NCBI RefSeq assembly: GCF_000003605.2
Contig: NW_003147277.1
Span: 273,797 to 337,796 of the forward strand
Length of the DNA stretch: 64,000 bases
Reading direction: 5' to 3'
DNA from: Saccoglossus kowalevskii
Taxonomy: Eukaryota > Hemichordata > Enteropneusta > Harrimaniidae
The notes beneath the pieces were generated by a model, which saw only the letters and a program-made list of their open reading frames with translations, had not been told where the DNA came from and did not search any database. How positions within the stretch are numbered: the first letter of the stretch is position 1; each line of letters starts with the position of its first letter. Shown one piece after another: positions 1 to 64,000 of this stretch. A program made the position numbers and the translations under genes.

Positions 1-600
1 TCGTAATAACCCTATTATTATACATCTTTTACTTCCAAGAATACATCATGAGAATGCCGAAATCCAAAATGTTTAGAACAGAATCAGCAATTTTTTTTGT
101 GTGGAGTCCGGTCAAACTCTGGTGGCAGCCATGTTTGTTTTTATTATTAGAGAACGCTTACACGCGTTGTCATTTCATTTTTGGAATTTGCATTTCCTAA
201 TATGGTAGGATAAAAATACCCCGTAAAATACCGCAAAATTACGGCACGCTATAACTTATGGCGTTACGGTGACAGATGTATAATGATAATAAATATGAAC
301 AGAATGAAGAGAGATAGAGTTCGGTCACATCATGTCAACAATGAAACCAACAGCATAACCATGAACAAATTTAATCAGTATCTATACCAACTCAGTTTAT
401 AGTAACTGAATAAAAGCTGAAAAGCCAAAGACAAGATGTGTTTATACTTGATGACAAATATCCAAAGGAATACACAAAGATAACATCTGACTCATTTGTT
501 TAAGACAAAAGTAATGACTATCAGTTGTATGCCAAGAAGTGTCATTGATAAAAGCTATAACATCAGCTGAGTAGTGCAACATGTTTAAAGTTGAATCCCT
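1..600. other. AT-rich DNA, nothing recognised
   Basis: No open frame with protein-like composition and no repeat shared with the rest of the window was seen here. It may be the outer flank of unit I. Confidence 0.4.
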
Positions 601-1170
601 TAGAGTGATTAATGGTATAACCGAAATGCACTTGTTCAGTTATTGGGACATTCCTGAGATTCCTCTTAACACAGAGTTAAAATGTCCGACATAATGATTA
701 CAAAATTAATCTAAATGTGAGTGTTAACAAAAATAAAAATCAGTTGGTATGTAATTCTGATTCGTACAACAATACAACAGGGCTTTCTACCTGGATTTCG
801 GATAGAGTTCTCATAATCAAATCCTCCATGCTATTATTTGATGCCAGAATTTGATATGTCATGGGGATATTATTACTACACAAACGTTGGAATGGAATGT
901 TTCTGGTTAATAGGGGCTTGGAATATTTGCTGATGGATCCAGGGGTGTTTGCTCTATCCATGCAATGACATAATAAACATCACTTTCTTCTTAATCGCAA
1001 TCATCATCTTTCCCATCATTTCGATCTGCAATGTGTTTTATATACAGCTTGTATTGTCATTTTCGACATTATCAAATTCTTCCGTTTTACTGAATAAAAA
1101 ACTGAAACCAACTGATTTCGACAAGAACATTCTGAAATATATTAAGAATAATTCATAATGAAATGTATTC
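600..1170 (-). repeat. Dispersed repeat with a coding-like minus-strand stretch, copy 1
   Basis: This stretch matches 27,000-27,500 in the same orientation. On the minus strand both copies read a related peptide sharing pieces such as PLTRNIP, CSNNIP and a QVES motif; here it is a 73-residue open frame (740-961). Two diverged copies retaining the same readable segment suggest an old mobile-element or host exon fragment. I do not recognise the family. No start context, splice sites or partner domain can be argued with confidence. Confidence 0.35.
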
Positions 1171-2825
1171 CATATTCACACTATGTCTTAATTACATTTT
1201 ATACAAGAATATTACTGCACATTTGCTATACTCTCTATATTTTTGCATTTGTTTTGAATTATGACTGAAATTTCAAAATATGTAGTGTGTCCAACTGTTG
1301 AACAATAACTTTGACAAATACTGTACTGAAAAATACTGTATTTTTCTGCATCAAACCGAAAGAACTTCACAATCCCGAAAATGGAAAGTCGTAGTGTTCT
1401 GAAACCAATTACAATTGCTTCTCTTTTCCAGGCTTTAATTTCACTACATATACCGGGACATCATAATTGAATTGTCCGAATACGTCACAGGTCTCCTTCT
1501 CTAATGATCAGAAATATTTCATATTATGCATAGGTAAATCTCTAGTGCATGAATTTTAGTTCAATTATTGTATATTGTTTGACTCAGCAACCCGCCTTCA
1601 CACCAAATTCATAACAAAATAGCTCAGCACTAAATACAAAAGAAAGTTTATCAACGTAAGGTGGTCTTTTGTCGCAATCCAAATCCTCCTTGGAAGAGTT
1701 GTAAGCGGACTTTTCCAATGTTGTTTTCCTCCGATACCAACATTACTTACCAATATTCTATAACCTTTTCTAGCGCCACTTGTTTTCCATAGCACTACTA
1801 TTCCTTTCCTTTGAGGATAGTTGTTGTGCATAGTCAATACGCTTTATGTGGGAATATACATTGGTTGTATTTGCCCCTGGTTCATTTGGGTGGATTCCTA
1901 ACTATGCGTCTACAAGGAGTCAAGAATGTCTTCCATACAGTAGATACTATGGTTCAAAACCGGTGCTGTCATTTCGTGTTTAATTTGTATGTATGTACTA
2001 ATGGTGAAATATACGCCTTCCTTTTTTTCTGGTTCCTAAGAGTCCAATTTTATTAAACTTTTCAATATGTCCATTTCCTTGGGGTAATAGATGGTTGTTT
2101 CCTTTACGAGATCCCTTTGCAAAGTTGTCTGATTATTTTTGACGTGAATGTGGCCTCCTGGTCAGAATATAATCACTTTTGGAAACCATTGAGGTTTAAA
2201 AACTGGTCACAAAGATGTTTGGCAGTTGTTTTGCAGTCTGGTTCTAAACTGGTATGGCTATAGCTGGTCTGTTATAGCATATATATTTTTGTTTCTGTTC
2301 ATTGAATAGTATTGATGGCTTGTCTTTATAAGGAGACTTTATATATTAGTAAAGTTGAGGGGTATGGCTTTTTATACTTTTTATACTCACTTCACTTAGT
2401 CATGCCCAACTTCCCTCACTATCTTGGTAATTTTTTAAAGTTCATCTGCTCACTGCATAGTGCTCTCACTGAACTAACTTCACACAAACTTTAGTCACTG
2501 TACATATGATCGTATTAATCTTGTGTAGGTAGGTGATAATAATCATCGGCTAGTTAAGGTTTCAAAGATGTCTCAGCATATCCACCACAACGCCACACAA
2601 ATTGAAAACATTAAAATCCATATCTACAGCCTAGACACCTTCTCACTTATATTCGGTCTGTATGCACCCCTGCGCCCTTTGCTGACTAGATCCTCATCAC
2701 CCTGCTATTTCCACAGCAATGACACATACAAAACATTAAATCTACTCACCATGACTATCACTGTCGACAGCCAAGATCAGCCCAGTAACCAGACAAAACG
2801 CTAGTCACAATTCATCAATGTATAA

Positions 2826-2850
2826 TACACACACATACACACACACACAA
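2826..2850. repeat. (CA)n microsatellite
   Basis: A short, slightly interrupted run of AC/CA dinucleotides inside module R. The related position at 26,270-26,285 has a shorter run. Confidence 0.7.
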
Positions 2851-4017
2851 ATACAAAAGAAAAAAAAATATTCAGCTCCGATAACAAAAACCAAACACGC
2901 AGAGTGACTAATAGTAATCCCTAATAATACAATATGTTTTACTATTTATGCTGCATGCCCCAACTACCTCACTCCCATCACTGTTCCATTGACATACACA
3001 AAGTATAACTTTAATTTCACTCCAGCCCCATTGTGTGTTTATTATTGCATCATTGTAATGAGTTGTGTGATTGATGTATATGTTTTGGCTGATGACCTAA
3101 TGTATTCAAATAAATAGGTTGAACTTTATCAATAAACTATAGTCCGGTGGTTACGTTTATTTGCCTTTGTATATATCTGGCTCTGTACCAGTGGCTTGAT
3201 CGCACACACAAGGGAAGCAAAGTCTGTAAATGTCCATACACTTTAGGTCTACTTCTCAAAAGTAATTTTAAAAAGCTTCTTCATAGATAAAAAATAATTG
3301 TATGGCAAAACTGCAGACAGTCTGACTGATTCTAACAGAATTGTGGATAGCATGTAGGTTCAGTATGTCGTTAATCGAGCAGCAGATGTATATTGAAACC
3401 CAGACACACGATACGATTATATGAACTATTGTATAACCTGGCAAACTATGATTTGATTGACAGATGGACTGTGACCTGTACCTATATTTCACTCTATATT
3501 TTATGATGTACAAAACATAGCTTCAAAAACTGATTTTAAAGAAAGAAATTTTAGATCTAAAACAAATTATATTCTCATGCTAGTTTGCGGTTTGCGGAAG
3601 GAACAAATGTTTTATACCCCTGACCAATAATATTGAATCATATGACGCAACCAGTAATCAGGTCACAATATTACAAGGTATGTAGGGAACTATAGTGAAA
3701 GTTAATGGGCAAGAATTGAATAATCCTCCAGTGGACCATGCGTATTATAAATTATTCTGGTGAACCTGACGTAATGGTATTGCTCACAGTTTACGTTTAA
3801 TAGTGTATTGCCAGATAGGCCTGTGTACTGATCTTGTCTGTGATTTTTTATAGAGTAAATAACCTTGGCCATATCTATGACAATTTATTATTCTGATTAC
3901 TATCAATTCAAATAAGAAACAAATAGTGAGTCTACGGTTGTGAATAGTACGTCGAAGTGCGTGAACTCGGGGAGCGTGGAGGTGCCGGTTTCCTTCCAAA
4001 GAATACACGTATTATTT

Positions 4018-4409
4018 CGTTACAGATATTTCAGCTTTAATAATCTAAACGGCCAACAAGATTACGCTTCGCTGCCCACTTCTCTCCTTCGCTTTTTTAC
4101 AAAGTCTTACAAACTGTCATAAACTCTAAGCCGTGATGGAGTAAATATGCGGCCATCCAATCGCTGCAATCCTTGGAACGATCACATGGTTACCAGGGAT
4201 GCGTCTGATCACGTGATGCAATGGATGTGTCTGACGTTGCTACTACAAAATAAAAAGAATTGCCACTACAAAAATAGTAAACAATCTTTTTATAAAAGTC
4301 CTGTAATATATCTTTATATTGTCTACCCTAAAACATGTAAGTTGTTTATACTAAATAACACTACCAAGGCGTGTGAACCAAATGTGCCTAGGTGATGTCA
4401 CTGACAACA
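4018..4409 (-). mobile_element. Solo-LTR-like relic inside module R
   Basis: About 390 bases that recur at 39,259-39,622 and, less completely, at 20,700-20,990, 28,475-28,725 and 51,135-51,450. Read on the minus strand it starts with TGTTG, contains a conserved tgacatcac block and ends in an AATAAA-like signal followed by a ctgtaac end. Short TGTT/AACA inverted ends with a late polyadenylation signal are typical of a retroelement LTR. No internal region is attached, so it would be a solo fossil. Age looks old, since copies are well diverged and this one was duplicated along with the module around it. Confidence 0.45.
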
Positions 4410-5449
4410 CATCACTGTGATCTTTTGTAAAAATATACAACTATAATCGTTCATTATTTATTGGAACCAATTAATTAAATTAATTAATTAACTCAATTAG
4501 TTTTCTCTATATCACTAACTTTAAGTTTAACCATTCAATTTGATCGAACATACGCTCGAAGCAACAACTGAAAGTGTCCCTACACTTCTACTTATCGATT
4601 GTAATTTTTAAAAGCTTCTTTATCGATAAAAAAATGTATGGCGAAAGAACGAACTACAGGCAGTCTTTCTAGTTTCAACAGTATTGTGGAAAACATGTTG
4701 GTTCAGTAGTCGGTAATCGAGCAGCAGATGTCTATTGAAATCCGGTCAGCATGATACGATTATATGAACTATTGTAGAAACTGGCAAACTACGATTTGAT
4801 TGACAGATCGACTGTGACATGTAGCTATATTTCACTCTAGTTTTTATGATGTAAACTACGAATCTAAAAAAAATGTTTTGATAGAAAGAAATGTTAAGTC
4901 TAAAACAATTTATATTCTTGCGTTAGTTGGCGGTTTGTTGAATTGTGTGCCCCCTTGGCTAGTAATAATGAATCGAATGACGCAATCAATCATCGAGGCA
5001 CAAACTTGTAAGGTATGTAGGGAAATACAGAGAAAGTTAATTGGGAAGACATAACATAATTATAACAGTAAAGTTCAGGGCTGATTTTGGACTTGTACTG
5101 GATTGAAAAAGGTAGTTTATTATCCATCAATTGTTTCAGTGATGATTAGTGTACATCCGGGTCATCTTTCGATTAATCACAGTGTTATGAAATAGCGCCC
5201 GCATACTAATTTAATACTTTATATATTTTACCAGATCTGTTCATGTACTGACTGGAATATAGGTGTATATCTGGAATACAGATTATAATTCCTATTATGT
5301 GAAAAAAAAATTCTGATGAAATAATTTGTTTTAAAAATATCAAAGCTCTACTATGACTACTATGTGATTGACAATCTTTCAATTTATTGTTAATTAAAAT
5401 TATTTTGTCATTTTATTAAATATTTACGATGCTTTTGGTTTATTTAGTT

Positions 5450-7130
5450 GCTTTTATTTGATAAGTAAATATATACCCGTGTAAGATTTGTTTTACTAAT
5501 TGTTTACTGTTGTCGGGTATTATCTACATTATGTAGTTGCCTTTAATTTCTGTTACAATTTCAAATATTATAAAATTGCATCTCGTTGTAATGTAATTAA
5601 AAGTATGGTATAAAAATTGTTTGAGACTTAATAGTAATTTAATTATACGTGTGATATATATTTGTTTTTGAAAAGGCGCACTTATTGCTAATGACGACTA
5701 ATTGAATTTCCAATATTTTCCCGAACATACAATGATTGTTGTGACGTAATTTCGATTGATGAATTGACGGTAAGTAATCACAATATCGATTTCAGCTGTG
5801 ATTTTTGAAGTTATACCTGTGGTGGCGACATTTAGTTTTCAACAATATGATTTTGGAATGAGCGGCGAAAATCCTATATTCAGTTTAGTATGTTTAATTT
5901 GATTGACGAGCTAGGGGCATTTTCGGTTATTTGCATATTTTAAGTCGACAGCGAGCCCAATAATAAATAGTAATATTTCAATAGCAAGCACAAATGGCAA
6001 TGTTACTGCATCTGAGGGGACAAAAAATACAACACTAACGATAACTTTTAACCGACACACTTATTAATTAACTTATTAATTAATTGACATATTTCATCTA
6101 AAACGCGCATACATTACCTCAAAATATACAATGTACCAGAAAAGAACTCGGACGTCTCCAAACTTTATTGTGAATCGTATTTTCTAGACAGACAGCCAAT
6201 GAAAAATATGACTGTTCAACATACTTAAACATAATAATTTAATTATTAATTATTTTAATAACAAATCTTAGAAGCTCTAGGTTCTTAAATCACGCGTACG
6301 ATGTTTATGATTAGTAAACCTGTTAGGGAATTATTTCCATATGCAACTGAAAGTAGTAAATAATAATAATACTATACTATAAGTATGATAATATGAATCA
6401 TTATAACGCCACGAATAAATTAGCATAAATTATCATGAGTTAGACTGGACTATTTGTTTTCATTTTTTCTGAATGGTTCAGTAATGTCGTCTTCACATCC
6501 GGTATCACACCATTTAATGATTTTAATTACGATATTGAAATATAATTATGACGTCATGCTCGTCATATCTTTTATGATTGGACGGTAGAGGTCGCTCTCA
6601 CACACTCACATACATTCACCCTGCCTACGTTAATAACTATGCAGTGTTTTTTTCATACTGGCGGAATTTATTACATAATAGACGTAACATTTTAAAATAA
6701 GTGAGAAAAAAATCTATATGTCGTATGATTTCAGATAATTGAGAATACATTTGATGTGTAGGTAATGATAAATGTCGGTTAGCGATACAGAGACTCGGTA
6801 TTGACTTGAATCTATGAAATAACACACAGACATAACATGTAAACGAGTAAATGTGGACAAGTCCTTGATAAATACGTCTAAACGTTGTAGGCCTCAAGTG
6901 AGATGTTATATATTTACCCGATCGTTGACAAAAATATCGAATTATATTTTCCAACTCTATGAACTGGGATAAGAGTAAACAAGCGCCACGTTCTGTAAAA
7001 TAAAGTATTCTCATATACTGCAAAATAATCCCATAGAATGAGTTTACAAGCGTAGCATAGTTTAGGTAATGATGCAGCTACTCGCCCTCTGTGTCGCTCA
7101 GTGAAAATGAATATAAGTGTAGTGCACAGG
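5450..7130 (+). repeat. Module M, inner flank of unit I
   Basis: This module lies between module R and the gene-bearing part of the unit. It recurs inverted at about 36,840-38,460 and 62,300-63,180. Good anchors are 6,540-6,660 (an acgtcat-rich stretch and a gcgccctct-like block) against 37,200-37,320; 6,640-6,900 against 36,870-37,060 and 62,650-62,810; and 7,090-7,150 against 62,255-62,320. The minus strand has a 128-residue open frame (6,637-7,023), but the aligned copies do not keep it open. I therefore treat it as non-coding. Confidence 0.7.
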
Positions 7131-7149
7131 GTTATTTATTGGATCTTCG

Positions 7150-9310
7150 ATTGTTTTGTTATCTATGAAAAAAACCGCTATATTGTTTATTTCAGTTCAT
7201 ATCCTAAATACACTGTTAACGTCGAGTGTAAGTGTATGTGCTGAATCAGTTTATACGACGCGTGGCTAAACACATTAATGGCGAAGCGATGTGCTGATGT
7301 GTAATCAGTTCATTTTATGTTTTTTGTGAAATCAAAAAACACCCGTCAATACCAATACGCCGTAATTCATATTTCCACTAATCACGCCATAAGCCAGTCC
7401 CCTTATTTACTGTTGCTATGTCCGATATTGGACGGTGAAGTGTTAACTTTGTTTGTAAACATGGCGGGAATATTAATGACGGCATTCACCAATAGTCTGC
7501 ATGGTATTCCTGGCAATATACCGATTTCATATTTTCCAAATTGCGAAAAATTTCAAAAGATTCGCAGGAGAAAGCACTGAAATATTTTATGCAGGAATAT
7601 ATCCATGATATAAAATAAGTGAAGCGGAAGGGGAGACCAGAGTTGACGCCCGGTGTTGGAAATCAATGACAAAATCGAAACCAGCGCATTATATTGAACT
7701 GCAGATTTGTAAAACAACTGGACAACTAATATTCATTGTTCTTGTAAGCTGGGTAAGTGTTTATTTGTTATATCTTTTTTTCTTGGTACAGCCGAAGGCC
7801 TGGATTAGCTATCATCGGCGTACTATTTCGGTATTTGCCGCGCCGATCGGCACGATAGATCGTGCGTCAACCGTCAAGTGCACACTCACGGTGTCTGGTA
7901 TTATTAGAATTTGTGTTTCGCTGTTTTCTATCTCAACATGTTACATCCAGTTATTTAGAAACTCTTGAAATTGTAAATAAGAACTTCCTGAGTGGAGCTT
8001 TGGATCATGAAATGCACTGGCAAAATGCGGGTGGTGTGGCAGCAACTTCAACTTGAATGATATAGACAGCATACCCTGGGATGGGTTTGCTTGCGTCAAT
8101 GTAGAGTAAAACTACTATGAAATCGAAAATAATTTGAAGTAATCACTCGCTGTCTTTGAATATAATTATCAATCAATGTTCAAATACGAAAGTACACAAA
8201 TGTAAATCTTGAACTGACAAACTGCAATTGTCGTCACTAGAGGGCGTTACTACACGAATCACTGCATTACCCTGTTAAAGTTAACACCACTTATTTAAAT
8301 TGTTATCCCCTACAAATCAAATTATGGAAGGAACCTTCATAACCTTCTGAATTTTTTATCGTTGAATTAGTATTGCATATTTCCCTAGTTATTATTGTGT
8401 ATATCTGTTTTTATTTTCAGTTAGAGTGGCCATTGCTCTCATGTGATTGGTGTTCTTAAATCACTGTGAGGATTTAAGCTACACAATCTTACAAGTATAT
8501 ACCAGCAGAACAGAGCTGTACTAGAATTCCACAAAAATGGAATCTTTCAAGAGAACACAAAAAACGCCTTTAAGATTAATCATGTTATAGTAGAAAGACC
8601 ATCAGAACAGAGGAAAAGATAACCAGTGCTTTGTCAGATTAACACAGATAAAAAGTTAGTCTCTCAAAGTTACTCAAAAGAATAGTTTATGTATTGCTTT
8701 TAATCAATACATATTTGAGGTTCTAGACATTTCATGTATACTGGCCATGACACCTTCATACGTTTAGAAAGACTACTGTCATTGTTTTTTTGTTATACCT
8801 ACCTGTTTGGGTTAAAAGAAATATGCCTATCTATACAATTTTAATCTAACCTCGCTAATAATACACCAGTTCTCATCACGCTTTTCACTCACCGTGTGGA
8901 ATATTAGCATGACACCATTGCTGCAAATGTACTATGAACAGTGTGTGGAGGAGCATGTTCCTAGACTATGGATGACTATATTTTTATAATACAATATTCT
9001 TGGGGTGTTGTCAGGGAATGAAGTACCAATTGCGTACTCTCATATTGGTTTATTTTTTCACCAGACTACCTGAAGTGACAGCAGATGAGATTGATGTACT
9101 AAAAACCAGAGGGGCACACTTTTGGAATATATCTTATCATCCAGTACTGCAGTTAATGAAACTGCAAGTGCAGTTAGGATCAATGTTATCTTATCAGGTA
9201 CTATTGTAATGTAACAATATTTGTGATGTCTAGTAAAAAAAAACATGTCATATCATACCATTCATAACTGTACAATACAGTACATAAAAACAATAACACC
9301 AAAGTATTTG
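7150..9310. other. Unit I-specific DNA, no supported gene
   Basis: Alignment with unit III stops near 7,200 and resumes near 13,130, so this is the left part of a roughly 6-kb stretch private to unit I. A start codon in good context (aacATGG, about 7,470) opens a 38-residue frame. A frame starting at 7,666 runs into a consensus donor, gtaagt, near 7,751. Neither resembles anything I know. A CACTAGAGGGC motif occurs at about 8,235 and 9,322 and could mark transposon ends. Confidence 0.3.
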
Positions 9311-9399
9311 CTTCAACCAGGCACCACTAGAGGGCACAATTTATTTGGTTAAATACAAGTACAAATTGTTGGTGATTTTTAACATATATTTACGCAGTT

Positions 9400-10440
9400 T
9401 GCTACATACTTGGACTGTTTTTGTTATTTACAATGCACACACAACACACTGACCAAATGTAAGTATTTGTTTGAACAAAACAGTTGGTATTGTTTGACCA
9501 ACAATTTTAAAATTCTAACTTTACGTTTGAGTCTTTCTATATGAATTCTGTGTTTTGCAGTATGTTGGGTTATTTGTGTCTCATACACTGACATTTGCTT
9601 ACTTGATGATACGAATGGTGGTAAGTTTAGTTTTACCCCAGCTTACCCAACTCTTCTTCTATAGTAAAACCTTTGTCTCCCATAACCACATCTCCTTTGT
9701 TAATGTACCCTTCAGCTATCAAATCCTTCAGTAAAGTTAAATTGATCCTGCAAATAGTTCTGACACAAATATTACTGACCCTCTAGGGTCACAACCAATC
9801 AGTGACTTTAATGTTGTACTGAACTTGTAATCGCCGTAGAGCTGGCTCTGAAGATTTAAAGCACATGTTTTTGTGTTTTTAGTTCAGTGCTATCAATTAT
9901 TACTAGATTTGTTGGAAAATCCCTCAGTCATATTTTTAATTATAACATCTCTGTGAGGCCAGATACTAATTTGAACAAATTTAGATTACATGTGACCATT
10001 CCATGTGTTAAAAACATCCCCAGGTGACTGCAGTGAAAGTCCAAACCTTACTGCTAAATCATTGAGTCCAAAATTGTCGCAATCGACAAAGACACAAGAT
10101 AAAGAATTTTTTGAAGACATATTTTTAACATCTCGCCTTTTTGTAGTATAAGAAACTGAGGTACCTTTAGGCACAAGGAATGGCAAAAGAACTAGAAATT
10201 GGACATAAGTAATTCCAGTATAGTACTTAAAGAGTCCTTTTACTTTGTTCTGATGTTGATATACACCTTGCACAAATCAAAGTCAATCTTTTCTTCAAGG
10301 CTTTTAATCTTCTGCTCTTTCTTTTTTATTTCTAACTCTTGTTTTTCTATGATAATGTTCATGAATTTTGTCATTGTAGTCTGTGTATCTCAGCATATTG
10401 GACTAGCAGATCAATTAATGAAACTCCTGCAAAATAAATA
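9400..10440 (-). pseudogene. DDE_4-type (ISL2EU/Harbinger-like) transposase, decayed
   Basis: Read on the minus strand, successive fragments match a DDE_Tnp_4 transposase in the right order. First comes a lysine/glutamate-rich coiled coil (about 10,290-10,400). Next is an LFKYYTGITYVQFL segment equivalent to the family's 'fYTGLp' motif (about 10,190-10,240). Then come a helix-turn-helix (LNDLAVRFGLS, about 10,030) and a catalytic-core piece (SLIGCDPRGSVIFVSELF, about 9,770-9,830). After it are GDVVMGDKGFTIEEELG (about 9,650-9,700) and an ending with RIHIERLKRK (about 9,545). The family cuts and pastes DNA with a DDE triad. The reading frame is broken several times by frameshifts and stops, so the gene is dead. 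It diverges from the YqaJ-type gene to its right. No intact terminal inverted repeats were found. Confidence 0.75.
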
Positions 10441-10619
10441 AAAAGTTAATGTTTATTGTAGACAAATGACAGAAAGATTATAAAATCTTCACATGGCACT
10501 GGATGTAGGCTTACAACACTACCTCACGATGCACCTATTAAACTGTGAGATGAGTTTGTTTGAAGATTATAGCTAATACGATGCATATAAGTTGGAACTG
10601 CAGACCAGAAAGCAATCAG

Positions 10620-11245
10620 AGAGTAATGTGGGCGGCTGGGAAGCAAGATCATGTCGTCTAACAATATCAAATTTTGTCAGAGTTTTAAACAGGAAAGCAC
10701 TTCCTTCTGACAAATTTCTGAACAGCTTATTTCCCACTAAAAAGTCTGCTCCATCATTAGAATAAGGAAAGCATAATAAATCAAAAGCAACAACTAAATG
10801 TCTTGAAGAGCACCCAGACATACACCTACATGAGTGTGGGTTAATTTTTAATGATGAATACAAATTTGCAGGTGCAAGTATGTGATAGAGGAAGATGTGG
10901 AATTATTGAAATAAAATGCCCCTACAATGCAAGAAATTTACAAATTGCAGAAGCAGTAAACGAAATACTAATGTCACAGAAATCAGATGATGGGACATTA
11001 TATGTAAATGGGACAATCAATACTATGCCAAAGTGCAAAACCAGCTTATGATAACAGGCCTGAATTTTGTGATTTTGTGGTTTATACCAAAAATGACAGT
11101 CTGTAAGCTGAAAGAATTAAGCCAGACATTTGCTTACATGGTAGACTTGCTGGAAAGTCTCGGTTCATTTTTCAAACATCATGCAAAACCATATTTATTA
11201 CAAAAAAATGTCCAGTTTTATGTATATGGGTTGTTTTAATATTAA
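10620..11245 (+). pseudogene. YqaJ-type exonuclease fragment, decayed
   Basis: Three successive plus-strand stretches match a YqaJ-like nuclease. The first is GGWEARSCRLTISNFVRVLN with downstream LFPTKKSAPSLE (about 10,630-10,765). The second is HECGLIFNDEYKFAGAS (about 10,830-10,880). The third is CGIIEIKCPYNARN (about 10,897-10,938), followed by QNQLMITGLNFCDFVVYTKNDS (about 11,032-11,097), read across frames. The IEIKCP signature carries the metal-binding E-x-K of the PD-(D/E)XK fold. Frames change between segments and an in-frame stop follows the second, so it is not functional. Divergent orientation next to a DDE_4 transposase fits one DNA transposon coding for both. My recollection is that ISL2EU-type elements carry such a pair, but I cannot check that here. 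Confidence 0.7.
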
Positions 11246-11399
11246 TTTTATAGAATTAACATAAACACAAACACTACGTACGCAACTCCTCAGTTTGACA
11301 GCTTTCTTCTCTTATAGTTTTATGTTAACTGTTTTCATTTTCTTTATTCACGGCGAGCATACTTTAAGTATGGAAAAAAGGATGAGATTTATAGTGATG

Positions 11400-12040
11400 C
11401 AAACACCAAGAGTCGAAAAAACTTGAAAAATTAGAACTAGCATTCCCATCCTGTAATTTTGATTTTTTGTGTGTATCACTACAGTACCCCACTACTCCAC
11501 CATATACCATTCAGAGACATACTGTAACAGGTATTACAGTATTTTGTGTTTACATCGTACCATTCGAACNNNNNNNNNNNNNNNNNNNNNNNNNNNNNNN
11601 NNNNNNNNNNNNNNNNNNNNNNNNNNNNNNNNNNNNNNNNNNNNNNNNNNNNNNNNNNNNNNNNNNNNNNNNNNNNNNNNNNNNNNNNNNNNNNNNNNNN
11701 NNNNNNNNNNNNNNNNNNNNNNNNNNNNNNNNNNNNNNNNNNNNNNNNNNNNNNNNNNNNNNNNNNNNNNNNNNNNNNNNNNNNNNNNNNNNNNNNNNNN
11801 NNNNNNNNNNNNNNNNNNNNNNNNNNNNNNNNNNNNNNNNNNNNNNNNNNNNNNNNNNNNNNNNNCAAACTTGAAAAATTAAAACTAGCATTCCCATCCT
11901 GTAATTTAGATTTTGTGTGTGTATCCCTACAGTACCCCACTACTCCACCATATACCATTCAGAGACATACTGTAACAGGTTTTACTGTTTACAGTATTTT
12001 GTGTTTACATCCGACCATTAGAATGCCTTGTTTTGTGTGT
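11400..12040. repeat. Tandem repeat spanning an assembly gap
   Basis: A unit of roughly 170 bases, starting near cttgaaaaatta and including cagtaccccactactccac, occurs just before the N run (about 11,420-11,569) and again right after it (11,866-12,035), in direct orientation and nearly identical. The 296-base gap is therefore probably an unresolved tandem array of the same unit; the true length is unknown. No coding potential. Confidence 0.8.
11570..11865. other. Assembly gap (296 Ns)
   Basis: A run of N. The open frames that cross it are artefacts. Confidence 1.
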
Positions 12041-12196
12041 ATTTTACTAACAAATATATGATAGGCCTGGGAGAAATAATACAATCTCTCATCAGAAGTA
12101 AATATTTAATTTTCAAAGACAAATAATTCATTAAACTGCCAAACAGGTTATGGTTTCAGAGTTACAACAGTGATTATCTAATATAAATTTTCTTCG

Positions 12197-12309
12197 ATGG
12201 CTTCAAGTTCAAGTAGATTCACCAGCATGTTTGCTTTTCTTCAGGGGTTGCCTGAGAGGCGTTCAAGAAGAAGGGATTCAAATAAACATATTAATAACGT
12301 TAATATAAG
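12197..12309 (+). other. Possible first coding exon, unidentified
   Basis: An ATG in fair context (ttcgATGG) opens 37 codons beginning MASSSSRFTSMFAFLQGLPE and turning strongly basic (RRSRRRDSNKH). It ends at a plausible donor, AG|GTAAAT, at 12,309-12,310. I see no acceptor or continuation exon and recognise no family. It lies in the unit I-specific stretch next to the DNA transposon and could be part of it. Confidence 0.2.
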
Positions 12310-13130
12310 GTAAATATTTAAGCCTGTGTGACCTTTTCCTAATGTAGCCATAGGAACGAACACCACGCAATGAGCTCTGACCACAGGGGCTCGGCCGAAG
12401 CAGAATGACACATCTCTATAACAAGTTATTGGTGAATGCCACGACGTTCACCTGACGCAAAACGACACATTATTATTTAAACTAGGCACCGAGCCTCAGT
12501 GGCTCAGACAACCTTCGTCAATATTTAGCAAGTATTTTCTTCAAATTATTTTGAAATCTGGTCTCAGTTTGCCAAACTGTTTGTTGTTGTTGGTGTTTGT
12601 TACAACTCCTGTCATGACAAAATGACATAACGCTAAATGTTGTACGCTAATTTACACCGAAAAAATATGGTTTTCAACAAGAAACTTGCTTATAATTTAT
12701 TTAAGAGAACAAGTAAAAAACTCACCTTTGAACATACAAATTTATGTCTGTCAATATTGTTCACATTAAGCTTGCATGTGGTCGTCCGCACGATTTGATC
12801 CATTTAAAAGCATTTTTCGTATTGGGTTTTAGCTTAGGAAATGGTACGAAAACAATGCCTGAATCCTTTACAATGTACCTGTCGTTAGATTTACATTTTC
12901 CCCAATAACACCTCTTGATCATTCTGAATATTCAGGCAAAAACTGCACGTTCGTAGAAGTACACATTTCCGGGGTACTGGAAAGTTGAACAGGCAAACTA
13001 ATCATCGAGAGTAATCTCTCTGGACCATCGAAATCATGTTTCAAACACTTCCTAAGCAATTTTAAAAATCTATAAAATAGTGTAGGAAATGCTGCCAATG
13101 GGCCAGTAAGGAGTTAAATAATCATTTGTT
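12310..13130. other. Unit I-specific DNA, nothing recognised
   Basis: The end of the stretch private to unit I. No open frame, repeat or RNA gene was recognised. Homology to unit III resumes at about 13,130, where 13,170-13,250 matches 60,540-60,605 inverted. Confidence 0.35.
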
Positions 13131-15440
13131 GCGCGATATTGAGATTGAGTGGATGTTTTTTACTGATCAACATCGAGAGGGCGCTCGTTTATTTCTTTTG
13201 TTGAACTGTTGAACAAATCGAACTGTAAGGGCGCTGTTTCAAGACATTTTTGAGATTTCGTTTCAGTCATATGGAAGACAGCGGATTTTCGATGACGGGT
13301 AACTAAATAATTAATTATAGTTTATTTGTAAAAACTTTTTTTAACTTTTAGCTACAGAACCAGCAATACACAGCATGAACATTTGTCTAGCCTGAAGCAT
13401 AAATTTGGTTTTATAACCAGGCGCTTACTAGCAACTATACAACTACTTTGCTCAATATGTGAGAGATGATTATAGAACGATATTAATAATACGAATAATA
13501 TCTTGCTCGTTTGCACTCATCTTCCCATCTACTGGTGACAGTGCTAGCTAACTGTACATATCTGTTAGCGCATTGACATGAGCTCCTCAAAGAACACGTT
13601 TTTTGCTTCAAATAGTAAATGAATGCTACTTTTCTACTACCTTTTTTGTGAATACTTGCAACCACAGGAATCGACTCGTAACACTTAATGAAACGATAGA
13701 AAATGCAGATTATATTTTGGTATTTATAAAACACGAAGTAATACTTGGTTATCGTCACATGTGGTGTCAGCACAATTAGTTTTTTTTCATCCAATGAAAT
13801 AAAGAAATACACACTCGTCATGCAAGTCATTATGAATAATTATTTAATCATTATACACGTTTTCTGTAAGCACACTGTCTTTGCTAATGACGTGGAATGT
13901 TGTGACAAAATTGTCACTCTTTTGGTGTTATATTGAATAATAAAGTGTGTACGTAGTTTATAGTACTGTAAAAGCAATATGAAGTGGGCAATTGTCAGTG
14001 GGAAGATGGGAAAGGTGCAAGGACATATAAACTGTGGCCTGTGAGTGGTGAACCGACGTAACGCATGGTGCATTGAGATCAGTTTGAGTGAAAGACTGTC
14101 AAGTTCGATATTGGAAAATTGGTAGTGAAGCCGAAGTGTCGTACTGTGCAAGTGAACAATTGAACTTATTGAATATTATAATAGTCTGAACTTGTTATTG
14201 TATGACGTGTTCATGAGGTCTATCTGGATGTAATACAAACTTAATTGTATGCCTTTTCATCAAATTGTGACAAGTATTGAAAGCTTGTAGTTAATAGTAG
14301 CTTGCCCTCTTGCAGGACAGGATATGTGATTCCCAGCACTGGAGCATATATAACGTTAGATTTATTCAACACAAACAAATGCGGACACAAGTTGAGAGGA
14401 GCACAAATGAATTCAAAATGTTGCATTGACGAGAGCAATGAAAGGGATTACTTCCCAATAATAGGGAAATTAATGTGACATTTATTCTGCTTTCTAGAGA
14501 AATAACAGACTGGATGATCAACACCATTTTGGTCTTGCATAAATATATCACCTGCGTCGATCACCAACTCAAAAAGTGTTATGAAAGTCTGGTAGCCGAG
14601 AGTTGGTCATACCAAATGGGCTAATACAAATCATCAGGTGTAACAAATGCAAACATTTTCTTATCTCTATCAGTTAACGGAACCTGCAACAAGTCAATTT
14701 TGGTAAGAAACTTACTATGACGTCTTCTATAAATGGGGTAGTTTAGACGTGGGATAGAAAAACATTCTTTTTTGTGACGTCACTGTCCCTCTTAAAATCT
14801 GTACATAATCTAACAGAGCCAACAAGCGTTTCTACAAGTAAACCAACTTCATTATTTCATTTCAAGCATATAATCAACCTCTTGTCTTATTCTGTTAGAC
14901 AAACTCTATGGGTGGCTTGTTTAATAGATCATGTTCTCTTGACTACTATAACATCATATTTAAGCAATGATGATAAATAAATCTCTTCAATCTGTTGTTT
15001 TACATTCTTATTGCAAATGTTTAGTATCTAAGTCAGCAACTATATAAGAAATATTAAACTTGACAAGATACTCTTGCTTGTGCAAGGCGGCCGTGAACAG
15101 TAGTCACCCAACTTCAGGCCCGTGACATGCATTGTAACTTAGTTTAGTATAAAAGAGTTATCGACTTCTAATGGGTTTCCCAGACCACCCTGACCAGCAT
15201 AACATTCTGTTTCTTAGTTATTACAGCATATTAATTGACACAGTCGCTCCGACTTTCTTCGATTTTGGGTGCTAATTAATTTTGCTGAGAAGCCGATATG
15301 GGCCAAGAAACTTGGCATCTAGAGCAGAACACACGACTGGCAATAAATCCAACATCTTTTCTCCAACATTGAATAAACGTTTAGTAGTTTTCTTATCGTT
15401 ATGTAGTTTTGTTGTGATATTCTATTTTTTCTGTGATAGT
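13130..15440 (-). other. Duplicated non-coding distal 3' flank of gene A
   Basis: Inverted matches to unit III (13,990-14,160 against 59,310-59,460; 13,840-13,960 against 59,740-59,850) and to unit II (14,290-14,460 against 35,440-35,560) place this in the shared segment. Open frames of about 60-115 codons here are not kept between copies. No gene is supported. Confidence 0.55.
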
Positions 15441-16040
15441 AATGTGTTGTGATAGTGCCAAGTTAGCTAACGAGGCTTGCCTAGCTATGGAATCAGTATA
15501 AACAGCCTTTATTGTCATTGCTAATCAATATTCCTTTGCGGCCATGAACACCAGTTAGTCAGTTGACACCATGCTTCAGACATGTGCCGTGCTAGCGTCA
15601 GCTCTAGTGCAGTACACATGTCGACGTGGCAGTTCTCACATGTTTCAAGATGATACATGTTCAATACATCACGTAGGACTGATAGAAACAAGACAGTCTG
15701 CAGTGATTCTACGCCGTAAATTCAGCATTATTTGGAGACCGTTTTTCACAAGAAAGTGTATTTTTCTGATCTACACATATTTTGTAGCGTTGCATTATGG
15801 TAAATTTCTTGTATTCCTTGGGACTTCGTCGTTTGAAGCTATCGAACTGTTTCGTTGTCAAATAAAATCTCATTGGTATTTTGGATCTAGGTAGGGTAGG
15901 AAATTTCGAGCTGGGCTATTATTATCATTGTAATGTATCTTGCAGACCGATGTGTAATTTGTAATACCCCTATTAAATTTGTATTATATATTTAACATAT
16001 TCTTGTTGTGTGCCTATGTTTCACCTTCAGTGTTACGTTC
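15440..16040 (+). repeat. Triplicated conserved block, possibly an old solo LTR
   Basis: This block is well conserved in all three units (34,370-34,990 and 56,290-56,880, inverted). It begins near tgttgtgatagtgccaagtt with a sharp agttagctaacgaggcttgcc box and ends near a cacatcggtc/attaaattt stretch and a gtgttac end. TGTT at one end and a late AATAAA-like signal suggest an LTR, but no internal region or target duplication is visible. A 107-codon open frame (15,571-15,894) is not kept in unit II. It could equally be the first exon or promoter of a non-coding transcript running opposite to gene A. Confidence 0.35.
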
Positions 16041-16599
16041 CTGAGTGCGGGATATTGGCGACCAGGATTGCGTGTTCCCTTACGCTCATCAATGTAAGTG
16101 TTTAACTCTAAGCTAATCATATTTACCAACAATTTTTATAGAAAAAGGCCAACAATCAAACAGTTCATTCTCACGTGCATACTCAACTTATGTTGAAGCT
16201 ACAAAACGTCAAACAATAAGCTTCTTTCACCACCTCATAAGCTTTCAACACCTTTTTACATATTCATAATCATAACTAGTGTTAGTGTAGCTATTATTTT
16301 TGGGACTCTACCGAAAATGCTCCATGGAGCAATGTTGTCCAAAATTGGGGTGGTCATTTCAAATTTCTGAATATTTTTTGTTGTTGAAAATATATAGCAA
16401 CCGCCTTCTCTTGGAAGGAGCTCGAGGGGAGGCAGAAAAAATAATTCTGCCAAGACCATAAGTATTTCAATTTTGGTCAACATTTACTCTTGGGATACAA
16501 TTTTGGGCAACTCCCCAGTCAGAACGTCATCATCCATCAAGGTTTTGAAAAATTTCACACTCGGGCATCTGTCTTGTCCCACACCAAAATCGTTCATTC

Positions 16600-16800
16600 T
16601 GCTGCAAATTCACAGCAATATTTTCCTTCTCCTACGTATGCTGTATACATTTTCCAGCTTATTCGCTGGGACTTGCAGTGTATGCCGATTTTGTGAGCAA
16701 TATTGTCTTCGTTCATCAAAGCTATGAATCAAGGTTGTCAAGAAACAAGTAGATTTAACATTCGCAAAGTCACTTTGCCAGATAAAAAAACATTTTAATA
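16600..16800 (+). pseudogene. Degenerate copy of an exon-like segment (intact-looking copy in unit II)
   Basis: This is the counterpart of 33,525-33,665 (minus strand). After a gtatacattttccag acceptor-like sequence it still reads PAYSLG-like residues, then diverges by an insertion and a frameshift before realigning over agatttaac-attcgcaaa and ttgccagataaa. The unit II copy has the better frame. Identity of the parent gene is unknown. Confidence 0.3.
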
Positions 16801-16979
16801 TAACCCACAATGATAAATGAACGAAACGTGTTGAACTCGTTTGCTGCTTTACGGAGAAATAATATTGAATGATCAGTGGATTTTTGTGATATGATTATAT
16901 TTACTTTTTATTGAACTAATCTCGTTAAGCAATAGATAAAATAAAACATATCTACTAATTTCCCCCCAAAACACCATCA

Positions 16980-18199
16980 TAAAATGCTAACGAATATGGA
17001 TCTCTAAAACTAACAAGGCTGTTACGACGCCCGTCTTTTCGTCAGTTGTTGGCTTCCTTAGTCTCATCTATAACACGAACAAATACATTGAATTAGCTTT
17101 ATACATTTGAGAATACTGAGACAAGAATTACCATTGTAACATCTCATAGTATTTGGGTCTAAGCTCGAAGACAAAGATTTCGTAATCAATAAGATGGCGT
17201 AGTAGCCATTATGGTGTTTTATAGGATCAACTGATCTCGCCGTATGATTTTGGTGGGGAGGGGTATAAATGCATCTCCAAATTTCAGACTAATCGGACCA
17301 ATAGAATAACATGTAAAATATCAAAATGATTAGTTAAAGCTCTGATGGGAAACAAATGCAGAAATTGTCGACATTTTCCCAAAGACTTCTAATATATATA
17401 TATTATATTATATATTTTTTATAATTTTATAATTGTATTGTTATTGTTATTGTTGTTGGCAATTGAATCGATCAATTAAAGCAATCATGAGAACCATATA
17501 TCCTAAAATAATGTCACTTTTGTCAGAAATCATTTTATGTATTTTGTTTCTACATGCGCAATATGGAGTTGATTGTTTATGGGGAAGGGAATAGTTATTT
17601 TTCTGTTCTGAGATTTAACCTTTTCACTACCAGACTTTCTCATCCAAATGTGTTCTTCTATTCTTCAATATTTTATTTTAGAGCCAACAGACACAATTTG
17701 AGTCAATTTTCGGTTTATTTTTGTTCCAATCTTCTGAAGGAAATTGCCAACTATAAACAAGACAAACTTGTTAATTTGTGACGAAAACAGGGATCTGGTG
17801 GTAAAAAGGTTAAGTTGAAAAATGAAACATACTATATGACAAATGTGGTTTTGGTTTGAAATAATTTCCTGAGATGCTAAAATCTCAAATACAGATCAAT
17901 ATGCGCATTGTCTCTGAAGCAAATAGACTTTAAAGCGGTGATTGCTGGTTCACGGGAAAGAACCATAACACCAAAAATGGTTGTAATTTATGTCCAAAAA
18001 ATTCGCTCGTCTACACCTTAAAAAATATATCCAGAAAATGAGAACAATACACGTTTTAAAATAATATCTTCCGATTGCTATTTTAAAGTAGGCATTTTCA
18101 CAAAATAGTTAACGAAACAATTACAAAAAAGTATGCAATAATAAGAGAGGCCTAGTCGTTTGTTATAAGACATTTTACTGATGTACAGGAAAATACAAC
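16980..18199 (-). other. Proximal 3' flank of gene A, conserved in all units
   Basis: It aligns with 32,612-33,540 and 54,320-55,340 over nearly its whole length. It includes the gtcgtaacagcc and ggaagccaacaactgac region at its far end and the catttgtttcccatc region near 17,345. No open frame is shared. Units II and III carry an AATAAA about 210-250 bases after the stop codon, but this unit does not show it clearly. An AT-only stretch (17,391-17,440) is a local expansion. Confidence 0.55.
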
Positions 18200-21145
18200 T
18201 TACTTTTTGTAAGTTACTTTCCAGCTTTCACCAAATTCAATAGCGTTTTTGGTAATACTGCCATCAGGTTTCTGAAAGTCATTGCGGGGATCATCATCTG
18301 CATTACCCATCAGACCGCATAGCTTTCCGCTGTAAAAAGTGCCAGAGTAGGATACATCTAATGCGTGCTTTCTCAGAGTCCATCTAAGAAAGAATGTCGT
18401 GTCCTTTGAAGTGAACTGCAGTTTAATATCCTCCTCTTCTTCCTGGACTGTTATAACTTTTGCGTCAGTCACCTGTCCATCTGTACGTCCCTGTTGAATG
18501 AATAATTGTTTATCATCTTGTTATGATCACTGAATTAAAATACAATTCTGATTGCATTATTACAATACTACACACTGACAACTTACTGTAGTAACATCAC
18601 GTCCATCAATAATTGCGTATTGATTTCCAACAGTTACGTTGACTGCAATAGTTCGCGTCTTGATATTGTCTGGTGTACTATCTTCTCTTGGTTCAAATTT
18701 GGTTGTGATTTCAAAACGAGGGTTGTCGTTGCAGTCCTTGAAAAGATAGTACCAGCCTATTCCTTGGAAATTATAAGTACGTTCATCGAATGTCCTCATA
18801 TGAGGCTCACCAACGGGTCCATGCTCTAATAAAAACATTGATGCACGTTTTATGAACATATGACAATTGAAAATGAGAAATAAGATGTTATTTTCAGTCA
18901 AATGATCAACCATATAGAGATAATGTTTTATTTGGCATGGGTTACGACCAACACACTCGAGTGTAGAGCAATATTATGTGGAGATTGATTTATAAACCAT
19001 ACTCACGCTCGCAAATTGCATGGGCTCGTACCAAGGTGCAATTAACGTCATTCCAATTGCCCGCTAATTTCCTGTCAAATATTAGATCATTATATATTAT
19101 ATAAAGAAATATATTTTTCAGCCTTCTTCATATAACGACTGCTCGTGTTTTACTACCTTTACTTACCAGACCTCAACACAGTTTTCCTCTCCGTATTCAT
19201 TATTTGGCTCGTTTGTATCCCAGTTGTTGTAGGTAATTGGGTGGTCATCTGAGCAGTAAGTGAAATCCCCTTCATGGTTCTCATCGCTTACACCAATCCA
19301 ATAAAAACCTAATAAAATAAAAATAAAATAAGACAAGGTAAAACAATTACTATTATACAAATACATATTTACAAAGTTGTAATTACTTTCCATTGATTCA
19401 TATAAAAACGTTAGTATAGGGCTTCCAAAAATTACGATAGATCTAAGTCTGCGAATATACCTGCCACATATAATTTCATTATCTCGTCCATTTGGAACTG
19501 AGTTCTGGGTTGTGCGAGTTGCCATCCGTTTGCTTCACATGCAGCTTTTGCCTCGTACCAGTCCATTGGTCCCTCTATAACGTGGTACTGTTCGATAACT
19601 AGTGATACACAATGTGAATATTTTGATAGTATTCATATTTATTTTAGTAATACAACTGTCTTTATACAAATTAGCAAAGTAAAATTGATTATATCATTAT
19701 TCATTTGAAATCTTCATTGTAGTATATATACAGACAACAATATAATTCAGAGTGATAGATATTGTGTTATACCTACAGATATATAATCTCACGCGAATAT
19801 ATTCCAAATTTTCTCTAAAACCGATAAGGTAGTAATTTTCAAATGTTCAAATTGAAGCGACTGAAATGGGTGTCATTTTTTAAAGACCAAAACACAACAG
19901 CTTAAACAGAACAATTGAAATCTTTGTATTCTCCAACACCGTGAACACATTTGCATTTGTATAACTTGATGGAATAGATTGTCGAATACGTTTATAATAA
20001 TAGATATACATACTAGGGCTGCGCTTCTCGACCAATTTCTGGAAAAGAAAAAAGAAGTATTTTCATCGCCTGTCAACCATCTCGGTGAATACAAAGGCCG
20101 ATAACTTTCAAAAAATGTACTTTAGAACAGTTGTTGAGATTCTACAACATATATACGTTTGATTGCTCAGGACTACTTCAAAGTCGCGCAGAGCCAATAG
20201 AAATACACGCTAGAGTGGTGCGCGTCTTAGCAACGTAGATTGTTCTGTGACGTAGCTCCGCCTCTAGGGATTGGGACGATAGCTGGTAATCTAAAACAGA
20301 CGAGCCTCGGTTTGCAAAGGACCATTTTAACACTGTATTGTTTTGAATTGTCCTCGTTATTCAATCTGCTTTTTCCTTTTGAAGATGCAAAGACTTGGTT
20401 AACGTCCATCAAACAGAACTTTCAGTCACTTTTGGAAACATATTTACCTGAACTTCAGATAGGAAATTGTTAAAACGTGTGTTTGATATGAGCAATAGTG
20501 TGATGTAACTCAACGAGAACATTGTAATGAAAAATTATGTTCGTATAAAAAGCCCATTATAATTTAATTCCTTAAAGTGTTGTTATATATTCTAACAGAA
20601 AGTATGCATATAGTCGCACAGTCATGATACATGTATTATAATCACTTTTATATTTTTGAATTCAATTTCATTTTATAATTGTGTATCCCCACATATGCTA
20701 TTTTATTCTCAAGCTAATCATGAACTTTATAAATAGATTGCGTACTAATTGTATTTAGTAGTGGCAACTTTGAAAAGCTTTAAACGTGAGACACATCCCT
20801 GGTAATCACGTCATTATGAACGGCTGCAGCGATTGGCTAATCGCATGTTTACTCTGCCACTCCTTAGAAATTTATTGTAGAGTTTTAAAATTATGTAAAC
20901 AAAGGAGGAAAAAGAGAGGAAGTGGGCAGCGAGGCGTGACCTCAGTAGACGGTTTGGATGACTGAAGCTGGACTCTCTGTAAGGAAAGTGTTGTCAGCCA
21001 AGCGAGGCGAAGTTCTCTGAACACAATGTTAGTGTTCACAACAATATACACAATGAGTGGTACATTAATATGAGAGTAAACCTACCTCGTGTGGGACTGC
21101 TAGAGTCAAACTGGTAACCACAAGGATCAATAATAAACGTAACAT
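18200..21145 (-). CDS. Secreted C-type lectin-VWD protein, gene A
   Basis: Seven predicted coding exons, read on the minus strand: 21145-21086, 20055-20031, 19598-19461, 19308-19167, 19071-19007, 18825-18587 and 18490-18200. All have GT/AG junctions and compatible phases, giving 319 residues. Exon 1 is a signal peptide (MLRLLLILVVTSLTLAVPHE). Exons 3-5 form a C-type lectin fold with a WIGV core, EPN (mannose-type specificity in known lectins), WND and five cysteines. Exons 6-7 form a VWD domain (PHMRTFDERTYNFQG to EFGESWKV). The usual CGLC of VWD domains is CGLM here. The stop codon overlaps a perfect donor sequence, GTAAGT, at 18,198-18,203, so a longer spliced form is possible. The start is the only ATG before the signal peptide that is shared with gene C. 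The protein is probably a secreted calcium-dependent sugar binder. A role in immunity or mucus is inference only. Confidence 0.85.
20060..20285 (-). repeat. GC-richer dispersed element Y in intron 1 of gene A
   Basis: On the minus strand this runs from cggagctacgtcacagaac through gttgctaagacgcgcaccac to the ggcctttgtattcacc-gagatgg block that abuts exon 2. The same element sits at the same place in gene C (52,010-52,260), and a third copy lies at 55,975-56,285. Shared position in A and C means it was there before the duplication. Family unknown; a MITE or SINE-like element is possible. Confidence 0.6.
20700..20990 (+). mobile_element. Solo-LTR-like relic in intron 1 of gene A
   Basis: The same family as 4,018-4,409 and 39,259-39,622. 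The matching part runs from the actaattgtatttagtagtgg block through ggtaatcacg and cagcgattggc to a gaagctggactctctgtaa end. It corresponds in position and orientation to the copy in intron 1 of gene C (51,135-51,450), so it predates the duplication. An old solo fossil. Confidence 0.45.
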
Positions 21146-21420
21146 CGTGGCTGTATTTCGTACAATACTCTTCAACGGGAAATGTTGTGCAGAGACTTCA
21201 GACAAACACTCATGCAACTGATAGATTTGATCCGCTCGTTCGATTTTAACGATTATTTTTTGCTGACACGCGTGTGTGTACAATCCCTACATTTGGAAGC
21301 ATTTTTATTGGCCAAATAAACTATTGAACACGCAACTGAATTATGTTGCGCATGCTCATTTACATTCTTTACGTAGCGACAGTTGGCAACTGTGCAAACT
21401 GCACATAGCTGAGAAATACA
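21146..21420 (-). promoter_or_regulatory. 5' UTR and promoter region of gene A
   Basis: This is the most conserved non-coding stretch between units I and III (counterpart 50,690-50,972). Reading toward the gene it has a CCAAT-box-like tggccaata (about 21,310), an A/T-rich ataatcgttaaaatc element, then a nearly identical gagcggatcaaatct leader and tctgaagtctctgcac just before the ATG. The transcription start cannot be fixed from sequence. Confidence 0.45.
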
Positions 21421-23065
21421 CTAAATAATGCCACGTGTAACGTACGCTACTGAGGAAAAAAAGCTAATACGTATGTCACAATGTCTAGAGAGAAATAAGA
21501 AATACATTGACATAAAAGTGAGTCAAGTATCATTTTCATTTTTTCCAACTGAGACGATTTAAATCAGTTTCTTCATTGGTTGGTTGTTCAAATTAGTTTT
21601 AAGGATTTTTTGTAATATATTGCCGACAATACACCACCAATTTACGTTTTGACTCAACACTCATCATTATATGCCATTGGTTTACTGTTCTGACAATACA
21701 CATCTCAAAGTACACGCAGAAAATAATATTATATTTATTTTTAACTTCGAACTCAAAACTGAAAATCAAAATGGAGACGTTTCTACACCACCACCCCCAT
21801 GTTACAACATCCCAGTATAAGAAACATTCATTTAAAAAAAATACGTCCGATGACGTCATATGTAACACCAAATCGCAGTCCCAAGGTTGTAAACAAAATA
21901 TCCTACAGCATGATATATTGTGTTGTGTTCAACGACGTTGTCAGGCTAAATTACATATGTTGCATTATCTGCAGCATAAGCCGAGAAGTCGAATTATTTT
22001 TCTGAAGATTGTCGTGTGTCTATCCTAGTTTTTCTGAAATTATAATCATTATTATCATTATTCTTTATTAGTATTATTAATTCAACACTTGAGCTCTATC
22101 TTGAACAAAACAACATTAACAATGTATGGCTTTGGTTAAAGGAGTGCAAGCACAGACAACATTGCATTCGCCGCCATGCTATTTGCTTCTGATCATATGA
22201 TTATTTTCCATGTTAATGTTTTCAAAAACCCATACATCTACAATGGGCGATGGTGAATGTACAGGTTTATTATTTGTGGGATATTGCTGAAAATGCGGTT
22301 TTAAATCAATCTTTTTGTGAAGAATCGCAACTAAAAACTGATTCCTTCATTCATATCATATTATTTTTTTTACTTCCTTACTCACTCACAATACTGAGAC
22401 ATTTTTCATTTTAGTAAGTTTTAGAAAGTATGTTTTGGCCATGATTCTGTACTTGAAGGATTATGCAACAGAAATATTCACAATACTTCCCTTGTTTCAA
22501 TTTATTCTGACTATTCACACATTTTAGTTGTCTTCCTGCACTAGGTTGAAGCATATTAGTGCACCAACAGATGTTCATAAAATAGTTCTTCAAGTTTGAA
22601 TATTTCAAAGATTGTAGGACACGAGTAATTTCACAAATTAATAGGCTTGCAGTCAGTTGTCAGACTTCACACATTGTAGAGATATTAGGTTCTCAATCTC
22701 AGGTATTCGATTTGAATAAAATCGGGTTATAGTAATCTGTCTAGTAAACGTTTTACCCGTTTTTAAAGATAGCTTCACTAAATCATGTAATGTTGACATC
22801 ATCATTGTTTCGAGCTTTTCATAGTTGATCCAATAAGTTAAATGTTCTGATCCTAATTCATAATTAGCGTCACTTTAAAAATCACTGTCATGACCAACGC
22901 CACCTTAATCTGGCATGACATCAGCGGCGATTCTATTTTCTATTTTGTTATCGATTATCTTTTCGACACTCACTTAAGGCATCGACAAACGAATCAAGAA
23001 TTAACGAAAAAACACTATAGTAAGCACCCAGTCTATTTTGAGTAATACAGTTTACAGAAACAAGA

Positions 23066-23096
23066 TAATAATAATTATAATAATAATAATAATAAT
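23066..23096. repeat. (AAT)n microsatellite
   Basis: A run of about ten AAT/ATA triplets, slightly interrupted. Confidence 0.75.
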
Positions 23097-25147
23097 GAAC
23101 TGCATGTAAAATAAAGCAAAAAACGATTAAATGAAAAAATAATTAAGATCAGAGCAGCATAACTTAATTTACAAAACAAGGAAATGTCAAATGCAACTCA
23201 AATACAACAAACTCTTTAATATAACAAAAGAAAATTATTACTAATTTAGCAAACAATTGAAAATATTTGTTGAAATGAAGGCAAGGTGAATTAAAATTAA
23301 CCTATTGACTGATAAATAAATAAATAAATTAACTAATTAAGCATAGGAAATAGCCTGTGGGGAAAAGTTGTAGCTCACACTGACGTTGTTAGAACAAACT
23401 GACTTCTTTCATTTCACCACATTTTGTCATAGTTAGTTGTCATAGAAACGTGAGGGGATGAGCAAAGCCAGCAGTAAATGAGAATGTCTGTCTGTCTGTG
23501 TTTAGTTGAACCAAGTGTATGTATTTTTTATTACACCTCAAGCCCAAACAATGCTTATGGTGGGTTACATTATAGCGCGATTTCATTAAATCCAGATTGT
23601 GTTAGTTTGGCAGAATGGTAGGAGTCTATTCAATCATTGGTTGACATGCGGCAGCATTAACAGGAGCTGTACTGAACTCATTATTATGTCAATTATGTCT
23701 TTTGAGGCCACCCCAAAAGAAATAGTTGGCAACCTGATTCAATTGACATTTTGGTCAGTAGTCAATTCATTTTGCATAAGTGAAATCATCTAAAATGGGA
23801 TTTAGTAAATATAATTTCATTTAACGGTAAGTAATAATAACAAACAAATTCATACCGACTTCGGAGGGCATTAGCAAGTTTGATGACTCGTAAACTAACA
23901 ATGGTCATCTAGGTTGTTGAATCTAGTTACTCTCGATCAGATTTGAAAAACTAGAAAGATAATTTAATTTAAAATAACCGTTGAAAGAATATACAAGAAA
24001 AAAATCAGTCAATTCTGTTACAGATTGTACATGGCTAAGGATATAAGATAGAGGTGATGTAAGATATTTTGAAATGTTTAACACATTGAAAAGTTTTGTT
24101 TTTGCATATCAATATCTATGTGTTCAATCCACAAGCATAACTAGCTTAGTAGTTTACATGAGTCATGACCTAAGCTGATGGCAGACATCATCAAATATGG
24201 AATGTCCTATCCTAATCATATTTATAACTGGCACAAACTAGCAGCCTGTCGGCTGATATAGCTCCGCTGTTCGTGATGCATGCTCTGAAAGGAATGACTA
24301 AGAAGCTATTTAAACTTAATGCTAGCTACTTTAATCTTTTCGAAATGGACAAATGTAATACCCAAGCTGCATGCGTACACGTATCAAAGAATATGTTTTT
24401 TTGATGAAAAATTACGAAAATATTTGCTAAAAATAGAGAATTGAAGATGTTGACAGGAAGTGAACAAATCTAATATCGGTCCACCCAGGGTACATATACA
24501 CAAAGAATCATGGCATTCAGGTTAGTAATTTTGAAGAAGTTGAAAATATCATTTTTGAGCCAAAAGTGACAAACCTATTCGCTGAAAATAGAGAATTGAA
24601 GATATTGTCACAAAATCAACAAATCAGACAGAGGTCCACCAAAGGTACCTACATACCAAGTATCAACGCATTTGGGCTAGCGGTTTTCAAGAAGAAGTCG
24701 AAAAATGACAAAAATATTCGCTATAAATAAGACAATTGAATATATCCACACGAAATTAACACATCTGAGAGAGAAACGCCCAAAGTACCTTCCTAGAAAG
24801 TTTCACAACTATACAGTTTGTGATTTTTAAGGAGAGGTCGAAAATTTTAAGATGACGACGGCGCCGACAGACGCCAACAGAAAATAGTCGACATCAGAGC
24901 TAAAAAACACAAAATTATTGTATATTATGAAGAATGAAGAAGAGATTCTGCTCAAAGTAAATTTGATAACGCTCCTAACTGTTTGACGAAATGATTAATT
25001 TTCGTCAGTCTCTGGTTCTAACACTGCTGTAGACAACAACATATTGGTGTACTGAATTGTTAATCAGGATGCAGGTGTGCTTTCAAAGCCCAGCAGTCAG
25101 CACAATGATGGGATTATAACAACTATTGTCTACGAATGTAAAAATGG

Positions 25148-25177
25148 TTGACCCCCAGGCACCACCTGGGGGGTCAA
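25148..25177. other. GC-rich perfect hairpin
   Basis: The arms ttgacccccagg and cctggggggtcaa pair over 12 bases (one extra G) around a five-base spacer, in an otherwise AT-rich region. It is missing from the matching place in unit III (about 48,210). Too short to identify. Confidence 0.5.
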
Positions 25178-27000
25178 TCGTTCATTGATTGCATTTGCCG
25201 TACATTGACCACAACATATGCACATAGGTAATTTCTAGAAGTTTCTTACCCTGAACACATAATGGTGAGTTTGTTGTTCAAGCTATCCATACTAATGTGG
25301 AAAAAACATTGAATGTTGACGAGTCAAACAATCTTATTCGTTTGGTCGTTGATTAACCCTAATTGAATTCGAATTAATTCCTCTAATCGTCTATATTGGT
25401 GATAAAATTTACATGTACATGTAATAATCAGAATTTTAAAATAAAACATGCATATAACATTAAAAGAACTAGCATGTTTCAATCAACAGAAATATCGTGT
25501 AAAGATTTGTCCATGTGAACACAAGGACATCGTTAGTAGATACAAAACAAATTCATGATTGATTGACAATTATTTGTCTTGATAACCAAGTCTAAATAAA
25601 TAGGTCAAACAATATAAATGTAGTAATATTCTTAATGACATTCGGTACTCTCACTTGTACAGAGACATAGAGTGGTTTAAGATGGTCCATACTTACACTG
25701 TTAGTGAATGAATTGTGCGTCTCATGGACCTGATGAATTTTGTCATCTTGTATGTTATTGGATAATGGATTTTTTTTTTATTTTATATTAATACTATACT
25801 ATACGAAGTTCATCTTCACCCAGCATAATGCTCTTTCTGAACTAACTTCGCACAAACTATTTGCCACTGTACATGCGATCGTATCCATCTTGTGTAGGTA
25901 TGTGATAATAATCATAGCCTGGTTAAGATTTCAAAAGTATCTCAGCACACCCAACCAAACCTATTCCAGGTAGTCTCACTTCCCCAATACCCTCACAATC
26001 CCACACAATTTGAAAACATTAGGATCCATATCTACAGCCTAGAACCCTTCCCACTTATAGTGGGTCTGTTTGTACCCCTGTTCTGCTGACCGGAGACTCC
26101 CCTTCCACATGTCCTCATGTCTATCATAACTCTCTATCCCCACAACAATAATTGTGTCCCATAGAAAACAATTACTCTTCTCACCATTAATATCACTGTT
26201 GACAACCACGACCGACCCAGTACCCAGACAAAACCCTACTCACAATTAATGAATGTATAGTCCATATACACAAACACACACCTACAAAAGAAAAGATAAT
26301 GTATTAAATTCAGCTCTGATAACAAAAAACAAACATGCAGAGCGACAAATGTTTTACTGTCTATGCTGCACGTCTCAACTATATCACTCCCATTAGTCAC
26401 TGTTCCACTGTTATACACAAATTATGACTAATTTCACTCCACTCCCACATTCCTCGGATATCTCACCTTCTGTGTATTTATTATTGCATCTTTCTAATGA
26501 GTTGTTTGCATGATGTATATGTTTGATCTGATAGCCTATTCTATTCAAATAAATAGATTAAACATTATAAATAAACTCTAGCTCGGTGTTTATGTCTATT
26601 TGTCTTTGTACATTTGCAAATGTACCAGTGGCTTAATTGCACACACTCGATAAGCAAAATCTGAAATTGTCCGTACACTTTAAGTCTACTTCTAAAGTTT
26701 AATTTTAGAAAGCTTCTTCATAGATAAATTAAAATAATTGTATGGGAAACCTGGTTGTAACAGAATTGGGGAAATATATTGGATCAGTAAGTCGTTAATC
26801 GAGCAGCAGATGTCTATTGAAACCCGGCACGACACAATTGTGTGAACTATAGTATAAACTGGCAAACTATGATTTGATTGACAGATCGAGTGTGACCTGT
26901 AGCTATATTTCACTCTAGTTTTTATGATGTACAATACATAGCTCTAAAAACTGCTTTTAGGGAAAGAAATGTTAGATCTAAAACCATTTATTTTCCCGCG

Positions 27001-27500
27001 TTGATGCACTTGCACTTGAGTTATTGGGACATTCCTTGGATTTCTCTCACCACAGTGATAAATTGCCCGACATAATGAACTTCACACGAAACACACAGTA
27101 GGAAAGTAATCCAACATTGAGAGTTATAGGGAAACATTTGTTTTACATCTGTCTGTCTGCAGTTCTGATTCGTTGTATGTATGTGTCCCTCAGTGCACCA
27201 TGGCTTTCTACCTGACTTTTGGTTACAGTTATCATAATCACATCATCCATTCTACTGTTCACCAGGATTTGAGATGTAATGGGGATATTATTACTACACA
27301 AACTTTTGGAAGGAATATTTCTGGTTAACGGTGGTTGGGGGATATTGGCTGATGGATCCATGGGTGTTTGTTCAATCCATGCTATGACAGAATAGACCTC
27401 ACTTACTTCATAATCGTAATCGTCATCTTCCACATAGGATTTAACTTTCTTGTGACTTGTACCCATCATTTCGATCTGCACTGCTTTTACCAGTTTGCAT
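27001..27500 (-). repeat. Dispersed repeat with a coding-like minus-strand stretch, copy 2
   Basis: This is the partner of 600-1,170. The minus strand is open from 27,481 to 27,143 (112 residues) and contains an acidic run (VEDDDYDYEVSEVYSVIAWI) followed by the PLTRNIP and CSNNIP pieces shared with copy 1. Retention of the acidic and proline-containing segment in two diverged copies hints that it once encoded protein. The family is unknown and no complete gene is visible. Confidence 0.35.
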
Positions 27501-27664
27501 TGGCATAGCTAGTTTTGAACACTGCAACGAAAGACAAACAAACACAGTCCAGGTAGTCCTCCAATACCTCTACGATCTCACAAAATTTGGCTGGAGACTC
27601 CCCTTCCTGTTCATGTATATCCCCACAGCAATAACTGTGTTCCACACAAAACAGATACTCTGAG

Positions 27665-27755
27665 TGTATAATCCCCGCCACACACACGCGCGCACGCAAG
27701 CGCACACATACACATACACAACAACGCACACCCACACTCACTCACACGCACACAT
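27665..27755. repeat. CA/CG-rich simple repeat
   Basis: Low-complexity CA/CG dinucleotide-rich tract. Open frames here are cysteine/valine-rich artefacts. Confidence 0.7.
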
Positions 27756-28474
27756 TATGCTTTAGTGTTTATGCTGCATGACTCAACTATCTCCCTCCCA
27801 TTAGTCACCGTGCACTGACATACACAAACTATGACTATACTTTCACTCCAGTACCACGTTCCTGGGATATCTCACCTTCTATGTGTTTATTATTGAATCT
27901 TTGTAATGAGTTGTGTGTATGACGTATATGTTTTTGCTGGTGGCCTAATGAATTCAAATAAATAGGTCAAATTCTGGTCCGGTATTTATGTGTATTTGCC
28001 TTTGTACATATATGGTTTTCGAATGTACCAGTGGCTTGATTGCACCCACTTAAGAAGCAAAATCCGAAAGTGTCCGAACACGTGTTCTTTATAGATAAAA
28101 CAAATGAAAAATTGTATGACAAAACTACAGACAGTCTGTCTGGTTCTAACAATATCGTGAACCGAGCAGCAGATGTCTATTGAAACTCGGTCAGCACGAT
28201 ACAACAACCAGTCGATGCTTCTATGCGGCTGTGGGAACAAAACAAACAATTACCAATGTTCACTTAAATAGGTCTGTGTACTTATTTAGTCTGTTTTTTT
28301 TTAAAGAGTAAGTATTTAGTAACTGTCAATCTTGGCCATATCTGGGTCAATTTATTATCAGAGAAATAAAGTGAATCATCTGTTGCGAACAGAACGTCGA
28401 GGTGCTTGGACTCGGAGGGTGCAGATGGCACTCACGCGTGGAGGTGCCGGTTTCGTCCCGAAAAATCCACACAT

Positions 28475-28725
28475 TCGTTCATCGCAGATAGTCCAGCTTT
28501 ATTCATCCAAACAGTCAGCTAAGCTAAAGTCCTACAAACTCTATCCTAAACTCTAAAGAGTGACTGAGTAAGTATACAAACTGTTGCAGTCCTTAGCACG
28601 ATCACGTGATTACCAGGGATGTATCTCAATTAAAGCCTTGCAAAGTTGCCACTGCTAAATAAATTAGTAAACAATCTATTCATAAAAGTCCTGTAATATA
28701 TGTTCATAATGGCTACCCTAAACTT
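28475..28725 (-). mobile_element. Partial solo-LTR-like relic in module R
   Basis: The same family as 4,018-4,409, truncated at its far end. It keeps the cagatagtccagctttattc end, the gatcacgtgattaccaggga block and the gtcctgtaatatatg block. An old fossil duplicated with module R. Confidence 0.4.
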
Positions 28726-29769
28726 CAAAGTGTAATTTTAAAAAGCTTCTTCATCGATAAAAAAATAATTCTGTGGCAAACTACCGACGGTCTTTATAGT
28801 TTTAACAGAATTGTTGAAAACGTGTTGGTTCAGTAGTCGTTAATCGAGCAGCAGATGTCTGTTGAAACCCGTCACGATTATATTAACTATTGTCTAAGCT
28901 GGCAAAATATGATTTCATTGACAGATCGAGTGTAGCTATAATTCACTTTAGTTGTTATGATGTACATTACGTAGCTTTTTAAGGAAAGCAATGCAAGGTC
29001 TAAAGAAATTTATATTCATGCGCTAGTTGGCAGTTTGCGGAATGTGAAACAATTTTGTGCCCGTGACTACTGATACTGAATTGCATGACGCAACCAGTCA
29101 TCAAGTCACAATAATTATATTGCAGGGTATGTAGGGAAATATAGTGACAGTTTGGCAAGACACATTAACATAATTATAATAGCGTAGTTCATGGCTGATT
29201 TTGAAATTGTAGTGGATTGAAAACGGTTTATTATCTATTCATTGTTTCAATGATGGTCAGTGTACATCCTAGGCATCTTTCGATTAATCACAGTGTTATG
29301 AAATAGCGCCCACACTAATTTAGTACATTATATTTTTTTACCAGATCTGTTCATGTACTGTCTGGAATATAGGTGCATATCAGATACAGATTATATTTCC
29401 TATAGATGTTAACAAATGTTTTCAGATAAAATAATTTGTTTTAATAATATCCGGGTCGCCTCTCAATTAATCAGTGTTATGAAATAGCGCCCGCACACTG
29501 ACATAAAACTTTATATTTCATACCAGATCTGTTCATGTACTGTTGATATTCCCGATTATGGGTTTACATCTAGAATACAGAATATATTTCTTATAGATGT
29601 GAACAAATGTTTTCAGATGAAATAATTTGTTTTAATAATATTCTAACTATAATTATCACGTGATTGGTAATCTTTCAATTTATTGTTAATTAAAATTATT
29701 ACGTAAGTTTATAAAATATTCACGATGCTTTTGGTTTATTTAGTTGCTTTTATTTGATGTGTAAATACA

Positions 29770-31300
29770 TACACACATAAGCTTTCATTTTCAATAATGT
29801 AATTTTTGCTTCCAACTGTTTCTTTTATTCAAAATTTATTTGAAATATTGAAATGCATTCAACACGCTCATACTAATGTTCGTCTAATAGGCGTTGAGAT
29901 GATGGTCGTGTGTCGGAGATTTCCATTTTTATAAAGTAGCATGTCAGGACAATATATTGATATTGCATATACCCGTATAGAAATATTGAAATACAGTGAT
30001 TATACATAATCCTCGAGTATATATTAAATTCATTATATATTGCTCTGAGCCATATATAACACAATCTCAATGACAAAGCTATTTTAGCCAACAAATCGTA
30101 GGATATTAAGGCACTGTTGCATGTTTGCTAGAAGGCCTATATAGACGCATAATGTATGTAGACACAGATCTATTTTTGGTAACAAAAGTAGTGTAAGTGT
30201 CAAGGATGCGTGTAGGTATTATTACAATTGTTTACTTTTTTTTAAAAAAGTTAGTCTGTTGCCCCTATTTATGTTTACAAATGATTTTAGACTGAAAATC
30301 ATTCCCAATGCAACAACTATTCAACATATATAACAAATTGTAAAGACCTCCGTGATTGAACTGATAACCTAAATCTTACATCGCATGTTGCTCACAATAT
30401 CAAAACACAGCAGCAAGTAGAAGTAAGTTTGTGGATTCATACATCCTTGAATTATCACTGTTTGGTGAAGTTCGTCTGTGGCACGCCAATCAGAACCAAG
30501 CTTACGTTCGCTGTTAGCGGTAAACTACCCAGTGGCTCAATTGAATACACACAAACTACAATAAACAATAGGTGATATGAGTAAAGGTAGAACACGAACA
30601 TGAAGACAAGAGATTTGAACAAGCAACTAGTGTAACATCCCTAACACTGTGATCATCAAAATTGCAAGTAACGTAGTAATCCGACTACAACGTGTATACA
30701 AAGTGTTATTACACATTCAAAACAAGATTTATGCTGAAAGTTCTATTGAAACAACAAAATAGATGCTGAAGGTAAAACGCATGTTATAATATTTCATCCA
30801 TATTGAGACGCCTATGATTTTGTGCTCCGTCTGTATGTCTGTGTTACTGCCATTTTCTCAGACATCTGCGGCAGGATATCATGGCGTGTTAATCAGGAAT
30901 TTTATGTTTCAAAACCTCCTCCAATAACATTAACCAGGGATCAGCTGGACATTGTTATTATTGAAATGACAAGCTTGCTCACAATCTTTGACAGTTTAAA
31001 GATTCACATCATTCAATCAACTTCATTCAAAATTCAGTTGATGGACTGTCGCTCGTTCACAATAAACGTGGGTGCCTTTAAAATGTTTAGCTATTTGCAC
31101 GCCTAGCTGTGTCTGTACTGTTGTTGTGAGCTGGGAAGTGTGTGTAGAGTACTCCGGCGACCGTGTAAACAATCTTTTGGAGTTATCATCGTCGTAAATT
31201 GCTCATTAGTACATTACAGATAACACCGTTTACACGCACACCAAGCAGACGTGAATGAATTAGCATAAATTATCATTATTTTAATATATTGTTTTCTTCA
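29770..31300 (+). other. Remnant of module M and unidentified DNA
   Basis: Short matches to module M survive. A caataatgtaat to gaaatgcattcaac stretch (29,790-29,870) matches 63,110-63,170 inverted, and gaattagcataaattatcat (31,258) matches 6,415. The rest is unmatched. A 94-codon open frame at 30,822-31,106 has no recognised similarity and no supporting copy. Confidence 0.35.
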
Positions 31301-31301
31301 G

Positions 31302-31628
31302 TCATGCGACTAATAACGGCCGTTGCGAGTTAATCATAACGTCACGGCATGGTAGACGGCGCACATGATGAACTTGACATATTGACTTAACTGTAACATT
31401 GAACACCATGATGCAAACATCATTAACACATGTTGCAATGATTGTTGGTACTTTAGCTGAAAAAGCTGTAACTAGTTGATCCTTTATTTCCTTAGTGTGA
31501 GATAAATCTGCATATTGATCATATCCCTCTAGTGGTATACTAATCGCGTGCACAATGCCCGTGTTACACAAGACACTGTAGTGGATAGATTCTTGTAAAT
31601 TCCGCCAAAACGTGTCAAAGTATACCAC
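31302..31628 (-). other. Unidentified open frame, 108 codons
   Basis: The minus strand is open for 108 codons with protein-like composition (for example IPLEGYDQYADLSHTKEI, then a hydrophobic VPTIIATCVNDVCIMVF stretch). It lies where unit II departs from its sister units, just upstream of the broken lectin-VWD exons and pointing away from them. No family recognised and no copy elsewhere in the window. It may be an exon or transposon piece brought in with the rearrangement that removed exons 1-5 of gene B. Confidence 0.25.
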
Positions 31629-31994
31629 CCCAGACTATTGGACGGAACGCATATACTTACTAATGCTTTTTATATCCTAACATAATCCGTATTGAGTCGA
31701 TATTGTTGGTTTTACAAGGGAAACAACGTTGCTGTATGGATTATACTGAAAGAAAAACTATACGTTCACTAAACCAAGTATTAAAACAATGTATGTAATG
31801 GTTCCTTCAAATTTTCAGGATTTTCTTTCCGTTGGTCAATAAAGAATCCGAGCATTTTTTTTTAGAAAAGTCAATATCTGAAAGACAATGCACCTTGAAT
31901 ACCAGAGGCGAATGGAAACTGATACAAATAAATATTTACAAAGTTGCAATTAAAGCAAAATTAGATATAAAATGTGCATGAATGTCTTTATTAG

Positions 31995-32611
31995 AGCATG
32001 GTGACGTTAGTGAGCCTCATATGAGAACATTCGATGAACGTACTTATAATTTCCAAGGAATAGGCTGGTACTATCTTTTCAAGGACTGCAACGACAACCC
32101 TGGTTTTAAAGCCACAACCAAATTTGAATCAAGAGACGAACCAGTACACCAGACAATATCAAGACGCGAACTATTGCAATCATAATACGTAATCATTGAT
32201 GGACGTGATGTTACAACAGTAAGTTATCAGTGTGTAGTATTGTGATAATGCAATGCGAATTTTTTTTTAATTCAAGATAATAAACAATTATTCATTCAAC
32301 AGGGACGTATAGGTGGACAGGTGACTGACGCAAAAGTCCAGGAATAAGAGAAGGATGTTAAACTGCATTTCACTTCAAATGACACTACATTCTCTCTTAA
32401 ATGGACTCAAAGCACGGAGGAAGACATGGAGAAATGGAGAAAGCACACATTAGATGTATCCTACTCTGGCTCTTTTTACAGTGGTAAGCTATGCGGTCTG
32501 ATGGGTAATGCAGATGATGATCCCCGCAATGACTTTCAGAAACCTGATGGCAGTATTACCAAAAACGCTATTGAATTTGGTGAAAGCTGGAAAGTAACTA
32601 ACAAGATGTAA
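31995..32611 (+). pseudogene. Lectin-VWD gene B remnant (VWD exons only)
   Basis: Only the last two exons survive: 31,995-32,218 and 32,303-32,611, with their GT/AG junctions. Signal peptide and lectin exons are absent upstream. The first exon has a frameshift after about 60 codons and lacks about 24 bases (the VTVGNQYA segment). The second lacks a two-codon piece, has an in-frame stop soon after its start and carries an in-frame insertion with EDMEKW where A and C have none. The distal part (SGKLCGLMGNADDDPRNDF to ESWKV) is unchanged. The GTAAGT over the stop codon (32,608-32,613) is retained. It is a host-gene pseudogene produced by the segment duplication. Confidence 0.85.
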
Positions 32612-34330
32612 GTTGTATTTTCCTGTACATTAGTAAAATGTCTTGGAACAAAGGACTAGGCCTCTCTTATTATTGTATGATTTGTTTTGTATTTGTTTCT
32701 TCCGTTAACTATTTTGTGCTAGATCAGTTGAAAATAGCAATCGGCAGATATTTTTTAAAAATTTAAAAATGTGTATTACTCTCATTTTCTAAATAAAGCA
32801 CTTTATTTTTTAGGGTGTAGACGAGCGAATTTTTTGGACATAAACTACAACAATTTCCAATAAAATCTGTAGCGATCACATCACATCTGGCGCCATGATT
32901 TCCTGTGAACCGGTAATCGACGCCAGAAAATCTATTTGCTTGACAATGAACATATTGATCTGAATTTTGGATTGGATTTAAGAAAATATTTCACATCAAT
33001 ACAACATTTGTTATACAGTATATGTTGCGTATCTCTACTATGTCAGAGCAGAAATAGTATTTCTCCATAATAAAAAAAATCCATATTGCGCATGTATAAT
33101 GTATAGTAGATGCTTTTTACGAAACCATAAAATAGTTTTTGACAAAAGTGACTATATTTTAGGATATATGATTAACTCACTTGGCATGTAGCATATATTG
33201 TCAAAATAATAACAATTATAATATTAGGAGTCTTTTGGGGGAATTGTCGACAATTTCGGCATTTGTTTCCCATAAGTACTTTATCTAATCATTTTGATAT
33301 TTTACATGTTATTCTATTGGTTATATTTGTCTGAAATTTGGAGATGCATTCACCCCCCCCCAATCATGTGGCTAGAACAGTTGACCATATAAACCACCAT
33401 AATGGCTGCCACGTTATCTTATTGATTACGAAATTGTTGTCTTTGAGCTTGAACCCAAATACTATGAGATGTCACAATGGTAATTTTTATTTCAGTATTG
33501 AGTGAGACTAAGGAAGCTAACAACTAATGGTTTCTTTATCTGGCAAAACGAATTTGCGAACGTTAAATCTACTCGTTTCTACACAACCTTGATTGAAAGC
33601 TTGGATGACATCTGCATACTCTTCAGGTCCGAGCGAATAAGCTGGAAAATGTACAAGTAGGAGAGAGTAAAATTTTGATTTGAAGTTGCAGAGCAAGTAA
33701 AGCAGAATGAGCAAATTATTGTTAGATGCTATATAAGCTATACAAAGTAGTACCGTATCCAAGTCTATTCTTGTTGCCTGTTATATTAATATTGATCTGT
33801 TTTTGACCGATTCAAAAATGTATTTTATAAATTTATAAGCTTCAGATACCGAATCGTTAAATAGTTTATATTTTTAACTATGACAATAATTGCACAGAGT
33901 GAAGGAAAGACTCAATGTTGCCAAAATACAAATACTGTTGGTCTTGGCAAAATTATTTGTTTGGTTCCCCCTTCTAAAATAAAGTAGTTGCTATATATTT
34001 TCAAAAAATTGAAAAAATATTGAGAAATTTGAAATGGCCGGCCCAATTTTGCACAACAGTGCTCCATGGAGTATTTTGGGTGAAGTCCAAAAAATAATGG
34101 CTGTACTAACTATCGGGCAGAGTTATGATTATGAATGTGAAAAAAGGTGATGTTGAAAGTTGGTGACAAAAGGTTATTGTTTGAAGTGTAGCTTCAACAT
34201 ATGTTGAGTATGCACATGAGAAAAAATCTGTTGTTGGTTTATCTTTCACATTTGGGGATAAGACATCTTATGCTGATTGGTGAATTGAAATAAGGTATTC
34301 TTTTGGAGTTAAAACTTACATTGAGGAGTA
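32612..34330 (+). other. 3' flank of gene B, conserved in all units
   Basis: It matches 16,980-18,199 inverted and 54,320-55,340 direct up to about 33,540. It then matches only unit I (16,060-16,800), because unit III has a large insertion at that point. An AATAAA (about 32,860) follows the coding remnant. No shared open frame on the plus strand. Confidence 0.55.
33520..33655 (-). other. Exon-like segment on the opposite strand
   Basis: On the minus strand, a polypyrimidine/ttttccag acceptor-like sequence is followed by a strongly protein-like reading: AYSLGPEEYADVIQAFNQGC, then RFNVRKFVLPDKE. The frame closes soon after. The unit I copy (16,600-16,800) is degraded and unit III lacks the region. 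This looks like one internal or terminal exon of another gene, convergent with the lectin gene. I do not recognise the protein. Confidence 0.3.
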
Positions 34331-34369
34331 TAAAGGAATACAAGATCCCGCAACACAGAAGGTCAAGAA

Positions 34370-34990
34370 TAGGCACACAACTAGATTATTTAAAATAAAT
34401 AATACTAATTTAATAGGGTATTATAAATTACACATCGGTCTACAAGATGCATTACAATAATAATAATAGCACAGCTCGAAATTGCCTACCGTACCTAGGT
34501 CAAACATTACAGCGAGATTTCAGCAAACACATTGACGACGAAAAAGTTCTATAGCTTCAAACGACGAAGCCTCAAGAAATGTACAAGAAACTAACCGTAA
34601 TGTCATGCTACTCAAACAAAATCTGTGTAGATCAGCAAATCACGCCTTCTTGTGAATTATAGGTCCGTAAATAATATTGGTTTTATGGAGTCGAATCACG
34701 GCAGACTGTATTGTTTCTATCAGTCCTACGTAACATATTAGGCATTATTATCTTTAAACATGTGCAAACTGTCACGTCGACATTTGCACCGAGCTTTCTC
34801 GGAGCTGAAGTGCATTGCACTGCATTGGCCTGAAGTTGAGTACAACTGACTAACTCGTGTTGATGGTCGTCTTACACAAACAGGACAAAAGTATATTAAT
34901 TATCAAAGACAATAAAGGCTGTCTATTCTAATTCTGCAGCTGCGCAAGCCTCGCTAGCTAACTGGGTATTATCACAATACATTACTATTA
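34370..34990 (-). repeat. Triplicated conserved block, unit II copy
   Basis: Inverted counterpart of 15,440-16,040 and direct counterpart of 56,290-56,880. It retains the ggcttgc-gctagctaact box at its right end and the cacatcggtc end at its left. No open frame is kept. LTR-like or transcript start; not resolved. Confidence 0.35.
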
Positions 34991-36840
34991 CAGCAAAAAA
35001 TTTAATATCACAACAAAGTTGCATAATGATAAGAAAGGTAAGTTTAGTTTAAAACAACTTGAGTCTCTTATCAGGTTTGATAACTCTTCTATACTTGCTA
35101 AATTTGATACGAAACTTGAGCATTTACTCTCAGAAAGTAAAAAACGATACAGTTAGTCAAACAAAATGTTAAAAGATTAGACAAGAGTATATGCTTGAAA
35201 GTGCTGCTCTTCTTGTTTACTTGTCCCGACGCCTTTTGGTTCTGTAAAATTTTGTAAAGACTTTGGAAGGGTAAATGACGTCACAAAACTACTTTTCTTC
35301 TATTCCGAGATGCATTCTTAAATCGTTGCTCTAGTGGAAATTTCACTATTAATTTGTTTAAGAGCCGTATAGCTTTGTTGACAAAATCAGCTAACTAAAT
35401 ACAGGATTAATTATTGTATTAATTGAGAAGGGAGCCTTTTCATTGCTCTTGTCATTTGTGTTCTAAACTTGTGTCTGCGTGTGTTTGTGGTGAATAGATC
35501 TAACGTTATGCCCCAGGGCTGGAAATGACACTGCAAAAAGACAGGCAACCATTAACTGCAAGCAGTCGTTACCAATAAATGTGCTCTTCTTTGCATGCAA
35601 TTGAGAAAGTATGTTCTCCTAGATTTAAGACAAGTCAAATGAAGCAAATTAAATCGCACAGTGAATTGATTCTTAATAGTAAGAACTATTATCAGTGAAG
35701 TTCATGTTCATGATAGTCATAATTTGTATATAATGTTGCACACCAATATTCTCACTGCTATTATTGTATTTACCTAATATAATGTACACGCTTTTAGATA
35801 GGAATATATAAACCGTACAAAGTAGTACCATATCTAATGGAATAAAATAAAAGTACACACTCACTCAAATTGCCGTGATATTGCCCGAATAACCATGTGT
35901 TATTTATTTTATCACATCAAACAGACATCCACCATGACAATCACAGCTACCATACATCACTCACACCCGCTCTCCCACAAAATAACAACACTTATATTGA
36001 AGTATGCAATATTTTATTTTATCTATTGTAACAAGTTTCACATTACTCAATAACATACATACATTGTTTGCTGAAAAAACAACGAAATACACTCAGTAAA
36101 TGTTATTTTCAGCCATGGATAGTCTTTTTAGTTGAACCGTGTTTCAGAAGTGTGGATCACTCAAATTATCGAGAATTATATTTTTGAAATGAATTGAGAA
36201 ATTCTCAAACGCAAGTTATTTGATCACTCTACAGATAAAAATGCCGTGGAAATGACTGAAATTACCTTCTCACGAACGTACCACACCTACAAGCCACACA
36301 GCTTTGTTTAGAGCGTTTTCGGTTAGCATCGGCGTGGAACGCGTAGAAATGCTCACAGCGTAGAACGCGCTGCAGCGACCCCGGCTGCGACGTTTCAGTG
36401 GCGGCTTTGCCGTACATTTTTGCTCCATATAAAAAAATACCTTAAACATCAAAACAGAGTATCTTACTTAATATCCATTCTAGCACGTTCACTGTCTATT
36501 TCAGATGGCTAAAGTTCCTTCAAAACCCTGAAAGCAACCCCGAAAGCAACAGCGGCCAGAGCATCACCACTGCAGCAAACGACAATTTGTTATGCGCAGT
36601 ATCGTTGGCAGTAGTTTCAGTGACGTCATCCATGTGATATACCCAAGTAATATCCACTTGGCGGGCAATATACCATGTAATATCCATTTTTATTCCATGT
36701 CATGTGACCGAGTCTCAACCAGTCATAGCATGCGTTACAGCAGTGAGATGTGATAAAATACTTTATTCTACAAAAAACGGCGCTTGTTAACTCTTCTAGT
36801 TCAGAGAGTTGAAAAATATAATTCCAAATTCCATCAGTCA
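34990..36840 (+). other. Distal 3' flank of unit II, no gene seen
   Basis: It matches unit I up to about 35,600 (35,440-35,560 with 14,290-14,460 inverted). From 35,600 to 36,840 I see no partner, gene or repeat. The part at 36,300-36,420 is locally GC-richer. The segment is much shorter than its unit I counterpart. Confidence 0.4.
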
Positions 36841-38460
36841 ACGATCAGGCAAATATATAACATCTCACTTGTAAAACTTGAGGTCTACAACTTTTAGACG
36901 TATTTATCCAGAACTCGTCCATATTTACTCGTTTACATGTTATGCCTGTGTGTTATTTCGTAGATTCAAGTGAATGCCGAGTATGTGTATCGATGACCGA
37001 GATTTATCATTACCTTCACATCAAATGTATTCTCAATTATCTGAAATCATACGACGTATAGATTAAATAATTTTAATCGATTTTTTTCTTACTTATTTCA
37101 TATTTCCTAGCGTGAAAAAATACTTAACTACTCTATAAGTCTATACTTCATGTAATTATTTTATAAATATTACGTCTATTATGTAATAAACTCCGTCAGT
37201 GTGAAAAAAACTCTGCATAGTTATTAACGTAGGCTAGGTGATTATATGTGAGTGTGTGATAGCGCCCTCTACCGTCAAATCATAAAAGTTATGACGGGCG
37301 TGACGTCATAATTATATTGCGACGTCGTAATTACTCTTACTATTTAACATTTAATAAAAAAAATACACCGGAATAGGTGTGACACCGGATGTGATGTCAT
37401 AATTTATTCACGACGACGTCATTACTCGAACGCTCAGAAAAAAACACGTGAAAAAATGGGCCAGTCCGACTCATGATAATTTATTCGTGTCGTCATAATT
37501 ATTCAGTCATACCTACAGTATGGTATTATTATTATTTACTACTTCCCGTAGCCTATATAAAAAGCATTTTCTAATTAACAGGGTCACTAATCATAAAGAC
37601 CGTGTTTTAAGAACCTAGAGCTTCTAAGTTTTGTTATTAAAATAACTAATAAATAATTTTCATTGGCTGTCTATCCAGAAAAAAATGATTCGTAATAAAG
37701 TTTGGGGACGTCTAAGTTCTTTTCTGGTACGTTTTATATTTTGAAGTAATGTATGGAGATTTTTTACATAAGTAAACATCAAAAGAAACGAATACAAAAC
37801 AATGTAACCGACCCCATGCGGCGTATCAACCGATCAGTTGATTGGTCATCACGTGGATATATTCCAGTTTCACCATTTATTGAAAATTCGTTATTATTAA
37901 AAAGTGTTTTTTTTTCGAAATCGTTAATTTAGTATTTGAAAGTGTTAAGTGAGTTTGGGACTGGCATTTAATCAAGCGCTGTTCATTCTTATTCGCGTTT
38001 TAGATGAAGTTTGTAGGCTGAAAGTTAGCGTTGGTGTTTATTTTTGTTCCCACATACGCATAGAATCATTGACTAGAAACATTGCCATTTGCGCTTGCTT
38101 TTGCAATATTATGATTTATTATTGGGCTTGCCGTCGACTTAAAATATGCAAATAACCGAAAATGCCCTAAGCTCGTCAATCAAATTGAACATCTCAAATT
38201 GAATATAGGCTTTTGATTTTCGCCGCTCATTCCAAAATCCTATTGTTGAAAAGTAAATGACGCCTCCACAGGCAGAACTTCAAAAATCCCAGCTAAAATC
38301 TTTATTGTGATTATTTACCGTCAATCGAAATTACGTCAAAAATAAACATTTTATGTTCCAGAATATAATGGAAATTCACAAATTATATTACATTACCGTA
38401 AAACAAATCGTATGTAGATATTTATTTACTCATGAAATAAAAGCAACCAAATAAACTTAA
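36840..38460 (-). repeat. Module M, unit II copy
   Basis: Inverted copy of 5,450-7,130, ordered the same way relative to the gene. It includes the agcgccctctaccgtc block (37,261), the acgtcat-rich block (37,310-37,430) and a gaaaatgccctaagctcgtc segment (38,155) matching 5,905. Confidence 0.7.
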
Positions 38461-40930
38461 GGAATCGTAAATATTTAATAAAATGACAAAATTGAAACAT
38501 TGCCAATCACATACCAGTCATAGTATTTTATCCGAAAACATTTGTTAACATCTATAGGAAATATAATCTGTATCTGATATGCACCTATATTCCAGACAGT
38601 ACATGAACAGATCTGGTAAAAAATATAAAGTATTAAATTAGTGTGCGGGCGCTATTTCATAACACTGTGACTTGATGACTGGTTGGACTGGTCATAAGAT
38701 TTAGTATTACTAGTCACGGGGACACAACTTTATTTAACATTCCACAAACCGTCAACTAGCGCAAGAGTAGAAATTGTTTTAGATCTAAATTTCTTTTTTT
38801 AAAAGCAGTTTTGAGAGCTACGTATAGTACACCATACAAACTAGAGTGAAATATAGCTACAGGTCACACTCGATCTGTCAATCAAATCATAGTTTTTCAA
38901 TTTATACAATAGTTCATATAATCGTATCGTGCTGACTGAGTTTCAATAGACATCTGCTGCTCGATTAATGACTACTGAACCAACATGTTACTCAAAATAA
39001 TGATATGGCTAGAAATTACATGTTATCGATGAAGAAGCTTTTTAAAATACACTCGATAAGTAGAATATGTAGAAGTGTAGGGACACTTTCAGTTGTTGCC
39101 TCGAGCGTGTGTCTGATCAAGTTGAATGCTTGAACATAAAGTTAGTGATGTAAAGGAGTCTAATTGAGGTATATGGGATTTGAAGAATTGATTGCTTCTA
39201 ATAAAGTGGCTCAGTAACCGACTATAGTTGTATATTTTTTCAAAAAATTACAGTGAAGTGTTATCAATGACATCACGTTCACACATTTGGTTCACATGCC
39301 TTGGTAGTATTGTTTAGAATCAACGACTTACATGTTTGGGTAGACATTATAAGCATATATTACAGGAGTTCTATAAACATATTTTTTACTAATTGTATTT
39401 AGTAGTGACAACTTTGCAATGATTTAACCGTGAGACACATCCATGGTAATCACGTGATCGTTCCAAGGACTGCAGCGATCGGCTGGTCGTATATTTACTC
39501 TGTTACGGCTTGGAGTTTATGATAGTTTGTAAGACTTTGTAAGGAGGAGAAGCAGAGAGGTGGGCAGTGAGGCATTATATCAACTGCCCGCTTGGGAGAA
39601 TAAAGCTGGACTATCTGTAACAAACGAATGCGTGTATTTCGCGCGTACGTGTTATCTGTACGATCTCCCGAGCACGCACCTCGACGTCCTCTTCACAACA
39701 GTAGACTCACTAATTGTTCTATTTGAAATGTTAGTAATCCAAATAATAAATTGTCTTAGATATGACAGAGGTTGACAGTGACGATATATATAAAATCACA
39801 GACAAAATCAGTACACAGGCCTACCTAATCCGAATCTGGCAATACACAATTAAACGTAAACTACGAGCAATACCATTTTGTCAAGTTCAACAAAATAATT
39901 TATAATAAAAATGATTCACTGGATAATTACTTAAGTCTTGCCAATCAACATAACTTATGAATTGATTACTGCTTCCATCATATGATTCAAAATTACTGTT
40001 CACAACATATTTGTTCCACATTTCGCAAACCGCCAACTAGCGTGGAAATAGAGATCGTTTAGATCTAAAATCGCTTTACTTAAAAGCAGTTTTTGGTGCT
40101 ACATATTGTACATCATAAAAACTAGAATGAAATATAGCTACAGGTCACACTCGATCTGTCAATCAAATTATATTTTGTCAATTTAGACAATAGCTCGTAT
40201 AATCGTGCTGTCCAATAGACATCTGCTGCTCGATGAACGACTTACTGAACCAACATGTTTCCACGATATTGTTATAACCAGACAGACTATCTGTAGTTTT
40301 GTCAAACAGTTATTTATTTATGAAAAATTTTTTTAAAATTACACTTGAGAAATAGACTCTTAATGTTGGGACACTTTCAGATTTTGCTTCTAGCGTGTAT
40401 AACGAAGCCATTGGTACATTTGAAAAACAGATATGTACAAAGGCAAATAAAGATAAACACCGTCCTAGAGTTTATTTATATTGTTTAACCTATTTATTTT
40501 ATTACAATATTTTATTTTAATATTTGTATGGAAGAAAATTATTGCTGTGGGGAAAGAGAGTTTTGATAGACATGGAGAGGAGGGTGATGAGGAGTATCCA
40601 GTCATCAGAAGGCACAGATGTGCATACAGACCCAATATAAGTGAGAAGTGGTATAGACTGTGGATATGGATCACACTGTTTTCAAATTTGGTGGGGTTAT
40701 AGTGGTATTGGTGAACTAAACTACCTTGACAGGGTAGTGCCATGGTAAATAAATTGCCATATGACAAAAAGGTAAAGAAATCGACACTAGAAAGGGTGAC
40801 AAAATAAATGTTGTTGAAAATTCGGCTTACAACTCTTCCAAGAAGTATTATATTCAAAACACCACCAAAAACACTTTAAGCTTATAAACTTTCTTTTGTA
40901 TTTAGTGCTGAGCTCTTTTGTTATGTAAAT
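38460..40930 (-). repeat. Module R, right arm of unit II
   Basis: Inverted copy of 1,575-5,450 and 25,594-29,770. The core occurs twice (about 38,690-39,080 and 40,000-40,400). The right end, 40,740-40,930, matches 1,600-1,900. An open frame of 130 codons (40,465-40,857, minus) shares a FENSVIHIHSLYHFSLI-like reading with the frame at 2,568 in unit I, but no copy is complete. Confidence 0.75.
39259..39622 (+). mobile_element. Solo-LTR-like relic, best-preserved copy
   Basis: It is 364 bases long, starting tgttatcaatgacatcac and ending gaataaagctggactatctg-taaca. The TGTTA/TAACA ends are perfect 5-base inverted repeats, and an AATAAA lies about 25 bases before the end, as in retroelement LTRs. 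No target duplication is visible and no internal region is attached. An old solo fossil embedded in module R. Confidence 0.5.
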
Positions 40931-40969
40931 TTAGGCAGAGAATTGTCAACCCGCCTATTCACAGTTCAT

Positions 40970-43900
40970 ACCCACCATAGACTCCAGTCAGTCAAAATAA
41001 CTATTTTGAACTGTAGGCAATGACGGAGAGAGAAATCTAGGTCAGGGGAAGCCCCATGATCTCTAAGATTTTCTTCCACTTCACATAACACACCTGATCC
41101 CTCCCCTGATCTCTTCATATACGAGGACTTAAAGCCAATCGACACGGAAAGTGGGTAGGTCAGTAAGGATCTAGAGTCTACGGTTGAAAACCTTCTGCCT
41201 AAATTCACTATGTTCAATTTTGCACCATAAATTCCGGTCAGTCAAAATGACTATTAAGAGGTTGCAGGTTTCTGAGCAAAACAGACATAATGGAGTGCAC
41301 GAAAAGATTACTACCACCTATCTAAGATCAGTGAAAAACGGTGTCTGACCTTGCCAATGTCGTCCCCATAGTAAAAGCATACTGATGATGGAGTGATGGG
41401 ATTGCCATTGCCTGAGGATACTAGAACCAACCCCAATTCTGGGGGTAACCTGCATTCCAAAAGTAGAGGCCGATACAGTTCTGCACGAGGGCATAGTCTG
41501 AACGCGTGACCTGGGTTGCCCAAAGAGTGCTGATGAGAGAAACTTCCCTGAACAAATCTGTAGCCGAGACTACTCTATTGCCTATGCACAGAGATACTTG
41601 TGGACAGTCAGGTTTGGTCAGTTTGATCTGCGATGATGGGACTTACCATAAAAAGACTTTCTTCAATGAGTTGCGTGTCTCTTGGATAATAATTGATGAA
41701 GACTTTTTGCGTTTTCCAGAAGTCTGCCCTGAGAGGGGCACCTGACGCAAGAGCTAATGAGTTAGCAATCGCATGAACTTCATGTGCTCGTACTCTGTCG
41801 ACCATGTGCTGAGGACGCCAATTAGTTATAAACCTCAAACAATGTCGAAGTGATCCGCCTAGAAATGGAAGTCAAGGAGGCTGGTTTATCCTGCTTACCT
41901 GGACCATAACTCATAAACATGTGTTTGTTTTCCTGATTCGACTTCCTAGTACGCTCTCATAGCATCTCAAAGCTCGAACCAGGCATAGAAGCAACTTCAC
42001 CTGATCCTCCAGGCTGACAATATTAGCCAAACGGGGGATGACCATCGGCTGTGGATCATGGCATGAGAATTAGGTCTTGGCAAGAAACCAGATTTGTGTC
42101 TTTAGCACAGCTTGATTGTCCATAAAGGTGTCACAACCGTCCGCGAAGGACAGGGGTCATAACTCAGAGCAACGCCTACCAGGATATTTCAGTGGTGCCT
42201 ATTCCAGCGGTTCAAACACAACTGACAAATCCCAATTTGGAGTTTCCCCAGATCTAGGCCTTTGAATATAAAAAGCAGTAAACAGTATTCTAATAATAGG
42301 ACAATCGGCTAGTCTTGTCCTAAAAGAGTTCACAATGGCAGGTAACAAGGCTGACCTATATCCAACGATTGCTGAGTAGGTTAAACCTAACTTGTCAAAC
42401 AGATGGACAAAAACATTCGTCTACCTGGCCAACAGTTGGGTGCCATGGATCAACCTCCCTCCCACTACACCAATCAACATATGCCCCCCACTTGGAGTTG
42501 GTAGAACCCCTTTTCGCCCCAGCCAGGACATCGGCAGCCCACTCAGATCAACCATCCATCTGTGCCATTTTACTGAAAGCTTCCATGCAAGTAAGTGGTA
42601 CACTGCTGGGCTCATTGGTAGCGTGCAAATATAGAATGTACGGAAGCACTACCTTTCCACTAACATTTCTAACAGTAGTGGAAACCTGGCCTCTGTTGGC
42701 CAATTGGGCAATAGCGTATGCGTCCATGTGGGTTCACGGGATTGACAATGCATCCATGGCCCTTGCTCCTGAAGTCGGCTGGAGTATCATGAACATCGGA
42801 AACTTGGCATTCTTGGGTGTGGCAAACAGGTCTATTTTGGGACCATCCCACAGCCGAAACTGTCTCGAGGTGCTTGCCACTTCGTGTTCTGGAAACATAG
42901 TCGCCATAGAAAGGGCGTCCACTGTAAGATGGTGTGCACCACATTGTGTTCCAGGCACCAATGCCAGGGCTAACATTGATGTGAATTTTGTCCCCTTCTC
43001 ACTGTGTTTCCCATGCGGAGCAAGACTATGTGTCCCCGAACTATGGGTAAAAAGTGTATGTGATATGATATGCAAATGCAGGGGACATATTCCTTAGGCT
43101 TGATCGTACATCGTGTGCTCCCCAACCTGTGAGAGACACCATTCCTGAGGTTGGTAATTGTCATCCACCTTGGCAAGGCATCCCTCACTTGGTCCGAGAG
43201 AGTTAGTCACTGCTCTAGTTGCATAGGAGGCATCCATGATCATAGTCATAACCATGGTGAGTGCATCTGTTAGCATTCTTTATTCTGTGTTTTGTCATAT
43301 TACGTCAAACACTGCATATAGAAGTGTGCACGATATCATGGGAAGAAACGGTGTGCATTGTCATTTAATAACTGTCATACAGGTGATTGACAGGTCATAC
43401 TTGTTTTCAACTCTGGAAGGACAGTGGGTTCTACCAGGTGCGCTTGTGATTTACATAACAAATGTTGTTTACAACATTGGAAGGGCAATTGGAATCTACC
43501 AGGCATTGCCAGAAATGGACAATAGAATCTGGTCAAGTAGGGATTTCCTGTCTATACCATTGCAGTGACTATAATTACATGCAAAATTATTCAAGACAAC
43601 GGATGATGTAACAGACTTTAAAGATCTATTGTTTAGCCTAATTGAGAGTCTATTGTTATGTTAAGTAGTTCACAGTTTGGGGTTGGAAACAATAGTAAGT
43701 AAGAAACAATTGTTTCCTTTGTTCTGTGCCCACTTGTATTTGTTAGCTGATCATATGAAGCCATGTAATAAATGGTGTTAGTTGCCAGAGAACGAGATAC
43801 CATTAGGTACACTCTTATGGTGGCATTGAAGACAGCCACCCGTTATATACTTAATACAAAAACATGTGAACAGACTAATCTTGTAAATATCATTGTTTTC

Positions 43901-46900
43901 GTCAATGGCGATTGGTATGCAAATTACATTTGTCTGACGCATTACAAAACAAAAGTCGAGACTGTCGTGGAACAATACACAACTCACGGACAGACAGTGG
44001 GCTGAAACGCCTCTTTTATAAAAAGGGAAAACGACCGATACAATATATCGATCTTGCGGTATCAAAAGCAGTATGGCGATAGTGGTTTGCGCTCGAAAAG
44101 TGGGGTGATTTAACATGGACTAACCATGCTCTTGTTACCTCCATGGACTAACGAACATAAAAGAAATCTTGATTCAGGTTACTTCCTGTTGTTAATTGGA
44201 TTAAAACAGTTATATTTGCTAACAACTGAATCGTATATCTGTGTAAAAAATGCATGAATTTCAACTCTAATTTGGGCAGCGAATACTGCGTCTACAACTG
44301 CGTCAGCTGCGTCGTCGTGTTCATTGAACCAGAGAGTATCCAGAACGAAGCAAACAAACTTGAACAGTCACCTGCGTTAGTGCATTTTCCTATTTTTAAA
44401 AATAGAGTCTGGCACACAAATACACATCGTCCATTGGTAATACACTGGACCAGTGTAGGATTTATCATCAGGTTTTACGGCAAGTTGGGCATTTATTGGT
44501 GGAGTTTTGATGAAAACGTCTATAACATATCGAAAGCTTGGAACGTCACCTGTCTATTACGAAGCACACTAAAGTGAAAAAATGAAAAATATAAACTCAA
44601 AATTAAATTTTGTTTTAATATATGTTTATGCAATGCATTCTCTATGGCACATTCTGTGATGTTTATTTGACTGGGGAACACTGGTCAGGGCGGAAGTCAG
44701 CCATCTTGTCCACTCATTTCTGGTGATGTGTGCTGTTATTTGAATAACAAAAGATGTTTATGATCTACTGAGTTGCCTACATGACACAGCTCCTAGCAAG
44801 ATCACATTTTTACTGGGTCATGTGGAAACCCAGGTGATGTCCCTGAATCTGGTGGTGGAGAATAACAGCATTCCTCTGCAAGCTATATTCCTGTATTTAT
44901 TTTGAGAGGTATTAAAGCCAGTTGCTTCAAATTGATATTTTGGGTATGTGTATTTTATTTCCAGTACTATTGTCGTGTCTACCCCATTTTAGCAGTGGAA
45001 GCACCGCTTGTACAATGTGAGTTCTGTGGGTGGCGCTCTTGATAGCAATAAGCAGGCCTTACACTGTGACATGGTTCAAGAGGACCCCATGCCTGAAGTT
45101 GGTAATTGTCATCCACCAGGACAAGGCATCGCTCGCTTGGTCTGAGAGAGTTACTCGCCCCTCTAGTTTCCGAGACGTGAGACCGGTGTTGCAACAAAAT
45201 GCGTTGCACTGGGCAGTTGCGCAGTACAGATTGTGGAAACACCCTGCAAACTAACATCATCATTCCAATGATGAGCATCAGTTTTCAGAGAGAAACAGAA
45301 GGAATGCTGAAAAGACGATCAGCCTGTGATAGACACACCAAGCCTGCCTCCGTTTCAAACTCCATGCCCAGAAACACCAACTGATGTGCCGGGTGTGGAT
45401 GTGACTTTTTTGGTTTACTAGAAAGCCTAATTAGTGTAGTAAATCCTGTGTTAGCCTTACTTGCTCGGCCAACAACCCCTTGCCTTGGTTGTGTAGCAAC
45501 CAGTCGTCTAGGTATGGGCTAATGAGTGAACACATGGGGAGCTGTGCATAACCAGAAGGGATGCACTGTAAATTTGAATACCTGGATAAAACGGACAAAT
45601 CGAAGGAGGTGATGACTCACTGGATGCATCAGTATGTGCTTTAGTCTAGCGAGGCTAACCAATCGAAACAGTGCATGGGGAGAAAAACTGCTATGTGACA
45701 CAGAAAAACTGCTGCGGAACCAATCAAGGAGCACATACTGAATTAGCTTGCTTTGGTCCAGAATTGGATGCCAGCAACCTGTAGCCTTTAAATATGTGAA
45801 CACATGTGAGTAGAAGCCCGGACTTGTTACCCTGCCTATGGCGCCCTTTGTAAGCAAACTGTCTACCTCCTGTTGGATTGCTTCCGCTTTGAGGGGACCC
45901 ACTGGCAGTGCCCAAAACAGGGTATTTTGAAGGGGAGGCAGAGATAGCAGTGGGAATCTGTAAATGTGTGTCACCACCTAGAGTGTCTATGGGTTGGTTA
46001 CCAGCTGCCTAAAAGCTGGAATACACCAGCGCAATCTGAGTGCAACAGGGATATGTGGCTACGGGTTCGGTGGTTCTGCATCTGTGGAAATCTCTCCTCT
46101 ACTGAGGCAAGTCACCTTGAGGTTTGTAACAGCTTGCCAATCACCCATGTCACATCTGAAAGCGACAAACTTGCTTCCCCAGTGACTTGAAGAAGAAGAA
46201 GGGGATCCACCGCCTGGTCCCTTCTTTCTGGGAGGGGCGCTTGTCTCCTGGCTGCTTCTGGCCAGAGGATGCTTACTTTGGCCGTTGTGCTTTCTCTTCT
46301 TGGGGTCCTGCCCACTTGCCCTTAGCAGAAGCCATCTGGCTCGCAGACTAAACCCGTACTATCTGGTGAGTGGCTTCCCAAAAATCCGAGATTACCCTCT
46401 CCATCTCCTCATTAAAGAGGGTGGAAGAGGTCCAGTCTCTGTAACTGAGGTTGTGGCGCACCCTGTGACATAGTTCATAGGGAAAACACACCCTGCTAAA
46501 ACAGCATCCCGCTGCACAGAGGTTGCCCCTGACAAGAGAGCCAGATGACACTGCAGGACAACCACTTCAGCTGGTATAAGAGGCTGATTCATTCTGCCTT
46601 TGAGACTTCAGAGTCCTGGAGATGCAATGCAGTGCATCCCATTGTGCTGGCCACACACTCCAAAAAGTGAATGGGTCTCAGCTCTACTCTCAGGGCGTTG
46701 GACTGTTTCTGACTGAGATGCAGAAAAACTACACGAAACACTGCCACCCCTTCACCTGAAGGGGTGGCAGTGAACAAGAGATCATGGTACATGAGTTGGG
46801 GGAAGGAACCAAGGGATACAATCAGAGGCGTGAAATTAGGCTCCAGACTCTGCTTGATCTTATACTACGCACTGCAATAGTCAGTTTGGTCCAGTGGAAA

Positions 46901-47880
46901 GTGTTAGCTATAAGGTTACACCACCATGTGGTCTCATGACTATATACTTCTGCATGTGATCAATACCCGCCCATCAACACCACCCCGACGTCTAGGATAT
47001 TGAAAGCCACAGTGCTATCAGGATTGAGAATGCAGGTATGAACAATGTGTCACTAGGACTGACGACCTCCCGCATCACCATCATAGTGTTATTCAGAAGT
47101 CATTTCAGAGAACGGACTCTGAGGGGATGTTCGAGTCCACAGGGGCAGACATCATTAAACACCCCCCTTTAACGTTAAGGAAGTGAGCAAAGGCATGTCT
47201 GATAAAAAGTATTGTAGTCGGGTAGGCCCCTCTGGAAATACTATTGGGTCTTTGAAGAGGGAGTAGCAATCCCTGACTGACAGGAAGTGGGGAAGAGATG
47301 AAATCCACGTCCTGCCATGCTTTGTCCCCCTCAATATCGGAGGCCTGAACGCCAGCCCCCACCTCCCACCATCGCCAGCCATCTGTGGAATATGCCTTGT
47401 CGGAGACCCAGTATAACCGGCCTGTGCTCACCTGCTTCTCAATCATCGGGGACGCTGGAGTTGGGATTGAGGGTTCTCGAAATTAAGCACTCTTTGAATA
47501 CAAACATCACATCCTGGATTGTTTCTTCGTGCTCGCCGACTGAGAGGTGTCTACAGTGAAGGCAATGCACTCCTCTTACAGCATGTCTACCCATCCTGAA
47601 AATGACGAAATTTGGCCTGACTGGCCCTCAAACATCGCTAAAATCTGAGACCCGGCGAGAAAGGATCCTCGTGAGGACACGCAACAGTCCCCATAAGAGC
47701 TCTATGCTCCATATACCGGCCTTGCTGTTTCTGGCACGATCGAGCAAACCTTTGTCTGCAATAACAGAAAAGGATGGGGGGACTGGGACTTGGTTCCACC
47801 ACTGCTGCACCGCACAGCACCCGGGGTACCGGTAGCCGAACAGGAGGACTCCCAGCCCATAATAACACTTCTCCCACTCA
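40970..47880 (-). mobile_element. DIRS-like tyrosine-recombinase retroelement fossil
   Basis: GC-richer than its surroundings and read on the minus strand, in the usual DIRS order. A gag-like region (about 47,400-46,100) is followed by a reverse transcriptase region (about 45,950-45,700, with EVDSLLTKGAI and PGFYS). Next is the RNase H-linked region (about 43,100-42,700, with KIDLFATPKN). Last is a tyrosine recombinase region (about 42,400-41,400). Short direct and inverted repeats around 40,975-41,260 may be terminal repeats. The element is broken many times and interrupted by AT-rich DNA, so it is an old, inactive fossil. It lies exactly between duplicated units II and III. Confidence 0.8.
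43260..45010. other. AT-richer DNA interrupting the DIRS-like fossil
   Basis: About 1.75 kb with the base composition of the host DNA separates the two halves of the element. A related piece of the element (ggtaattgtcatccacc to tccgagagagttagtcac) appears on both sides (43,150-43,220 and 45,095-45,165). Either a second element fragment or an insertion with rearrangement is involved. Open frames of 107-110 codons at 43,236 and 44,254 are unidentified. Confidence 0.5.
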
Positions 47881-47884
47881 CGAC

Positions 47885-50690
47885 CAATTCGTTTTGCACA
47901 AAGTTCAATCTTATTTGTCAAAGTTTTGCAAGAAAATAACAAATATTCTGTAATATTTTTGTGTAATACATTTTGATGTCTTTGATAAACGACTTCATGA
48001 ATTTTATCACCAATATAGATGCTATGAATATAAGAAGCACAGCGTTTAGAGTCAATGTAATTAGGGTTAATCAACGACCACACAACTAAAATTTTTCGAT
48101 TCGTCAGCATTCAATGTTTTTTTAGTATGGATAGCTGGAACAACAAACCCACTATTATGTGTTCAACGTCTTCTCGAAATTTCCTATGTGCATATGCCAC
48201 ATGTGTTCAATGTACGACTGACCCCGCAGTCTACTAAATAGGTTGCGTGTGTTAGACTCGTCAAAATTCAATGTTTCTCCTCATTTGTATGGACAGCCTG
48301 AACAACAAACTCACCATTATTTGTTTAGTTGAAGATATCTTTTTGTTATGGCGCGTAGTATTCTAATTTGCGTGATAATTATGCCCATCTTTGCACACAA
48401 CACTGTTAATGTTTTGTTATCATGCACACTTTGATCCTTATATACTTTTTTCATATTTTCAATAACCGACTTCATGAATTTTGTCATGCTATTTAGAAAT
48501 ATGTTCTTCTAAAATTGGACATCTAATTATTTTTTTTTAATTATACAAATGGAGTGCATTATGGATTCACATTACATTTGAGATGCCAATCAAACTATTT
48601 TTACAATCGTTGACAATAGTTGATATAATCCTATCATTATGCTGGCTGGGTTTGAAAGCACACCTGCATCCTGATTAACAATTCAGTACAGCAATATGTT
48701 GTTATCTACAGCATCAGAACCAGAGGCTGACGAAAATGGTCATTTCGTCAAACAGTTAGTGGCGTTATATAATGTTAGCAAAATCTCAATGTCGAGTCTC
48801 TTTCATTCTTCATATGATACAATAATGTAATATTAATTTTGTCATAGAGTTTTTTTGTACAGTACAATGAGAGAGGAATTTACTATTTTTCAAATGTTTT
48901 TGAAATATAAAAGTACATAAAGCTATAGGTGCTAGTTATAAATATGATAAAGATAGGGCGTTCTTATTTGCTGAAGTCTGTCACCAGCTTTCGGCCAGAC
49001 TACTGAGCTACTAAGCTTGCCATGCTTGTAGATTGAACACTTAGCTTTTGATATGCATATAGAAAAAAAACACCTTTCCATGTGCTAACATTTCCAAACA
49101 CCTTACATCACCTTCATATTATATACAAGTCTCAGCTTGCCAAATCTTATAAAGCAAAAAAAATTGTTTAAAGGATGGCAGCAAATTATTGCGATGACAT
49201 GACCAAGTACGAGTTGATGATAAAATAAACAATTTCATTCTTGTCTAAAAAAGTGCAGCTCATGTTAATGATGTCATGTCAACTAATTAATGAATAGATT
49301 CCTACCATTCTGTCAAACTGACACAATCCGCATTTAATGAAGGAGTACCAGGTAATGTAATTTATTTATTTATTTATCAGTTAATTTATTTTCTTTCATC
49401 TTGCCTTCATTTCAAAAATACTTTCAATAAATAATAGTTTTCTTAACAGTTTTATTTATCAGTTTATTGTATTTGAGTTTATTGTTGTAATTGACAAATT
49501 ATCAACAGTAATGATGATGATTGCAGGGATGGTGGAAATGATAATGACAGTGATTTTGAATGTGACGCTAATTACACAACAAAAGCAATTACATTATCAC
49601 ATTGAATTAGGATCGGAACATTTAAATTATTGGCTCGAGTATACAAAGCATTACATGATGAAGAGATACTTTGACTGTGCTAAAGTATGTCTTTAAAAAC
49701 GTGTAAAAAGTTTACGAGATGGATTAATTCTAACTATTTTATTCAATTTGAATACCTGAAATTGAGAACCCTATACCACTACAATGTATAACGTCTGAAA
49801 TCTAACTATAAGCCTAATAATTTGTGAAATTGCTCATGTTTTACAATCTTTCAAATAGTTTAATATGAAGAACTATTTTATTAATATATGTTTCATAACA
49901 GATGCCTCAGGCCACACTGCATGGAAATAACAACTAAAATGTCTGATTAGTCAGAATAATTGAATCAAATGAAGTATTGTAAATATTACTGTTGCACGAT
50001 CCTCCAAAGTATAAATAAAGAAATATGGACAAAACATACTTACTTGCAAAATTGAAAAATGTCTCAGGAATGCGATTGAGAATGTAAGTAAGCAGTGAGA
50101 TATGAATGAATGAGTTTGCAATTAATTCTTCACAAAAATACTCAACATCTCATATTCTGACATAAATACTAAACTTATACATCCACCATCGCCCATTGTC
50201 GGTGTATATGTTTTTGAAAACAATTAAGATGAAAATAATAATATTTTCAGAACAGAAGAATTCAGCATGCCGAATGTAATATTTTCTACGATTGAACTCC
50301 TTTGACCAAAGCCTGGTAAATGTTTAATGTTGTTAGAGTTCAAGTGTTGGATAATTAAGACTAATAAATAATAATTTTACCAATGATTGGAATTTCTGAA
50401 ATACTAGCAAACACACACTACAATTATTGAAAAAAATGCTGCAGATATATAGGTAGTTTAGATTGACAATAACACGTCGTTGAATGTAACACAAGAGATC
50501 ACGTGTTGGCTAATTTGTCTCACCTCTAGGACTCCGGTTTACACTGATGAAGTGACTGACTTAAATCGTCTTAGAGAAAAGATGGGAAAATATACTTGAC
50601 TCACTCTTATATCAATGTATTTCTTATTTCTCTCTAGACATCATGACATACGTATTAGCTTTTTTTCCTCAGTAGCGTACGTTACACATG
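47885..50690 (+). other. Duplicated 5' flank of gene C, non-coding
   Basis: Inverted counterpart of 21,420-25,590, with the anchors listed there. It is about 1.3 kb shorter than unit I. The 61-codon frame at 49,511 is low-complexity and not kept in unit I. No gene is supported. Confidence 0.65.
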
Positions 50691-50972
50691 GCAATATTTA
50701 GTGTATTTCTCAGCGATATATTGTTTACACCATTACCAGTAGTTGCTACGTAAAAAATGAAAATGAGCATGCGCGACGTAATTCAGTTGCGTGTGCAATA
50801 ATTTATTTGTCCAATAGGAATGCTCCCAAATGGAGGGATTACAAACACGCGCGTCATCAAAATATTATCGATAAAATCGAACGAGCGGATCAAATCTAGC
50901 AGTTGCAGGTGTTTGTCTGAAGTCTCTGCACAACATTTCTCGTTGAAGAGTATTCTACGAAATACAGCCACG
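50690..50972 (+). promoter_or_regulatory. 5' UTR and promoter region of gene C
   Basis: It matches 21,146-21,420. A CCAAT-type gtccaatagg (about 50,808), an A/T-rich attatcgataaaatcg and the leader gagcggatcaaatct (about 50,884) lead to the ATG at 50,973. Open frame continues upstream of this ATG, but the aligned upstream residues differ in A. The signal-peptide ATG is therefore the likely start. Confidence 0.45.
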
Positions 50973-53900
50973 ATGTTACGTTTATTATTGATCCTTGCGG
51001 TTACTTGTTTGACTCTAGCAGTCCCACACGAGGTATGTTCACTCTCATATTAAGTTACAACTTATTGTGTAAATTGTTGGGAACTCAGGCGTTGTGTTCA
51101 GGGAACTTTGTCTCGCTTAGCTGATAACATTTACACATAGATAGTCCAGATTTATTCATCGAAACCGTCAGCTGAGGTCACGCCTCGATGCCGAATTCTC
51201 TTCTTCCTCCCTTCTCCCTCCTTCTATTACAGAATCTTGCAAATTCTATAAGCCAATCGCTGCAGCTATTCATGATCACGTGATTACCATGGATGTGTCT
51301 CATGGTTAAAGCTTTGCGAAGTTGCCACTAATAAATACATTAGTACAAAATCTATAAATTCCTGTAATATATATTTATAATGCCTACCTTACCATGCAAG
51401 CTGTTGATCCAAACATCCCAAACAATCAAATAAGTGTATGTGATGTCATTGATAACTCTATACATTCACCACCTTACGATTATTTTTAGAAAATCAGAGT
51501 CGATCATGTTATAGGTACATGTTATTATTTGCTTCATCAACAGTGCACATGTCATATAGATTTGTTCTGAGGACAATTCTGAATTCAGATTTTTATCACA
51601 ACATCAGTGACCGTAGACCAATGTCGCGTACCGATAAGCTTATGTGCATAATTAAGCGTTATGTTTAGTTGATAGTAAGATAGCATATGTGGGGGTACAG
51701 TATTATAATTATAATTAAATTATAAGCCTTTTATACAAAAACACACGAGACTGTTATTACATTGTTCCCGCGAAGTTACATCACGCCATTGCTCAGATCA
51801 AAAACACGTTTTAACAATTAATAAAGATCGGGTAAATATGTTTTCAAAAGTGACATGCTAAAACTGGTGTTTGATGGACGTTATCCAAGTCTTGGCATCA
51901 ATAATTCAGATTGAATGATGAGGACAATTCAACACAATACAGTAACACATCGGTCTTTGAGAACTGAAGCTCGTCAGTGTTAGATTTACAGCTATCGTCT
52001 CAATCCTTAGAGGCGAGCTACGTCACAGAACATTCCATGTTGCTAAGACGCGCACCACTCTACCGTGTATTTGGCACTGCGCGAGCTGTTGTGGAACGCT
52101 GATCTTGTTACACTGTTCAGCAGAGTCTCAACAACTACCCCAAAGTACTTTTTTAAGAGTTATCGGCCTTTGTATTCATCGAGATGGTTGGAAAGTGGAG
52201 GAAATACCCGGATGTCCACCTGAGGACTGCATTAAAACTATTTTAGTCCTTTTTTTTCTTCCTTTCCAGAAATTAGTCGAAAAGCGCAGCTCAGGTATGT
52301 ATATCAATTATTAGAAACCTATTCTAAGTTTCAACAATATCTATTCCATCAAGTTATGAAAGAATACAAATGTGTTCACGGTGTTGCAGAATACAAAGAT
52401 TTCAATGTTTTTATTTAAGCTGTTGTGTTCTTAAAACAATTGACACATTTGAAAATTACTAACTTACCGGTTTTAGAGAAAATGTAGGATGTATTTATGT
52501 GAGATTATTTATCTATACTAGATTGACCATTGTAAATTGATACGAATATTATCAATGTTACTGTACTAATTTGTCAAAGACAATTTAATTGCTTAAATAT
52601 ATATGAATTATAAATACTATCAAAATATTTACAATGTAGCTATACCGATCATAGAGGAGTACCACGTTATAGATGGACAAATGGACTGGTACGAAGCAAA
52701 AGCTGCATGTGAAGAAAAGAATTGGCAACTCGCACAACCCAGAACTCAGTTTCAAATGGACGAGATAATGAAATTATATGTGGCAGGTATATTTGCAAAC
52801 GAAGTTATATCGTAGTTGTTGGAAGCTCTATATTAATGTTTTTGTCATGAATCAATGGAAAGTAATTACAACTTTGTAAATATGTATGTGTATAATAGTA
52901 ATTGTTTTACATTGCCTCATTTCATTTTAATTTTAATAGGGTTTTATTGGATTGGTGTAAGCGATGAGAACCATGAAGGGAATTTCACTTACTGCTCAGA
53001 TAACCACCCAATTACCTACAGCAACTGGGATACAAACGAGCCAAATAATGAGCATGGAGCGGAAAACTGTGTTGAGGTCTGGTAAGTAAAGGTAGTATCA
53101 CTTAAAACACGAGCGGTCGTTAGTATGAAGAAAGATGAAAAATATCTTTTTTATATAGTATATATAATATTTTTTAGGGTGAGGGACAAGACTTTTCTTG
53201 CAGTGCAAACTATTTTATAAATAATCATCTGACCTAGTTGATACAAAAAATGCCAAATGACGAAAGATTGTATGGTGATTTGTTGTGGCTTACGCAATTA
53301 TATTTGAGTTAATGATCTAATATTTGACAGGAAATTAGCGGGCAAATGGAATGACGTTAATTGTACCGTGGTACGAGCCAGTGCATTTTGCGAGCGTGAG
53401 TATGGTTTATAAATCAATTTCCACATAATATCAGTTGCTCTATCACTTCAGTGTGTTGGTGGTGACCCATGCCACATAAAACATTTACTGTAGAACACTT
53501 TGGTTCAATAATCCCAATTATATTGTTTTGCATCTATATCAGTTGCATGCTATATTTGCGTGCAGTAAACAATCACACTTACATTAATATAAACTTGACC
53601 GATGCCTGAAAATAATATCATGTGTTTTTCACTTGTCTGATGTACATCAACAGCAAAATTAAATATAAACCGTGCATCAATGTCTTTATTAGAGCATGGT
53701 CCCGTTTGTGAGCCCCATATGAGGACATTCGATGAACGTACTTATAATTTCCAAGGAATAGGATGGTATCATCTATTCAAGGACTGCAGCGAAAACCCTA
53801 CTTTTGAAGTCACAACCAAATTTGAACCAAGAGAAGATAGTACACCAGACAATATCAAGACGCGGACTATTGCAATCAATGTAACTGTTGGAAATCAATA

Positions 53901-54319
53901 CGCAATTATTGATGGACGTGATGTTACCACAGTAAGTTGTCAGTGTGTAGTATTGTGATAATACAATCAGAATTTCTTTTTTAATTCAGCGATCATAACA
54001 AGATGATAAACAATTACTCATTCAACAGGGACGTACAGGTGGACAGGTGACTGACGCAAAAGTTATAACAGTCCAGGAAGAAGAGAAAGATATTAAACTG
54101 CATTTCACATCAAAGGACACGACATTCTCACTTAAATGGACCCTGAGAAAGCACGCATTAGATGTATCCTACTCTGGCTCTTTTTACAGCGGTAAGCTAT
54201 GCGGTCTGATGGGTAATGCAGATGATGATCCCCGCAATGACTTTCAGAAACCTGATGGTACTATTACAAAAAACGCTATTGAATTTGGTGAAAGCTGGAA
54301 AGTAACTGATAAGAAGTAA
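50973..54319 (+). CDS. Secreted C-type lectin-VWD protein, gene C
   Basis: Predicted coding exons are 50973-51032, 52270-52294, 52640-52786, 52940-53081, 53331-53395, 53693-53931 and 54029-54319. All junctions are GT/AG with phases 0,1,1,2,1,0, giving 322 residues. Order: signal peptide (MLRLLLILAVTCLTLAVPHE), a short basic linker, a C-type lectin domain with WIGV, EPN and WND (exons 3-5), and a VWD domain from CEPHMRTFDERTYNFQG to EFGESWKV (exons 6-7). In exon 7 it differs from gene A at 8 of 96 residues, mostly conservative, which suggests selection on the protein. Exon 3 starts with three extra codons compared with A. A possible extra glycosylation site (NFT) is present where A has DFT. 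The stop overlaps GTAAGT (54,316-54,321). Likely a secreted calcium-dependent lectin; its ligand and tissue are unknown. Confidence 0.87.
51135..51450 (-). mobile_element. Solo-LTR-like relic in intron 1 of gene C
   Basis: The same family and relative position as 20,700-20,990 in gene A. On the minus strand it runs from gttatcaatgacatcacat to gaataaatctggactatct. An old fossil that predates duplication of the gene. Confidence 0.45.
52010..52260 (+). repeat. GC-richer dispersed element Y in intron 1 of gene C
   Basis: Counterpart of 20,060-20,285, abutting exon 2 in the same way. It contains gagctacgtcacagaacatt, gttgctaagacgcgcaccac and a ggcctttgtattcatcgaga block. Confidence 0.6.
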
Positions 54320-55480
54320 GTTGAATTTTCCTGTACATCTATTAAACTAAAGACTAGTCCTCTCTCATTATTGTATGATTGTTTTTGAATTTGTTTCTTC
54401 TGACTGGATCAGTTGTAAATAGAAACAGGCAGATATTTTTTTAAACGTGCATCACTCTCATTTTCTGGATATAATTTTAGGGAGTACACGAGCGAATTCT
54501 TTGGACATGAACTACAATAATTTCCAATAAAATCTGTAGCGATCACATGATATCTGGCGCCATGATTCTTTCCTGTGAACCGACAATCGACGCCAACAAA
54601 TCTAATTGCTTGCCAATGAACATATTGATCTGAATTTTGGATTGGATCTAAGGAATTATTTCAAATCAATACAACAATTGTCATATAGTATATGTTGTGT
54701 CTCTCTTCTATCGCAGAGTAGAAAAATATTTCCTTCCATAATCCAAAAATCCATATTGCGCATGTAAAATGTATAGTAGGAGCTTTTTACGAAACCAAAA
54801 AATAGGTTTTGACAAAAGTGACAATATTTTAGGATATATGATTAACCAATCAACTCACTTGCCAACAACAGTTGGTATGTAGCATATATTGTCAAAATAA
54901 TAAAAATTATAATATTGGACGTCTTTTGGGAAAATTTTGACAAATTCGTCATTTGTTTCCCATAAGTACTTTATCTGATCATTTTGTTATTTTATATGTT
55001 ATTCTATTGGTCCGATATGTCTGAAATTCGGAGATGCATTCAGCCCCCCAATCATGTGGCTAGAACAGTTGGCCATATATACCACCATAATGGCTGTCAT
55101 GCCGCCATCCCGCCATCTTATTGATTACGAAATTGCTTTGTTGTCTTTGAGCTTGAACCCAAATACTATGAGATGTCACAATGGTAATTTTTATTTCAGT
55201 ATTCACAAATTGATAAAGCTAGTTTATTTTATCTGTTCATGTTATAGATAAGACCAGGAAGCCAACAACTGACGAAACGACGGGCGTCGTGACAGCTTCA
55301 TTAGTTTTAGAGATCCCATATCTGTTAACAATTTATGATGGTGGCTTTTGGGGGGAAATTAGTAAATATGTTCTATTGCATCCATTGCTCAACAAGGTTC
55401 AATAAAAAGCAAGCAAAATCAATAATCCACTGATCATTCAAAATTATTTCTTTGTATAGCAGCAAATGAGATCATCTGTC
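54320..55480 (+). other. 3' flank of gene C, conserved in all units
   Basis: It aligns with 16,860-18,199 inverted and 32,612-33,540. An AATAAA lies at about 54,522. No open frame is shared. Homology ends at about 55,480, where a unit III-specific insertion begins. Confidence 0.55.
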
Positions 55481-56285
55481 TTTCGCTGGTTCACGTAGTA
55501 ATGGCCACATTGTTCCACTGGGCCGGGATTCCTGCCCAAAGTCGCGTGACTAAATGACGTAATTTGATAACATAAAATTCTTTTTCTGCAAACAAGTCTT
55601 CATTACGTCGTGCCCATACATTCTGCTTGCTTAGCCTTATATACTTAAGTTGTTTCTGGCATTTCTCGCTGTTTTTGTGCGAAGTTATAACAAAAGAAAC
55701 AGTTTTATATTCGTCCAACTTTCGTGAGTAAATGGAAACCCCTACTCTAGGGCCACGAGCGTAAGTGCCAACATCAGGTAACCAAGGGATAAAGAACAAG
55801 CAACGAGAAAGTGACCAACCAGAACCGAAGCTTGGTACGCCAAGACACTTGAGGCGGGAACCAGCCAATGTCTGTCTATGGAGACTGCGGGGTTTCTATA
55901 CCTACTGGCCTCTCTTTCAGGTCTTCTGAAACAGGAAGTATTTGAGGGCGCTTGACTTATGAAAAGAGTATAATCTCGGGGTGGAGCTACGTCACAGGAC
56001 GTTCCACGTTGCTAAGACGCGCACCACTGTACCATGCATTTCTATGGGCTTTGTGCGCGCTGCTGTGGAGCGCTGGTCGAGTCCGTGAAAATTCGAGAAA
56101 ACAACATAAACTCAACCTTGAAATAATCCTGAACAACCAAATTTAAATATGTTACACATGCAGGGCTAATCTTGTTACACTGTTCGGGAGTGTCCCAACA
56201 ACCATCCCAAAGTACCGTTTTTCTGCGGGTTTTTGGCCTTTGTTTTCACCGCAATGGTTGCCAGGTGGTGAAAATGCCCGGATTG
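55480..56285. mobile_element. Unit III-specific insertion with a third copy of element Y
   Basis: This GC-richer block is absent from units I and II. Homology resumes after it at about 56,285 (taaattacacatcggtct). Its right half, from about 55,975, is another copy of element Y (ggagctacgtcacaggac, gttgctaagacgcgcaccac), with about 100 bases more than the intron copies. The left half has a 125-codon minus-strand frame (55,868-55,491) of unknown kind. Probably a mobile element of which the intron copies are shortened relatives; no clear terminal repeats were found. Confidence 0.45.
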
Positions 56286-56289
56286 GGGT

Positions 56290-56880
56290 AATATAAATTA
56301 CACATCGGTCTGCAAGATACATTACAATAAGATTTTAATATTTATTAAACTATTTATCAAAATAGCCCAGCTCGAAATTGCCAACTTACCTGGGTCAAAT
56401 ATTCTACTGAGATTTCAAGTCGACACAAACGAAATAATTCTTTAGCTTTAAACACCGAAGCCAACGAGTACAAGAGTACATTACAACCGTAATGTCACGC
56501 TACTTGAGCAAAATCTGTGTAGAAAAGCAAACAACGCTTTCGTGTGAAATATAGGTCTCCAAATAATGTTGGTTTTATGAAGTAGAGTAAATGCAGATTG
56601 TTTGTATAAGTCATAAGTAACATATTGGCCAGGTATTATCTTGAAACGTGTGCGAACTGCCATGTCGACATTTGCACTGAACTGCGCTGGAGGTGAACTG
56701 CAACTCACGGCACTGGCCTGAAGCTGGGTGTCAACTGTCAACTCGTCATCACAGTCGTCTTGCACGAACAAAAGAATATTAATTATCAACGACAATACAT
56801 GCGGTTTATCCTAATTCTGCAGCTGGGCAAGCCTCGCTAGCTAACTGGGCATTGTCACAATACATGTATTTACTATTACA
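56290..56880 (-). repeat. Triplicated conserved block, unit III copy
   Basis: Counterpart of 15,440-16,040 (inverted) and 34,370-34,990. It retains the ggcaagcctcgctagctaac box at its right end. A 104-codon minus-strand frame (56,795-56,481) overlaps it, but the aligned frames in the other copies are not equivalent. I read it as non-coding. Confidence 0.35.
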
Positions 56881-56882
56881 GC

Positions 56883-57139
56883 TGAACGGCTTAGTCTTTT
56901 CCGCGAAACAAAACGAAACAAAACGAAAGCGCCATCAGTGTTCAACAATTTCAAAAAGGCTGTCACGTCATGTCAGCACAAATGAATCGAGTTGCAAATT
57001 AGGCGGAAAAGAGGTGGAAACTAAATATTTTCGACAACTTTATTTCTGTGACATGGCGATGTTTGAAGTTGTTCAAAATTGAAGGTTAGGGTTCAGGTTA
57101 GGGTTTTGTTTTGTTTCGTTTTGTGGAAAAGACTAAGCC
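56883..57139. mobile_element. Small foldback MITE, inserted only in unit III
   Basis: About 257 bases with long terminal inverted repeats: ggcttagtcttttccgcga at 56,888 and its complement ending at 57,139 (tggaaaagactaagcc), extending about 37 bases on each side with aaaacgaaac repeats. Inner sequences also pair (gttcaacaatttcaaa-aaggctgtcac against gtgacatggcgatgtttgaa), so it can fold over much of its length. CAGC flanks both sides and occurs once at the empty site in unit II (attacagcaaaaaa, about 34,990), giving a possible 4-base target duplication. No coding capacity. A ggttagggttcaggttaggg stretch lies just inside the right end. Confidence 0.75.
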
Positions 57140-60100
57140 CAGCAAAAGACAACAACAAAATTACGCAACGATAAGCAAATTAAGACACAGTCATTCAGGG
57201 TTGGAGAAAGGTTGTTGGCTTATTGCCAGCTGTGGGTTCTGCTCTAGATGCCATGTTTTACGGTCCATATCCGGTTCTCAGAAAGGTTGATGACAAAAGT
57301 GTCAAATTAATATGCTGAAATTTTATCATGATAAAATAAAAATGCAGAATATTGCGTTGGTCAGGTTTAATAACTCTTCTATATTTTCTGAATCGATACT
57401 AAACTGAAACCTTTGCTCTATCAGAAAGTGAAAAAAAGATTTAAAGGTCTTAGTTTCTGGTTACCCCTGGACGAAATTTGCGTAAATAGATTTTATAGTA
57501 GTCAAGGGAACAGGACATATTAAACAACCCCCTTCCCGCAATAGAGTTAGTCAAACATAATTTTGATAAAGATTAGAGTATATGCATGAAAGTGGTGCTC
57601 TGAACTTGTCCCGACGCCTGTTTGCTCTGTTAGAAGTTGTAAAGACTGTAGGAGAATTAATGACTCTTTTCCTATCCCAAACAAATGCAAATTTATATAT
57701 TATTTTGTCTAAGAGCGACCTTACTGGGATACGAAAGGTATTGGGGATTATTACAAAAATGTTGCTCTAATTTCTCTGCTGGAGCCGCATAGCTTTATTG
57801 ACAAAAGCAGCTAAATTTGTAAGAAATCCTGATTGTCAATATTCGTTTGGCAAAATTAATTTTTTGTTGATGACTTCCGTAGTGATGAAGCATCATCGAT
57901 TGAATACTAAAGAGTCTTATCTGATATGACAATGAAAACGTTTATTTTAAATCTTATATTTTTTGGTCTCATAAATACTCACCAATTCTTTAAAATGACT
58001 ATATATTTTAGTAAGATTTAATTTTTAATCTTGTTTGAAACCTAAAAAATGTATTTTAAAAATATTTATGTTATAAAGTGTGCCTAATCTGTTGCAGACC
58101 ATGATGCATGTTGACATTTCGGTTTAACAGCATTTCACAAAAAAGTGCTGTTTTATAGATTATATATAGTTTAGATAATGTATAGTTAATAGGATTGATA
58201 TTAAAAAACATTCATTTCTTCTCTGCTCTCTAAAATTGTATAATGAGTGTGCTTCAAATCAAAAGTAGTTCAGGGGATTTTTAAACCAGGTATGTCTGCA
58301 AAGTTTTTTCTTTGCTTGACATCTATTTCTAGATTTTTCGCATTAACATTTATTTTGATGTGTTTTTTTTTCTGTTATTGCGTGAGGGCGTATATCGATT
58401 ATTTAATATTTACATTGGGCATTGGGTCTGTTGCGATTGTAATAAATAAACTAATGCTCATCATCATGTTCCATGAGCAATAACAATTTCAAACAATGTG
58501 TCTGTCATCTATTTTGTCGCAAAAATTATTCCTACTATTGCCACTATTTATTTATAGATTTGAATTTTCATCTATGTCATTGACATATGAGCATCATCAA
58601 TATTAAATTTAACTAAACAAATAACAGGACGAGTAAATTTAATGATGCATTAATAGTTATTATTTTGTTGAAACTAAAATAGTATATGTTAAATATATAT
58701 CAAATGTCAAATGGAGTTAAATAAGGTTAAAATTACACGCCGAGACGTGTTTTTTGTATTCAGATTTTTTACTTCCTCATAGGTTGTAATGCGATTAAAC
58801 ATTTCCCGGAGTATTTATGACATCTGCATATGTGTATATTAAACTATTCTGGTGATGAAAAGTACTTTTTGCAATTGCAACAAGAAATGTGGAGCTTCGA
58901 ATCAATTATTAAAAATGTATGTGAAGCTCATGGAATCTAAAGAGAAAATGGTTGAAACAACAATAATCACGTGGAATTACAATTACGTCTTTCAAGTTAC
59001 CATGCCTGCCTTTCTGCTGATGTCAGATATATCCGGAAAGCCACATATTTAATGTATATTAGAAACAGAAAAACAGTGTGTAATATAGAATTCGCACACT
59101 TTATTAAGCTGATGAGGATTTTTACACAAAATTTGGTAGTTCTCATGGAAAATATTACTTGCAAAATGAATACTTGTCACAATTCCACACGAAGGCGTAC
59201 AATGTATTACGAACCAGACTCTACAATAGAGTTTGTAATACATCCGGATATACCTCATGGACACGAAATAACAAGTTTAGACTCTTATAATGTCCGATAA
59301 TTTCAATTATTCACATGCTCAGTACGACACTTAGTACAAAATTCAACTTGACAGTCTTTCACTAAAACTGTCTTCAATGCACCATGCGTTGGAACAGCTC
59401 ACCACTCGCACGCCGCATTTTATATGTGTTGGCACCTTGCCCACTTCACACTGCTGAATTACCCAGCACACTAACCTACTTTGCATGGCAAAATTAGTCT
59501 CATTCATCACTCCAGGCTACACTAGTAAAATTCCATACAATTACCTGTTTGTGCAGACCCCTAACACCCAATTAATACTCTTATACAAGCACACTGCTAA
59601 TTTAAACCATGACCTGATTCATGTACACGTGGAAAATAGTCGTCAAGCAACCACTAGACAAATAAGTAGATTACGTAATACACACAACGTTTTTAAAGTT
59701 ATAATTGTATTGCTTTTACAGTACTGTAACCTACGCACAAATTATTAGTCAGTATAACACCAAAATAGGGATAATTATGTCAAAAATTTCAACATTGTTA
59801 GCAAAGACATTGTGCTTACAGAAAACTTGTATAATAATTAAATATTTGATCATAATGACTCGCATGACGCGTTTTTATATTTGGGTTGTTATAAGTAAAT
59901 ACCAATAATTATTTTGTGCGATGTTTGCATACATTTTTTAACCCTTGATACATAGAAACTTATGTGATAAAAAATATTTGTGCTGACACCACTAGTGACG
60001 ATTACCGAATATTACTTCGTTTTATAAATACCAACATATATTCTGCATTTTCTATCGTTTTATTTAGTGTCATAGGTGGAATCCTGTGGTTGCTGTATTC

Positions 60101-60640
60101 ACAAAACAGGGTAGCAGAAACGTAGGAGTGACTTACTAACTATCTGATGCAAAAAACGTGTTTTGAGGAGCTCTGGCCAATGCATGGCAGACATGTGCAG
60201 TTAGTTAGAGTTGTAATCTGTACATGGGAAGACGTCACTAAAATGTATTATTATTATTGTTTCATAATCTTCTCTTGCATATCGGGCGACGTAGTGGTAT
60301 AGTTGCTGGTAAGCATCTGCTTATAAAACCAAATTCAGCTCCAGGTGTGACAAATTGTTAAGTTGTGTATTGCTGGTGTTGTAGATAAAAAGTTTATTAC
60401 GTTTATTACAAACAAAATTTGAAAAATTCTTTTTAAAAATAAATAAATATTTTTTTTAATTATTTAATAAGTTACCCATTCATTGCAACTTCCACTGTCT
60501 TCCACATGAATGTAATGAAATAACAAAAATGCCTTGAAACAGCGCCTCTGCAGTTCAATTCATTCAACAGTTCAAAAAAAGATATAAATGAGCGCCCTCT
60601 CTATGTAGATATATTAAAAACATCTGCTCACACTAAACAC
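57140..60640 (+). other. Distal 3' flank of unit III, no gene seen
   Basis: Parts match unit I inverted (59,310-59,460, 59,740-59,850 and 60,540-60,605). Parts are private, for example about 57,900-59,300, and 59,465-59,700, which looks like an insertion. Open frames of up to 109 codons (58,971-59,300) have no recognised similarity and no conserved partner. Confidence 0.4.
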
Positions 60641-62250
60641 AGCGCGAACACATGGATTCCCTTGAAACTACACAGAGTCAACTTTCAAAATACATGTATG
60701 CATTGTTATAATTTATTTGCAGCAACAAATGGTGATTTGATGCCTTATTGTCCTATTTTTAAAAATACTAAGCGTAACCAAGTGTTGTGTAGAGTCAGTA
60801 CCCTGGTTGAAACGGCCCTTGCTTGTGAGCGAGAGTGCATGAGAATAACTATGACGTCATTGTCTAGACGTACCTTTTCGTGTATTGTATTTTACTACAG
60901 ACAGTATCGTTTATCTGCTTGTAATTTTAATAACGTTTTTAATATCTTTTACATTTGAGTGTGCTTTGTTTGAAATCTGTCAGCTGTGTAATTGAATTAA
61001 CTTTGAATTTGAAACCCATAAGGTGTCGTCTGCCGAGTATTACCAAGTCGTGACGTCATTTGACTTCGTTTACGATGTAAACAATATGGTAGCGCCCATG
61101 TAACGAGCCCGTAATCCTGATAATACTGTTCGATCGTGGATATTGCATTGGATACATTGTATAGTGATACCCGACGCAATTGGCATACTGAATCACTGTG
61201 TTCGAACAATTTCCTGCATGACAACAGTGATTGTGACATTTATCGTGCTTTGATTGACGAGTAGTATACCAGTGCGCTGTAGCTGTGACCGGCCAAGAAT
61301 AATCAGTTCTCGCATCGCCTGCTGTGAACAAGCATGTAGTGGACAGTTATTGGCAGTTTTGGTAGTGTTTTGCACAGTATTATCTGACAGTGTATTGTTA
61401 TTTTTGATATCATATTTAGCTGTGTTATGATATAAGCAGCATTTACTGAGTAATAGTTATCACCAGTTTAAGTTAGTATTACTAGTTAAAGAAAATATCA
61501 AAGGGGAGTATACCTTCAATATATTTGTTAAAGCGAGGTTGAAGGTTGCTTTGATATGTCTCCTGTGTTGCCATGATGACATGCCGCATATTTGAAGGTT
61601 GATTTGCATTGTTTGGCATACCACTTATAATAGGGTTGTTTTGGTACACCCCTCGGCTTTAATTGGGGACATATGCTAACAAATGCGTTGTATGTCACCT
61701 GGGTAACTCCGGACAAGTGCGTGACCCTTTGAGTGCACCCTCTAGTATTATAATTCGAGTAAAGTGTGTTTTGACTAATCTGTCATTTGTTCTTAAACCT
61801 GATGATCGATACATACCAATGGTTTTTACTGTGTTGTATTTCTTGCATGGTACTGAAGTCAATTTTGACGGTAGACGTGTCAGCCCTAGGATACTTATAT
61901 GTTCTCCTCCCATGTATAATCCCTTTTAGCCGGTACTGGAAAGTGAGAAGGTTACACAAGGAAATGTTTAAAACATGATTTCGATCGTCTGCAAAGATTA
62001 CTCGGTGATTAGCGAGGGCTGTAAAATTGTTTTGATAGAACACTAGTATATTTATATCAGTAAAACAACATTCAATTACATTCTGTTCATGTTGCTCATT
62101 GTAATACATTTGATTATAACCTAAACACATGGTTATGTCGCATCAGTTGCATATATCACGGTTGCCTTTAACAAACTAGTCTTCCAAAACTACTCTTTAT
62201 GAATGCAAGAAAAAAACGCTTATGAGGCGATATATGAAATATTCAAATGC
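60640..62250. other. Unit III-specific DNA, no supported gene
   Basis: It replaces the roughly 6 kb of unit I between 7,200 and 13,130. The frames at 60,662-60,958 (98 codons) and 61,663-61,929 (88 codons) are open with fair composition but unidentified. I see no transposon ends. Confidence 0.3.
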
Positions 62251-63180
62251 GTTATCAATAGATAACCCTGTGCACTACACTTAAATTAACTTTCACTGAG
62301 CGACATGGAGGGCGAGCAGCTGCAGCATTACCTAAATTATACTATGCCTGCTGTAGAACCCAGTATTACTATGTCTCACCACATCAATACTCCAAAAGCA
62401 AAGTATAAACCAAATTACACGATCCACGCCATGTGAAAACCGGCAGTTAAAAAACATCTACCAGCACTTTTTCTACTGCTTCTAATTCTTCTTCTATTTC
62501 GAGAATTAAATCTAACCGTAAACTCATTCTATGTGATCATTTATGCAGTATACGAGAATACTTTCAAAGTTTTCATACAAAACAAGGTGTTAGTTTACCC
62601 TCATCCTAGTTCAGGGGGTTGTAAATTTATATGTCACTTTAAAGATTGAGGCCTGCAACGTTTAGAAGTATGTATCCAGCACTCATCCACATTTACCCGT
62701 TTACATGGTATGCCTGTGTGTTATTTCATAGATTCAAGTCAATGCCGAGTCTGTTTATCGCTGCCCAACATTTGTCATTACCTTCACATCAAATGAATTA
62801 TCAATAATTGTTAATCGATTTTATTTTTTACTTATATCGTACCTTGTAAATACTCTTTAAATTTATATTTTATGTAACTATTTCATAAATTTTACGTCTA
62901 TTATATGTAATAAACTTCGTCAGCATGCAACCATGTCGCGTATTTATTAACGTAGGCAGGATGCCCAATCATAACATTTGTGTTGGGCGAGGTGTCATAA
63001 ATATATTGCGATGTCATAATTAAAAAAATAAATAAAAAAAGATCAAACTGGAAATGGTGTGATACTGAATGTGACGACGTCATTACTCGAACGCTTAGAA
63101 AGAAAAGTTGAATGCATTTTATTATTTCAAATAAATTTCAAATGAGCATTGAAGAAAAACTCTATTACATTATTGTAAAA
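62250..63180 (-). repeat. Module M, unit III copy (shortened)
   Basis: Inverted counterpart of 5,450-7,130 and direct counterpart of 36,840-38,460. It contains gagcgacatggagggcgagc (62,298) and the ttacccgtttacatgg to aagtcaatgccgagtc segment (62,690-62,750). About half the length of the other copies. Confidence 0.65.
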
Positions 63181-64000
63181 CAGATCTTATACGGTGTTTA
63201 TTTACTCATCAAATAAAAGCAACACACAGTACATGAGCAGATCTGGTAAAAAATATAAACTTTTAAATTATTGTGCTGGAGCTATTTTATTTATGCAGTA
63301 TACGATAATACTGTCATTAATCGAAAGACGATCCGGATGTACACTGATTATCACTGAAACAATGTATTGATAATTAGGTAACTATTTCACAATCCGAACA
63401 AGTCCACATTCAGCCCTGAACTATGCTATTATAATTATGTTAGTATGTCTTGGCAATTAAATTTCTATATATTTCCTTACATACAATATTGTGACTTGAT
63501 GACTGGTTACGTCATACTATTCAGTATCACTAGTCACGCATTGCACAACATTGTTTCACATTCCGCAAACCGCCAACTAGCGCAAGAATAAAAATTGTTT
63601 GAGACCTAGCATTACTTTCCTTAAAAGCAGTTTTTGGAGCTATGTATTGTACATTATGAAAAATAGAGTGAAATATAGCTACAGGTCACAGTCGATCTGT
63701 CAATCAAATCATAGATTGCCAGTTTATACAATAGTTCATATAATCGTATCGTGCTGTCAATAGACATCTGCTGCTCGATTAACGATTACTGAACCAACAT
63801 GTTATCCACAATTCTGTTAAAAATAGAAAGACTGTCTGTAGTTCGTTATTTAGCCATACAATTATTTTTATAAAGATGAAGAAGCATTTTAAAATTACAC
63901 TCGATAAGTAAAATATGTAGAAGTGTAGGAACACTTGCAGTTTTTGCTTCTAGCGTGTAGGATAAGTTGAAGTTTCAGTTGAATGCTTAAATTTAAAGTT
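63180..64000 (-). repeat. Module R, unit III copy, runs off the window
   Basis: It matches 4,560-5,450 and 28,735-29,770 inverted and 38,460-39,110 direct. One core copy (about 63,490-63,950) includes atagacatctgctgctcgat. The unit therefore continues beyond the window. Confidence 0.75.

Follow-up and report, generated by a model that had tools for sequence, protein, structure and literature searches.

An old cluster of direct and inverted segmental duplicates carrying a secreted lectin gene in Saccoglossus kowalevskii

The lectin-VWD genes

The window analysed here, a 64,000-nucleotide stretch of Saccoglossus kowalevskii contig NW_003147277.1, contains at least four units of a duplicated segment, I and IV on the minus strand and II and III on the plus strand. 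The protein product of the duplicated gene has three parts: signal peptide, C-type lectin domain and von Willebrand D domain (VWD). Gene I (18204..21145, minus strand) was modelled with seven exons (21145-21086, 20038-20014, 19598-19461, 19308-19167, 19071-19007, 18825-18587 and 18490-18204); all 6 of its 6 modelled introns have GT/AG ends and its open frame is 318 amino acids long. Gene III (50973..54315, plus strand) encodes the same three parts in seven modelled exons (50973-51032, 52270-52294, 52640-52786, 52940-53081, 53331-53395, 53693-53931 and 54029-54315). The introns of the two genes, of GT-AG type, fall at conserved positions. There may be an additional short last exon near 18.0 kb in gene I and at 54,481 in gene III. 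Gene models disagree on the frame of the last exon, which leaves the C-terminal end uncertain.

Both modelled proteins match the Pfam Lectin_C and VWD profiles, with values of 7.7e-14 and 7e-20, respectively, for gene I and 1.3e-14 and 3.8e-20 for gene III; the Lectin_C scores are 52.8 and 55.3 bits against a cut-off of 22.6, and the VWD matches are near full length (from profile position 5 in I and 6 in III to the last, 156). Each protein contains EPN and WND, which we take to be the calcium-dependent sugar-binding motifs. The nearest PDB entries to the VWD of gene III, the copy used as query, are Fc-gamma-binding protein and VWF. C8 and TIL, the modules that come after VWD in an assembly of the VWF/mucin D type, had no Pfam match in the two modelled proteins, and downstream exons may lie outside the models. 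Judging from these domains, the products of genes I and III are probably secreted lectins that would bind sugars in a calcium-dependent manner and use the VWD module in assembly or adhesion; their setting is probably mucus, adhesion or innate immunity.

The 5' region and exon 1 of genes I and III are identical at 431 of 486 aligned columns; no TATA-like motif was found at 50,547-50,972, upstream of gene III. Other searches of the window found no Rfam match at gathering score and, with the bacterial code setting, no tRNA. Seven stretches of the shared segment, in a scan of low power for further coding genes, had no strong three-base periodicity, and the 30 Pfam entries (29 distinct) scanned, from a minority of the listed open reading frames, gave nothing above cut-off beyond Lectin_C and VWD.

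Units of the duplicated segment and the DNA between them

Unit I (626..25409, minus strand), as delimited by its chains of matches with III and II, is the longest copy, running from a 5' end near 25,409 to a 3' tail near 626; the final piece of this tail, 626-1,016, matches unit IV only. Unit IV (25806..29888, minus strand) is partial and consists of tail only, the homologue of the stretch at about 0.6-5.5 kb in unit I. It contains an internal duplication and has one piece (27,004-27,435) out of order; its chain with I takes in only 3 of 9 matches (2,541 columns, 72.2% identity), and it is not simply collinear with I. Unit II (31954..40932, plus strand, from chains with I and III) is truncated at its 5' end, begins in intron 5 and is without the signal-peptide and lectin exons. 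Unit III (48000..64000, plus strand, from its chain with I) extends beyond the window, matching I up to position 64,000. The tails of the units carry related repeats of about 500 bp, R; the pair of these called Ra and Rb seems to be older than the unit duplications, judging from a branch that joins the four Rb copies with a support of 0.992.

Alignment and three-frame translation of the VWD exons of copy II (31995..32605, plus strand) reveal insertions, deletions and a stop in the part that resembles exon 6 and a further stop in the part that resembles exon 7. Because of these in-frame stops copy II is a pseudogene, of which only the VWD exons are left.

Touching the 5' edge of unit II is an inverted 31-bp scrap of intron 3 of the gene (31922..31952, minus strand), found by sequence match, which is 93.5% identical to 19,355-19,385 in I and 90.3% identical to 52,863-52,893 in III; its score against I is 27, and the top score among 60 shuffles was 24. 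This short, AT-rich scrap is possibly a remnant of the gene of unit IV at a head-to-head junction. The DNA that separates II from III (40970..47970, minus strand, limits approximate) holds a degraded element whose translations include reverse transcriptase-like, RNase-H-like and tyrosine-recombinase-like stretches, in this order. From the resemblance of these motifs it is a candidate DIRS/Ngaro-like element; no supporting Pfam match was found among the entries scanned.

Collinearity of the units

Self-BLAST of the window and chaining of its matches place unit I in inverted orientation relative to II and III, which are direct repeats of one another, with consistent order. The I-III chain contains 22 of 28 matches (10,414 aligned columns, 75.6% identity), the I-II chain 13 of 15 (7,379 columns, 74.4%) and the II-III chain 8 of 11 (3,725 columns, 77.7%); each of these three pairs has one match on the wrong strand (208, 266 and 360 bases, respectively). 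When unit I was compared with 20 first-order Markov shuffles of unit III, a control for the I-III pair, each shuffle gave 0 matches. The blocks shared by I, II and III cover introns and flanks in addition to exons, and they lie in fixed order at one locus, as expected of a clustered segmental duplication. Since introns and flanks are included in the copies, the multi-copy segment arose by segmental duplication at the DNA level. The copies of this lectin-gene segment are several in number, old and diverged, and in part rearranged, and they face both ways.

A sequence-only reading of the window had described three collinear units, I on the minus strand and II and III on the plus strand, and this arrangement is borne out by the chains; self-comparison and pairwise alignment of the units recovered every anchor set that it named. 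The first set corresponds to 6,711-7,009 with 37,064-36,757 (I-II, 84.9%), 6,735-7,047 with 62,808-62,518 (I-III, 74.5%) and 36,862-37,234 with 62,631-62,957 (II-III, 73.7%), the second to 15,389-16,491 with 35,036-33,907, 15,431-15,973 with 56,881-56,282 and 34,416-34,994 with 56,286-56,882, and the third, 21,870-25,409 with 48,000-50,540, was found as several separate blocks. The count of three must be raised to at least four by the partial minus-strand unit at 25,806-29,888, and the length of about 20 kb given for each unit was too generous: unit II, which is without the 5' part, spans about 9.0 kb, and only 47% of the span of I aligns with III.

We note that sharing between the units is broken up, most strongly in I. 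The DNA shared by I and III amounts to 9,867 of the 20,893 bases spanned in I and 9,918 of the 16,001 spanned in III, and that shared by I and II to 6,958 of the 8,966 bases of the span of II, so that the unaligned part is 53% of I and 38% of III in the first pair and 22% of II in the second. The proposal that rearrangements can be read from private insertions holds only in part. Among units compared without an outgroup, DNA private to one of them may have been inserted there, deleted from the others or diverged beyond recognition, and three shared non-coding blocks conflict as to the most divergent unit (p ~5e-5).

Divergence between the copies

Genes I and III are intact over their seven modelled exons and are identical at 286 of 318 residues. 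Their coding sequences give a dS of 0.172 and a dN of 0.049, a dN/dS of about 0.29 (95% bootstrap 0.18-0.47), and the differences by codon position number 17, 13 and 36. The expectation that the segment could be dated stands for relative dating only, by the dS of 0.17 between the intact genes.

Non-coding divergence bears on the possibility, named in the sequence-only reading as what would refute it, that the units are alleles or misjoined contigs; the cluster would then be an assembly artefact, a scaffold wrongly put together from diverged haplotypes or repeat-collapsed contigs. The three shared non-coding blocks differ between units by K2P distances of 0.11-0.28 and five I-III introns by 0.11-0.44, values above the range of ordinary allelic divergence; only the 96-base intron 6, at 0.066, is as close as a misjoin might lead one to expect. 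Alleles should also be equal in content, and the units have their own unshared DNA, as the less than half of I that aligns with III illustrates. The sole run of N in the window (11,570-11,865) lies within unit I, and the unit junctions are free of such runs. The two flanks of that run are repeats of one another (157 columns at 90.4%, with a best core of 110/114) and look like the ends of two contigs that were never merged, perhaps a sign of imperfect haplotype merging at that point. We consider it quite unlikely that the cluster as a whole is such an artefact.

It is very unlikely that the units are separate insertions of one mobile element, such as a large transposon with a captured lectin gene. 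The closeness of several units in both orientations and the recurrence of the R repeats in their tails would agree with such an origin, but the units end at differing internal points, five edge stretches read by eye revealed neither common terminal repeats nor target-site duplications, and the 30 Pfam entries, drawn from some of the frames, included no transposase-like match above cut-off. That only exons are repeated, with coding conservation and chance or repeat matches between them, has next to no probability and is refuted by the I-III chain, since, although blocks that contain exons are among the best conserved, fewer than 1,000 of its 10,414 columns fall in modelled exons (965 bases in III), its order is collinear and the shuffles gave 0 matches, and the seven stretches scanned had no strong three-base periodicity, in a scan of low power where even the stretch holding the known exons was weak.

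Possible exchange between inverted units

One tract of unit IV (29288..29433, minus strand) is nearly identical to 38,524-38,670 of unit II, at 142 of 148 columns (95.9%) against 72% along the II-IV chain. Over the 140 columns of this tract that can be aligned three ways there are 3 differences between II and IV, 18 between I and II and 21 between I and IV. The tract was chosen after the fact because of its high identity, and it is a candidate for recent exchange between the inverted arms. Units I and II likewise agree closely over part of the tract (111 of 119 columns, 93%), and local constraint could therefore explain some of the II-IV identity.

The earlier description of the window as a complex palindromic cluster is right as to the inverted arms; with arms only about 75% identical, this is an old cluster and not a homogenised palindrome. 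The palindromes of the human Y chromosome have gene-bearing inverted arms. The present locus is like them in this respect and in possible exchange between arms, and unlike them in that its arms are not near-identical along their length (75.6% for I-III and 74.4% for I-II, with the single tract at 95.9%). The II-IV tract, the relationships that change from block to block and the inverted scrap at the junction could together suggest that inverted lectin-VWD units keep swapping short tracts, with the pseudogene unit as donor, and that the locus makes new lectin variants in this way. We regard this as unlikely; if true, the inverted layout would not be passive debris, and the locus would be a generator of lectin variants in an invertebrate.

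Proposed history

We are confident, though short of certain, that the window is an old segmental-duplication cluster with inversion, followed by deletion, insertion and perhaps local exchange. The ancestral segment would have been about 15-20 kb long, comprising a lectin-VWD gene of seven or eight exons together with the 5' region of that gene and an extended 3' flank, and duplication would have produced the units seen here, which number at least four, I and IV being minus and II and III plus. Tandem duplication and inversion, or an inverted duplication, may have set IV against II in a head-to-head arrangement, deletion at the centre between them would later have taken away the greater part of IV together with the 5' half of II, and other DNA, including the DIRS-like retroelement, would then have parted II from III. 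Occasional conversion or unequal exchange may have blurred the relationships of the units. A four-way alignment of the tails, in which 7 of 337 sites are informative, puts I and II in one group and III and IV in the other (bootstrap 917.5/1000). One inverted duplication of a tandem pair, which predicts I with III and II with IV, is disfavoured, as these are not the groups found, and on so few sites we claim no sequence of events among the units.

Relation to known gene clusters

In the springtail Folsomia candida there are palindromic collinear blocks within scaffolds, and the sections of that report considered here attribute 11 of 15 within-scaffold blocks to inverted duplication and give a synonymous rate of 0.2 for a palindrome containing Dscam2 (PMC5490193). 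The present cluster is similar in having gene-bearing collinear blocks, inverted duplication and a location on one scaffold, with a comparable divergence (dS 0.17). It differs in its small extent, its single gene per unit, the unequal completeness of its four units, the presence of a truncated pseudogene and the retroelement-like DNA that parts units. The amphioxus VCBP cluster, as described in the consulted parts of its report, is of another family (V domains and a chitin-binding domain) and varies between haplotypes, whereas the variation here is between units on one sequence (PMC2632668). In the core of Macrostomum adhesion protein 1, C8 and TIL continue and EGF-like domains are present, according to the consulted sections of that paper (PMC8621496), whereas the two proteins modelled here have no C8 or TIL match. 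The portions of PMC11797021 examined contain nothing on a lectin-VWD pair.

Though its layout is clean, the cluster reflects the ordinary expansion of a gene family by duplication, and it leaves the general understanding of duplication unchanged. It is a readable example of secreted lectin genes multiplying by segmental duplication with inversion, the copies later being truncated, parted by transposon-like DNA and perhaps partly homogenised. With two intact, constrained copies beside one dead copy, the locus is a natural case for learning which parts of the segment selection keeps, including the well conserved 5' region.

Organization of the units

The window (G+C about 36% by base count over 64,000 bases) contains, in order, units I (626-25,409, minus strand), IV (25,806-29,888, minus), II (31,954-40,932, plus) and III (48,000-64,000, plus, continuing past the window end). 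BLAST comparison of the window with itself gave 82 distinct pairs at E ≤ 1e-10, with matches of at least 80 columns listed. When the sequences are oriented by unit, the best collinear chain between I and III includes 22 of 28 matches (10,414 columns, 75.6% identity), that between I and II 13 of 15 (7,379 columns, 74.4%) and that between II and III 8 of 11 (3,725 columns, 77.7%). On the wrong strand the I-III, I-II and II-III pairs gave one short match apiece (208, 266 and 360 bases), and 20 first-order Markov shuffles of unit III against unit I, the pair on which this control was run, gave none. The homology between units is interrupted: aligned bases in the I-III chain amount to 9,867 of the 20,893 spanned in unit I and 9,918 of the 16,001 spanned in unit III, and those in the I-II chain to 6,946 of 17,249 (unit I) and 6,958 of 8,966 (unit II). 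The sequence-only reading had described three copies of one segment; its example anchors were all recovered by self-BLAST and the collinearity of I, II and III stands, but the number of units does not, a fourth, partial unit (IV) having been overlooked.

A block at 6,711-6,899, 36,876-37,064 and 62,646-62,795 is 88-91% conserved in all three larger units. It lies some 11 kb beyond the 3' end of gene I, has no Rfam match, and gave no clear coding signal in a three-base periodicity scan of I and II, which has low power. About 5.9 kb of unit I (7,141-12,998) matches nothing else in the window and would be either a private insertion or a stretch lost from the other units. Inside it is the single N run of the window (11,570-11,865), bordered within 11,419-12,023 by two copies of one sequence (90.4% identical over 157 columns, with a core of 110/114); these flanks resemble a pair of contig ends left unmerged, or else a small tandem duplication.

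Genes I and III

The lectin-VWD genes of units I (18,204-21,145, minus) and III (50,973-54,315, plus) each comprise seven exons, and in the I-III alignment their GT-AG introns fall at corresponding positions. Their spliced frames are open for 318 and 321 amino acids, respectively, and 286 of 318 aligned residues are identical; the final few codons are tentative, since the two genes read a possible eighth exon in different frames. The genes differ at 17, 13 and 36 sites in codon positions 1, 2 and 3, with dS 0.172 (bootstrap 0.11-0.25), dN 0.049 and a 95% bootstrap range for dN/dS of 0.18-0.47, and K2P distances of their six introns are 0.32, 0.18, 0.14, 0.11, 0.44 and 0.066, the last from 96 bases. 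Pfam Lectin_C and VWD are well over cut-off in both proteins. A PDB search with the gene III protein found 131 distinct sequences at E ≤ 0.01; among the best 60 of the 131, the nearest to the VWD part are Fc-gamma-binding protein and von Willebrand factor, and the nearest to the lectin part are C-type mannose receptor 2 and surfactant protein D. The N-terminus resembles a signal peptide, and the EPN and WND motifs suggest a putative calcium-dependent sugar binding activity.

A short repeat of about 150-250 bp is present in the first intron of both genes (20,726-20,982 in I and 51,251-51,459 in III) and again in the tails of unit IV (28,526-28,731) and unit II (39,257-39,620); its orientation to the unit varies, and it is probably a dispersed repeat. 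Another lies in the same intron of both genes (20,059-20,285 and 51,989-52,213) and at 55,975-56,283, in a stretch found only in unit III (about 55.5-56.28 kb) that breaks homology with I and II downstream of gene III.

Copy II and unit IV

Homology of copy II to unit III begins at 31,954, inside the intron that leads into the first VWD exon; copy II therefore has neither the signal-peptide nor the lectin exons. Its VWD-like exons carry insertions, deletions and in-frame stops, and copy II is thus, judged by its sequence, a pseudogene. Directly left of the unit II edge, 31,922-31,952 is an inverted match to intron 3 of genes I (93.5%) and III (90.3%), scoring 27 and 25, respectively, where the shuffle maximum is 24 (n=60, against I only). 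This scrap is short and rich in A+T, and its matches in I and III are not independent witnesses, so it is no more than suggestive; it is consistent with a head-to-head junction at which a lost IV gene would have abutted II.

Unit IV shows homology to the tail at the 3' end of unit I (roughly 626-5,511), but with an internal duplication and one displaced piece, so that its chain with I takes only 3 of 9 matches. The unit tail carries a pair of related repeats of 500 bp, called Ra and Rb. A tree built from ten copies joins the four Rb copies (at 3,196 in I, 26,640 and 27,757 in IV and 39,955 in II) on a branch with support 0.992; of these, that at 27,757 overlaps other Ra and Rb copies by just 103-160 columns. 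The four Ra copies (4,540 in I, 38,666 in II, 63,448 in III and 28,732 in IV) fall outside this branch with low mutual support, and two copies that are only distantly related and lie upstream of the genes (24,914 in I and 48,497 in III) are placed among them at the tip of a long branch. The tree, with its Rb branch, suggests that Ra and Rb are older than the copying of the units.

DNA between units II and III

Apart from short weak matches, self-BLAST of the window and inspection of the edges found no unit homology at about 40,970-47,970. Its minus-strand translations include, in order, reverse-transcriptase-like, RNase-H-like and tyrosine-recombinase-like stretches broken by frameshifts; these would form a putative degraded DIRS/Ngaro-like element, and Pfam searches of the pieces tested gave no match supporting this. 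An 86-bp direct repeat (43,135-43,220 and 45,083-45,168, 85% identical) lies inside this region, and the approximately 1.9 kb of other sequence between its copies interrupts the retroelement-like DNA.

Divergence and origin of the units

K2P distances among I, II and III are 0.11 to 0.28 in three shared non-coding blocks, 0.105-0.136 in the VWD stretch including introns and 0.064-0.112 in the two VWD exons alone. This divergence, the large parts that units do not share and the absence of N runs at unit junctions disfavour misjoined haplotypes as the source of the units, although the N run with repeating flanks in unit I and the one short intron of K2P just 0.066 speak for them. A gene-carrying transposon is likewise disfavoured, since the unit ends differ and no shared termini were apparent when the unit edges were read by eye.

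The nearest pair varies by block (II-III at 17,112-17,614, 0.114; I-II at 6,463-7,047, 0.138), and private-difference counts are unequal from one non-coding block to another (chi-square 25.1 across the three, 4 d.f., p ~5e-5); such heterogeneity could come from a change in rate or from exchange between units. The Ra tail has only 7 informative sites in 337 four-way columns, 5 of which pair I with II and III with IV, with 1 and 1 for the alternatives (bootstrap 917.5/1000). This grouping departs from the mirror pairing expected had a tandem pair undergone one inverted duplication.

Positions 29,288-29,433 of IV and 38,670-38,524 of II are alike at 142 of 148 columns, where the II-IV chain averages 72%, and in 140 three-way columns there are 3 differences between II and IV, 18 between I and II and 21 between I and IV. 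This tract, spotted first and tested afterwards, is a candidate for recent local exchange between inverted units; local constraint may contribute to the similarity, because the tract was chosen post hoc and I and II are likewise similar over part of it (111/119 columns).

Relation to known clusters

The lectin-then-VWD order of the present genes is also reported for Macrostomum adhesion protein 1, in whose core C8 and TIL follow (PMC8621496). Springtail palindromes with a Dscam2 synonymous rate of 0.2 (PMC5490193) and the VCBP cluster of amphioxus, which has inverted repeats, pseudogenes and an Ngaro-like retroposon (PMC2632668), show that inverted or repeat-laden clusters of duplicate genes are already known. 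The present locus is a genuine, well-ordered cluster of this known type, but an unsurprising one.
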